Part shown: one piece after another, positions 1-64,000 of the stretch
How the letters are laid out: every line of letters starts with the position of its first letter
How positions within the stretch are numbered: the first letter of the stretch is position 1
Program-made: the position numbers and the translations under genes
Notes under the pieces: generated by a model
The model's database searches: none
Told to the model about the DNA's origin: nothing
The model's input: the letters and a program-made list of their open reading frames with translations, nothing else
Assembly: GCA_011033025.1 (NCBI GenBank)
Contig: WFMF01000035.1
Span: forward strand, 787,826-851,825
Direction of reading: 5' to 3'
DNA length: 64,000 nt
Source: Beroe forskalii
Lineage: Eukaryota; Ctenophora; Nuda; Beroida; Beroidae

Positions 1-22
1 AACTAAAACTCAAGCTTATTCA

Positions 23-28
23 TTTATT
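23..28 (-). terminator. Polyadenylation signal AATAAA
   Basis: AATAAA on the minus strand, 13 nt downstream of the TGA of the Ig/propeller gene. It supports the last exon ending here; the cleavage site would lie at or just outside the window edge. Confidence 0.55.
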
Positions 29-41
29 TCCATTCCCAATT

Positions 42-2702
42 TCATGCTTGAAAAGGTTCGACTCGTACCTTCTTCCAAGGGCCCCTCTTGATTCGTGTCC
101 ACAGTGCGAAACTGCTGTCCACTGCGTAGAGTTTATCACCGGGTCCCATTGCTATGTCGATCAGAACAAGGCTGCGGGAATATTAGATTTATGAAAGGAG
201 AAATGATATGAGGAAATTACCTCCGTGTCTCAGAAATGACATGGGGCAGTAGGCAGAAATGATATGGGAAAATTATATCCGTACTCAGAGAAAAATGATC
301 AACCATAGAAATTGTTCTAAGCATAATATTAGACTTAAGAAAAGAATAAGAGCAAGAAAAGGTGATTCACTTGTCTGGAAGACTTTCATCTAAGTCGAAT
401 TGTCCAGAAAACAGCTGCCCGGACCAAATTCTTCCTTCATTATCCACAGCAAAGATTTTCAGGGATGTCGAGGATGCTGCAACCGCCTGAAATTGTATGA
501 TCATATTCGTAATTTTGTCTAGGAAATGAACTGCAAATTTTTGATCACATTTTCGGTCACATTGATTCATGAAGCACAGAATTTGCTAGAACTTCAAATT
601 GTCAATTCTTGGCAAAAACCTGGAATTTCACTGGTCCTGGAATTTCTTGGCATGGACTTTCCAAACTGTCCTTGATCAGAATATTGCCCTCTGGACCGAT
701 GCCAACAAACTTTGGTACTGAAATAATTTTCAAGCATTACATTGGTGAGGCATTGTCAATTATATTAACTTACTAACACTTTTCATGATTTCTAATTGAA
801 TTATTCTTGATTTGTTCAAAAAAATTTTGAAACAACTGACCTTTCACATTGACAACAGCAGTTGCCATGATTCTGTTGACACCATTTTCAGCGATACAAA
901 TGTAGGAACCGGAATCTTCTGTTTTCACAGTTTCAATGATCAGTCTGCCGTCCTCAAACGTAGCACCTTCAGCTGGTAACTCCATAATCTCGTTATCTAA
1001 AAGGAATGGTGTAGAACAAGCTCAGTGAACACCAGTATCAAAGGCATTTGCAATCTTCAATGTAGTAGATACATAACCAATCAATGGATTTGGAGTATGT
1101 CGGAGGAGTCTTGTAACCAAAAATGGCTCGACCATCAGCACACAATATTGAACAAATTTTGTGCACAGGTTGGTCATTGGATTTACAATCAGGGTCTGTG
1201 TTGAGAAACACAATTTGTATAAACCAACATCGGACACAATAGCCGTTCGAACATACCATGAAGCCAGTAGACGATGCCAAGATTTCCCTCCACAGCACAA
1301 TGCAGAGTCAGGGCTTGCCCGGCGTAGGTGTTCGTGTCTTGAGGGCGTTCTGAGAAGTGAAGACTTCCACCTGACAGGAGGATTTGGGTTAGGAAAGCCG
1401 AAAGCCAATAAGATAAGTATTTCTGTGCAGGGGCGTAGCCAGGGGGAAGGCAAAGGCAACTGCCTTCCCTTTTCGGACAGAGAGGGGAGGATTTGGATAA
1501 GGAGAGAAGAGCTAAAGAAGAGCTTTTATGGAAGATTAGAAGAAAGATGTAGAGATTTCTGAGTTTGTCTGCTTTATGAGTTTATGATAGATGAAGATTT
1601 TTGATAGCAGAAATTCATGATCAAGGAATAAATAAATAAATATCTTTCCTAAGTCATAACTAAAATATCTCATTACCTTTCTTAGGTTCATCAGTTCCCG
1701 ATTCCTGGCTGGGTTCTGTAGAACCGACAGTAGAGCTATCAACAGGTCCTGCAGTAGCCTCCTCATCTCGGGATGGGGTCTCAGTTGAGTCTGGGGAGGT
1801 GTTAAATTACTTGAAAAAAGTGAAAATTAAGGTTATGTAGGGTCAGGAAAAACTTGTGTCAGAGTTAAATGGTTTCAAAGATAAGTGGTGTCAGGAAAAA
1901 CTAGTGTCACAAGAATTGTTGCAAGAGTCAAATGGTGTCAAAGGACACGTATCGAACTGGTACTGCACGTAAAAAGTGTAAAAGTGTCAAAGTATAAAAA
2001 CACGTCTTGAGTGAGTTGGCAATCTGGCATACACCAACGGCCACTTTCCAGCAAAAGAGCCAAGTGCAAGTATATCCCGGAAAAACAGGTGAACCCCGGG
2101 TCTTTGAACTTTAATATCCCCTCACCTTCAAGCTTCAGCGAACTGCCGCTCGACACAACCCCTAACGGGGAAGTTGAGACAGCTAGCGGAGTGGTGGATG
2201 AAGTAACATGCTCAGCTCCGGTGGTATACCAGTCATTCTGAGGCAGGGCACCCCACTCAAAGTAGTTAGGAGCATCCTTCTCTTTGGCATCCGGCCAAGT
2301 CTCAGGAGCCCTTTTCTCTCTTCCACCCTTGATCTCATCCGCTGAATCCTCAGCACAGGGGACCACAGTGAGGTTGAAAGAGGCGATTGTGAACTCTCCC
2401 TTACCCTGGACCAGGTACTTGTAGAGATAACTGTCACTCAGCTGCAGGTTGGAAATCTCAAGAGTTCCGTTGCTATGCAACACGTGACGTGGTCTCTTCT
2501 CATTGGTCATCATCCGGCCTCTACCTTCCTCCTGATTGGTTGGTACGCTCGTCCATTCCACTACCGGGTTGCTGGGATACCCAACGAATTCGGGAACTAT
2601 GGTGACCTCATCGCCAAAGCAACGCGTTACCACTTCAGGTAGTTTAGTGTGGGAAGTCCGTGGGTCGAAGGAGGACAGAACGGTGAGCACAACCCAAAAC
2701 AT
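42..2702 (-). CDS. Secreted Ig-like / beta-propeller-like protein, complete six-exon gene
   Basis: Coding exons on the minus strand, in transcription order: 2702-2126, 1790-1677, 996-841, 717-620, 486-371, 171-42. Each is flanked by AG/GT, and the intron phases chain without a break (1,1,1,0,2), giving 1191 nt, 396 residues plus TGA. The ATG at 2702 opens a signal peptide (MFWVVLTVLSS). Exon 1 then encodes an Ig-like V-type fold (GTLEISNLQLSDS) whose usual B- and F-strand cysteines are absent, a furin-type site (REKR) and a linker. Exon 2 is Ser/Thr/Glu-rich. Exon 3 is the C-terminal half of an I-set Ig domain (TEDSGSYICIAENG). Exons 4-6 carry three short strands of the type FVGIGPEGN, IFAVDNEGRIW and KLYAVDSSFALW, reminiscent of tectonin-like beta-propeller blades. 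That family call is tentative. The product is likely secreted; its function is not known. Confidence 0.8.
1155..1260. repeat. Dispersed repeat copy (about 50-100 bp)
   Basis: The segment containing GTGTTGAGAAACACAATTTG and the following ACCAACATCGGACACAATAG is closely similar to plus-strand sequence near 16806-16860 in the right arm of the large fold-back element, to the inverse of that in the left arm near 15200-15245, and more weakly to 31650-31700. It lies in an intron of the Ig/propeller gene. Confidence 0.5.
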
Positions 2703-2710
2703 GCGTCATG

Positions 2711-2880
2711 TGGTGTCGACTCAAGATCGAGGGAGTGGTGTCAACTCAACAGGAAGTGGTGTCAACTTAGGAGTTGGCGGTGTCAACTTGCAGTGGTGTC
2801 AACAGATTCGAGGAGAAGTGGTGTCAATGCGTGGTGTCTGGTACAACTCTACTTTAGCTAAATGTGCAGTTGTGTCAATG
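2711..2880. repeat. Degenerate tandem GTGGTGTCAAC motif upstream of the Ig/propeller gene
   Basis: The plus strand carries about seven copies of TGGTGTCAAC-like words at irregular spacing, immediately 5' of the start codon of the minus-strand gene. The same word recurs at 1855-1945, 22852-22915 and 35094-35240. It may be a minisatellite or a cis-regulatory cluster; the sequence alone does not decide. Confidence 0.5.
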
Positions 2881-3511
2881 ATACAAAATTCAGGATGGCT
2901 AAGGCTAGGATGGATTTAGCGAAATTATGTAACTTCTCAATCTTAGAATCCTTCGAATATCGAAATTGTGTCTATTAAATCAAGTGTTCATGAAACGTTA
3001 TCAAACGAGAAGATCAACATATATCACACGAAAAGTTCAACATAACGAAAGGCAAATGAAGAAATCTTCAATAAAGCTGGGTTAATAATACATGTCATGA
3101 TTTCAGAATGAATAAAACCTGACTGTTGACAGCTAAACGATTACTCTTCGGGTGTTCATAGTTCCGACAAAATGACAGATTGCATAAAATTACAAAAATA
3201 GAGAATATTATTAAACATAATATAAAGAATAATCAAGAAAACGAGCAACCTAAAACCTTCACAAGTGCCAGTTGAGTCAGGGGACATAATACTACTCAAT
3301 TTGAGAGCAGTCTAGCCGAGTTCCCAAGACAAGTCACAATTTGCACTGTACAAGTGGAAAATGTAAAATGTAATGTTTTTCTTTCAATAGGTCGCGAGAA
3401 CTCGAATATAATAGCCATTTTGAAATGTTGTCATTTTCAGAACTCAACGAAGCCGATTAGTGAGACCAAATGGCCTAATATACTCCATCTCACAACCTCG
3501 GAATAAAAAAT

Positions 3512-3601
3512 ACACTCAAAATAAATAGGCGGTCACAATGACGTCATTAACAGAGTACGCGCTGTCAAATTGTAGAAAATACCCGCCTATATTTTGACCG
3601 T
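3512..3601. repeat. Short inverted-repeat element with TGACGTCA core
   Basis: The ends are near-inverted copies (CAAAATAAATAGGCGGTCA on the left; CCGCCTATATTTTGACC on the right) and TGACGTCA is at 3539-3546. It is one member of the dispersed family also seen at 4773, 6047, 34637, 36771, 38335, 40228 and 42762. Confidence 0.55.
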
Positions 3602-4135
3602 GAGCCTATTTCAGCTCTCAAGTAGCACACCACCCGAATATAACAAATCAACGGGTTTATATGTCACGTGACATTCAGTCCGACCTTTTGTAAACTTATG
3701 TCATGTTTAAAATAATGAATTCATTATAACACGTATTATATTTTCAGAGAATATAGAGTTCTTTTTAGTGTGTACAGAGTATTAAATTATCTAAAACTAG
3801 AGTATGTTATAGATAATAACTTGAAGAAATGGGTAGGGTTCTTTTTTCCAGATCACACAAATTCCGTAAAATATAATTTTCATCAGAGACAGAGTATAGC
3901 TAATGCTTTGTGCTATCGGAAAGGCTTTGTACTCAACAGCTGCAAGCTATAAGTAAGGTTTCACAAAACTGAAATAAGGGGTCCAATGAAAATTCCAAAC
4001 ATCTTGTTGAATGAGTCTCGAGTGGCACGCAAGTCGCGAAATATCAGGAGATAAGTCGTAATTCCCAGATAATAAGCATCCGTGCTCAAAGTCCAAAACA
4101 GTAATTGTAAACCTTTGGCGGGCTTTAGTTAAATC

Positions 4136-4470
4136 GTGCAACCCTTTGGAGATTACAGAACAAGTTATGAAGTTAAAAGTAGGTGCTCAACCATTTCTCA
4201 AGCCTAAAACCTCAGCTTTGTAAAAGTAAGAAAGACAAAAAACTGACAAGAGGAGCCTAGAATTGGAGCTGGGAACTACAGGGCCTTATCGCTATATTAA
4301 ATTATATGTTAAATCTTGCAACCCTTTGGAGATTATAGAACAAGGTATAAAGTTAAAAGTCGGTGCTAAATCATTTCAAGCACAGCCTTGAAAAAGTAAA
4401 AAACTAACAAGAGGAGCCTGGAATTGGAGCTGGGAACTAACAGCTACAGGACCCTATCACTATAGATTAT
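4136..4470. repeat. Tandem duplication, about 180-bp unit, two copies
   Basis: Two diverged copies share the words CAACCCTTTGGAGATTA, AGTTAAAAGT, GGTGCT, ACAAGAGGAGCCT and GAATTGGAGCTGGGAACTA in the same order. The first copy runs from about 4136 and the second from about 4316. No coding potential is evident. Confidence 0.7.
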
Positions 4471-5994
4471 CATAGGTTGTTGAGAATGACGTACAATTTG
4501 GGTTTAGAATAGCGAACTGATGACGTTTCGAACACTCCGACAACACCTGCAGGCCGCAGCAATAGAAATGACCTGCAGAGAACTCGAAACAAGCGGCAAT
4601 ATAATAATATCTCTCAGCAAGCTGCAAAACGTACTATAAAACCCAATCAGCTAAACCCACACTTAGCATACCGGGTGTACAGGCAGATATATATGAAATC
4701 TATCACATCCTACCCGCACGACTCAAAACACACATGAACACATCATCAAGGTGCCATTCTAAACCCTGATAATGACGTCATTGCAAAATTCCTACAATTT
4801 TTCCGGAGTCCGGAATAACGCGATCGTTGGCCGGCGGGTGTTGAGTGCCGTAGAACTTAGTACTATTTCTCACGGCTCTCATTGGTCACATGACGCCGGG
4901 TTTGACCCAATGGAGCACGTTGATTGGCTCCCGCGTGCGGCAGGTTTTACCAAATCAAAATATATAGGTCCGGTGATATAATATAAAGGTAGGAGTCGCA
5001 AGGTATATTATATATGCAGGTATTTTAGTATGTTATTCATTTTTAGAGTTTGGTAAGCATAAGGTTTCGGAAAGCAACGTATGTGCACCTGATTTAAGCT
5101 TCATATTCAGTAATTCCAAAGTTCATGCCTCGAATGCGTGTGTGTATTTTGAGTTTTGTTCGGTATTTATGAGTTTATGCAGGAATATAATATTCATATG
5201 ACAGAACTTTCGAATATTTGAGTTGAACATAAATTTGTCCGTTAAAGCGGCACTCGACAGGAAAATTGTGTTCTCTTTTTTAATTTAAATTCTCAAAGAA
5301 ATCACATAAGAAAATGACATGAATGCCTTCATAATAGATTTTTCACATAAATCATTCGGCTACTCCGGTCTACCTAAAGAATTTCACAAAGCCGTAATAC
5401 TGCCTCGTCTCAAATTATCGACGCATATTCCACCACGGTACAAAAAATGAAGACCTATGTTCACTATCAATCAAACAATCAATAACAAGCACATTCAAGC
5501 AAAGTGAAGTGTGAACTGCTGAGATTTGTGAAGCGTTTTCGCTTTCCAGATAATATTTGAAAGAATTTAAAACAGATATAAGAATTTCATTCAAAAAAAC
5601 GGTGTTCAATTTTAATCGCTGAAGTTCGTGCTTTCGTATGAATCATAGCAGAATTTTTCAGAATTTTAGGGGATAATTTGTCAATAAGTATGTGTAGTGT
5701 GTACTTTTGAGTAATCATCAACAAGAATATACTGCTTTACAAGGCTAACAAAAAAGTGGCAGATCTGTAGTATGATAAAAGAAAATAATATATTCACTAT
5801 ATTCGAATAAAGCATACATACTCTGCAACACACAATTAGTAGTAGTACAAATAAATGTTTAAATAAATTATCTAAACTCGTTCCTGCAAGGCACGCATAC
5901 AAACTTTTTATTCTTATCCATTGTTCCGTTGAAGAATATAATATCTGTTTAATTTTAATTAAATTGCTTAGAACAGAACGTATATGAGTCAAAA

Positions 5995-6072
5995 ATGAAC
6001 AATAGGCGGTTTTCCATCCTTGACTCCCCATTCTAAACCATGATAATGACGTCACTGACAATCGCCTAATTT
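5995..6072. repeat. Short inverted-repeat element with TGACGTCA core
   Basis: AATAGGCGG at the left, ATTCTAAACCATGATAATGA leading into TGACGTCA (6047-6054), and CGCCTAATTT at the right. Same family as 3512-3601. Confidence 0.5.
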
Positions 6073-6659
6073 ACCTGCGCAACTCATCATTTTCGTATCG
6101 TTCAACACGTTTAGCTGGATGTCTCGTTCAGAAAAACTGTGAAATTATCAAATACGCGAAGGACTCATACTACTGTCTTACACATATCATCAATTTGAAT
6201 TATTGTCTAGTCAGCTCTGCCTGTTCTGTTTATTAACAATCGAAATTATAAGTGCTTTCTATTATTAATCGTTTGAGGATGTGAAACGATTTAAATATTT
6301 AAACGTTTTAGATTTTTCATACGTGGAGAATGAACAATCAAAAAGTAGTGATCTGTCTTCTTCGTTGCTGATTGTATACAAACGACAATAGTGCTAAAGT
6401 CAAATTGTCTGCTAGTCTTTGGTCTTCACAACAAACCGTCAAACCAACTAAAAACCAAACTTAAATCCAAAAGCCCATAATAAATAAAACACAACACACC
6501 CTGAGTAAATCGCCCAGCACATTAACCATTCAAAACCAACCCGTCGTGTATTATCATGTAAATTGAGTCGTTCACAAGTAATAGCAGATAGAAAATGCCA
6601 TCAGTTATCTTCTTAAAATCATGATAAATACGTCACTATTTTTCTCCTACAATTTGAGG

Positions 6660-6827
6660 TACCAAACGACCGGTTACGATTTAGTTTCGTTCACTAAAAA
6701 CGCCGGTTAACCTATTTTTTCGGTTCAGGACCGATTAATTGCGAAATCAAAATATTCGGTTACGGTTTCACGAAAACGCCCGGTTAACCAGTATTTCGGT
6801 TTCGGTTCGGTTAACCGGTCGTTTCCT
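6660..6827. mobile_element. 168-bp MITE with CGGTTA-rich ends and 8-9 bp target duplication
   Basis: The direct repeat AATTTGAGG occurs at 6651-6659 and again at 6828-6836. Between the copies lie inverted ends (AAACGACCGGTTA on the left; TAACCGGTCGTTT on the right) and internal CGGTTA repeats. An 8-bp duplication with inverted ends is typical of non-autonomous hAT elements. There is no transposase. Confidence 0.75.
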
Positions 6828-8120
6828 AATTTGAGGGGGAGCTCCATTCCGGACAACTACGACTCCTGAAAACCATTCTGCCGTTTGATGTGACATATCA
6901 CATATTGTACAAGGCCATGCCAATTAATTCAGTACTGTCATCGTAGAAAATAAATTATGCAGTCATATATTTGCATATATTCTTGTTAAAACGTGCTTAG
7001 AACTTTAGGAGCTTGAGTGGTTCCAGTCACTAGGCAACCCACCACGACAATGTTGCTTGGTAACAGTGTTGCTACTTTGCTAGGATCTAATTACGTGATC
7101 AAATATTCTCAGTACAGAGCAATGTGTCAAAGTTATATGTTCTAAACGTTGCTGAAAGGTCATAGTACTAGCTGAACAGTGTCGAGACTGTCAGATGCCA
7201 GCTACAGAAATCTTTCTAAGAATCAATCGAGAATCGTGACCTCTAAGACCTAAATATAAATCGTACAGCGATAAAAATTTTCTAATAAAGTTTTCTTGGA
7301 CGCGAGTGTTTTATAAAACATAAAACACTCGCGTCGAAGATCAAGTGCTAGATGTGCAGTGAGACTCTGACAACAACTAACGTTATACACTACTACTAAG
7401 CAAAATCTGTTATAACTGAGCAGAATCTGTTGTCGATATATAACCTGCACATATTTCAAAGCGACGAACTGAAAAATATGTGTGGACTTTATATTATAAA
7501 CGTGTAAAATAAAACATAATTCTTATTCGGCAAAATATATTGTTGCAGGAAAATCTAAAATTAGACGGGCATAATCAGGCATAACATAGGAGGGAGAGGC
7601 TTTCAACACCACAATTCACAGCATGAGAAACGATTAAGTGTACCGCTTACTTGGAATTACTTAATTTTAGGAACAACTTAAATGACACCACTTGCACAAT
7701 CGAAACATCGGTGAATTGGTCATGCATCCTACGGTTAATGCTGTGTTCTATGGTTTTATTCTGTAGTTCCGATTAGACGAATGACAATGGCCACGAGCCT
7801 TGTGTACTTTATTAGCTGCTGAAACCACCAGAAAATTTCGAGGCTTTCGGCCAACGCCTCGATCAAATAAACTTCAATTCCTCAATAGCTGGGGACAGAT
7901 AATGTGCGCCTCTCCATCTAACATACGATCACTGCACTCCAATCAACCCAAATATGAAGTATCTTTCAAGTATCATGTATAAAGTATCAGTGACATCGAG
8001 TCATGTATCTATATAACTTACCGGTAATGCGTAGTACAATAATGATGGCATTATCAAAGTTTAAAATGATGAATTGATGATCGTCAAACCACTTCATTTG
8101 AGTGTATTTGGGTGGGGCTA

Positions 8121-8285
8121 TTAACTTATTATTAACCAACCTGTTCTGCAATCAGTAGGTAGTTTGACAGAATCCCCCGTGCTAGCATGACAGGAGGCAG
8201 TGTATCGCCAAGCAACAACACAAGGGTCACGTGGGCTACACACTGCTCTCAGACAGAGCTTGTAGAAAACCTCAACAGCAACCAT
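8121..8285 (-). CDS. Exon: C8 module 8, second part; probable last exon
   Basis: Phase 0 in. VEVFYKLCLRAVCSPRDPC, then ASCHASTG and PTDC. Read through, it ends with TAA at 8121 after a short tail (RTGWLIIS). A weak donor at 8141 (G|GTTGGT) is possible, but no further exon was found to the left. Confidence 0.65.
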   Translation of the reverse strand: MVAVEVFYKLCLRAVCSPRDPCVVAWRYTASCHASTGDSVKLPTDCRTGWLIIS

Positions 8286-11200
8286 CTGTGAGAAAAAAGG
8301 ATGGGGTTAGTGAGGGGGTAGATAAAACAACCACCTGTGAGAAAAGTGGGAGTTAGAAGAACTCAAAGAGGGAATCAGTGAATGTGTTACGAATAAGCCA
8401 TCAGAACTTCAGAATAGAGAAGCTGGAGGGTACTTTTATCCGATTTTATCAGAATCAAAAGAACTGGCAGATCTTAGAAACCTTGTTGCAAGGCTGTTTG
8501 TCAGGCGTGTAGTAGTAAGAACAGACATCCACAGCTTTCTTCTTCCAATAGATGTCATCATTGCAGTAGTTAACCTGGAAAAAGGACCATAAGAATGTTT
8601 CATCATTTTATCGTCCGTTGATTTTTGTACACTTAGCTTTCAACTTTCAAGAAAAATTTCAAGGAAAATCGGCGGAGATTTCGGTAATTGTTCAATTTGT
8701 TCACCTCATGAGGGTGGGTTGCAGTTGGTTCAGGACGCTTCGTTGTTGATATATCACCAACCCTTGTCATTCGGGAGGTATCATCAGAGGATGAAATGGT
8801 TGGATCGACAATTCTAGAGTTATCAGTGGTATGTACAGTAAAGTCTTCTGTCCCATCGGTCTTGATGAAAGATTCAAAGTAGGAGTTTCAGAATCTGTAT
8901 GAAGAGTTCCAGTGAAAAAACCATCAGTCGTTTCAACACTCTTTGTTGTAACGCCAGAAGTAGTGACATCATGAAGGGTTTCAGTAGTGAGATCTCCACT
9001 CCTACACTCCAGTGGAATAAGACTAGGGATCACTGGCCCCAGCCACAGCACATTGATCAAGGAAGTCTGAGAAGAGAGGGCAGTAGCAGGAGGGGAGGAA
9101 GAGGGTCTGTGCAGGAACAGGTGTACAGGAAGAATACTTTTCAGGGTCCACTCTCTGAAACAGAGGGTGTAATTTTGAAAGTGAAAGTAAATTACTGGTT
9201 ATGGTTAGACATGGTTAGATAAGTAGATATATGAGACGATCGCATTAATTCAGAAAAAAGCTGTTTCGAGGTTCTTACATAATCACAATAAAAATTTGTT
9301 ACAGAGATGAAAGCAAAACCTGTCTGCACTTTCCAAATGCTTCATTCGATTCAAAGTATTCTGGGAACACAGTTTGAGCTTTAGCAAATGTCAGCAGGAC
9401 ACAAGTTGGAATGTCAGTGGTTGCTGTAGCTTCTACTGTAAGAAAAGTCTCAGTTCCTTGATCTGAAATGTTCGGGATATACAAGATTATGTCGGTAATA
9501 TTTCCTAGAATAGAAGTCAATGTAAATCTTTATGCTCACAAATTGAAGACCATAAAATATGATTTCAATTCACTTTTCACGTGACATACCCGTTGATAGA
9601 AAAGCAGTCTGTGAAACAGATCCATTGGTCTTCTCAATGACACTATTCTCTCTCGTAGTAGAAACTTCCTCTTTCATTGAAGTGAAGGAGTCATTAGCAT
9701 GCGACTTGGTAGTAATTTCCTCCTCCTTATTCCTGGTCGCAGGAGCTGTTGTACCAAAGTCTACAACAGGAGAAGTGTTCTTCCCAACCACTGTGGTAGT
9801 TGAGTCAGGTTGGGTGCTGAAATCTGTTGAACCAGTTTCAGAGGAAGAGTAACCAAAGGAAGTGTGAGTTGAGAAGTAGGTGGGTGTCGTATACCAAGAG
9901 GTTGCTGGAGCTGAAGTCGATGAATCAGGGGTATCAGAGGCTGTGGATACGATCACTTCCTGGATTGAAGAGGTGGGTGTTTCGAATAGGATTGTAGGGG
10001 TGTATGCTGTAGTTGATTCAGAGTCACAAACATCCCCTATTTCAATGTCTTGGTATCCGACTGAGGCACATGATTCCTTGAAACTCGTGGCTTCGTTACA
10101 TTTGTTCTTGTCAGAGAAGTCCTGACACAGCCGTCCAGTACATTGGACATAGATCTTGCCTTCACCGAGTTTCTGAAATGACAAGTCAATGAGTAAAAAG
10201 CATAATAAATACAAGGAATGAGATTTTAATATAATTGCTCAAAATTCTAGATAGTTGTAAAAATATTTAAGGTGATTTGAAAACAGACCTGGCTGCACCT
10301 GACATTTTGTAAGCTATACTCAAACATGAGTCTTCTACAAAATCCCTCGACTTCACCACGAAGCTCCTGGTTAGTTTGGCATTCAGTTTCATCCCTATTC
10401 ACAGGGAAAGATGTAACAGGGTTCGATTGGTCTTGAAGAGTCGATGATGAAACGATATTACCACATTCAGCAAATGAAAAACCAGAGTTGATACCATTTT
10501 TCTGGCATTCCCTTTTATATGCTCGAACAGCTTGGCATTTATTGCCCGGATTTTGACACATCATGAAATAGCATTGATCGAAAACAACTATCTGATTGAT
10601 GACCTGAGAAAATAGATCTGAATGAGTCAGTGATGAAAATTAACTTGATTGATAAGAAGAAATATTGAACATTTAGGAATTGAAATTTGTTATCAGTTCA
10701 GGGTGCTTAATGTGACTTAATTCTAACTTACCTTTGTACAAAGAGGGTTTGATTTTTCTCCTGTCGTGAGTTCTTGGCAGAAATCCAAAACAGTCTTCGT
10801 ATACAGTTCATTATCAATACAATAGTTTGGAGCAGCAGATGAAGTGATCTCATAAGGGTCAGTAACGTTGCTCTCCACAGATTGAATATTAGTATCACTC
10901 TTTGGACTGGTTGAAGGTGGTGCTGGCGAACGGGTGCTGGTAGTTTGACCCTGGGAAACAATTTCAACGGATTTAGGAGACTTTGAGGGTTCCTCAGTTG
11001 GTACAGCTTCACTTGTGCTGTTTTGAATAGGCTTTGTTGTAGTCTTGATCTTATCACGATCACTTTCACTGGTTTCTAGTTTTAAGAAAGAGGTGACATA
11101 ATCTGAAGTCGAGCTGGATTCTTCTGTTCCCGCTGAAGTTATCCCAGAAGAATCGTTATAGGTATCTGAGTAAGTAGTCGTCCATGTGGGAGTGGTTGCA

Positions 11201-14200
11201 TCTTTCACCGATGTTGTAAGGTCAGATTGTCCATCTTCAGTAGTAATCCCATCTGTGTATGACGAAGTTTCGTAGCCGCCTGAATAAGTGGTAGTCCAAG
11301 GAGGAGTCGTTTTATCATCTACTGTTGTTGTCAATTTAGATCTCCCACTTTCGGTTGACACTCCATCTTTCCCTTTAGTTGAAACATCCTCCACGGAATT
11401 AGATTCAGTGGAAGATGCGAAATCGTAGGGAGATGAAGAAGCAGCGATTGTTGTCGTTGGTTTGTAGGTCGTTGAAGTTGAAATTTGTTTCGAAACTGTT
11501 GAAAGTCCTTCAAATGAACTGCTTTTCGACTCTTCTTTGTCAGAAACAGTTGACAGTATTTGAGTTCTAGTCAGGACCATCTCCTTCAGTAGTCAAGGCA
11601 TCTGTGGAGTCAGAATTAAGTTTTAAATTAGACGTGGTAGGCTGCCAGACCCAAGTTGAAGTTTCATCATCTTGAGTTGTACTCAAATCCTTCTGTGGAG
11701 TTGTGAGCTTATCAGGAACGGTTCCTTCCGAGGTTGTACCAATTCTATAGGAATTAGTAATCGATACCGTCTCAGCAATATTTTCCGACGATACTGGGAG
11801 GTCCTTTGTTGAGGAAGACACAGGTTTTACTGAGGGCATGGGCGTTTGGGTTTGTTGCCCAGGTGAAGTTGGTATCTTATAGGCCCAAGAAGATGTTGTG
11901 ATTCCCTCTGTCGGATTAACAGTTTTAGAATCTGGAGTTGTAAGTGGTTCTTCAGTAGCCAATTTAGTGGTTTCACTTTGTCCACGTGTTGAAGTTGACA
12001 TTAACTTTGAGCTTTTCTCCCAAAGCCATGTGGAAGAAGATCTATCATCCGGGTATGGTCGTGTATTTCCAGAGACCGAGAGTTTCTCTTCTGTTGAAGT
12101 CTTAGCTTCAGTTGTTGGATCCACGTCTGCCCTAGTCGTTGTAGCTTCTCCATCAGAAGTTTTGTCCCACAACCAAGCTGAAGTAGCAAACTCACTCGAA
12201 GAAACGGTTTGATAACGTGAAGTTGTAAGGTACGGATCTTCTGAGGATGTTGAATATTCGAAGGTGTTGGTAACGCTTGCAGAGTGAACTGCACTGGATG
12301 TAGTGGGTATTGGTCTTGTGGATGTAGATCCATTTTCGGATGTAGATCCATCTTCAGTATCTCGATTCTCACTGTGGATAGAAGTGGATGAAGTGAGTAT
12401 CGGTCGGGTTGATGTACGGTCAACTTCTCGATTATCATCTATTGAAGATGTTGTTGTATCCGAGGGAGAAATATTTTCGCGTTGGATCGATGTTGATTCA
12501 GTATCATCAGTGGTAACCATTTCATCCGTTGTTGAGAAAATTTCAATTTTGGGAGATGAAGATGAAGGATCATTTCGAATAGCTGTCGATATCATATCAG
12601 TTGGAAGAACATCAACAGATCCCTTTGTTGATGTGGATATATCGTAGGACCATGAAGATGTGGTGGGACCTCTTGTTTCCACGTCTTGCGAAGAGGTTGA
12701 AATATGTTTTGAGGATTTGGAACCCTGCCAAATCCAGGTGGAGGTAACCATTTCACTGGATGAAACAGAAGTCCAGGATGTGGATTCAGCATCGCTATCC
12801 CGTGGTGTTGTAGATACTTCCGGAGAGTATCTGTGGGAGGAAGATATTTCGTCTTTCTTTGGTGGGAGTGATGATGTCTCTGGATGAAGTTTCAACTGAA
12901 TCCACCCTGGAACTTGTGTATTCATCCACAGATTTAGAAGATGTTTCCATGCCTCTTCTCTCGCTGAAACTAGTGGAAGAGATGCCGTTCCTGAACTCAG
13001 AGGAAGTCAGTATCACTCCTCGAGTAGCAGTAGATTCTGAGGGCTCCTCAGTGAGGAAATCACTGCATAGAATCGGGTCAAGGATAATCACAGCACCCAC
13101 AGATTCACAGAAGGATTGCACTCCTTTCTGGTGTTTGCAAGGGTCTGGTGACTCGCAGATTTTCAAACAGGCAGTGTGTAACTCGTTATACTCATCCATC
13201 AGTAAATTCTCAACGGCTTTCTGAAACGAAAGTACGGATTAAAGATAATTCTAGAGGATCAAAATTTCTGATATGAACCAAATAGCAATTCAATCGTTTG
13301 AAATTTTACAATATCCAACTTTGTATCAAGAATTAATTTGAACAAGACCACTCACATTGAAGCAGTCCTCTAGCTCTAGACCAAGGTAGAAGTACTGCAA
13401 GCAATATCCCTCCCTCTCAAGAGCATTCTCACATAGTTCCTCTTCAGGTTCATTGTAAATGCCAGTTTGGGATTCCTTTGCTTCAAAACAGTCCTTACTG
13501 AAAATTAGGATTCGTTAAGATTAGTTTACATTAACTGCTTTTTGATAAAATATAGTTTCCAGACCCAGATAAATTTAGAACATTTCCAGTTTAGTCATTG
13601 ACAGTCTGATACACATAGACATTAGACAGCCTATTGCGTTGAGACTTGTGTTTGGCTGTCTATTCTCATGCCTCATGGTTAAACGCCGTTCCACTCAACA
13701 GACCCCCGGATGACAACAGATCATTGGGGCCAGTCTTTTGGAGCAGCATTACCTCATATTGCTTTGATATAGATCACAGCCACGGTGGCGCAATGACATT
13801 CGATCAGACCCTATTTTCTAATGTTCCAATTTAAGGGTCGGCAGTCCGCTTACTGCTAATAACAATCAACCACTCTATTAATAGAAGTGACTCATCTGTT
13901 GTCCTTCACCATGCTCATCCCTATCATGACATCATATGGGATGAATCCACCACGCTGATAATGATATATGACGTACTTAGTATTGACTTAATCGGGCGTA
14001 CGGGAGTACCTTGTAGGATTGCCCAGTACTGCCGTTACACTACATAATATATTCCTTATATTAAACATTATCCACATCACTGAGTCGTAATTGAATTGCA
14101 TATATATAATTTAACGTATTGATTATGATGTAAACCAATCGCCAGGAAGAAGTTGTGTGTTATCATGTTGTGTTGACGCAGTAATAGGGCGCGGGGGAAC

Positions 14201-17200
14201 ACAGTCATGCTCCTATAAGTAGAACAGATTCTCCTGTTTTTTCAGTTTGTTTTGCTGGCTGCAATAGCAGTGTCTTGTGTTGTGTGCTCTTTTGCTTTTG
14301 CGACTCAAGTGCCAGTTTTTCCGGGAATAATAATTATTAATTGCGAATATTACTCCAGTAGCTGAGGCCAGTGCAGTGTACTTTTCATTGTCGACGCAGT
14401 TTCTCGACGGTTTCCGTTATTTTAAAGCATAATAAAGACATCCTGCCTGCTAACGTTATTTGAATCGACGTCCTGGGGGGTCGTACGGCCACGCCCATTT
14501 TTGCCCTGAGGCGGCGTTATGAGACAAGATTATTTCAACTTCTGATGGTCATAGAGACTTCGAATTGAACCAGGGTGTCTATTTCATCGAGGGGAACAAC
14601 TTTTCTCTGACAACTTTTTGCCAGGTAATTAGTTAATTGACCAATTAGCTAATTGGGTAATTTTCAAAAATTCGAAAAAAACTTTTTGGCTTAAATTGAT
14701 CGCAATTACATGAAACGTGGAAAAAAGTGTTTTTTATGAATATTTTGAAAAAATTTTCACTTGGAAAATTTTCGGGACTTAGAAAATTTTCGGGAGCGAA
14801 ATGTTTGGCAGCTAAAAGTCACTGTGGTTGATTTTTGCTGTTTTGACAACATGTAAATTAACAGAACCTACTGGAGGTGAGCTCTCTTCAGAACTGGTTG
14901 CAGACTGCAGAGCCAGGATCACCACTGTTGACCAGCAGGTGATAATCCCGGTTCCAGACCACCCCAACCATGGTGCTTAGAGAGCTGCCACAACCGTCAG
15001 TATGCGGAAGCAGGAGCTGAAGAAGAAAACTGTGGCAGCTGACCTCCCCAAATAAGCGTGTCCACTTGAAGACATGGCCAAGCCCTAGATGGGCTGCCTT
15101 CCCTCGTCAGTTGCTACATCGCTAGGATAGGGGGACCATCAAGCTGCTACTAAGTTAAACAAGGAACTGAAGCTGAGAGGTTCCGTTCAGTACGAACAAC
15201 TATTGTGTCAAATGTTGGTATATCCAAAGTGTGTTTCTCAACACAACCCCAGATTACCTCGTTCTCTCTCTCTCACCAGTGACTCTTGCTGTGGGATTCC
15301 GGCCACACTGAAAGGGAACTGACACCAATGCTGCTGCATGGTGAACTACAAGTCTACAATCACTGAGTCACTGGATCAGGGATGACACCTGCTGCCTGCA
15401 AGTCCTCGCCCAACAAGTACAGGCAGCTCTTTACCATCCATGACTTCTTCCCAGACGGATTGCCCCTACTTCTACAGAATCCGTCCTGGTAAGAACTAAA
15501 CCCTCTACAGGAAACTCTTTGGGGAAGTTGGCACCTGGGGACACTAACAACCATCATCCATCGTCTTGTACTACGAGTTGTGAATCCATAATGCTGTGCT
15601 CTTTTACCACCAGGGATTGCAGCTTTCACTTTTAGCAGTCCCCCTTCAAGCATATCTGCCGAATGCCGATCAGAACTTCTGGATGAGCAGATACCTGGTT
15701 GAGAACCCCCAAATCAGAGCTTAGGACTTCGCCATGATTGGAGTCATTTCCTTCGTTCTAGTGGGTGATGCTTAACGTGGATATGCCGAGGATACTCAAG
15801 CCCCTTCTTCCTGTAGACAAGTTGACATTGCTGCCATATGCCTTCACCTTCCACTTTGATCCTTGCTGGATTGGGACCTCTTCCTAACCGGATTGGGACC
15901 TCTTCCACACCTCTTTTAGGGAATGACTCCAATCATGGCGAAGTGCTCAGCTTTGATTGGTGAGTTCTCAGGTATCTGCTTATCCAGAAGTTCTGATCGG
16001 CAGATAATATCTTCACTCTTCAGCCATGGCCCATGACATTTGGAATCAGCAGACCCCAGTGACAAAACACTGTTGATCTGCCACACTCAGTGCACGGCGA
16101 AAAGCCGGCCTTCTCCACACATGATTTTGGAAAAAAATGAACGATAAAATGTATTGAAATAGTTCATATCAAATAGCTTTGGTCTTTGTCCGCAAAATTT
16201 CGTACTGGGTTTCGGACAACTGTCCGTGTCGCACAACTGTCTGTGTCGGGGGAGAAGGGGATTGAGCGACCTCCACGCTAAGCATCACCCACTAGAACGA
16301 AGGAAATGACTCTAATCATGGCGAAGTCCTCAGCTCTGATTTTTGAGTTCTCAACCAGGTATCTGCTCATCCAAAAGTTCTGATCGGCATTTGGCAGAAA
16401 TGCTTGAAGGGGGACTGCTAAAAGTGAAAGCTGCAATCCCTGGTGGTAAAAGAGCACAGCAGTGATGATTCACAACTCGTAGTACAAGACGATGGAGGAT
16501 GGTTGTTAGGGTCCCCAGGTGCCAACTTTCCCAAAGAGTTGCCTGTAGAGGGTTTTGTTCTTACCAGGACGGATTCTGTAGAAGTAGGGGCAATCCGTCT
16601 GGGAAGAAGTCATGGATGGTAAAGAGCTGCCTGTACTTGTTGGGCGAGGACTTGCAGGCAGCAGGTGTCATCCCTGATCCAGTGACTCAGTGATTGTAGA
16701 CTTGTAGCTCACCATGCAGCAGCATTGGTGTCAGTTCCCTTTCAGTGTGGCCGGAATCCCACAGCAAGAGTCACTGGTGAGAGAGAGAGAACGAGGTAAT
16801 CTGGGGTTGTGTTGAGAAACACACTTTGGATATACCAACATTTGACACAATAGTTGTTCGTACTGAACGGAACCTCTCAGCTTCAGTTCCTTGTTTAACT
16901 TAGTAGCAGCTTGATGGTCCCCCTATCCTAGCGATGTAGCAACTGACGAGGGAAGGCAGCCCATCTAGGGCTTGGCCATGTCTTCAAGTGGACACGCTTA
17001 TTTGGGGAGGTCAGCTGCCACAGTTTTCTTCTTCAGCTCCTGCTTCCGCATACTGACGGTTGTGGCAGCTCTCTAAGCACCATGGTTGGGGTGGTCTGGA
17101 ACCGGGATTATCACCTGCTGGTCAACAGTGGTGATCCTGGCTCTGCAGTCTGCAACCAGTTCTGAAGAGAGCTCACCTCCAGTAGGTTCTGTTAATTTAC

Positions 17201-20200
17201 ATGTTGTCAAAACAGCAAAAATCAACCACAGTGACTTTTAGCTGCCAAACATTGTTGGGCAAAGTTAAAGGACACAAACAATGAAAATTGAAATTTTTTC
17301 GCTCCCGAAAATTTTCTAAGTCCCGAAAATTTTCCAAGTGAAAATTTTTCAAAATATTCATAAAAAACACTTTTTTCCACGTTTCATGTAATTGCGATCA
17401 ATTTAAGCCAAAAAAAGTTTTTTCGAATTTTTGAAAATTACCCAATTAGCTAATTGGTCAATTAACTAATTACCTGGCAAAAAAGTTGTCAGAGAAAAAG
17501 TTGTTCCCCTCGATGAAATAGACACCCTGGTTCAATTCCGAAGTCTCTATGACCATCAGAAGTTGAAATAATCTTGTCTCATAACGCCGCCTCAGGGCAA
17601 AAATGGGCGTGGCCGTACGACCCCCCAGGACGTCGATTCAAATAACGTTAGCAGGCAGGATGTCTTTATTATGCTTTAAACTAACGGAAACCGTCGAGAA
17701 ACTGCGTCGACAATGAAAAGTACACGGCACTGGCCTCAGCTACTGGAGTATATCATTAGATGTGATATAATTTGATCTGAGTCACACCGTAATCGCATTG
17801 CATCGCCATCCAGCTTTTCAGAGATTTCATGTACATTTTGTTTTACATTTCTATGCCCCTTTGCTATTGAATTGCTCACTGTTTTATTTTTAGAAAATTC
17901 AGTCCCAGAATAATGCGATATTTCACAACCTCCCAAAAACTTTTCTAATCTATCCTTTTTTTTCCAGGATGAGACTCTCAATCCTGATCTCCCTCCTCCT
18001 CTACACTGCACACTCCCAAGACACCTCTGAGTTCACTGATACCGGATTCCTCTCTGCCTTCGGGTATCTCAACACCGGAAACCAAGCTCGAGTAAACTCA
18101 GATAGTTCAGAAGAAGAAGATGTGGAATCCCTGGTGCTGATAACGGAAGAAGATAAAGCTAATGCAGTCAGAGAGTTTCAGAAGTACTATGGACTGGAGG
18201 AGACTGGGGTTGTAGATGAGGCAACTTTAGAAGCAATGCACTCCAAAAGATGTGGCGTTCCAGATAAGGATGGACCAGAAGAATCTATAGACGAGCTCCA
18301 GGTTACCAAGAAAAAGAAGAAGAGGAGGAGGAAGTCTAAGAAGAGTAGGAGGAAGAGGTACATCACATCCAGTTCCAAGTGGAGAGACACTCATCTCTCG
18401 TACAGATTCCTCAACTACACCTCAGACATTCCACAAAGTCTCACTCGGGCAGCTTTCAGAGAAGCTTTTGATCTCTGGGAGGAACACTCCGGTCTGGAAT
18501 TTTTCGAGGAAACCAGATCCGCGATCTCAGCAGATATCGAGATCGCGTACATGTCTGGAACACATCGAGACAGGAGTGTCTTCAACAAGCTCATCTTAGG
18601 TCACGCCTTCTTCCCAACAGTTGGGTGGCTGCACATGAACGATCAACAGAACTGGAATTACAACAGCTACAGGGGCATAGACACGGTGTTTGTGGCTGTG
18701 CATGAACTAGGACATGCTCTGGGGCTCAGACACTCCAAGAAGGGTACCATCATGCATGCTAGTTACCCGGGATACTCCCCCAGTATCAAGCTGGCTCAGG
18801 ATGATATAGATGGTATCCAAGCTCTGTATGGACCTAACGCTTGCCGACCTAATCCCTGCAAAAACAGAGGTGTCTGCAGTAAGTCCCACGACGAAGACGC
18901 ACAGTTCCCCTTTACCTGCACCTGTAGTGTAGGATGGAAAGGTCACAAGTGCCATCTGCCTGTCAACAGAGCAGACACGACCAAGTGTCGCCATGTCAAC
19001 ATTGCTAACGGAGTAGCTAGACCAGCAGGCAGGACCAGCCCAGGGGAAACAGTGAAGATCTACTGTAACGATGGGTTTGAGTTGGTGGGTGCAGCAGCAC
19101 TGAAATGCTCACACACGAGTACTTACAATCCTCCTCAATCCAATACCATCTGCAGACGCAAGATACTCTGTCCAGAACTCAGCATTAACAACGGACAGGT
19201 CTATCCCAAAAGAGGAGTTGAGGCGGAGTCGACTGTCTCCTTCAGCTGTGACGATGGATACCAGATATCTGGAGCTACCCGAGTGAAGTGTAAGACGGAC
19301 GGAACGTACGACAGAACGACACCGAGATGCACGAAGATCGAGGAAAAAGTGGAGGATTTCTGTCCTGATTCATTCGATGACCTGTCCGGCAGATCTGTCC
19401 GGGACAGCATGATGTACGGCTTCAAAGGCTCCAGGTTCTGGATCTACCGGGCAGCATCTGACGGGGGTGTTACCTCACATTGGAGTCACAGCGGAGAGAT
19501 GAGCCACGAGTTTCCCAACATCCCAACCGACCCAGACGCAGTCTTCTCCTACACCGACCCAGACACCAGAAACAGGTTCATGTGCTTCGTGAAATGGCCT
19601 CAGATCTACTACTGGGACATCATAAAACGAGAAATCCGCCGGATAGACAACTTCCTGGACAGTTTCCAACTCCCTGCTAACGAACAGATCACAGCAGCCC
19701 TACGCTGGGACGATGACACAATCTTCTTCTTCGTGCCCAAGGGATACTACGTCTACCACACGGACAAGAAACGAGTCTACCCCTCCTTTAAACTGCCCAT
19801 GTCCAACGTCTCAGGGATGCCTTCCTCAGTGACTGTAACAGCAGCAGCTAGGTCATTTGACGATGAGACAGTGTCGCTGTTCACAGACAGAGGGGTGTAT
19901 GAGGTGAGGAAGAGGGATACGAGGGTGATGAGGAATAGTCCCAGACCGGTGGTGATGCGTGGAACAGAGGGCTGGATGCTTGCGAGGGTCACAGGGGTTC
20001 TTGAAGATGGAAAAGAAATTTGGACTGTTTCTTAGATGTTTGTTAGATTGGGACTGATTTCCAATTTTGTGTTCTATTACTTTTGAGTAGTAAGATCTAG
20101 AAGCAATAAGTTGTTAATTTTGCATTTAATTTTGAGAGTGGTGGCAGAAATGCCTGAGCGGAATGAAGCAATAATGAGTGAAGGACAATAACGATGAGTG

Positions 20201-23200
20201 AAGCATGTATTCAAATTTCATGTGATAGAAAAAAGTTTTGCAAAAACACGCCTAAAACATCAATGTACAGCTGGTTTTTATGAGATGCTCAATAGATTCT
20301 CCGAGTTTTATATTTATGAAATTCAATGTTTTATTTACTATTTAAGCATTTGCATTTATCAAATTTCCTTGTTTTTTATTATTCTATTCCAATTTCTAAT
20401 ACGAACCTGAAATCCTTGAAAAGTACTGGGTCCACTTGGCAGGAATCGTTGGGGTTGCAGGCACACAGGTCCTCGTAGCATCTCTCCCGGTAGAAATCCC
20501 TCAGAGAAACCATCTGCAGGAAATGTTTCATTTAAATTGGGAATTGTCTGAACCCCTCTGAAGGGCCAAATTGGAAATCTGCAGGATATTTGATTGAAAA
20601 TATCCGATTCTGAATTCAAAATTGGAATTTCCCAATGCCTATCTTATGGCTAAAATGTATGTAGGCCGCGAAATTTGCAGGCGTTTATATATGTGTTAAC
20701 TACCGTCCCTTCCGGAAAATTATCAACTATGCAAAATATGTGTACATGGAGAAATATTCCACTGACCATTTTCCCGGAATTTTGACACATTATGCAGAAC
20801 ACAGCCGTGAATCAGCATAATATATTCAAGTTGACTCGTCGAGGTACTTAACATAATATATGCGTCAAAATGAATCCAGCTGTATTAAGAGTCAAATATT
20901 TAAAAACAGTGTAATGCTGTGCCACTTGGAGATGTCCTCCAAGCACCACCAGCATCCCTCTTAACAAGCCGTGGAGCAGGGAGTTTTGAGCTGGTAAGTA
21001 TTCAGCGAACAGAGCTCAAATAGATTAAGACAAGAAATTACAATTTTCATCATCAACCGACCTTTTTACAGATCTCAGCGCCTTCTTGAACGTCCGCCAT
21101 CGCTCCGTTACATGTCTTCATGGCTTGAGCAGCATGAGTCCTGTTAGTATCACAATAGGATAGGGGCACTTCTGTAGCACTTTCAGTGGTCAGGAACTCA
21201 GTGTTTCGTCCACCTTGCCTGGTGGTTGGTGAAGTTGTTTGGCGGTCTTCTCTAGATCTGTCGGTAGGTTGGGAGGTGGTCTCCAGACCAAGTTCTCTGT
21301 TGGAGTCAGTGGTCCCTCCTTTTTATCTTCCGTCGTGAGAGCGTCGTCTCTTCTCAAGGATGTGGTACTGAACTCCACTCTCTTCCCAGATGGAGTTGAG
21401 GTAGAAGATGTAAGAAGATCACCACGAGTTTCAATGGCATCAGTTGGTCCAGGCGATGAAGTTGTGCCGATATTGATACCGTTTGAAGATGTTGATCTGT
21501 CATCAGGCCTTGAACGATCATCAAATGGAGTTGATGTCACGAGACCCCTGCCATCTCTTGTCGAGTCTTCTTCCTCACTCGAAGTAACTACGAACATTTC
21601 AAAGTTTGAAGTTGAAGAATCTTGAGCCCCCACACTGGATGTTGTTGGGAATCTTTCTGTTGTTGCCGTAGACGTTCCGAGATTAATCACGTACGACGAG
21701 GATGTCGGATTTTCATCTCTATCTGTTGGCTTTACTGAATCTGAGACTCGATCTTCTCCATCTTCGGATACAAAATTCCACCCAGGAGCTTGTGATATCT
21801 ACTATACTTGTACTCCTTTCATCAACCGGTTCTACAGAAAAGAAAGAGCCACTTGAAGTGTTGGTTGTTGATTCCTCCAACCTCCTGTATGTCCGTTGTT
21901 CGCTCATCAGTAGGTGCCTCAGTATCGAAAGGTTCTTCAGTCCTATCATCCGAAGTTGTCAGGATGTATCTATTATGAGTTATCGTCTCCTTGCTTCTAT
22001 CACCAATTGATGTTGTCACGCTGGCTCTGTCTGCAGGAGTTATGTTAACAGAAGATGTAGTCCGGTCGTTTTCTATCGTTCTAACTCCATCATCGATCGA
22101 GGTCGTAGAGATTTCTTCTATCTTTGAACTGGTTTCAAATTCTCTTCTTGAATCCGTGACCACTCCATTTTGGAGAGGTTGTTGAGATCTTTCTATCACG
22201 CGTTTTACTATCTTCGGATGAAGTTATGGAATCCCTTCGCTCCGTTGATGTCAAACGATCTCTGTTAGGAGTGACAGTGGTTGGAGATGAACGGTCTAAG
22301 TTTGGAGTGACAGTTGTTGGAGTAGAGCGGTCCAAGTTTGGTGTCACTGTGGTGGGAGAAGATGCCATCTGTTCTCTGGATGGAGTAGCTGTAGTTTTGT
22401 CCTTGTCTTCAACTGAAATATTGCTGAGATGAAAGACAACCATTCTAGAAATTGAATTGAGTTTCATAGCTATAAAAGCACTCGACGGAATATCGCACAG
22501 CATGAATCAAAAGAATTAACAGGGAAGATTACTGATCACCCTTTCAAACCCTCATCTACTCACAAGGCTCAATGAACTCCTCAACTCCACATATTCCAGG
22601 AGGGAAGTTATCCAGAGTAACCTCTCCGTCCTTCACACACAGAGTCGCATAGAGGGTGATGGAGGGACAGGATCCCATTACATTCCCCCACAGGTTACAG
22701 TAGTCTGTGATGCAGGAGGAGAAGAAGGCGTTGGGGTCGATTGCCTGAAGTTAGAGATAAGTTTATCTACTTTCTAACTTTTAAAGGACAGTTCACCTGA
22801 TCAAAATAAGGCCTCTTCTCTTGCCAGCCTTTAGGCCATGTAAAACACACTATGACACCACTTCATTTTGACAAAACTTCACTTTGACACCACTTCACGT
22901 TGACACCACTTAACTCAACATACCTGGAAGCATGAAGCATACGGGCTGGAGTCACTAGCCAGGTAGTCACAGGCCTTGCTCGCCTCAATGATCTTCACAC
23001 CATTACACAGATAAGGTCCAGAGTATGGGAAAACCTGCAGAGGAAGAGTATACTTCATAGAATCTGGCTTATAACAGCAATTCAAGACATTCTCACAATT
23101 GGTAAAATCAATAGTCGAGAATTCCAGTTTAGAGGCCCAAAATTAGGGCATTTGTTGGTCTTTTGATAACTTCAGACGTTCTAGCGAACACCCAAATTTG

Positions 23201-26200
23201 AATTTATTGTTTGAAACTAACGTAAGCTGGTGAGATGATGACTTCATTTCCAGTAGCGTAGTTGGAGGCAAACACACCCTCTGCTTTAGATTTTGGTATT
23301 TCGTCTTGGAGCAGGACTCCGCACCAATCATTCTGAAGGCGGGACAGTTAATTCATCAAACAAGGGATGGATCTCAGAGATCCAACCAGTCCCCAGTGTG
23401 AGACTATTAGGCTAGGGAAAGATCTTGCGCAATACATTGGGTAATGGGCATGAGCACAAGCTAATTAATCAACATCTATGCATCGTTTCATTGAGTTCCA
23501 AAAGGGCAACGTGAATTGTGACACATGACAAATCCCAGACCCTAGGAGTACATGGGATCTTGACTCTGCGTTTAAGTATGTAGTCTTGATTTGTATATTC
23601 CAAAAAGTCCACAAGACAGGATCTTTACCAGCATGTTTCGAGGGAGGGACATAACCAGCAACCCTGTCTCCCTATCGTATCTGAGTGTCAGTTGGAGCTG
23701 ACGGTGTGTCAGCAAAACTCGACGGAGGTGTTCTGGAAAGAAAAGGGGTCAAGAGGAAAACATCGAGACCGATTATATCTTCAAATCAATTTGAAACGTT
23801 TGGTGTCCCTGAAGAATTCTCTGAAGCGTTCACAGGATGAGGAGATGAAACTGGATAGAGCTATAGAAGTTCACGTTCAAAATTACCTGTTAGTTCAAAC
23901 TCTGAATTTTCTTCATCAAAAACCACTCCTTCTTTGTCCAACAGGATAACATCTGAGCGATACTTCACTGCTACTGTGCTCCTGAATATGATTCAAATGT
24001 TATTCCAAAATCCAAGTGGAAAATAGGGGAGGGATGGGGGAATATTGAATAGACTGAAGCGATAATAACCCATAACACCAACTGTATGTCAAAATCCACA
24101 AGAACTGAAGTCTGAACTTCGATTTATACAACAAAAGGATTAAGAAAGCTTTCAATTTCTTATCTCCCCTCTCACTATCTTATCTCTTACCCGTGCGCGT
24201 GCACGTGGAGTGGCACGCCCCCTCCAGTATCTGTCCTACAGGGCGTGAGGAGTTTAACTTCTGAAGTAGCTGTGAAGTCTGTGTAACTACCCCCACTGTG
24301 TAGTAGTGTCGGCCACTCCAGTATCCCACTGTAACTGTGCCTGAGAAGGGAGAAGGGGGTGTATTAGTGGGGGTTGTCATGGGAACATGGAATGGAAATT
24401 GATGCATTTTGTGGTGCCTGGAATTGATTATTTGAAGGAAAGAAGGAAGGTGTTGCTATGTGAATGATTATGATGCGGAAAAAGGGGCATTATTTGGTAC
24501 AAAACGACAATTTGACGAGTTTGAGTTTACACTTCACAAATAGCTATGACAGTATGAGAGAGAAATGTTTGAGAGAATTATTCAATTAGAATTTTGAAAC
24601 CTCGAGTCTCACAAGTAATGAATTATAATAAGACGGAAAGACATCGAATCAAGTTCTGGAGAAGTGGAGAGCTACAGAGAAAGATCAGCGGAAATTCGGC
24701 GATTGTTTTCTTTTAAAAACATAGATATTAGCTTATTAGCTTACAGCGAAAGAATCTCACTCAAAGATTGCGGAGATTTGGCGAATGATTTCTAAATGTG
24801 AACGATTTGTTTCATATTTTCCTCTAAAAACACTGAAATTGGCGACAAGAATATCCCAACATATAGAATCCCTGAACACGAATGATAGCTATATCCTGAC
24901 AGAGACACATACCCATTTCACCCGTTGGAGTGACAGTTACTCTTTGCTCAGGCGAGGTGGGTGCCAAGGTTGCTAATGGGGTTAGGTTACTAGGACATTG
25001 CCATGGTGTACGTTACCATGGAATTTGTTCGATTGAGAATTCCATTATTAATAGATTTTTTGATTGAACCATTTTAACGTACTAGAAACTTATTTCATAA
25101 AAAACAACTTTCGATCTTTCTCAATTATCAAACTTACTAATTTCTGAGCATTTTCCAGGGTTACAAGGTTTTGTCTGCTCTGTCTTTTTGCAATCTCTCA
25201 ACTTACACTGTCTCCTTCTTACCCGTTGTCCTGTGAGATAAGAAGCTGATAAAAATCCCTCTTGGACAGAGAAATAGATTTTATTCCACCAAAAATCGTA
25301 AAATTTATCAAACTAGGCACTAAAGAGTTTGGATATTCTTAAAGGGTTTGAACCCATAATCCTCTTACCTGGTCCACAGACCACATCACACGCCGACCAC
25401 TCACTCCACTCATCATCACGCTTCCTATCTTTCTTTCGTGCTGTGGAATGAGGCTCAATATGTAAAGGGAAAGGGAGTATATAACTCAGAAACTCAATAA
25501 AATTAAACTGAATTAAAGACAGATATAAAAGCAATTCTAAAATAAAAAAAATAAATCATTCTCCCATCCAGTACACTGTACCTCGTCAGTCTGCACTAAC
25601 CGGGAATGACTTTGACATAAACATCCTGAGTCACAACTCCCCTACTATCCGTAGCTTGGTGTCTATACCATCCTTCCTGATCTATGCTGATGTTTTCAAT
25701 GGTAACTGACACGGACCTCACACCCTCTGTTCCACTGAGATTGTCCAGGAGAGGAGCCAGGGAGGAGGGCGAATGGAGTTCACTCCTGAGGAGAGGGGGT
25801 GAATCAAGAATTGGAATACTATTTTTTCTGGAATTAATTCAAATCTCGTAAACTAAAATACAGTTTTTGATCAAGATCAGCACCTCATTTTTTTCGGAAA
25901 AGTTAGGATAAGGCAATAGTTAACCATTTTTTTGTACCCATAGAAGGGTTTAACTTGACTAATAAGATGAACTTACCCTGATTTGACTATGGTGACCCAT
26001 GGAGCTGGTGCCCCGAACGCCGTAGCGTACAGCGTCAGGTTATCCTTCTCCTTCACAGTTATGAAGGGGTCAGAGGTGTTGATGAAATACGGTGTTACGT
26101 CATCTGAGGTAGGAAAACATGAGGTTTTTCATTCGAAGCTTCAAAGGTGGTACTCTCTAAAAAGATTCCCAGATATGAAGAGCTTGGAATATTGGAATAA

Positions 26201-29200
26201 CTGAGAATTTCCGAACCATCCAAAACATTTTTGGCATACATATTCGCACTTTTTATGACCATCGTAAAACCAGTACCTTTCACCCTGACTGTGACCTCGC
26301 CGCTAACTGCCCCGTACTCGTTGCTAGTGTATGTTTTACAATGACTATAAATAATGGAACTATGGTGATGGCTTAATCCATTAGTGTTATTACTGCCTGG
26401 TCACGGTTTCTATTTATAGACATTATAAAACCACTTCATTACAGACGATACAAGGACAAGTAAACAAGTAGGGGGATTTCATATAAACCATGAATGAACG
26501 CTGATAGCTCTCTGATTTCATGCAAAGCCTTGGTACTTCTTTCAATATTAATGAAGCTAGCGCAAATTCGGAACTCGTTAAAATCGAAATTCATTGTAAA
26601 TATCTGAAGAAAATTCAGCAAATAAATAATCACTTTTGAATGCTTGATTGGCATCAGCGCAGGCAGCTGGAAACTCCAATATTCTACTATATAACTATCA
26701 GACACATGGCAATCAAGGATATATTCGTTTTTATTTTTTCTTACCATACAACGCGAGGGGCAGGGAACCCCGAGATTCTGAAGTCTATGACGAGGGTCAT
26801 GCCGGTATGAGTAGTGATATCCGGGAGGGGGTGAAGTCCGCCCTTCCTCTCTTAGTGCGTCATCGAATGGGGACTCCTCAGGGCTGAGTAGTTTGTTTGT
26901 TAGTTCGCTTGTAAACCGAGGGTTGGGCTGGCAATGTGCCGGAATAGTAATAATATACATTTACAATTACTAGATATTAGTAAAATGAATGATTTTGGAA
27001 TTCAGTACATATATTGAAAGTAGAAGTAAAATTTACACCGTTCCATCGGCCCAATAGTAAAGAACTATACCAACATGGGTGTGTCTTAATCTGGGGTTTG
27101 AGGTTGGATCCACGATGGCATATAGGTCAAATATATACCAAAAAAGTTTCAAAAATTTTCGATGCGGAAACCCATTTTTGGGCCACGCCCATTTTGGGCA
27201 GTGACCAAAAATGAATCAACGATATCTCAGCTTCTATTTGAGGAAAAGTTATAAATGACCACTCTAACTGACATTAGGGTGTCGGTTTTACTAAAGGTAA
27301 ACATTTTAAGGTTCTCTCTCATCCTGTTCCCAGATAATCCCAAATTTGGCCATTTTGGCTGTCCGTCAGGCCCAATTTGGGCATATGGGCAGCTTATATC
27401 ATCAGAACCATGTTACTCGACTGAGAAGTATCGGTTTTATGAGGGTAGAGCATGGTTTCAAGGCTCTATCTCAACCCGCTCCCGAGATAATCCCCAATTT
27501 GGCCATTTCGGCTGTCCGTCAGGCCCAATTTCGGCATATGGGCCATGAGATGGAGAACATCAGAACCATAACTCGACTGGAAATGATCAGTTTATGAGGG
27601 GTGTTTTTTAAGATCTATCTCCCGTTCCAGATCATCCCCAATATTTTTGGCTGTCCATAAAGGCCCATCCTGGGCATTTGGACAACATGAAATGGAGAAC
27701 ATCAGAACCATGTAACTCGACCGAAATGATCGGTTTATGAGGACAGAAACATGTTTGTCTATCTCAACCTGTTCCCGAGATAATCCCCGATATGGCCATT
27801 TGGCTGTCCATGAGGCCCATCCTGGGCATTTGGACAGCTTATGGAGATGAGAAACATCAGAACCATGTAATTCGCTGATCGGTTTTATAAGGTTAGAAGT
27901 TTTAAGTTTTTAAGGCTCTATCTCAACCTGTTCCCAGAGATAATCCCCAATATGTACATTTGGCTGTCCATCATCCTGGGCATTTGGACAGCTTATTTAT
28001 CAGAACCATGTAACCCGACGGGGGAAATGATCGGTTTTTCGTGTTTTAAAACCTATTCAACCCCGTTCCCCGAGATAATTCTAAATTTTTGATTTTAGCG
28101 GACCTAAAGCTCAATTGGTGTACTCAGCTAAAATTCGATGTAATGACTAACTAACATCATTCGGTGTGGTGTAAGTTCAGATCCCCAAGTTCTCGAGTAA
28201 TTTTCCTCACTTCTCCAAGACTCGTTATCCGATGAACTCTGAAGTTTTTAACAGGTGTTATTGAGGTGAGTATAATAGGTTTCTCAATTTCAGATAATCT
28301 CAACATTTTCGGCGCATTATATTCAATAGCCGAATCAGCTTTGTAACAAATTATAGAACCTTGACGTTTTCGCTTGCAGGTCTATAATATATAGAAACTT
28401 GCCTGATCGGGTCCATATTGGTTTAGACCCTCGCCCTACGGGCTCGGGCCAAACCGGATACATCCCTCAGGCAGTATCCCAAAATGGACCCGATAAGTAT
28501 GTATTTCATAGACACGTGTCATACTAACATTGAAGACGTCAGTAAAGACGGTACCCAGCAATAGATATATTATATCATGTCAGTGATCACCCCCGTAATT
28601 ATAATTCAGGTGTGATAATTATCGATATATCACCCCTAAAACTACTGTATAGTGGCGCGCAAAAATTTTCTAAAGGAGCAAATGAAACCAAATATAAAAA
28701 CAAATCTGGGCGGTAAACAGCCATCCCGAAAAAATGAATGCAGAAAAAACTGGTAGTTTGATAAAGAGCACTTTACAAATCTATAAAGGCGTTCAACGTC
28801 GGACCCGAGTGGAAGAAAGCTACTGTTGTATGGCTAGCCCTGGCTGAATCCTGAAGAAAGAACCCTCTGATATAGGCGTAAATAGCGAAATCAAGCAATA
28901 GGTCTAGCCAAGTAGGGGTCGGGTGATAATACGTGTTGCTATCGAAAATTATAACTCGGCCTGACGCTCGTGTGATAATTTTCGATATATACTCCCATTC
29001 GTTAGTTAATCGTTCAATACATGGACAATATATCCGGGTGAATACACAATAGAGAAGGATATATAATCCGTCATACTGTACTGTTAAACTCGATAAAAAG
29101 GATGCCATGCCCAAAGGGACTCATTGCAGGTGAAACGAAGATCGCAAAATGTTCTTGTTTCCTTAGTTTGAAGAACCCTTGTTTTTTGTGTCTTCTTATG

Positions 29201-32200
29201 CTTCGATAACAGTAACATGTTTATTTTGATATCATGATGATCTATATCTTATTTTATGTTTCATGCCAATTGTCAAATTGATAAACCAAACATTCTCTGC
29301 AGTAAATGTTTATTGTTTGGTAGATTTATAAACTAATTCAAGAATAATAGAATGACCATCTCATGTTCAGATAGAGCCTTTAAACCATGCTCCACTCATA
29401 AAACAGCCATTTCCAGTGGAGTTACATGGTTCTTTGGTTTGCGAGATGGCCTCCATCTCACTCATCGCTGTGCAAATGCCGAAAATGGGCCTCATGGACA
29501 GCCAAAATGACCATATTGGGGATTATCTCGGAACAGGGTTGGGATAGAGCCTTAAAACATGCTCTACCCTCATAAACCGATCATTTTTACATGGTTCTTC
29601 TTTCCATCTCATAAAAACTGTCCAAATGCCCAAAATGGGCCTCATGGACAGCCAAAATGGCCAAATTGGGGATTATCTCAGGAGCGGTTTGAGATAGAGC
29701 CTTGAAACCATGCTCTACCCTCATAAACTGACCATTTCCAGTCGAGTTACATGGTTCTGATGTTCTCCATCTCATAAGCTGCCCATATGCCAAAATTGGG
29801 CCTGACGGACAGCCGAAATGGCCAAATTTGGGATTATCTCGGGACTGGGTTGAGATAGAGCCTTGAAACCATGCTCTACCCTCATAAACTGATCATTTCC
29901 AGTCGAGTTATATGGTTCTGATGTTCTCCATCTCATAAGCTACCCATATGCCCAAATTGGGCCTGACGGACAGCCAAAATGACCAAATTTGGGATTATCT
30001 CGGGAACGGGACGAGATAGAACCTTAAAACCATGTTCTACCCTAGTAAAACCGCTAATTCTACGTCAGTTAGAGTGGTCATTTATAACTTTTCCTCAAAT
30101 AGAAGCTGAGATATCGTTGATTCATTTTTTGGTCACTGCCCAAAATGGGCGTGGCCCAAAAATGGGTTTCCGCATCGAAAATTTTTGAAACTTTTTTTTG
30201 GTATATATTTGACCTATATGCTATCGGATCCAACGCTCAAACCTAGATTAAGATTTATTTCACACCCATGTTCAGATATATCAAATACAGCCCTTACTAC
30301 AAGTGAAGAGCTGTATTTATTTCAGCGCATAACATATGCCGCGAAATTAAATTAGAACGAAGCATACGCTTACACCTTCAAAACATACATGTATAAATAT
30401 ACGCGATAAATTGAATTTCGGGTGGATAAAAATGCCCCATTTCCCTTGATTTCATACACACGGTCAAAGTACTGCAAAATAAGCGCGGTTAATTGAATTT
30501 GACGAAGGACTGTATTAAGAAGTAATTAATTTATTATACAGACTAGCAGGCCCGATGGGCCTGCAATTACATTGCTCACTCGGCTCAGACTTGAGACTAA
30601 GCGCAAAATCAAATTCATAATTTTACGCCGCGCATTTTGTCTTGTAAGTTCGTAACTATATCTGAAATAACTTTGCGACGCGCGCAGAGTTTCTGCGTTG
30701 CGCGCAAGATTAAAATGCGCGCGCATGTCGCGTTTTGTTAGTTCAACAATTTTGTTTTCCCTTACGTTTACGTGAAGTGTTCTGAATCGAACTTCGTGAA
30801 CTTCTCATTAATTTTGAAACACGCCGAGACGTACGGACATCGTTCAGTGCGAATTTATTTCATCGGTTGAACTCTAACGCTTAGAGATTTTTTGTAATAA
30901 CTTCCTACTTTCCTAAACTTCCAATAACTGTCGTCCTAAATATTCCTACATGGCTCATGAAATTTAAAGTTTAAAAGCATCAACATTTAAAAGCAACATA
31001 TTGGCATCTTAAATCACTAACGTAATAGTAACACTACATTGCGAACTACTTTATGCTGCACGTGCGCAAATATCCAATCTCCATAGCAACGGCACCTCTT
31101 TTCTCCCGTTTGCATTCATTTCTCTTGATATTTTCTTGGCAAGCTCAAATTTAATTGTATACGGCGGCACAGACAGAGTACAGACATAATTCACGTGCTC
31201 TTACGAAATTATAATTAAGATGTTATAAGAGCAGCGATGCGGTAAATTAAAGTAATATTCGCAAGTTAAAGTAACATTAATTGTTCCCTGAAGACGTAGC
31301 AATTTAGATTTTTATCAACATGAACCATGACCGAACGATACTGACTGATCACTTCAGTTCACTTCAGAGTAAAGGTTATATTCGGCATGAAAACCCTTGA
31401 AATTTTTCAAAACACTATGTGCCTCCTACCTATCACTCTGATGTAGGTATGCGCCACGTCGTAACCATGTTTATTCCACGCTACACACTGATACCAGGCA
31501 CTGCTGAAAACCTGCGAGGATAGATGGAATGACAAACAGTGGATTGTAAAGATGAGAACGAGATATTTTACAGAATTGTAGCTGTTAATCATGCAAAAAA
31601 TTGACATTTGATTGGTTACTGTAAATCTTAGCAGTGAGTCCGAGCAGCAAGTGTGTCAAATTTTGGTTTATAGAAATTGTACTTCTCGACACAGGCCTAG
31701 ATTACAAGAAATGAGTGGAAAGGCCTAGAGTTTATCAGTTCAGGTGCAAGCTCAGATGGACGATCGGTCACCTGTATTCTCGTAGTGGTCCTGATAGCGC
31801 ACACGCCGTTGTTATTGCCCCTTTCAGCCGCAACCAACCCCTCCTTGTCAACATCTACACTCATCACTGACACGCTGGGTTGCGGGCGACCTGGAAAGGG
31901 GGATACAAAGTGCTGTGGGTACAGTACTTGATATTTCATAATTGATTTGACATTAGATCACGAAAAATCATCTTTCTGTGACATTTTGTCGATGCCAAGT
32001 TAATGACAGTATTCTGCTTACCCTTTGCATTGCAGGCGAGTGAAACTGACTGGCCATGCTCAACTTCCAAGAACTCAGGCGGTTGTAGGGTGATTACTGG
32101 GTAACCAATAACTGAAGAATGGATTAGTGCTTATATTTTGAAAAAAAGGGCGTTTAATGATCTCCTTTGATCATATTCGAATCGCTGAATCTTGTATAAG

Positions 32201-35200
32201 GACGAAGACTTCGTGTAAATAACTGCATACATCAGATATATCACTCTAACCGCTTGGGATTGGTATGCTTGACTCTGTCATATTCATGATAAGTGATAAC
32301 TAAATGGCTTGCATGATAGTCCGAGCTCAGTAACTTATCTTAATATGGGGAGAATCATCTACATGATAATGGAAAATTTGCGCGGCAAATTCTAGGCTCT
32401 GCGATGAGCCCATGATCTGTCTGAGCCATTTGCAATTGAGGAATTTGAAATCATCTACGAAGGGTTTGGTAAGACCAATAACCAAAACTTTTGACTCGTA
32501 ACGATCCGGCCATCTACCCCGTGAAAAGTATCTCATTCTCCATGAAACTCCTGCAAGTTGCAACAGTTCCTCATTGCAGCTCCACTTTCATTTTCTACAG
32601 AAAATGGGCACTTTCCTTTGAACGAAAAGTATGCCAGCTATGCTGCACTATAGCAGCTGCCTGCACTTTTCTGGAATCCCGCATCGGGATACAACAGCTT
32701 TGACTGTCTCATGTGCCGCGCATTCATGTGGTTGAAAGTAAAGCATACCACGCGCGCGCTGCGCGCGGCGCAAAACAGCAGGATCTACCGAATAATTTCT
32801 TCAAAAGAGTGTCATTCGGCGCCGCGCGTTCCTGCAAGTTTTCATTGGCGCTGAAAATTATCATGCTGGAAAGTTGTTATTATCAGAAATCAACAGTGTT
32901 AAAGTGATGAAATTAATATTCCGTCGGGATTCGAGGGAATTTCAGTCAAAACCACAGACACACGAGGGCTGGTCCACTTAATTTAGACAGGTAATTTGAT
33001 TAACTGTAATCTATCCTTTATTCGGGATAATGATAAATAATATTACTCATATTACAAAACATGGAATTTTTGGCGACTAGAGGAGCTCTTCGAGTGTTGA
33101 AGTTTCATCGAAGTTAAAAACGCCCTGATGGCTAAATGCTGCACACGAAAAATACGCGACTCCACGTTATAAATTCACTGTAATAACCCATGATAATAAC
33201 GTCTGTACCCTCAACATATTGCTTATCTTTGATGTTTACTTGGTATCTATATATGAAGTGTAACGGTACTCACCACTGGTATTGTAAGGGTTGTCAGGGC
33301 AGAAGCACGCTTTTCTCTCCTTCACCTCACCCCTGAAACAATATACGTGTTTGATGCTGTGTCGAATGGCACGAAAAGACTTCCATGTATGCTGTTTTTA
33401 AACTTCAGTTCAATCAAACTCGTGTCGGCTCGTGTCAATACAAGACCCAAGTCGCAGTTCGGGGCTTTCTAACATTCTATCATCTACGAGAAATATTTCA
33501 AACCAGCTGACCAGAATTTTGTCATAAGTTAACTATTCAAGTTAATCACTTTCATTTGACAGCATGTCGTGTTCTTTCACTAAAACTTACGAGCAAGCCG
33601 ATCCCCCAAGCCTTGGGGTTGGTTGAGAGCAGGATCTAAACCGGTAACTGTAAAGTGTGGTGCAGTCACAGGGCCCCCAGTCTGACCAAGCGGTGAAACC
33701 TCCGTCTACTGGCACTGAGTGGGGTGAGGGAATTAGCCTTAGAGTGGGAAGGAGGGAGGATATTAGATTCGGTGGGGATTAGAGTGGGTGAGAGAGGGGG
33801 TTAGAGTGGAGAGGGGAGGAGGGAGTTAGAGTGGGTGAGAGGGGTGGGGCTGAGAAGTGCAGAGCGTGAGGGAACAAACTTTCGGTTTCTTTATCTTGCC
33901 TGATCGGGCCCCTATTGGGCTGGAGCTCTAAACCGGATGTACATTGTACATCCTTCTAGCCGCGCCCGAGGGATGTATCCCAAAATGGACACGATAGGCG
34001 CGTGTCTATGTATTTCACAGGCTCACTTATATACTGGATTCCATCGTGATACTACAATAGTAAAGGTTTGCAGCCAGCTGATGTAGAGCTGGCTTAATTC
34101 ATAGCTTCAAAATACCCTCATTTGAAGTCCTAGATCCCCGCTAGGACACATCTCAGGCTTCAATGATGTTATAATGTGCTACTGGCGCTTAGGTAGGGAA
34201 AAGCCAAAGAAATCATACGTATACACACGCGATTTTTACTGGTTTCTCTGCCTGGGACTCAAACACACTCTTTAATGAGAGCTATGACATAAACCGATTT
34301 TACCAGAAAGTCACGTGTGCTCTTTGAGCTATATAATCCTAGCAGAGGAATATTCTAGCGTCAAATGTTCACCGTTCTGTCGTAAAACCTACCACTTAAC
34401 CAACCATGGAACACCTCCGCAAGCTACACATATCACCCAACAATCCTACATGGAAGTGATTTACATTTAACATAAACATAATATATAAATACAACCACTC
34501 CATATCACCATTCGCACATAACCACTGTAAAAACAAGGCTTCCTCTGACACCTGTCATCAGCAGCACAGGCTAACAGCTCCTCGCTTAGCTGCACGGAAC
34601 TGTTACAGAACAAAGTACAGGATGACTTGTGAGCAGTGACGTCATTATCATGGTTTAGAATGGTGAGTTGATGACGACAAGCTTCCGTGTTTCGGTATAT
34701 ATTGAATCATCGTGTTAAGGTGTGTTACGCTTTGCTGTAACGGAGAGTACGTATTAATCCTTATATGGAGTGTTTCTGGGTTTCAAGTTGTTGCTATAGT
34801 TACTAACTGGAACTGTTGCTATAGTTACTAACTGGAACATGTTCGACAGGTATATTTCAACTGTTCGTGGTGTGAGGATGTACTGAAAGGTTGTGGGTGG
34901 TGGGAAGCAGTGATCTATTTCTGAAGTCATGTCGGGAATATATCGTAGTCTTATGATCTGCTGATTCCTGTATTTCAAACGATTTTTGGATCTACTTTTG
35001 AACAATTGATCTAGGCCAAAACACTAAATAAAATCTGGTACAGAAGTCAAAACATCGTGGCTGGCTGTTGGATATAGTACAGTAACTGGTTTCATGTCAA
35101 ACTGGTGTCAGAGAATTAACTGGTGTCAGAGAATTCACTGGTGTCAGAGAATTAACTGGTGTCAGAGAATAAACTGGTGTCAGAGAATTCACTGGTGTCA

Positions 35201-38200
35201 GAGAATTAACTGGTTCCATGTCAGACTGGTGTCAGAGAATTCAGTTGTGTCAGCGTTAAGGTGAAAGAAGAACTGGTGAAACTCAGTGAAACTCATTGAA
35301 AGAAAATTTATGTACGTGACTTACCAGAATGTGTAACTAGAATCCACACCAAGGTAGAAAGAAGCGGGGAAATAAGTGACATATCATTAAGACATTGAAA
35401 CGTTCAATGATGCACTAAGATGAAAGATATCAAAATATTACAGAAGTAATTAATTCGAATATCGATAAAAGATTACAATCAAGTTTCAAACAAAAATACC
35501 AAAAAAAATAAATTACAGCATTAACCACACCTCTGGCTCTAAAACTGGACTCAAATTTCAAAATCAAACAAAGCACGATCAGCATCGCAAAGAATTGCAA
35601 GGAAGCGGTTTTAGGGATAGCATTGATTTCAACAAATTCCTGGAGTGGGTACGACACACGACAAAAATGAATCCCAAAGTACAAGTTATGAGATAAAGTA
35701 ATAATATATTACGGTAATATGCATTCGTTTAACAGTATGGGAATGGGCAAATTTATCCAGAATATATTCAAGCTAGCACACGGTTCAGAAAGGGCTTCAT
35801 ACACTACAACACTTAGCATTTTATATATGTATCAGGCGAGTATATAATATATATTAATGAAGGTCGCGTCTGAAGAATAAGCGTGTTGGTGTCGCGAATA
35901 AAACCACTCAAAATCATAATAATCTCGTGACTCTGAACTGCCTTTTTTCCATACACGACCTGTATTCAGCTCCATCGAGGCGTGATGTGAATCTCTACAG
36001 GGCAGGAAGGTTATGAAGTCATTATATGAGAAGAAGGGAGACATTGCAGTAAATTAACTGGTACTGAGTTCTCTTACTGACACTTGGCTCGGATTGATGC
36101 CTCATGCGTCTCCATTGTAACAATTAATATTTTAAATTAAACGGTTAAATTAATTACAGTGATTGGACGACTAGGAACTAGGAGCGAATTTTAAAAGGAC
36201 CGTTCGACAAAAAATATGGCAAAGAACTATCCTGCATAAGTTAAGAGAGTCGAAACTCGAAATTGAATTATACAAACGAATTCACAGTCTAAACCTAAGG
36301 AAACCATAATAAAATATCCAAAAAGCTAGACAATGGTAAACTACTCAAACCAATGCCTAAGAATTCCTTAAAGAGGAATATTAACATATTCAGTATCCCA
36401 TATAATGTATAATATATGAGCATATAATGCAATCTTAGAATGTTTAAATCCTTATGAACCTTATGAAAGAGCTGTTCTTGAGACCATTAACGTTCACCAA
36501 ATAAGCACAAACTCACGCGCGAACAGTGGTTCAACCATCCTTTGATCCTCAGAATGTTCCATGTCCATGTTCCAATTAATTATATCAACGCATTCACCAG
36601 AGTTCATTCAAGATGGATTGATCCACTGTATATTCCTCAATGTGCAAGCAATATAATGCAGAGTAACGCTAGAGGTCGTCTTTCGAGTCGTCATAATGTG
36701 CAAGTAATATTACAGGCCCGACCCTTTTCTCTGTCACAGGACAACACTCGAGAAATAGGCGGTTATGAGATGACGTCATTACCATAGCGCAATGTAGTGC
36801 GTTGATGACTTAAAACTGCCCATGCTTTTTGCTCGTTTCTGTCACTAATGTGCTTCACAGAAATACTGAATATAACTAAAGGATAACCACAAAGTTGCTT
36901 CTTTACCACCCACTTCCACTTCACTACCACCCACTTCCAGTTAACTACCACACATTACCACTTTACAATGTACTTAATAATGAGTATTCAATGTATTCTA
37001 TTGAGATGGGATTCTACTTCACAAGTATTGCAATATGGACAGTAATAAGAAAGTAGCTATTGAGACGGAATACTGATTCAGAAGTTTAAGCAAGACAATA
37101 TTTATTACAAACTACAAAAAGGTGGATGGGAAATAAATAAAATGTATTTTATTGAAAGCTAGCACGGGCAAGGGCAAATCAGGAATAACGGACTACCTTG
37201 ATTAAGTTAATATGTTGTATACTCAAATAGTTAAACTTCCATCACGTTTTTATACTTTGATACACGTCACGTTTCGCGTCTTTATTTGTACAAAACTACG
37301 GAAAGAATTTGAGCTTCCAATTTTTGAAGTGCACTTTGGTTTTAAAGAATAAACGAATGTCTCCCTAAAACGTTTGAGCTTATTAGTTCAAATGAAAACA
37401 TCAAAATTTCAACACTTTTTCCCTGAATAAGGTCGTGCATATAAAACATACGAACAGGAAGCAACGATCCTTAAAAGATGGAACAAACTGTTTTAAATAA
37501 ATATGCTGCAATGAAATACACGTCTAGAACTTGTTAACACTCATTTGACACCTGTCTTACTAAGTCATATAATAGTTCCCATTTTAACATTATTTATAGA
37601 CTTATAGCATGGATGGAGAACCAGATTCGAATTTTAGAAATTTAATTGAAGATTTTAACTTTTTCAATGTGCAGAAGAGTGTAGAAATGAAGAGTTTCTG
37701 CAACAAAAGGATCTGATGCGTCTGCGAAATAAGATTACAATGGAAGCCTTTATTCATTGGCTCAGCAGTAAAACATCAAGCCATAGCAGCCAATAATTTC
37801 AATAAAAGAATAAAATCAACTTCATCATTGCTTTATCCTGCCTGCTGACATTGCCGATTGGGCATGCCTGTTTTCAGATCCCTGTGACTCTTTGTATTTT
37901 CCGGATTTACTTATCTACTCTGAACCTATCCCTATACTTCCCACGCCCTAGATCTACACTCTTCTTGCGGTTGCAAATATTAACTGCAGCTATTTTCCGA
38001 CGGCTGACATTAGGAAAATCAACTTAGCTGTCCGTTGCATGCCTGCAAAGCGCAGATCCAGAACCCTCGCCGTCAAATTAACTTGTTTACCCTTCCCACA
38101 CCCTACGAATAAACTTGTTTACTCCATACCCTACTCTCATAAAAATCCACCCCAGATTGCAGAATGCAGACCTCACTCCAACACTTTTCCTGCGGTTGCA

Positions 38201-41200
38201 ATACGTGTACACTCTCGTCACCCAATTCCCAGGAGATTCACCCTATCCAGTGTACACACAGTACACCCAGTTATTTAACGTATACGGAAAATAGGCGTTT
38301 TATTTCGTTAATTGAACTCTTTAAATCATGATAATGACGTCATCACGAAGTGCGAATTACTCGCGTCCGTACCATACACGCATCCGCGGGTGCTAATGAT
38401 ATATGGTATTTCAAGGCAGTTACCACAACCTCATAACTTGATTTACGATTCTATTTTTGAACATATTTTGCAAAAGTTAGTAGATACACGGGTCCCGCAA
38501 GTTGCAGAACGGTGAAAACGAAATCTAGCGACAAATCGGAAAATCAACCAAACATTCTCCATCCCCAATTTCGCTTATATGTATTCGTCTCCTTCACGGA
38601 TATTTATTGAAAAACGGATCAGAGAAAAGCACGATTTTCGAAAGAAAGAGTCAGAAAACACAGACCTCTAAAATTAGAAGATATAACATGGTATACGGAG
38701 AGTGTGAAAGCAATCTATTGGCCTCCAGGCAGATTTATTTTTGAATTTTACGCTTGCATATTATATTATTATCAGGACTGCTCAGATTCAAAGCAGCGCA
38801 TAAAAAACATACCGTTTAACGTCATAAAAACACAATTTTAAACAATGATAATGTAGTTGCGTACAGTCGCGTATTCATATCGCGCAGCCAGCAGAACACT
38901 AAATTCACGGTAGACGAAGCCTTAGACTCTGATTACGGAGAAAACGTCTGGATTTTACTTTACAGACACTGTGATTTATTGATTTTAATCTTAATAATCA
39001 GTAGGTTTATTGTGGTGGAATTGAGAAAATATCCGAGGAATTGTAATCAGCCATATTAATCATGAGGCTTTGAAACGGCTTTTTTGTTGGTTACTGAATA
39101 AATGGACGGTTTTAACACAATAGGTGGAGTCTTGGGGTCACAAATCACAAATCACAAAGATTAGCGAGATACCGATGTTACAGGGATTAGATCAGGTTTA
39201 TCTTTAGGAAAAGGTTTATCTAGATAGCTTGAAAGTATCAGGGATATATACAGCTTGATTTTATCATGAAGGTATCTAATTAATAAATGACATCAAATCG
39301 GAAAGGATATTAAGTCGGAAATTCAGCAGTAATTATAATTGCTCCACAATATCTGGCTTAATTGAAAATTACGATTATTATCATAACATTATTTCTAAAC
39401 GGTCAACGAATCGGGAAAATGTGGATAGCAAATGGAATTTTCATACTTTTCTCCTTACCTCAGTACACATTTCTCAACAGGATCTCACTGAAGGTCGTCA
39501 GGGTATATCGCTACATTTTCACACCCAAATTTCTCAGAATACGTGAAACACGCGAGTAGGAAAGATTCCACAATCCAGATTATACCTACACGCGTTTTGA
39601 AGGATTAAAGCCTGTCACTAATTGATGGAGGGAGGTTTGAACATTGAATCCATTAACAGACCGGTACTCTTAGTTTTACAGCTGTTAGCAGCTCGAAAGG
39701 CCGTGACACATCACACAACCAAGTACTTCCATTTCCCAACCTCAGATCCCATACTAAACAATTACTAGATTATACAGTAGGTATCTCGTAAATTAGTAAG
39801 TTACATGATACATCTTGTTAGTATAAATTCGGCGAATAGAGAGTAGAGACCTTGTACGGTGTAAACTGTGTTAGCCGCCCTTTTGATTCGGATTTTCCGA
39901 TGTGCGATATTCTTCATTACTTCGATACCTAAACCCAGGTTCCCACTGACGACAATCTGAATACACTCCCTACATCCCTATTGAGATAAAATCGGAGGAT
40001 CCATACATTTTAGGATAATCTGGGAAGCGAGTACCTCTCTACACACTCTGGAGTATCCTGCAGTTGCTCTGTAAACTTCTGCAACAGCCGAGAGTTGGTA
40101 TCTGAATCCCTGCAATTCCAGCAGAATTCCAGTACAAGAATGCAATACACGTACCCGACAAAACAGCATCGAGCGTGTGAAAATACGCGTTTAAATCTCA
40201 ACAATTCACCATTCTGAGCTCTGATAATGACGTCATTATCATCCACCTAATTTTGAGACGCAACTTGGTACTGAACAGTGAATTCTTCCCATTTTAAAAC
40301 ACTCCCCTGTTAGCGGATGTTACAACGCAAGTCTGGCTCCAACACAAACTTATCAAAGGAGCTAACAACACAATACTGTTTAATAAATATAAAAGTTCCT
40401 GTATTATACTGAAAGTATACATGAAATTATATCTAGACACGAAAATAGATCTAGACGTTGCAGACAAACTTCATGACAAGTTTCACACTTTTCCATGTTT
40501 CACTCAATATTGCACACTGTTTAATAATAAGATTGCAGCTGATGGAGGAAGCTTAAACTGTCTTATTGAAGTTTCCCGCACTAAGTTCTGCAGTGTCTGC
40601 AAAGACACAAATAGTCACAAAGTCACATACTTCAGCTATCTTGATCTTATTTACGATTATATCACAAATGTACGATACGAGGAATTTAATGACTCGATGC
40701 ATCGTTAATTAGTTCAGTAATCTACATTGCACATTGAGCAATTTTGTGCAAAATAAGAAACGAATAAATGGATGTCACCCTGGGAGCGATGCGTCTGAAT
40801 GTATTCAGATTGAATGAACTATTGGACCCGTAAAAGAAGTGTTTCCTCACAGGGCACCTATCAGTTGACATCATTCAGAAATAGAATACAGACATGGAAT
40901 CATCGTATTGCAGCAGTTCTGTACTGTGGTACCTATGTTGATAAAATACAGGTTCATACAGCTTCTTCCTCAGATGGTTAATAGTTACGTGCTACTGGAT
41001 AGTGAATAGTTTCTGCTTATCTGGACTTAAGTCAAGTTTAGTTTTGGGATGAGGACTCAGATGAGGGCTCAGATTAGGGTTGGGACGTGGGTGAAAAGTT
41101 ATGCTGCAACGTGAGCTGTAACCCGCACTTTACATCCACTGATGAATAAATGAAGACGTTGGGGTCCAGAAAAGCAGAAAATATCCACTATCCAGCATTC

Positions 41201-44200
41201 CGTAACCATCCGAGGAAGAAGCTGTAGGAACCTGTAAGAAACTACTTTTAGTACATACAAAACAAATCATACCTGGTGGGTAACTTACAGCAGTCAGATG
41301 TTAGAGGCAGGTCTATCCCGATGTCTTGACATGCTAGCATCATGGCGTGGTAGGAAGAACAGTGACACCACGACTGAAAATCGGGTTTTAGGTTCTACTG
41401 AAGGACTTCAGAATTGTGTTGAAGTTGAGATGCATGGGCAAAAAATAATCAAAAATATAAACGTATAATGAGCTACAACTGATTTTTTTCTTTCTTTCTT
41501 TCAATTGAAATATGAAAAAAGGACCAAATAGAACGATATCAATCCCCCGGCACTAACCTCCTTGCACTGACACATTGACTTGACACAGGAGTCATAGAGT
41601 GGCTGTCCATCAAAGTAGGCTAAACAATCACCGAACCTGCCGTCTATATCAGTCAGTACGCGGCACACCTCATCTGCACGTGCAACTTCCTGCGGAGAGA
41701 TGAAGAGTGTCAAGTCCAGATAGCTATGTATATTATCTTATTCTACACTTTATAACGCGAACTTTAGTAAAGGGCAGTATACAATAGCTCAGTTTGTGAT
41801 CTGTATTTTGAGGTACTCATACGGTTTATAAGCGGAAGTAATGATCCAGAATTATTATTAACTAGCCCGGTCTATTCGCTCACTGGACTTAGGATTGGTA
41901 TTCCCGGTGACACTCTGTATTTCTTTAGACTTAGTACACAAGTACAGTCATGTTCAAGGTGACACTCTGTCATTGAGCTGACATCAGAAGTCATCACAAT
42001 GATATGTTAATCAGGGTCATGTGAGCATATTGATGACTATAGTAGATTCCATCTGGTGATTTCACCCAGCTACTCCAACTTACGGACAACGCTAATATGG
42101 GGTAGGTCGGGTCGAGGTGTAACGAGTATTTAGGAACTTAAGCGATTTCAAATCGCCCAATAGTCGTATATACTTGGATGCCCACTTGGATCCTATCACG
42201 TTGTACTTTTAGTGAAGTTTCAGAGATGATTTCAACTTACGTTCCAGGGCAGAATAACTAAACTGGGATAGAACAAGGTTGAACGACACGTCATCGGTCA
42301 TTATGACTATCCAGCGGAGTGTTTAACTGATGACCGTCAATCGAATATTTTCTATAAATCTGAGAAGTTGACGAGGGATGAATTTAAAATTTTACAGGCT
42401 GAAATCTATACGGGCTGATAGCGTATAATTGTGGTGTTCCGAATACTTTATTGGTAAGGTGGCTCTATGTAAAGATAGAATTTTTCCCGAAAATCCCCAA
42501 ATTTCGCGCATAGTAAGGTACTCCATGGTTTACCGCAGAACATTGGATTCGATATACACAATTATTATCGATTATAATAAATCCAACGTGTAATTTTACC
42601 CATGTCTTCAGACGGCAGAATCTGGGTGGAACTCTTGAATAAATAATATGACGTATGCTAATAAATAATAAATAATAAATCATAAATTTAGGGTTGTCTA
42701 GTGTCTACATGACTTTATTTTATTGATCCTACTCGAATGAAGATCAGGGTGAAGCTAGAGGCGACGTCATTATCATGATGAAGAGTGGTAAATTTATAAT
42801 ATTGAACTTTATAGAGCTCTAGCATTACACTGCACGTTTCTAGATACACTGATAAGCTATTTGAACTTGCCTACAGTTCTAGTGAATCACACATTAAAGT
42901 GCTGAAGTGATCTAGCCCAGCAATTGCATTTGCCTGCTTAAAAGTTAACGTTTCTCGGAAGTCGGATATATACGATTGATTTTATATAGCTTCTTTCCAC
43001 GTTTCAGACTAGAGGTTTAAACGATCCAGTCTAAAACTTACAAAAACTTTTAGTTGATAAAACATTGTACAGAAATAGAGAAAACGTATCATAAGTCCTC
43101 GTCTAGGTCTTCTCACCATCTTGAAAGGTTTTATGACACTTCTCCCACAATCTACATGCATGAAAAGGAAGATATCAGATTCAACCTAATTTTGCGACAG
43201 ACAAGAGTGATCCATTCTTTCCTCACCTTCTCATTTTCACACTTCTCATCCTCCTCCTCATTAGGATTGCTGGTATCACAGGGGAGCGTAGTGGTGGAGA
43301 GGAGGTTTTCAGTAGATACTTCAGCTCTGAAATGAAAAAATCATTCGATATCATGCTTCAACCCTGAAGGTATTGAAGATTTTTGGTACAAGTAATAACT
43401 AATAAGTGTTTAAGTGGAGCGTCGAACTATGCCAAGGGATGAGAACGCTGAGAATGGATTTGGGGGTGAATTTAGAAAAAAAGAGGATAAATTCATGTTT
43501 AGCCGCAATTGCGCTAGAGGAAGGACCTTTTACATTTCATTGGCTCTAGGTGGAACATGATTGCATTTCTTAATTGAGTTCGTTAACATGGACCTGTCCA
43601 CACTACATTAGACTTGTTTAAAAGATGAAAAACAGGTAGGTTTATTATTGACTTTTGAGTTGTCTAAAATACTGTTCATAACACGATTTCATTGACAGCG
43701 TTATCAAATTATTATTCAGCTATGAGGCAAGTCATAAGATCACTTCCCAGATTCTTTTTAAAAGTAGTGGGAGTCAAAAATGATCTGGAATCTGGATGAA
43801 TTAATGAAAATTTGTTTGGTGAATCTTAACCAGTACGGTCAGTATCTGAACTGTAAGGGAGTCAGAAGTGGGCTAATGGCATAATGAATACAACTCAGAG
43901 CATTTTTTGCGGTTTTTCTGAATGTTCCACTGAGTCAACTAGTCTCGATATATTTGAGTAATTGAACTATGACCTCAGAAGCAAAAGCAGAAGCTCAGCA
44001 TATAATACATGACCTACTCCATGCAATAAAAAACTACGTAATGTTATGCGTTTATGCTTCAGCGTTGTATGGTCTATGGGCTACCATACCATAGTAAATA
44101 GTAGGATGAATTATTCCATATTTGGGGGTGCAATTATTCCATATTTGGGGCTGCATTTATCCCTTATATGGTGTTGTAATTATGGAGATTATCAAATGCT

Positions 44201-47200
44201 CATATAATAGCACGGCATGCTCATCACATGTGGTTTGTCCAGTAGCTTGGTACTATGTTATAGTAGCTGTGTGTACAGTGGTTGCTATTCGTGGGGAGAG
44301 CTCAGAGCTTTTCCGGCCCCTATTCTTCATTGTACAGCAAAGTTTATTGTTTATTGGCTGTACCGTTCACTATTTGTACTATCGTACATGATTTATATTG
44401 ATGGGGCTTCGTATGGAGGAACAGTTTTTAAACAAGTTGTCAATTCTGAGGCCATTAAATCTATTTTTCGTGGCACATAGTATAGTCCATTTTAGCTTTT
44501 TAGGGGCGGAGGTTTGAACACATATTGAAACACTTCGTACCCTTATGCGGCACAGCATTCTTCTCATTCCCAAAAAGCTGATTTGACAGTCACTTTTATT
44601 CGATTATTGACGCTATATTGACTTTTTTCATGAGTTTTGTAACGGTAAAAGAAAACCACTTGGATCAAAATTATCAGAGTACCCACGTATTTCAAATTAC
44701 TAATGAAATGAAAACGTCTGTCTTCAGCGATTGTCACTATACGTAAAATAATATTCAGCCCAGCGATAAGTCTTGCAAACACACAAGAATTTCATTAAAA
44801 GTCAGCTCTTGTAACGAATGATATCAGCTGGGACGCTCTCGGTCAATCAACGTGACATGAGTCTGTCAACTTGCGCTTCTAAATATAGATTCCGATAGAA
44901 AACATCACCTACATCGGGTGTATTGTTATGAAACATAATAACCGGTCGTGTAAGTCTACGATTCATGACCGTATGATTATTATGCCTCCATATAAATCGG
45001 GCTCAAGTTTTACTGTTTTTATCTGTAAAATTGTGAAACCCAGCAGAACAATACATTGAGAAGTCACTTCATAAACCCCACTTTCAGCTAGCATCACTCC
45101 CCTGACCATGTACTGGCTCGTAACCATCCTGGACGAGGTCCGGAAAGCCCACGGGTGTCGGAAGCATGCCATAGACAGTCCCTCGGACTGGATGAACCGG
45201 ATCCTGATGCCGCTGCTCATGGTTATCTTCTTCATTATCTCCACTATCTCCATGCTGGTGGGGCAGCCTGTCTCCTGTGTCGGCTTCAACCGGGAGGACC
45301 AGGTGAGAGAAACATTTTATTTTATTTTTTCAGGAACATGTGTGCGGGACATTCTGGTATCTTTTGAACGTGGTTGTAGACTTGCTCAAAACATTATACT
45401 AATAGTATATGATATCATGAAAAAGTGAATCTATTGTCCACTGTTTTCATAGTTCCGTTTTTAAAATTTTCAATTTCCCTCATCCCAGGGTTTTGCGGAG
45501 GAGTACTGTATGATGCACGGTATCTACACGCACAGAGCCGCGTACGATATGCCCCACATCGTACCGTACCCAGGGATAGCACCTTGCGTCGGGTTCTACG
45601 ACTCCAACCGACACCGGTTTATCTGCAATAATCAGGAACAGGAGAAGTTTAAGATCTACCATATTTGGTATCAGTGGGTTCCGTTTTACTACCTTGCCGT
45701 GGGGATAGCGTATTATATGCCTTATCTTATCCTGAAAATGACACGGTTGAGAAGGATAAAGCCGCTGTTAATGCAGTTGAATGATGAGAATAACCTGGAA
45801 ATGCCGCCCCAGATGTTGGTAGACACAGCGTCAGTGTGGTTATTTGACGAACTGGTCTACCCTAAATCAGCACCCATCTCCCTCCCCTATAAACTATATC
45901 ACGATTGTGGGCTAGCTGTAGCAGTTCTTACCGTTAAACTCTGCTATTTTCTGACATCTATAGGGCATTTCATGGGTACAGCCAGGATGTTTAATGTGGG
46001 GAATTGGTTTCTGTATGGGGTGCAGTTTAAGAACCGGAGACGGGATTTGGACCATCTGACCCCGGCTCGGGATCTGTTATTTCCTAAAATGACATCTTGT
46101 CGGTTTGTAAAGTGGGGGACTACAGGACAGGAGCCATCCACAGGGCTGTGTGCTCTGACCCTCAATGTCTTGAATCAGTACGTATTCCTCGTGGTGTGGT
46201 ATCTGAACGTTACCCTCATAATCCTAGACTTTCTAGCGCTGATCTACACAACTCTCAACTTGGTTATGCCACGGATCATGCATCACAGCATCGTTACATC
46301 CACTCTTATGCAAGACACGAAAGAATTCACCCGGTTCTTCTACTACATCGGCCCTTCCGGTCGAATCGCAGTTTCAAAGATCTCAGAAAACACCCAGGGT
46401 GACATTCTCTCCATGATAGCAGCTCGCGTAATGAAGAAGTTAGACAAACACGAGCGGAGGGAGAGGGAAGGGAGGAGGGGGAGGTTGGAGGTGGGAGAGA
46501 CGATGGTGCAAGGAGGGGATACCATGGGTGATACCATGGGGGATACCGGAGAAAGTGAGGAGTATCCCCCCTGTTTCTCCCCGGACAAGCAGCATCTCAT
46601 GGAGGAGGCAGCCAGGGCTCTGGAGATGTTGCCGGAGTGGATGCCAGGGACTTCTCCAAGGTTTAACCATCATCAGGGGTTGAGGAATAGGAGTCAGACT
46701 ATTATCAGTTATGGGTGAAGATGTACTGCGCCAAGGTCCATGGATGGTTTCTTATGATTGATACGGTGAAAGATAATTGAAGAAGATAGAAAACTATTAT
46801 TGTGTTTCCTTTTTGATCTATGGTTTTTTTGTCCCTTACTAAAAGAGTCCCCTACTCCCCTAATGACTCTGGATCAGTTGACTGTAATTCAGCCATTCGA
46901 CATGTTCTGGTTTGATAAGTTGCCAATGAAATTGATCAATACATTAAATTCTCTCTCTCAGAACTGAATTGGGATTGTCTGTGTGAATCAGACACTCAGG
47001 TAGCAAAAGACACGGATATTTGTGACTGGAGTCTGTATTTTGTGGCGCACAATCTCAAATCTGAAGTTAATATAACGTTTATAGCGTGGAACATGATACG
47101 AAGAATTAAGGACCAAACCTCTAGTACAGTAATTGTAAATTATAATCTCAGATATACTAGTGTGAAGTGTCTCATGAATTGAATTCCGATAATTTCATTT

Positions 47201-47548
47201 GGCATTCCTATCACCATCTCAGTAGTGGTTGCATGGTCAATACTGAGGTAAATTGTCGCTGGGTAAAGTAGCTCACTCGTGCCATCAGTATTATCCGACC
47301 ATGTGAATATCAATAAATCAATTTTTTATTAATTCCACATTTTATCCCAACCAAGACATTGTTTTCCTGCCTCAACATATGAACTGTATTTAATCATCTT
47401 CTCAAACAGTCTACCTGTGTATGCCGGGATTTGCAGCACAGGTTCCACAGGTGTTGTATCCATTTCTCACTGATATCCTTAGCTTGTTGGCTAGATCCCA
47501 CGACACTTCAATACCTGCTTCCTTCCACTCAAACACCACGTTTCCTCC
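8121..47548 (-). CDS. Giant modular extracellular protein: VWD, C8, TSP1, Ig, mucin-like linkers (gene span, partial)
   Basis: About 30 minus-strand exons across 39 kb. Almost all junctions agree in phase from 47548 down to 8121, so one transcription unit is the simplest reading. Coding order: VWD C-terminal half and C8 (47548-41289); TSP1 (33714-33274); three Ig domains (32111-25601); TSP1 (25440-25138); VWD and C8 (24972-22564); Ser/Thr-rich linker; six more C8-like modules with linkers. The architecture recalls SCO-spondin, gel-forming mucins and VWF-like proteins, which are secreted and disulfide-linked; the exact combination with Ig domains is not one I recognise. A signal-peptide exon at 35382 suggests the unit might instead be two genes, or have an internal promoter. 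Unresolved points: the middle of the second Ig domain, the junction 24913/24340, and several frame changes in Ser/Thr-rich exons. The 5' end is beyond the window or lost in the satellite region. Confidence 0.65.
8482..8574 (-). CDS. Exon: C8 module 8, first part
   Basis: Phase 0/0, 31 codons. NYCNDDIYWKKKAVDVC then KQPCNK has the same layout as the NYC/SYC openings of modules 3 and 5. Confidence 0.8.
8705..9106 (-). CDS. Exon: C8 module 7 second part and linker, with a one-base frameshift
   Basis: Acceptor CTGCACAG at 9107 gives TLFLPSCYCPLFSDFLDQC, then AVAGASDP followed at once by a stop. Removing one base (position 9025) would restore the C8 ending SLIPLEC and the Thr-rich tail; a second frame change near 8885 leads to TATHPHE and the donor at 8705 (phase 0). 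The total length is a multiple of three, so the two changes cancel. Confidence 0.65.
9320..9504 (-). CDS. Exon: start of C8 module 7
   Basis: Phase 1 in, 0 out. It ends PTCVLLTFAKAQ, then ESNEAFGKCRQ, the first half of a C8 module, with the intron again immediately after the cysteine dipeptide. Confidence 0.75.
9590..10172 (-). CDS. Exon: C8 module 6 second part and Ser/Thr-rich linker
   Basis: Phase 0 in, 1 out. IYVQCTGRLCQDFSDKNKC, then FKESCASVGYQ and IGDVC, followed by about 130 Ser/Thr-rich residues in one uninterrupted frame. Confidence 0.8.
10289..10603 (-). CDS. Exon: C8 module 5 second part, linker, start of module 6
   Basis: Phase 0/0, 105 codons, no frame break. FDQCYFMMCQNPGNKCQAV, then AYKRECQKNG and FSFAEC; after a linker, GFCRRLMFEYSLQNVRCSQ opens the next module. 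Confidence 0.8.
10732..13220 (-). CDS. Exon: C8 module 4, long mucin-like linker, start of module 5
   Basis: Phase 0 in (acceptor CGTTTCAG), phase 0 out (AAG|GTAAGT). Module 4 is NELHTACLKICESPDPC through LDPILC. About 700 Ser/Thr-rich residues follow, with a recurring tryptophan cassette (STWLWEK, SAWLWDK, STWIWQG, STWVWQP) and a repeated TTTYSG/TTTYSD segment. The exon ends NYCIDNELYTKTVLDFC. The frame changes twice, near 12870 and 11575; the length is one base short of a multiple of three. Expected to be a glycosylated spacer between disulfide-rich modules. Confidence 0.7.
13356..13497 (-). CDS. Exon: end of C8 module 3 and start of module 4
   Basis: Phase 2 in, 0 out. It begins KDCFEAKESQ and ends LGLELEDCFN. 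The TTTCAG acceptor and GTGAGT donor are clean. Confidence 0.75.
13498..14350. other. Intron sequence, nothing recognised
   Basis: Part of the 6.9-kb intron between the exons at 13497 and 20407. No splice-flanked open frame seen. A diverged TGATAATGA...TGACGTA word occurs near 13960. Confidence 0.4.
14351..17750. mobile_element. 3.4-kb fold-back element with about 1.4-kb inverted arms
   Basis: The left arm (14351 to about 15780) and right arm (about 16272 to 17750) are near-identical in inverse orientation, starting TACTCCAGTAGCTGAGGCC on both ends. The flanks show TAT on each side, possibly a 3-bp target duplication. The right arm has about 40 extra bases near 17253. The central 0.5 kb holds a third partial copy of an arm segment (about 15915-16005). 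The small ORFs occur in both arms and are not recognisable proteins; no transposase was seen. High arm identity suggests recent insertion or gene conversion. Confidence 0.8.
17969..20035 (+). CDS. Matrix metalloproteinase with EGF, two sushi and hemopexin-like domains
   Basis: 688 residues in a single coding exon. Signal peptide MRLSILISLLLYTAHS; pro-domain with cysteine switch KRCGVPD (Cys95); a long basic run with furin-type RRKR ending at 130; catalytic domain 131-290 with zinc motif HELGHALGLRH (245-255) and Met-turn residue 262. An EGF-like domain follows (CRPNPCKNRGVC to 328), then two sushi/CCP domains (about 340-395 and 400-455), then hemopexin-like repeats (DAVFSYTDPDT, ITAALRWDDDT). 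Known MMPs cleave matrix proteins outside the cell; EGF plus CCP between catalytic and hemopexin parts is unusual. The usual DGPGG calcium loop is replaced (SVFNKLILGHAFFP). TTTTTTTCCAG directly before GATG looks like a 3' splice site, so a 5' non-coding exon is likely. It lies inside an intron of the minus-strand giant gene. Confidence 0.92.
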   Translation: MRLSILISLLLYTAHSQDTSEFTDTGFLSAFGYLNTGNQARVNSDSSEEEDVESLVLITEEDKANAVREFQKYYGLEETGVVDEATLEAMHSKRCGVPDKDGPEESIDELQVTKKKKKRRRKSKKSRRKRYITSSSKWRDTHLSYRFLNYTSDIPQSLTRAAFREAFDLWEEHSGLEFFEETRSAISADIEIAYMSGTHRDRSVFNKLILGHAFFPTVGWLHMNDQQNWNYNSYRGIDTVFVAVHELGHALGLRHSKKGTIMHASYPGYSPSIKLAQDDIDGIQALYGPNACRPNPCKNRGVCSKSHDEDAQFPFTCTCSVGWKGHKCHLPVNRADTTKCRHVNIANGVARPAGRTSPGETVKIYCNDGFELVGAAALKCSHTSTYNPPQSNTICRRKILCPELSINNGQVYPKRGVEAESTVSFSCDDGYQISGATRVKCKTDGTYDRTTPRCTKIEEKVEDFCPDSFDDLSGRSVRDSMMYGFKGSRFWIYRAASDGGVTSHWSHSGEMSHEFPNIPTDPDAVFSYTDPDTRNRFMCFVKWPQIYYWDIIKREIRRIDNFLDSFQLPANEQITAALRWDDDTIFFFVPKGYYVYHTDKKRVYPSFKLPMSNVSGMPSSVTVTAAARSFDDETVSLFTDRGVYEVRKRDTRVMRNSPRPVVMRGTEGWMLARVTGVLEDGKEIWTVS
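20036..20406. other. 3' flank of the metalloproteinase gene
   Basis: AT-rich; holds the 3' UTR of the metalloproteinase. No canonical AATAAA was noticed on the plus strand; AATAAG at 20105 is the nearest variant. Confidence 0.4.
20407..20513 (-). CDS. Exon: C8 module 3, second part
   Basis: Phase 0 in, 2 out. LRDFYRERCYEDLCACNPND is a strong C8 match. The remainder of the module (CQVDPVLFKDF, then SKDC) is completed by the exon at 13497, across a 6.9-kb intron that holds the metalloproteinase gene and a fold-back element. Confidence 0.8.
21062..22412 (-). CDS. Exon: mucin-like Ser/Thr-rich linker plus start of C8 module 3, with frame changes
   Basis: Acceptor TATTTCAG at 22413 (phase 1), donor AAG|GTCGGT at 21062 (phase 0). 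It starts with three 12-residue tandem repeats (PTTVTPNLDRS), continues Ser/Thr/Asp/Arg-rich, and ends with LSYCDTNRTHAAQAMKTC, the opening of a C8 module. The Ser/Thr-rich reading moves between frames near 22180, 21890, 21770 and 21195, so the exon is not open end to end. Assembly indels, hidden short introns or real lesions are all possible. Likely heavily O-glycosylated if expressed. Confidence 0.6.
22564..22744 (-). CDS. Exon: C8 module 2, second part
   Basis: Phase 0 in, 1 out at GTGAGT. AIDPNAFFSSCITDYCN, then CPSITLYATLCVKDGE and FPPGIC: a textbook second half of C8. Confidence 0.85.
22852..22915. repeat. TGACACCACTT tandem words (inverse of TGGTGTCA)
   Basis: Four copies of TTGACACCACTT-like words within an intron. 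They are the reverse complement of the motif at 2711-2880. Confidence 0.5.
22924..23034 (-). CDS. Exon: C8 module 2, first part
   Basis: Phase 0/0. SKACDYLASDSSPYASCFQ is the first half of a C8 domain, directly after the VWD. The splice after the CFQ triplet is at the same position as in modules 3-8. Confidence 0.85.
23222..23332 (-). CDS. Exon: end of VWD2 domain
   Basis: Phase 0/0, 37 codons. It begins NDWCGVLLQDEIPKSK, in the position of the VWD CGLCGN motif, although only one cysteine remains. Confidence 0.75.
23629..23732 (-). CDS. Exon: VWD2 domain, late strands
   Basis: The strong acceptor TTTCTTTCCAG at 23733 gives phase 1. RQLQLTLRYDRETGLLVMSL then PRNML fits the strand preceding the CG-x-C motif of VWD. 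Phase 0 out. Confidence 0.75.
23887..23981 (-). CDS. Exon: VWD2 domain, middle strands
   Basis: Phase 2 in, 1 out. STVAVKYRSDVILLDKEGVV matches the central VWD strands. Confidence 0.7.
24191..24340 (-). CDS. Exon: VWD2 domain, early strands
   Basis: Two frames are open. The phase-2 frame, ending VPLHVHAHG, joins the next exon and gives the alternating beta pattern expected of VWD (FTATSEVKLLTPC). The phase-1 frame (VTVGYWSGRHYYTVGVV) fits only the upstream exon. I prefer phase 2. Confidence 0.6.
24913..24972 (-). CDS. Exon: Thr/Pro linker
   Basis: Phase 1 in with acceptor CCCATTAG. It encodes TLAPTSPEQRVTVTPTGEM. The natural donor (G|GTATGT) leaves phase 1, while the next exon is best read in phase 2. 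Either a VWD N-terminal exon between 24345 and 24905 was missed or another donor is used. Confidence 0.45.
25138..25230 (-). CDS. Exon: second TSP1 repeat, second part
   Basis: QRVRRRQCKLRDCKKT, then KPCNPGKCSE, completes the repeat. A consensus donor A|GTAAGT at 25138 gives phase 1 and fits the next exon. Read without splicing, the frame would stop at 25121, so an alternative terminal exon is possible. Confidence 0.8.
25369..25440 (-). CDS. Exon: second TSP1 repeat, first part
   Basis: Phase 1/1. A basic stretch (ARKKDRKR) precedes DEWSEWSACDVVCGPG, the canonical start of a TSP1 repeat. Confidence 0.85.
25601..25785 (-). CDS. Exon: Ig domain 3, second half
   Basis: Phase 2 in, 1 out. ISIDQEGWYRHQATDSRGVV is the E-F-G region, with His where the F-strand cysteine should be. 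Together with the previous exon it is a cysteine-less Ig domain. Confidence 0.75.
25977..26103 (-). CDS. Exon: Ig domain 3, first half
   Basis: Phase 1 in, 2 out. VKEKDNLTLYATAFGAPAPW has the Ig strand B to C pattern, but the B-strand cysteine is replaced by Tyr/Ala. Confidence 0.75.
26277..26355 (-). CDS. Exon: Ig domain 2, strands F-G (5' limit uncertain)
   Basis: HCKTYTSNEYGAVSGEVTVR followed by VKG is the end of an Ig domain; donor AAAG|GTACTG, phase 1. The acceptor could be TTTATAG near 26346 or one further upstream. Between this and the previous exon about 20-25 residues of the Ig fold are missing, so an intermediate exon is probably unrecognised. Confidence 0.5.
26745..26850 (-). CDS. 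Exon: Ig domain 2, first half
   Basis: MTLVIDFRISGFPAPRVV is a typical Ig strand B to C stretch, with Asp in place of the B-strand cysteine. The donor is GTAAGA (phase 2). The acceptor (CACTAAG) is poor in pyrimidines but gives phase 1, which fits the previous exon. A longer open frame here (26439-26960) reads through in another frame and is probably a shadow. Confidence 0.55.
27072..30272. mobile_element. 3.2-kb inverted-repeat element built of about 145-bp tandem units
   Basis: The ends are inverse copies: AACATGGGTGTG near 27072 and CACACCCATG at 30261. Each arm (27072 to about 28100; about 29350 to 30272) holds a unique 250-bp end and then four to six tandem units of about 145 bp marked by GATAATCCCCAATTTGGCCA, GGCTGTCC and CATCAGAACCATGTAACTCG. 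The 1.2-kb centre has other small inverted sequences. No transposase frame. It lies in the intron region between Ig domains 1 and 2. Confidence 0.75.
28395..28515. repeat. Dispersed repeat shared with 33895-34010
   Basis: GCCTGATCGGGTCCATATTG ... CATCCCTC ... ATCCCAAAATGGACCCGATA corresponds to GCCTGATCGGGCCCCTATTG ... ATCCCAAAATGGACACGATA at 33898. Both copies lie in introns of the giant gene. Confidence 0.6.
30543..30564 (-). mobile_element. Helitron-like 3' terminus
   Basis: On the minus strand an 8-bp-stem hairpin (GCAGGCCC ATC GGGCCTGC) runs directly into CTAG, then T. Hairpin plus CTRR followed by T is the Helitron 3' end signature, and the sequence is nearly the same as the end at 55352-55373. 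The 5' end was not located. Confidence 0.55.
31430..31511 (-). CDS. Exon: Ig domain 1, strands F-G
   Basis: Phase 0 in, 1 out. SSAWYQCVAWNKHGYDVAHT carries the Y-x-C motif of strand F and strand G. With the two preceding exons it makes one complete Ig domain. Confidence 0.85.
31772..31890 (-). CDS. Exon: Ig domain 1, middle
   Basis: Phase 1 in, 0 out. It begins GRPQPSVSVMSVDV, the usual G-x-P-x-P loop after strand B, and continues to TTTRIQ. The Trp of strand C is not evident. Confidence 0.75.
32022..32111 (-). CDS. Exon: Ig domain 1, strands A-B
   Basis: Phase 1/1. PPEFLEVEHGQSVSLACNAKG is the start of an I-set Ig domain with the B-strand cysteine present. Confidence 0.85.
33274..33332 (-). 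CDS. Exon: thrombospondin type 1 repeat, end
   Basis: Phase 2 in, 1 out. GEVKERKACFCPDNP completes the TSP1 repeat begun in the previous exon. Splice sites are TTTCAG and GTGAGT. Confidence 0.8.
33591..33714 (-). CDS. Exon: thrombospondin type 1 repeat, first part
   Basis: Phase 1 in, 2 out. It encodes FTAWSDWGPCDC, then YRFRSCSQPTPRLGGSAC, with the W-x-x-W core and the R-x-R strand of TSP1 repeats. It continues in the next exon. Confidence 0.85.
33735..33860. repeat. Purine-rich minisatellite (GGAGGG/TTAGAGTGGG)
   Basis: Repeats of AGAGTGGG, GGAGGGAG and TTAGAGTGGGTGAGAG over about 120 bp, almost pure G/A on the plus strand, directly upstream (minus sense) of the acceptor of the TSP1 exon at 33714. 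Its complement is a long pyrimidine tract. Confidence 0.6.
34637..34644. repeat. TGACGTCA element copy
   Basis: TGACGTCATTATCATGGTTT, then AGAATGG: the inverse of the copies at 4773 and 6047. Confidence 0.55.
35094..35240. repeat. 18-bp tandem repeat AACTGGTGTCAGAGAATT
   Basis: About seven copies, 18-bp period, immediately 3' (minus sense) of the candidate signal-peptide exon. It shares the TGGTGTCA word with 2711-2880 and 22852-22915. Confidence 0.75.
35325..35382 (-). CDS. Exon: candidate signal-peptide first exon
   Basis: ATG at 35382 starts MSLISPLLSTLVWILVTHS, a good signal peptide, ending at the consensus donor G|GTAAGT in phase 1. That phase fits the TSP1 exon at 33714, which begins PVDGGFTAWSDW. 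It therefore looks like the first exon of a secreted TSP1/Ig/VWD protein, or an alternative promoter within a longer gene. Confidence 0.55.
36771..36778. repeat. TGACGTCA element copy with AATAGGCGG end
   Basis: AATAGGCGGTTATGAGATGA leads into CGTCATTACC; same arrangement as at 3524. Confidence 0.5.
38335..38342. repeat. TGACGTCA element copy
   Basis: AAATAGGCG at 38288 and AAATCATGATAATGACGTCA at the core. Confidence 0.5.
40228..40235. repeat. TGACGTCA element copy
   Basis: CTGATAATGACGTCATTATC is a near-perfect palindrome here, flanked on the right by CCACCTAATTTT. Confidence 0.55.
41289..41373 (-). CDS. Exon: C8 domain, second part
   Basis: Phase 0 in, 1 out at a consensus donor (T|GTAAGT). 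It encodes SWCHCSSYHAMMLACQDIG and ends LTSDC, the close of a C8 domain. If the donor is not used, the frame stops about 40 nt later, so this could be the last exon of a separate gene. If it is used, the phase fits the TSP1 exon at 33714. Confidence 0.75.
41558..41689 (-). CDS. Exon: C8 domain, first part
   Basis: Phase 0/0, 44 codons. The cysteine pattern VCRVLTDIDGRFGDC followed by PLYDSCVKSMCQC is the classic first half of a C8 domain (disulfide-rich module that follows VWD domains). Unlike the other modules there is no intron between the two halves of this motif. Confidence 0.8.
41690..43226. other. Intron sequence
   Basis: Between the exons at 41689 and 43227. Holds a variant TGACGTCA element (CGACGTCATTATCATGATGA near 42762); nothing else recognised. 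Confidence 0.45.
43227..43326 (-). CDS. Exon: VWD-to-C8 linker
   Basis: Phase 2 in, 0 out, with clean CATTTCAG and GTGAGG sites. It encodes an acidic linker with two cysteines (EEEDEKCENEK). The roughly 4.1-kb intron upstream of it contains the innexin gene on the opposite strand. Confidence 0.65.
44111..44172. promoter_or_regulatory. Three CArG boxes in a 23-bp tandem repeat
   Basis: CCATATTTGG at 44116-44125 and 44139-44148, and CCTTATATGG at 44162-44171, fit the SRF consensus CC(A/T)6GG and are spaced exactly 23 bp apart as parts of a tandem repeat (TTATTCCATATTTGGGG). They lie about 0.94 kb upstream of the innexin start codon. A role in innexin expression is inferred. Confidence 0.55.
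45108..46718 (+). CDS. Innexin gap-junction protein, two coding exons
   Basis: Exons 45108-45302 and 45489-46718, joined in phase 0 (CAG|GTGAGA ... CCCAG|GGT), 474 residues. First transmembrane segment about 33-55 (LLMVIFFIISTISMLVG), then extracellular loop 1 with Cys in QPVSC, EEYC, PCVGF and FICNN. The innexin signature appears as WYQWVPFY, leading into segment 2 (about 128-147). Segment 3 is around 204-230; loop 2 holds FPKMTSCRF and LCALTLNVLNQYVF; segment 4 follows. The C-terminal tail is cytoplasmic, basic then acidic, with DTMGDTMGDTGE. Innexins form gap junctions or hemichannels in the plasma membrane. GIYT and VPYPGIAP in loop 1 recall ctenophore innexins. A TTTCAG before the start suggests a 5' non-coding exon. 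Nested, on the opposite strand, in an intron of the giant gene. Confidence 0.93.
47312..47317 (+). terminator. Possible polyadenylation signal of the innexin gene
   Basis: AATAAA about 594 nt after the innexin stop codon, followed by a T-rich stretch. Confidence 0.3.
47415..47548 (-). CDS. Exon: C-terminal half of a VWD domain (VWD1)
   Basis: Acceptor CTCGCAG, donor GTAGAC; phase 0 in, 2 out. It encodes GGNVVFEWKEAG, then RISVRNGYNTCGTC, matching the late beta-strands and the CG-x-C motif of VWD domains. The N-terminal half is not visible in the satellite region upstream. Phase joins to the exon ending at 43326. Confidence 0.7.
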
Positions 47549-47749
47549 CTGCGAGTATAATTTAAAAAATTAACCATAAAAGCTGCATTGGATCAGAAAA
47601 TTTATGAAATTGAAGGCACTTTTGACGCTAACTAATGAACCAAGTATGGACGTAAATAGCGCAAGCCCACCATTTTACTGAATTTTACTGAATTCAAGAT
47701 CTAGTTACTATAACAGACAGAAAATGGCTGATTTCGGGAATCTGACGTT

Positions 47750-50700
47750 CACTGTTTTGAGAGGTTCAATTTATAGGGATTTTTGAATTTTACAGGAAAA
47801 AAAGGAAAACTGGCGAATATCATTGGTTCAGTGGTTTCAGGCGCGTAATTTATGACCAGATACACTTCTATTTGACCACCCATGAGACATCTACGCCCAA
47901 TCAGGGGCGAAAATAGGCAGTTTTTAAGCCGAAAAACGCGATTTTAACCCCCCATAACAGACAGAAAATGGCTGATTTCGGGATTCTGAAGTATGGTATG
48001 TCTTTCTTAGGTCGTCCATGGATGGCGTGCAAATTTTCAGCTCAATCGGCCAAAGCTTTTCGATTTCGGATCTTGGGTGCCTCAGAAATGAAGAACGTCC
48101 TGGATCACTGTTTTGAGAGTTAAAAATAGGGTTTTTTGGATTTTACAGGAAAACAAAGGAAAACTGGCGAATATCATTGGTTCAGTGGTTTCAGGCGCAT
48201 AATTTATGACCAGATACACTTCTATTTGACCACCCATGAGACATCTACGCCCAATAAGGGGCGAAAAAAGGCAGTTTTAAGCCGAAAACGCGATTATAAC
48301 CCCCATAACAGACAGAAAATGGCTGATTTCGGGATTCTGAAGTATGGTATGTCTTTCTTAGGTCGTCCATGGATGGCGTGCAAATTTTCAGCTCAATCGG
48401 CCAAAGCTTTTCGATTTCGGATCTTGGGTGCCTCAGAAATGAAGAACGTCCTGGATCACTGTTTTGAGAGGTAAAAATAGGGTTTTTTGGATTTTACAGG
48501 AAAACAAAGGAAAACTGGCGAATATCATTGGTTCAGTGGTTTCAGGCGCATAATTTATGATCAGAAAAACTTCTATTTGACCACCCATGAGACATCTACG
48601 CCCAATAAGGGGCGAAAAAAGGCAGTTTTTAAGCCGAAAAACGCGATTTTAACCCCCCATAACAGACAGAAAATGGCTGATTTCGGGGATTCTGAAGTAT
48701 GGTATGTCTTTCTTAGGTCGTCCATGGATGGCGTGCAAATTTTCAGCTCAATCGGCCAAAGCTTTTCGATTTCGGATCTTGGGTGCCTCAGAAATGAAGA
48801 ACGTCCTGGATCACTGTTTTGAGAGGTAAAATAGGGTTTTTTGGATTTTACAGGAAAACAAAGGAAAACTGGCGAATATCATTGGTTCAGTGGTTTCAGG
48901 CGCATAATTTATGACCAGATACACGTCTATTTGACCACCCATGAGACATCTACGCCCAATAAGGGGCGAAAAAAGGCAGTTTTTAAGCCGAAAACGCGAT
49001 TTTAACCCCCATAACAGACAGAAAATGGCTGATTTCGGGATTCTGAAGTATGGTATGTCTTTTCTTAGGTCGTCCATGGATGGCGTGCAAATTTTCAGCT
49101 CAATCGGCCAAAGCTTTTCGATTTCGGATCTTGGGTGCCTCAGAAATGAAGAACGTCCTGGATCACTGTTTTGAGAGGTAAAAATAGGGTTTTTGGATTT
49201 TACAGGAAAACAAAGGAAAACTGGCGAATATCATTGGTTCAGTGGTTTCAGGCGCATAATTTATGACCAGATACACTTCTATTTGACTACCCATGAGACA
49301 TCTACGCCCAATAAGGGGCGAAAAAGGCAGTTTTAAGCCGAAAAACGCGATTTGAACCCCCCATAACAGACAGAAAATGGCTGATTTCGGGATTCTGAAG
49401 TATGGTATGTCTTTCTTAGGTCGTCCATGGATGGCTTGCAAATTTTCAGCTCAATCGGCCAATGCTTTTCGATTTCGGATCTTGGGTGCCTCAGAAATGA
49501 AGAACGTCCTGGATCACTGTTTTGAGAGGTAAAAATAAGGTTTTTTGGATTTTACAGGAAAACAAAGGAAAACTGGCGAATATCATTGGTTCAGTGGTTT
49601 CAGGCGCATAATTTATGACCAGATACACTTCTATTTGACCACCCATGAGACATCTACGCCCAATAAGGGGCGAAAAGGGCGGTTTTTAAGCCGAAAAAAG
49701 CGATTGTAACCATCCATAACAGACAGAAAATGGCTGATTTCGGATGAATTATGAAGTATGGTATGTCTTTCTTAGGTCGTCCATGGATGGCGTGCAAATT
49801 TTCAGCTCAATCGGCCAAAGCTTTTTTAAGCCGATTTCGGATCTTGGGTGCCTTAGGTCAGAAATGAAGAACGTCCTGGATCACTGTTTTGAGAGGTAAA
49901 AATAGGGTTTTTTTTGAATTTTACAGGAAAACAAAGGAAAACTGGCGAATATCATTGGTTCAGTGGTTTCAGGCGCATAATTTATGACCAGATACACTTC
50001 TATTTGACCACCCATGAGACATCTACGCTCAATAAGGGGCGAAAAAAGGCAGTTTTTAAGCCGAAAAACGCGATTTTAACCCCCATAACAGACAGAAAAT
50101 GGCTGATTTCGGGATTCTGAAGTATGGTATGTCTTTCTTAGGTCGTCCATGGATGGCGTGCAAATTTTCAGCTCAATCGGCCAAAGCTTTTCGATTTCGG
50201 ATCTTGGGTGCCTCAGAAATGAAGAACGTCCTGGATCACTGTTTTGAGAGGTAAAAATAGGGTTTTTTGGATTTTACAGGAAAACAAAGGAAAACTGGCG
50301 AATATCATTGGTTCAGTGGTTTCAGGCGCATAATTTATGATCAGAAACATTTCTATTTGACCACCCATGAGACATCTACGCTCAATAAGGGGCGAAAAAA
50401 GGCAGTTTTTAAGCCGAAAAACGCGATTTTAACCCCCCATAACAGACAGAAAATGGCTGATTTGGGGATTCTGAAGTATGGTATGTCTTTCTTAGGTCGT
50501 CCATGGATGGCTTGCAAATTTTCAGCTCAATCGGCCAATGCTTTTCGATTTCGGATCTTGGGTGCCTCAGAAATGAAGAACGTCCTGGATCACTGTTTTG
50601 AGAGGTAAAAATAAGGCTTTTTGTTGGATTTTACAGGAAAACAAAGGAAAACTGGCGAATATCATTGGTTCAGTGGTTTCAGGCGCATAATTTATGACCA

Positions 50701-51080
50701 GATACACTTCTATTTGACCACCCATGAGACATCTACGCCCAATAAGGGGCGAAAAAGGCAGTTTTTAAGCCGAAAACGCGATTTTAACCCCCCCATAACA
50801 GACAGAAAATGGCTGATTTCAGGATTCTGAAGTATGGTATGTCTTTCTTAGGTCGTCCATGGATGGCTTGCAAATTTTCAGCTCAATCGGCCAAAGCTTT
50901 TCGATTTCGGATCTTGGGTGCCTCAGAAATGAAGAACGTCCTGTTTTGAGGTAAAAATAGGGTTTTTTGCATTTTACAGGAAAACAAAGAAACTATTTGA
51001 CCACCCATGAGACATCTACGCCCAATAAGGGGCGAAAAAGGCAGTTTTAAGCCGAAAACGCGATTTTAACCCCCCCATAA
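47750..51080. repeat. Satellite array, block 1 (about 350-bp monomers, 9-10 copies)
   Basis: Head-to-tail monomers of about 350 bp, marked by GGTCGTCCATGGATGGCGTG, CACCCATGAGACATCTACGC and TTCAGTGGTTTCAGGCGC. Neighbouring copies differ mostly by single-base indels in homopolymers. Each copy is open for about 112 codons on the plus strand and nearly as long on the minus strand, but the many frame-breaking copies argue against a protein. Confidence 0.92.
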
Positions 51081-52425
51081 CAGACAGGGCGCTTAATTTC
51101 CTGTTCCCTGGATGGCGTGTTTTCATTTGATCGGAAAAATCGTCCTGTCACTGTTTTGAGAGGTAATAAGAAATGCGCCTGCCGGCTTATTTCTTGTGCC
51201 CGTAAAACCCCACCCGGACATAACCCCCACCCGACATTTAGAGCACAAATTGATTTTACGCGATGGGAACGTTCGTGAACCATACGTCCTAACCCTAACC
51301 GTAACCATTGCGTCACAGGATTACGCACGAGCGTCCCTTTCGCGCAATTTGTGCTCTAAGGTGGGGTTATGTCCGGGTGGGGTTTTGTCCGGGTGGGGTT
51401 TTGTCCGCGCACCCGAATTTACTGACATGATGAGTTGACGATAGAGCATAAAAGTGACCATCCAAATCATGATACAATCGCGCTTCTTTTATCAATTAGT
51501 GTCACATCGCAATACTAACTTACATGCATTGAATCAATTTTATAAATCTTCGTTGTTATGCGGGCGCTATATATTATCCTCTCCTAAAAGTTTGAATTGA
51601 CGCGCGCAGATAAAAAATATCACGTGGGCGATTTCGTTCCACGTGCCAAATGTTCGCGCGCGCGCGTTCCCGCCATTTCAAAGACCTCTGAAGATTCGTT
51701 TAGTTGCGCGCCGTTCAGAGTTTCAGAACTACAATCACCTTTTTCCTTACGTGTTACGTTTTCTTATGTGTTGCGTTGCAGATATCAAATCGTTGTACCC
51801 CGCCTTAATTGTTTTTTAAGATTGAGATACTGATCAAGATTAAGATGAAAGATTCAGATATATCATTATTATCACTAATGGACCGCGACAAACTCTCGTG
51901 TCTTTCTTTCCTCTCGTCAATTCTTTAGATCATTCATAACTGATTGCAGTATTGCACTTATACTGCCCATCGTAAATTGTCCGCTACTTAAAGAAAGCTA
52001 AATGAGTATTTGATTGAAATCCAATCAATTATTTTATTTGATTGCGTGAAAATTGATAAAGTTTTGATTTCATGATTAAAGAATTGTGAAATTTTGAGAG
52101 AGAATTAATTTCAACATCAGAATGAACAGAGCAGAGCATTGAACTCAAATATTTACAACGCTGTTAGCTAACTGCAACCCACAATGCAAAGAATGCCACT
52201 ACACCAAGCTACTCTGACGCGAGTGATATTATAAAGGAGCAGTTGGATGCTTGAAAGTGTACCACCAACCACCACCAACGACATACGGTTGCGCGCAGCA
52301 CCACCACCTATTTCAGATTTACCGGTACGCGTAAAGGTAGTATACACACAACCCCCACAAAACACGATCTCTGCTAACCTTTTCTCAATGCCTTTTTGTA
52401 AAACAAAAACGCGATTGGGAACAGG
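51081..52425. other. Interruption between satellite blocks 1 and 2
   Basis: Begins with rearranged satellite scraps to about 51170, then a small inverted-repeat element (51207-51413) and GC-rich CGCGCG tracts near 51600-51680, then AT-rich sequence. No gene recognised. Confidence 0.6.
51207..51413. mobile_element. About 207-bp inverted-repeat element with telomere-like core
   Basis: AAAACCCCACCCGGACATAA ... TTAGAGCACAAATTG at the left is inversely repeated as CAATTTGTGCTCTAA ... TTATGTCCGGGTGGGGTTTT at the right. The core contains CCTAACCCTAACCGTAACC (51288-51306), similar to the TTAGGG telomere repeat. Confidence 0.65.
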
Positions 52426-54243
52426 AAAAAATAGGGTTTTTTGGATTTTACAAGAAAACAAAGGAAAACTGGCGAATAGCATTGGTTCAGTGGTTTCAGG
52501 CAAATAATTTATGACCAGATACATTTCTATTTGACCACCCATGAGACATCTACGCCCAATAAGGGGCGAAAAAAGGCAGTTTTTAAGCCGAAAAACGTGA
52601 TTTTAACCCCCCATAACAGACAGAAAATGGCTGATTTCAGGATTCTGAAGTATGGTATGTCTTTCTTAGGTCGTCCATGGATGGCGTACAAATTTTCAGC
52701 TCAATCGGCCAAAGCTTTTCGATTTCGGATCTTGGGTGCCTCAGAAATGAAGAACGTCCTGGATCACTGTTTTGAGAGGTAAAAATAGGGTTTTTTGGAT
52801 TTTACAGGAAAACAAAGGAAAACTGGCGAATATCATTGGTTCAGTGGTTTCAGGCGCATAATTTATGACCAGATACATCTCTATTTGACCACCATGAGAC
52901 ATCTACGCCCAATAAGGGGCAAAAGGCAGTTTTTAAGCCGAAAACGCGATTTTAACCCCCATAACAGACAGAAAATGGCTGATTTCGGGATTCTGAAGTA
53001 TGGTATGTCTTTCTTAGGTCGTCCATGGATGGTTTGTAAATTTTCAGCCTCAATCAGCCAAAGCTTTTCGATTTCGGATCTTGGGTGCCTCAGAAATGAA
53101 GAACGTCCTGGATCACTGTTTTGAGAGGTACAAATAGGGTTTTTTGGATTTTACAGGAAAACAAAGGAAAATATCATTGGTTCAGTTGTTTCAGGCGCAT
53201 GATTTATGACCAGATACACTTCTATTTGACCACCCATGAGACATCTACGCCCAATAAGGGCAAAAAGGCGTTTTTAAGCCGAAAACGCGATTTTAACCCC
53301 CCATAACAGACAGAAAATGGCTGATTTCGGGATTCTGAAGTATGGTATGTCTTTCTTAGGTCGTCCATGGATGGCTTGCAAATTTTCAGCTCAATCGGCC
53401 AAAGCTTTTCGATTTCGGATCTTGGGTGCCTCAGAAATGAAGAACGTCCTGGATCACTGTTTTGAGAGGTAAAAATAGGGTTTTTGGATTTTACAGGAAA
53501 ACAAAGGAAAACTGGCGAATATCATTGGTTCATTGGTTTCAGGCGCATAATTTATGACCAGATACACTTCTATTTGACCACCCATGAGACATCTACGCCC
53601 AATAAGGGGCGAAAAAAGGCAGTTTTTAAGCCGAAAAACGCGATTTTAACCCCCATTACAGACAGAAAATGGCTGATTTCGGGATTCTGGTATGGTATGT
53701 CTTTCTTAGGTCGTCCATGGATGGCGTGCAAATTTTCAGCTCAATCGGCCAAAGCTTTTCGATTTCGGATCTTGGGTGCCTCAGAAATGAAGAACATCCT
53801 GGATCACTGTTTTGAGAGGTAAAAATAGGGTTTTTGGATTTTACAGGAAAACAAAGGAAAACTGGCGAATATCATTGGTTCAGTGGTTTCAGGCGCATGA
53901 TTTATGACCAGATACACTTCTATTTGACCACCATGAGACATCTACGCCCAATAAGGGGCAAAAGGCAGTTTTTAAGCCGAAAACGCGATTTTAACCCCCA
54001 TAACAGACAGAAAATGGCTGATTTCGGGATTCTGAAGTATGGTATGTCTTTCTTAGGTCGTCCATGGATGGCTTGCAAATTTTCAGCTCAATCGGCCAAA
54101 GCTTTTCGATTTCGGATCTTGGGTGCCTCAGAAATGAAGAACGTCCTGGATCACTGTTTTGAGAGGTAAAATAGGGTTTTTGGATTTTACAGGAAAACAA
54201 AGGAAAACTGGCGAATATCATTGGTTCATTGGTTTCAGGCGCA
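52426..54243. repeat. Satellite array, block 2 (about 5 copies)
   Basis: Same about 350-bp monomer and orientation as block 1; ends inside a monomer at GGTTTCAGGCGCA, where a Helitron begins. Confidence 0.9.
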
Positions 54244-55373
54244 TCTATTATTATAATCGAGAGAGGTAGTTATAAGTAGGAGCCTCCGCTCTCCCAGAAA
54301 ATCTGACAAACTAGGAGTTGAAAACCCGCGATTTTTTGCAGGGTGGTAGAAAAAAGGTGTCTTCGTATTGCTACATTCTTCTTTTTTGAGTAAAGGCTTT
54401 AGATTTTTTGTGGTTAACGCTCAAAGTTGGAAAAAGGGTCGAAAAAACATGATCGAGTTTTAGATTTGATTCACCAGTTGAGCGCGTTATGGATACATGG
54501 GCTATGCGCAAAACTGCATGCATTTTCACGATGAATCTGCCATTTCGTTGTTGTACAATTTGGAAATGTTTCCACTGTTGAAATTCATTATTTATACGTT
54601 CCCAATAGAATTTTTGAGTTCGGTAAAAAGTTTTTGACCGAAGACTAACTCTTATCACCGTCGTAGGAGAAATGGTAAGAGTTGTTCCATTATGAAAATT
54701 AGCGGTAATTCTTTCAAGAAAACAATTCGATGGTTTGCTGCGAGAATTCGACGGAATGAGGAATTCAATTATTTACTGAAGCTAGAATTGGGTTATGAAA
54801 GATAAAAATGCAAACAATTTTGATTTTAATGAGCTCGGATTCAAATTTGTTGCCCATCTATTCTCCTAATCTGAACTTAAGATTAAAAAACATTATTTTG
54901 AGTTCTTCTTATTTAACAGCTGTTTGTTCCGAGGTTAATATGCAATCGTAAAATTTGGTCTATATTTTCATTTATTTTCTAAGCCCTTATGTGAATATTT
55001 CGTAATTTCGTTACGTTGCACCCCCACCCCAGTAACAAAAAAATTGCATCAATGACTAACTTAGTGTAAGATATCACATTTGACACTTCCAAACTTTAAA
55101 AAAACCGCAATTGTTCATTTTATTCCAATTTCATACGTTTCAATTGTTTTTGTCATTAATTTTCATAATTCAATATTATTATTTATGAAACTTGCGTTGT
55201 GGCTCATGAATTTTGAAAATACTGCGTACTTTAATGTCCATTTTTTCAACTTTTCAAGTCTAAGAAACCAGGGTCCTGACTAGGGCAATTATATGCTGGC
55301 ATGGTGGTGCCCTGTAGCCAGCATTGAAAGGGTCGGGTGTCCTGTGACCCAGAAGGCCCAACGGGCCTTCTAG
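54244..55373 (+). mobile_element. Non-autonomous Helitron, 1130 bp, inserted in the satellite
   Basis: Starts TCTATTATTATAA and ends with an 8-bp-stem hairpin (GAAGGCCC AAC GGGCCTTC, 55352-55370) running into CTAG. The left flank ends GGCGCA and the right flank starts TACTTTATGACC; intact monomers read GGCGCATAATTTATGACC. So the insertion sits exactly between A and T with no target duplication, as Helitrons do. No Rep/helicase frame is present. The interior is AT-rich and unrecognised. Confidence 0.85.
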
Positions 55374-58300
55374 TACTTTATGACCAGATACACTTCTATT
55401 TGACCACCCATGAGACATCTACGCCCAATAAGGGGCGAAAAAAGGCAGTTTTAAGCCGAAAAACGCGATTTTTAACCCCCATTACATAGACAGAAAATGG
55501 CTGATTTCGGGATTCTGAAGTGGTATGTCTTTCTTAGGTCGTCCATGGATGGCGTGCAAATTTTCAGCTCAATCGGCCAAAGCTTTTCGATTTCGGATCT
55601 TAGGTGCCTCTTTGAAATGAAGAACATCCTGGATCACTGTTTTGAGAGGTAAAAATAGGGTTTTTTGGATTTTACAGGAAAACAAAAGAAAACTGATGAA
55701 TATCATTGGTTCAGTGGTTTCAGGCGCATGATTTATGACCAGATACACTTCTATTTGACCACCCATGAGACATCTACGCCCAATAAAGGCAAAAAGGCAG
55801 TTTTTAAGCCGAAAAACGATTTAACCCCCCATAACAGACAGAAAATGATTCTGTATGTCTTTTTTTAGGTCGTCCATGGATGGCTTGCAAATCTTCAATC
55901 GGCCAATGCTTTTCGGATTTCTCTTTTCAAAAATGAAGAACGTCCATGGATGTTTTTGCAAATAGGGTTTTTGATTTGCCAGAAAACAAAGGAAAACCAT
56001 GAATATCATTGGTTCAGTTTTCGATTTCGGATCTTTGACCCACCGATGGATATCTACCTCAAAAATAAACGTCCTGGATCACTGTTTTGAGAGAACAGGA
56101 CAGAAAAGGGTTTTTAGGGATTTTAGTAGGGTGTGTCTTTCAAAGGAAAACTGGCAGTCTAATCTGGCCAATGATTTCAATGGTTTGGGTGCAAATGAAG
56201 AATGTCCCATCACTGTTTTAGAGGTAAAAATAGGTTTTTGGATTTTACAGGAAAACAAAGGAAAAATCATTGGTTCAGTGGTTTCAGGCCCATAATTTAT
56301 GACCAGATACACTTCTAAACCCATGGACATCTACGGCCGAAAAAAAAAGGTTTTAAGCCGAAAAAACGATTATAACCCCCCCATAAATTGTAGAAAATGG
56401 CTGATTTGGGGATTCTAGTATGGTGTGTCTTTCTTAGGTCGTCCATGGATGGCTTGCAAATTTTCAGCTCAATCGGCCAATGCTTTTCGATTTTCGGATC
56501 TTGGGTGCCTCAGAAATGAAGAACGTCCTGGATCACTGTTTTGAGAGAGAGGTAAAATAGGGTTTTTTGGTTTTACAGGAAAACAAAGGAAAACTGGCGA
56601 ATATCATTAAGTTCAGTGGTTTCAGGCGCATACTTATGACCAGATACTTCTATTTGACCACCATGAGACATCTACACACACTTAATAAGGGGCGAAAAAG
56701 GCAGTTTTAAGCCGAAAACGTTGATTTTAAATCATTACAGACAGAAAATGGCTGATTTCGGGATTCTGAAGTATGGCGTCTTTTCTTAGGTTGTCCCATG
56801 GATATGTGTAAATTTTCAGCTCAATCGGCCAAAGCTTTTCGATTTCAGATCTTGGGTGCCTCTTGAAATGAAGAACGTCCTGGACTCACTGTTTTGAGAG
56901 GTAAAATAGGGTTTTTGATTTTTACAGGAAAACAAGGAAAACTGGCAGAATATCATTGGTTCAGTGGTTTTCAGGCATAATTTATGACCAGATACGCTAT
57001 TTGACCCATGAGATGACATCTACGCCCAATAGAGGCGAAAAAGGCAGTTTTTAAGCCGAAAACGCGATTATAACCCCCCATAACAGACAGAAAATGGCTG
57101 ATTTAAAGATTCTGAAGTATGGTATGTCTTTCTTAGGTCATTCATGGATGGCATTACCGCAAATTTTCAGCTCAATCGGCCAAAGCTTTTCGATTTCCGG
57201 ATCTTGGGTGCCTCAGAAATGAAGAACGTCCTGGATCACTATTTTGAGAGGTAAAAATAGGGTTTTTGGATTTTACAGGAAAACAAAGAAACTTGGCGAA
57301 AATCATTGGTTCGTGGTTTCAGTGGTTTATTAGGTACACTTCTATTTGACCACCATGAGACATCTACGCCCAATAAGGGGCGAAAAAGGCAGTTTTAAGC
57401 CGAAAAACGCGATTTCAGACCCTGAAGTATGGTATGTCTTTCTTAGGTCGTCCATGGATGGTATTGCAAAATTTTCTATCAATCGGCCAAAAGCTTTTCG
57501 ATTTCGGATCTTGGTACTCAAGAACATCCTGGATCCTGTTTTGACTTTTGAGACCCCCCAATAGAGTTTTGGATTTTACAGGAAAACCAAAAGAAAAACT
57601 GTAATATTTGGTTCAGGGTTTCAGGCACAAATAATTTGGATGCATGTCTTTTGACCACCCATGAGACATCTAAAGTATACAAATAGGGTTTTTTAGATTT
57701 TACAGGAAAACAAAGGAAAACTAGCGAAAATCATTGGTTCAGTGGTTTCAGGCGCATAATTTATGACCAGATACACTTCTATTTGACCACCATGAGACAT
57801 CTACGCCCAATAAGGGGCGAAAAAGGCAGTTTTAAGCCGAAAAACGCGATTATAACCCCCCATAACAGACAGAAAATGGCTGATTTCGGGATTCTGAAGT
57901 ATGGTATGTCTTTCTTAGGTTGTCCATGGATGGTGTGCAAATTTTCAGCTCAATCGGCCAAAGCTTTTCGATTTCGGATCTTGGGTGCCTCAGAAATGAA
58001 GAACGTCCTGGATCACTGTTTTTTGAGGTAAAAATAGGGTTTTTGGATTTTACAGGAAAACAAAGGAAAACTGGCGAATATCATTGGTTCAGTGGTTTCA
58101 GGCGCATAATTTATGACCAGATACACTTCTATTTTATCTATTTGACCACCCATGAGACATCTACGCCCAATAAGGGGGCGAAAAAAAGGCAGTTTTAAGC
58201 CGAAAAACGCGATTTTAACCCCCCATTACAGACAGAAAATGGCTGATTTCGGGATTCTGAAGTATGGTATGTCTTTCTTAGGTCGTCCATGGATGGCGTG

Positions 58301-61300
58301 CAAATTTTCAGCTCAATCGGCCAATGCTTTTCGATTTCGGATCTTGGGTGCCTCAGAAATGAAGAACGTCCTGGATCACTGTTTTGAGAGGTAAAAATAT
58401 GGTTTTTTTGAATTTTACAGGAAAACAAAGGAAAACTGGCGAATATCATTGGTTCAGTGGTTTCAGGCGCATGATTTATGACCAGATACACTTCTATTTG
58501 ACCACCCATGAGACATCTACGCCCAATAAGGGGCGAAAAAAGGCAGTTTTAAGCCGAAAAACGCGATTTAACCCCCATAACAGACAGAAAATGGCTGATT
58601 TCTGGATTCTGAAGTATGGTATGTCTTTCTTAGGTCGTCCATGGATGGCGTGCAAATTTTTTAGCTCAATCGCCCAAAGGTTTTCGATTTCGGATCTTGG
58701 GTGCCTCAGAAATGAAGAACGTCCTGGATCACTGTTTTGAGAGGTAAAAAATAGGGTTTTTGGTTTTACAGGAAAAAAAGGAAAACTGGCGATAATCATT
58801 GGTTCAGTGGTTTCAGGGGCATAATTTCTGACCAGATACACTTCTATTTGACCACCCATGAGACATCTACGCCCAATAAGGGGCAAAAAAGGCAGTTTTT
58901 AAGCCGAAAAACGCAATTTTAAGCCCCCATAACAGACAGAAAATGGCTGATTTCGGGATTCTGAAGTATGGTATGTCTTTTTTAGGTCGTCCATGGATGG
59001 CGTGCAAATTTTCAGCTCAATCGGCCAAAGCTTTTCGATTTCGGATCTTGGGTGCCTCAGAAATGAAGAACGTCCTGGATCACTGTTTTGAGAGGGTAAA
59101 AAATAGGGTTTTTTGATTTTACAGGAAAACAAAGGAAAACTGGCGAAAATCATTGGTTCAGTGGTTTCAGGCGCATAATTTATGACCAGATACACTTCTA
59201 TTTGACCACCCATGAGACATCTACGCCCAATAAGGGGCGAAAAAAGGCGGTTTTTAAGCCGAAAAACGCGATTATAACCCCCCATAACAGACAGAAAATG
59301 GCTGATTTCGGGATTCTGAAGTATGGTATGTCTTTCTTAGGTTGTCCATGGATGGTGTGCAAATTTTCAGCTCAATCGGCCAAAGCTTTTTCGATTTCGG
59401 ATCTTGGGTGCCTCAGAAATGAAGAACGTCCTGGATCACTGTTTTGAGAGGTAAAAATAGGGTTTTTTGGATTTTACAGGAAAAAAAGGAAAACTGGCGA
59501 TAATCATTGGTTCAGTGGTTTCAGGGGCATAATTTCTGACCAGATACACTTCTATTTGACCACCCATGAGACATCTACGCCCAATAAGGGGCGAAAAAAG
59601 GCAGTTTTTAAGCCGAAAAACGCGATTTTAACCCTCCCATAACAGACAGAAAATGGCTGATTTCGGGATTCTGAAGTATGGTATGTCTTTCTTAGGTCGT
59701 CCATGGATGGCGTGCAAATTTTCAGCTCAATCGGCCAAAGCTTTTCGATTTCGGATCTTGGGTGCCTCAGAAATGAAGAACGTCCTGGATCACTGTTTTG
59801 AGAGGTAAAAATAGGGTTTTTGGATTTTACAGGAAAACAAAGGAAAACTGGCGAATATCATTGGTTCAGTGGTTTCCAAGCCCATAATTTATGACCAGAT
59901 ACACTTCTATTTGACCACCCATGAGACATCTACGCCCAATAAGGGGCGAAAAAAGGCAGTTTTTAAGCCGAAAAACGCGATTTAACCCCCCATAACAGAC
60001 AGAAAATGGCTGATTTCGGGATTCTGAAGTATGGTATGTCTTTCTTAGGTCGTCCATGGATGGCGTGCAAATTTTCAGCTCAATCGGCCAAAGCTTTTCG
60101 ATTTCGGATCTTGGGTGCCTCAGAAATGAAGAACATCCTGGATCACTGTTTTGAGAGGTAAAATAGGGTTTTTTAGTTTTACAGGAAAACAAAGGAAAAC
60201 TGGCGAATATCATTGGTTCAGTGGTTTCAGGCGCATAATTTATGACCAGATACACTTCTATTTGACCACCCATGAGACATCTACGCCCAATAAGGGGCGA
60301 AAAAGGCAGTTTTAAGCCGAAAAACGCGATTTTAACCCCCCATAACAGACAGAAAATGGCTGATTTCGGGATTCTGAAGTATGGTATGTCTTTCTTAGGT
60401 CGTCCATGGATGGCTTGCAATTTTCAGCTCAATCGGCCAATGCTTTTCGATTTCGGATCTTGGGTGCCTCAGAAATGAAGAACGTCCTGGATCACTGTTT
60501 TGAGAGGTAAAAATAGGGTTTTTTGGATTTTACAGGAAAACAAAGGAAAACTGGCGAATAAAATTGGTTCAGTTGTTTCAGGCGCATGATTTATGACCAG
60601 ATACACTTCTATTTGACCACCCATGAGACATCTACGCCCAATAAGGGGCGAAAAAAGGCAGTTTTAAGCCGAAAAACGCGATTTTAACCCCCATAACAGA
60701 CAGAAAATGGCTGATTTCGGGATTCTGAAGTATGGTATGTCTTTCTTAGGTCGTCCATGGATGGCGTGCAAATTTTCAGCTCAATCGGCCAAAGCTTTTC
60801 GATTTCGGATCTTGGGTGCCTCAAAAATGAAGAACGTCCTGGATCACTGTTTTGAGAGGTAAAAAATAGGGTTTTTGGATTTTACAGGAAAACAAAGGAA
60901 AACTGGCGAATATCATTGGTTCAGTGGTTTCAGGGCATAATTTCTGACCAGATACACTTCTATTTGACCACCCATGAGACATCTACGCCCAATAAAGGGG
61001 CGAAAAAAGGCAGTTTTAAGCCGAAAAAACGCGATTTTAACCCCCATAACAGACAGAAAATGGCTGATTTCGGGATTCTGAAGTATGGTATGTCTTTCTT
61101 AGGTCGTCCATGGATGGCTTGCAATCTTCAGCTCAATCGGCCAAAGCTTTTCGATTTCGGATCTTGGGTGCCTCAGAAATGAAGAACGTCCTGGATCACT
61201 GTTTGAGAGGTAAAAATAGGGTTTTTGGTTTTACAGGAAAACAAAGGAAAACTGGCGAATATCATTGGTTCAATGGTTTCAGGGGTATAATTTATGACCA

Positions 61301-62900
61301 GATACACTTCTATTTGACCACCCATGAGACATCTACGCCCAATAAAGGGCGAAAAAAGGCAGTTTTAAGCCGAAAACGCAATTTTTTAACCCCCATAACA
61401 GACAGAAAATGGCTGATTTCGGGATTCTGAAGTATGGTATGTCTTTTTTAGGTCGTCCATGGATGGCTTGCAAATCTTCAGCTCAATCGGCCAATGCTTT
61501 TCGATTTCGGATCTTGGGTGCCTCAAAAATGAAGAACGTCCTGGATCACTGTTTTGAGAGGTACAAATAGGGTTTTTTAGATTTTACAGGAAAACAAAGG
61601 AAAACTGGCGAATATCATTGGTTCAGTGGTTTCAAGCCCATAATTTATGACCAGATACACTTCTATTTGACCACCCATGAGACATCTACGCCCAATAAGG
61701 GGCGAAAAAAGGCGGTTTTTAAGCCGAAAAACGCGATTATAACCCCCCATAACAGACAGAAAATGGCTGATTTGTGGATTCTGAAGTATGGTATGCCTTT
61801 CTTAGGTCGTCCATGGATGGCGTGCAAATTTTCGGCTCAATCGGCCAAAGCTTTAAGCCGAAAACGCGATTTAACCCTCCACAACAGAAGAAAATGGCTG
61901 ATTTGGGGATTCTGAAGTATGGTATGTCTTTCTTAGGTCGTCCATGGATGGCTTGCAAATTTTCAGCTCAATCGGCCATGCTTTTTCGATTTCGGATCTT
62001 GGGTGCCTCGAAATGAAGAACGTCCTGGATCACTGTTTTGAGAGGTAAAAATAGGTTTTTGAATTTTTACAGGAAAACAAAGAAAACTGGCAATATCATT
62101 GGTGCAGTGGTGTCAGGCGCATATTTATGACCAGATACACTTCTATTTGACCACCATGAGACATCTACGCCCAATAAGGGGCGAAAAAGGCGGTTTTAAG
62201 CCGAAAACGCGATTATAACCCCCATAACAGACAGAAATGGCTGATTTCGGGATTCTGAAGTGGTATGACGTCTTTCTTAGGTCGTCCATGGATGGCGTGC
62301 AAATTTTCAAGCTCAATCGGCCAAAAGCTTTTCGATTTCGGATCTTGGGTGCCTCAGAAATGAAGAACGTCCTGGATCACTGTTTTGAGAGGTAAAAATA
62401 GGGTTTTTGGATTTTGCAGGGGAAAACAAAGGAAAACTGGCAGATATCATTGGTTCAGTGGTTTCAGGGGCATAATTTATGACCAGATACACTTCTATTT
62501 GACCACCCATGAGACATCTACGCCCAATAAGGGGCGAAAAAAGGCGGTTTTTAAGCCGAAAAACGCGATTATAACCCCCCCCACAACAGACAGAAAATGG
62601 CTGATTTCAGGATTCTGAAGTATGGTATGTCTTTCTTAGGTCGTCCATGGATGGCTTGCAAATTTTCAGCTCAATCGGCCAATAAGTTTTCGATTTCCGG
62701 ATCTTGGGTGCCTCAAAATGAAGAACGTCCTGGATCACTGTTTGAGAGGTAAAAATAGGGGTTTTTGGTTTTTACAGGAAAACAAAAGAAAACTGGCGAA
62801 TATCATTGGTTCAGTGGTTTCAGGCAGATGGTGTGACAATCACTTCTATTTGACCACCCACTTGAGACATCACGCCCAATAAGAAAGGGCGAAAAAAGGC
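55374..62900. repeat. Satellite array, block 3 (about 21-22 copies)
   Basis: Resumes mid-monomer after the Helitron. Copies from about 55850 to 57670 are strongly degraded, with deletions and truncations, while those before and after are homogeneous. One copy near 61850 has an internal deletion. Confidence 0.9.
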
Positions 62901-64000
62901 AGTTTTAAGCCAAAAAGGGTTAAACCCCATAACAAAACAAAAAAGGGCGTTTGGGGATTCTGAAGGTAGGGGTTGTCTTTCTTGGTTCCCCATGGAGGGT
63001 TGGGGCAAACCCCTCAATGGGCCCAAAGTTTTTGGGTTTCGGATTTTGGGTTCCTAAAATTAAAAACTTTCCCTTTTAAAGGGGAAAAAAAGGGTTTTGG
63101 GTTTTAAAGGAAAAAAAGGGAAAATTTGGCAAATTCCCTTTGGTTCAGTGGTTTCAGGGGCTTTTTGCTCCCTTCTATTTGACCCCCCCCATGAACATCA
63201 CCCCAATAAGGGGGGGGTTTTAAAGGAAAAACCCTTTAAAATTGCAAAAAATCTTTTGGGGGTTTAAGATTAGCCCTTTTTGGTGTCCTTTTGAAAATTT
63301 TTCATAAAATTAAAATTTTTTCGATTTGGATTTTGGGTGCCCCCAAGAAAAAAAACGCCCTGGATCACTGTTTTGAGGGTAAAAAAATGGGGTTTTTGGT
63401 TTTTTAAAAGAAAACAAAGGAAAACTGGCAAATATCAGGTTCAGTGGGTTTTCAGGGGCATTTTATGAAATACACTTCTTTTGACCCCCAAAGACTCCTT
63501 TCATAAAGGGCGGGGATTTTAAAAATTAACCCTTTTAATTGAAGAAAAAGTTTCGGAAAATTTTGTGACATTTTTCTTATTCGCCCCCAAAAGGGATAAA
63601 CCCCAAATTTCCCTTAACATTTTGTTTGGACTTGGTGCCCGGGAAATTTTGGAAAGAAAAATGGTCTTTTTGGGGAAGGTAAAAAAATAAGGTTTTGGTT
63701 TTTCCCTTTTAAAAAAGAAAAACCCCAAAGGGCCATGTTTTATTTGGGAAAAAACTGGTTTTTCCGGGGGGAAATTTTAAATTAAAAAACCAAAGAAAAC
63801 TTCCTGTTGAAAACCCAAAAAATTGGAAGGACTTTCCTACCCCAAAGGGGCCAAAAATAATTTTAAGGGGGACATTTTAAAAAAACTTCCCCAAACAAAA
63901 TCCATTCCCCTTGTTTTATGGATCCCTTTAAATTTACCCAAAATTCTTTGGGACCCAGGTGTCGGGAAGCCAAAGGAATTTGGGTTTCTTTTTAAAGAAA
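62901..64000. other. Degenerate satellite, probably low-quality sequence
   Basis: Satellite landmarks are still visible (TTGGTTCAGTGGTTTCAGGGG near 63140, CCTGGATCACTGTTTTGAGG near 63358), but they are mixed with inflated homopolymers such as GGGGAAAAAAAGGG and CCCCAAAGGGG. This looks like uncorrected read-level sequence near a contig end rather than biology. No gene can be read here. Confidence 0.7.

What the first reader, a model, noticed from the sequence alone, without database searches (positions are those of the whole stretch)
8121..47548. Giant VWD/C8/TSP1/Ig/mucin gene of unusual architecture
About 30 exons chain in phase into a protein with two VWD domains, eight C8-like modules, two TSP1 repeats, three Ig domains and long Ser/Thr-rich linkers. 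The modules are each known, but I do not recognise this combination, in which C8 modules without a preceding VWD are separated by mucin-like spacers.
Basis: partly seen in the sequence, partly recalled or inferred. Interest (0 to 1): 0.75.

Follow-up and report, generated by a model that had tools for sequence, protein, structure and literature searches.

The report
Comb-jelly mucin with beaded C8 modules
A comb-jelly gene appears to encode a very large secreted protein in which small disulphide-rich C8 modules, normally attached to a partner domain, are strung like beads between sugar-ready spacers, so it looks like an unusual relative of mucus and glue proteins.

Summary
The observation largely holds. 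On the minus strand 32 exons (47548 to 8121) give about 2,760 residues: VWD (C-terminal half)-C8-TSP1-Ig-Ig-Ig-TSP1-VWD-C8, then six more C8-like modules separated by Ser/Thr-rich spacers. The 23 junctions whose phase can be checked all match (a few sites were picked with phase in mind). Pfam passes C8 modules 1, 2 and 5, Ig1, Ig3 and TSP1-2. Modules 3, 6, 7 and 8 beat every shuffle in a leave-one-out test; module 4 does not. Modules 2-8 share a phase-0 intron two residues after the third cysteine.

Corrections: the window ends at a contig end, so the 5' part, with half of the first VWD, is missing. Four exons need about eleven one-base frame changes (assembly indels most likely; pseudogene not excluded). 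VWD2 is weak in Pfam but aligns along FCGBP and MUC2.

The modules are known kinds, and Ig-VWD-C8 recurs elsewhere in this genome. What stands out is six C8-like modules without VWD: 29 of 35 C8 matches in this genome have a VWD match upstream. Best reading: a secreted, mucin-like extracellular protein. New variant of a known kind.

The parts
47415..47548 (-). Exon 1 of the visible gene: C-terminal half of VWD1, ends ..NGYNTCGTCAANPG
   Evidence: open frame, TCGCAG acceptor, donor phase 2; with C8-1 co-linear with FCGBP
43227..43326 (-). Exon 2: linker between VWD1 and C8-1
   Evidence: phase 2 to 0, good splice sites
41558..41689 (-). Exon 3: C8-1 first half
   Evidence: Pfam C8 44.1 bits with exon 4
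41289..41373 (-). Exon 4: C8-1 second half; joins TSP1-1 in phase without a TIL domain
   Evidence: phase 0 to 1, donor GTAAGT
33591..33714 (-). Exon 5: TSP1-1, first part
   Evidence: TSP_1 20.9 bits with exon 6, cut-off 21.6
33274..33332 (-). Exon 6: TSP1-1, second part
   Evidence: phase 2 to 1
32022..32111 (-). Exon 7: Ig1a
   Evidence: Ig_3 37.6 bits over exons 7-9
31772..31890 (-). Exon 8: Ig1b
31430..31511 (-). Exon 9: Ig1c
26745..26850 (-). Exon 10: Ig2 N-terminal strands (..GMTLVIDFRISGFPAPRVVW)
   Evidence: phase fits but acceptor is poor, score -2.6; tentative
26277..26344 (-). Exon 11: Ig2 C-terminal strands (..TSNEYGAVSGEVTVRVK)
   Evidence: a middle exon is probably missing; no Ig family above cut-off for Ig2
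25977..26103 (-). Exon 12: Ig3a
   Evidence: I-set 27.5 bits with exon 13
25601..25785 (-). Exon 13: Ig3b
25369..25440 (-). Exon 14: TSP1-2a
   Evidence: TSP_1 35.1 bits with exon 15
25138..25230 (-). Exon 15: TSP1-2b
24913..24972 (-). Exon 16: short Thr/Pro linker before VWD2
   Evidence: phase 1 to 1
24191..24340 (-). Exon 17: VWD2 N-terminal part, SGRHYYTV in the place of GDPH; one frame change at a G5 run
   Evidence: hand reading; aligned to FCGBP AWGDPHYTTLDGHRFDF, 7.3 bits
23887..23981 (-). Exon 18: VWD2b
23629..23732 (-). Exon 19: VWD2c
23222..23332 (-). Exon 20: VWD2d, CGVL in the place of CGLC
22924..23034 (-). Exon 21: C8-2 first half
   Evidence: Pfam C8 41.2 bits with exon 22
22564..22744 (-). 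Exon 22: C8-2 second half
21062..22412 (-). Exon 23: spacer A (35% S+T) plus C8-3 first half; four frame changes
20407..20513 (-). Exon 24: C8-3 second half
   Evidence: 0 of 500 shuffles reach C8-3's score
13356..13497 (-). Exon 25: end of C8-3 and first half of C8-4, across a 6.9-kb intron
   Evidence: phase 2 to 0; C8-4 itself not supported by sequence
10732..13220 (-). Exon 26: C8-4 second half, spacer B (40% S+T) and C8-5 first half; two frame changes
   Evidence: C8-5 32.0 bits with exon 27
10289..10603 (-). Exon 27: C8-5 second half, short linker, C8-6 first half; symmetric 0-0 exon
9590..10172 (-). Exon 28: C8-6 second half and spacer C
9320..9504 (-). Exon 29: end of spacer C and C8-7 first half
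8705..9154 (-). Exon 30: C8-7 second half and spacer D; two frame changes by decoder, four by hand reading
   Evidence: Pfam C8 23.5 bits on the hand reading
8482..8574 (-). Exon 31: C8-8 first half
   Evidence: 0 of 500 shuffles for C8-8
8121..8285 (-). Exon 32: C8-8 second half and stop codon
17894..20035 (+). Nested gene on the opposite strand: M10 matrixin metalloprotease with Sushi repeats, stop-to-stop frame of 713 aa
   Evidence: Pfam Peptidase_M10 134 bits, Sushi 60 bits
45075..46718 (+). Nested innexin gene on the opposite strand, between exons 1 and 2 (outer limits are those of two open frames)
   Evidence: Pfam Innexin 116 bits for 45465-46718; Bolinopsis innexin 46%
47749..62983 (.). 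Arrays of an about 352-bp satellite, reaching close to the contig end; they cut the 5' part off

Best explanation
A gene for a very large secreted extracellular glycoprotein of a ctenophore, related to the VWD-C8 branch of mucus proteins (FCGBP, gel-forming mucins). Shown: an N-terminal part with VWD-C8, TSP1, three Ig-like domains, TSP1 and a second VWD-C8, followed by a tail in which C8-like modules alternate with Ser/Thr-rich spacers; no TIL among the Pfam matches of the spliced pieces; a stop codon 8 residues after the last module. Inferred: each C8 module is a small bead closed by its own four disulphides, and the spacers carry O-glycans and stay stiff and hydrated, so the tail is a string of beads that gives gel or glue properties. 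The N-terminal Ig/TSP1/VWD part would bind partners or assemble the chains. VWD2 has lost the GDPH cleavage motif and the second cysteine of CxxC, so it is probably structural only. The tail probably grew by duplication of exons: modules 2-8 share a phase-0 intron, and two exons (26, 27) have the symmetric form second half / linker / first half, so one duplication adds exactly one C8 in frame.
For: Exon chain with matching phases. Pfam hits for C8, Ig and TSP1. Leave-one-out profile test: 6 of modules 2-8 (7 modules) beat all shuffles. Eight cysteines in each of modules 2-8 as I cut them. VWD2-C8-2 matches FCGBP structure 8rde (E 1.3e-31, mostly through C8) and MUC2 6rbf over query residues 10-238 (E 0.008). 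Spacers 35-40% S+T. Exons 23, 25, 26 and 27 each hold parts of two successive units, which ties the tail together as one gene.
Against: No transcript; 5' end and signal peptide not seen; about eleven frame changes; C8-4 not supported by sequence; C8-7 and the N-terminal part of VWD2 were read by hand across frame breaks, so their scores are partly fitted. Pfam does not pass VWD. Two joins cross long introns (C8-1 to TSP1-1, 7.6 kb; Ig1 to Ig2, 4.6 kb) and rest on phase, with sites chosen to fit. Glycosylation, secretion and polymer formation are not tested.
Confidence: 0.6

Rival explanations
1. A tentacle adhesive (colloblast or mucous-gland glue) rather than a mucus or matrix protein: the same molecule, used as a temporary glue.
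For: VWD-C8 proteins with TSP1 and Thr-rich repeats are flatworm glues (PMC8621496 and PMC6745481, passages). vWD is over-represented among Mnemiopsis colloblast candidates (PMC6278862, passages). Spacer B carries five TSTWIW-like aromatic motifs.
Against: No TIL found, whereas those glues have vWD-C8-TIL; the same Mnemiopsis paper reports no BLAST support for homology of colloblast candidates to known glues and no low-complexity enrichment; no expression data here.
Confidence: 0.2
2. A recently broken pseudogene of such a protein.
For: About eleven 1-base frame changes in 4.4 kb of four exons, while the nested metalloprotease frame (2.1 kb) and the long innexin frame (1.25 kb) are intact.
Against: No in-frame stop in about 2,640 codons (the most uncertain stretches of exons 17 and 30 left out); with a substitution:indel ratio of 8, 3.9 stops are expected in the affected exons (P of none 0.02), but at ratio 4 P is 0.14 and at ratio 2 it is 0.38, so not decisive. 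Several breaks lie at short homopolymers (by eye); the checked splice phases are intact.
Confidence: 0.15
3. Two or three neighbouring genes on one strand (VWD-C8-TSP1-Ig; Ig-TSP1-VWD-C8; C8-mucin tail) read as one.
For: Introns of 7.6 and 4.6 kb between domain groups; the same genome has compact Ig-Kazal-Ig-VWD-C8 genes with a signal peptide-like start (by eye).
Against: I saw no stop-ended last exon or new first exon in the frames read there, but 39.9-35.0 and 31.3-27.1 kb were covered only by candidate-exon lists and no signal-peptide search was run; exon 23 joins spacer A to C8-3 and the phases fit.
Confidence: 0.15

Closest known systems
FCGBP (IgG Fc-binding protein)
   Same: VWD-C8 pairs align co-linearly; best PDB match for VWD2-C8-2 (8rde, E 1.3e-31) and a database hit (P0012, named IgGFc-binding protein, E 5e-13)
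   Different: FCGBP is a run of VWD-C8-TIL-E assemblies, 11 of 13 with GDPH (PMC10880436, passages); here no TIL was found, no GDPH in VWD2, plus Ig, TSP1 and mucin-like spacers
Gel-forming mucins (MUC2, MUC5AC) and VWF
   Same: VWD-C8 units, Ser/Thr-rich regions, cysteine-rich build; PDB matches, for VWF mainly through C8
   Different: no TIL and no C-terminal cystine knot among the Pfam matches; spacers broken up by single C8 modules instead of one long PTS block (mucin layout recalled)
SCO-spondin
   Same: VWD, C8 and TSP1 in one large secreted protein; P0005 and P0010; P0010 also has weak VWD-C8 alignments (3 of 26 stretches)
   Different: most aligned stretches are TSP1 repeats (32 of 32 in P0005, 23 of 26 in P0010); P0010 lists TIL and LDLa accessions and no Ig; no mucin-like C8 tail is known to me for it (recalled)
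Hemicentins and TSP1-Ig proteins (P0006; P0007, identifier in the style of Pleurobrachia models, recalled)
   Same: TSP1 followed by Ig; TSP1-1/Ig1 aligns at 30% to P0007
   Different: no VWD or C8 accession in P0007's Pfam list or in the part of P0006's list that was printed
Flatworm adhesive proteins Mlig-ap1/ap2 and Mile-ap1/ap2
   Same: vWD, C8 and TSP1 around repetitive or Thr-rich regions
   Different: carry TIL, lectin, EGF or LDL domains; no Ig or strings of C8 in the passages read
Ig-Kazal-Ig-VWD-C8 genes in the same genome (C460, C485)
   Same: Ig1 region matches them at 36% and 31%; VWD and C8 follow
   Different: compact (about 640-720 aa in the frames seen), with Kazal, one VWD and one C8; flanks were not searched for a mucin tail

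Membership tests
VWD-C8 (D-assembly) superfamily | VWD followed by C8 | tested here: met
   C8-1 and C8-2 above Pfam cut-off; VWD2-C8-2 co-linear with FCGBP/MUC2; VWD alone sub-threshold in Pfam (14.6 bits, cut-off 22.9)
VWD-C8 (D-assembly) superfamily | TIL and E modules after C8 | tested here: not met
   No TIL in Pfam scans of the spliced cysteine-rich pieces (spacers not scanned in spliced form); C8-1 splices to TSP1; E module not tested
VWD-C8 (D-assembly) superfamily | GDPH cleavage motif (many members) | tested here: not met
   VWD2 reads SGRH at that place in the hand-bridged frame; VWD1 N-half not in the window
Gel-forming mucins | PTS regions (about 40% S+T and 5% P; criterion recalled) | tested here: inconclusive
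   294 of 2,663 windows of 100 aa meet it; spacer means 35-40% S+T
Gel-forming mucins | C-terminal cystine knot | tested here: not met
   The stop codon follows C8-8 by 8 residues; Pfam lists only C8 there
Gel-forming mucins | signal peptide and N-terminal D1-D2-D3 | not testable with these tools
   contig ends in satellite
C8 domain (PF08742) | eight-cysteine C8 pattern for each of the 8 modules | tested here: inconclusive
   3 of 8 above cut-off; 7 of 8 supported when the leave-one-out test is added; C8-4 not
SCO-spondin | VWD-C8-TIL repeats with many TSP1 and LDLa | tested here: not met
   no TIL or LDLa in Pfam scans of the spliced cysteine-rich pieces, two TSP1 only; 5' part not in the window

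The most novel reading that the evidence does not exclude
C8 has become an independent structural bead: a ctenophore-specific class of extracellular protein in which C8 modules, freed from VWD, alternate with glycosylated spacers and multiply by duplication of exons that straddle module borders, giving a new kind of mucus or glue polymer.
Probability: 0.35. Interest if true: 0.65.

Novelty: new variant of a known kind. Interest (0 to 1): 0.48.

Why it matters
C8 is usually described as a companion packed against VWD. A string of C8 modules without VWD, in a ctenophore, would show that C8 can fold and act alone, and would add a new design to the early history of mucus and bioadhesive proteins. 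The shared phase-0 intron gives a directly testable model of how such strings grow.

Tried and rejected
Pfam on unspliced frames: C8 and TSP_1 only below cut-off; also one hit to a low-complexity repeat family, PF06131, in the 35-kb repeat. An automatic splice model with 46 exons contained a false exon opposite the innexin and doubtful ones in the 41-34 kb region; replaced by the manual chain. A TIL or extra exons at 41-34 kb: no convincing splice-bounded candidate. Contig C968 as the missing 5' part: its end cuts a canonical GDPHY VWD, but nothing joins it to this gene. Tiny introns (the 49-nt one at 12905-12857) instead of frame changes: the shortest intron of the final chain is 85 nt (9589-9505), and the removed stretches look coding. 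A second copy of 11000-13250 to settle the frame changes: none found in the genome besides itself. Protein database: the two searches with this gene gave 2 and 10 proteins, none seen to have the full architecture; the third was an innexin control with 2 hits, one from Bolinopsis, which shows that some ctenophore proteins are held. could only return proteins of 438-1,393 aa, and one search scored only the 7,990 candidates sharing most words, so an ortholog can have been missed. A first profile trained on modules 1, 2, 5 and 6 gave the same verdict as (modules 3, 7, 8: 0 of 500 shuffles; module 4: 65 of 500). Structure prediction was not tried, because spliced sequences do not count as the window's own.

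Full report
What and where. The window is the last 64 kb of a contig of a 216-Mb genome. An innexin nested in the gene has 2 database hits, one from Bolinopsis microptera at 46% identity and one from an unnamed ENA contig at 78%, so a ctenophore source is likely; the species was not identified. The gene lies on the minus strand.

Exon chain. Reading three-frame translations (one search's output was cut in the middle) and fixing the splice sites gave 32 exons from 47548 to 8121. 28 exons are open without internal stops; the 23 junctions between neighbouring ones of these match in phase. Some sites were chosen with phase in mind (the C8-1 donor, the TSP1-1 and Ig2 acceptors), so this is not a blind test; the Ig2a acceptor is poor (score -2.6). 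The model has 2,762 residues.

Frame breaks. Four exons (4.4 kb) cannot be read in one frame. A frame-shift decoder placed four changes in 22412-21062, two in 13220-10732 and two in 9153-8703; it also placed one at 8138 when run past the stop codon, which I do not count. By hand I read four in exon 30 and one in exon 17, about eleven in all. Several sit at short homopolymers, judged by eye. The nested metalloprotease frame and the long innexin frame are intact, so the breaks are concentrated in this gene. With a substitution:indel ratio of 8 a decaying gene should show about 3.9 stops in the affected exons and none are seen (P 0.02), but at a ratio of 4 P is 0.14 and at 2 it is 0.38. I favour assembly errors and leave a pseudogene open.

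Domains. Pfam on spliced pieces: C8-1 44.1, C8-2 41.2 and C8-5 32.0 bits (cut-off 23.7); C8-7 23.5 (hand-bridged), C8-8 17.9, C8-3 14.3; C8-4 and C8-6 not listed singly (the C8-5/C8-6 piece had two C8 stretches). Ig1 37.6, Ig3 27.5, TSP1-2 35.1; TSP1-1 20.9, just under its cut-off; Ig2 without an Ig family above cut-off. VWD2 14.6, under its cut-off of 22.9, but PDB sequence comparison finds FCGBP (E 1.3e-31, driven mainly by C8) and MUC2 6rbf across residues 10-238 (E 0.008); FCGBP's AWGDPHYTTLDGHRFDF lies opposite YWSGRHYYTVGGSYTDF in a stretch of 7.3 bits. VWD1 C-half plus C8-1 aligns along FCGBP (in one search the best stretch is C8 only, weaker ones include the VWD part).

Are all eight modules C8? 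Modules 2-8, as I cut them, have eight cysteines each (C8-7 on the hand reading), module 1 nine. Leave-one-out profiles built from modules 2-8: the scores of modules 2, 3, 5, 6, 7 and 8 are reached by 0 of 500 full shuffles and 0 of 500 shuffles with cysteines fixed; module 4's by 135 and 274. Modules 2-8 all have a phase-0 intron two residues after the third cysteine (for C8-7, whose first half has only two, after the second); module 1's intron is elsewhere. Module 4 therefore rests on exon structure and cysteine count only. Partial C8 matches elsewhere in this genome suggest that introns at both places also occur in ordinary VWD-C8 genes (C77 for the first kind, C379 for the second), so the intron is probably older than the tail.

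How unusual. In the same genome 29 of 35 C8 matches have a VWD match within 10 kb upstream on the same strand; two of the six without are from this gene (from the lists; only best candidates are scored there and degenerate VWDs are missed, as in this gene). Ig-VWD-C8 is not unique: C460 and C485 hold Ig-Kazal-Ig-VWD-C8 genes (Pfam run on C460 and one of two C485 copies), and C491 has TSP1-like, VWD and C8 matches in order. Database searches found only partial relatives: SCO-spondin and hemicentin mainly for TSP1/Ig, FCGBP for VWD-C8, P0007 for TSP1-Ig.

Spacers. S+T is 35% (A), 40% (B) and 36% (C), proline 5-6%; 294 of 2,663 windows of 100 aa reach 40% S+T and 5% P. Spacer B carries five TSTWIW-like motifs. 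They are mucin-like at the lower edge of the usual definition (recalled).

Function. The stop codon comes 8 residues after C8-8, with no room for a membrane anchor. The layout fits a secreted, O-glycosylated extracellular protein with disulphide beads; this is inference. Glue is a serious rival: vWD-C8 proteins with TSP1 and Thr-rich repeats are flatworm glues (passages), and vWD is over-represented among Mnemiopsis colloblast candidates, though that study reports no BLAST support for homology of these candidates to known glues (passages). VWD2 lacks GDPH, whose Asp and His matter for cleavage in FCGBP (passages).

Nested genes. The M10 metalloprotease (17894-20035, +) lies in the intron between exons 24 and 25 and the innexin in that between exons 1 and 2. 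2,357 nested intronic genes are reported in Hormiphora (PMC8527503, abstract and passages), so this is expected.

Print. Seven paper searches in an open-access library listed, by title and start of abstract, no paper on this architecture; one search asked for it most directly and found 0 papers. Passages of seven papers were read, none as a whole. Subscription papers, including earlier surveys of mucin evolution, were not seen.

Noticed in passing
14351-17750: Long inverted repeat: arms of about 1.4 kb, 98-99% complementary in the two longest stretches, around a 490-bp centre; a foldback mobile element or a hairpin artefact, inside the 6.9-kb intron beside the metalloprotease gene.
   Followed up: no
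47749-62983: Satellite of about 352-bp units with long open frames; 339 matches in the genome, a lower bound; sequence near the contig end looks full of errors.
   Followed up: partly
17894-20035: Matrixin (M10) with peptidoglycan-binding-type prodomain and Sushi repeats in one open frame of 713 aa, nested on the opposite strand.
   Followed up: partly
1000-2705: Minus-strand Ig-like frames with a Ser/Thr-rich stretch (by eye), probably a separate downstream gene.
   Followed up: no
L033 2579-4575, L032 1992-3539: Two near-identical Ig-Kazal-Ig-VWD-C8 genes about 14 kb apart on contig C485; the second copy seems to lack the first Ig in the frames listed.
   Followed up: partly
L013 4750-4914: Contig C968 ends inside a canonical GDPHY VWD exon; could be part of any VWD gene, including the missing 5' part.
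   Followed up: partly
spacer B, 13000-11600: Five TSTWIW-like aromatic motifs spread through the Ser/Thr-rich spacer.
   Followed up: no
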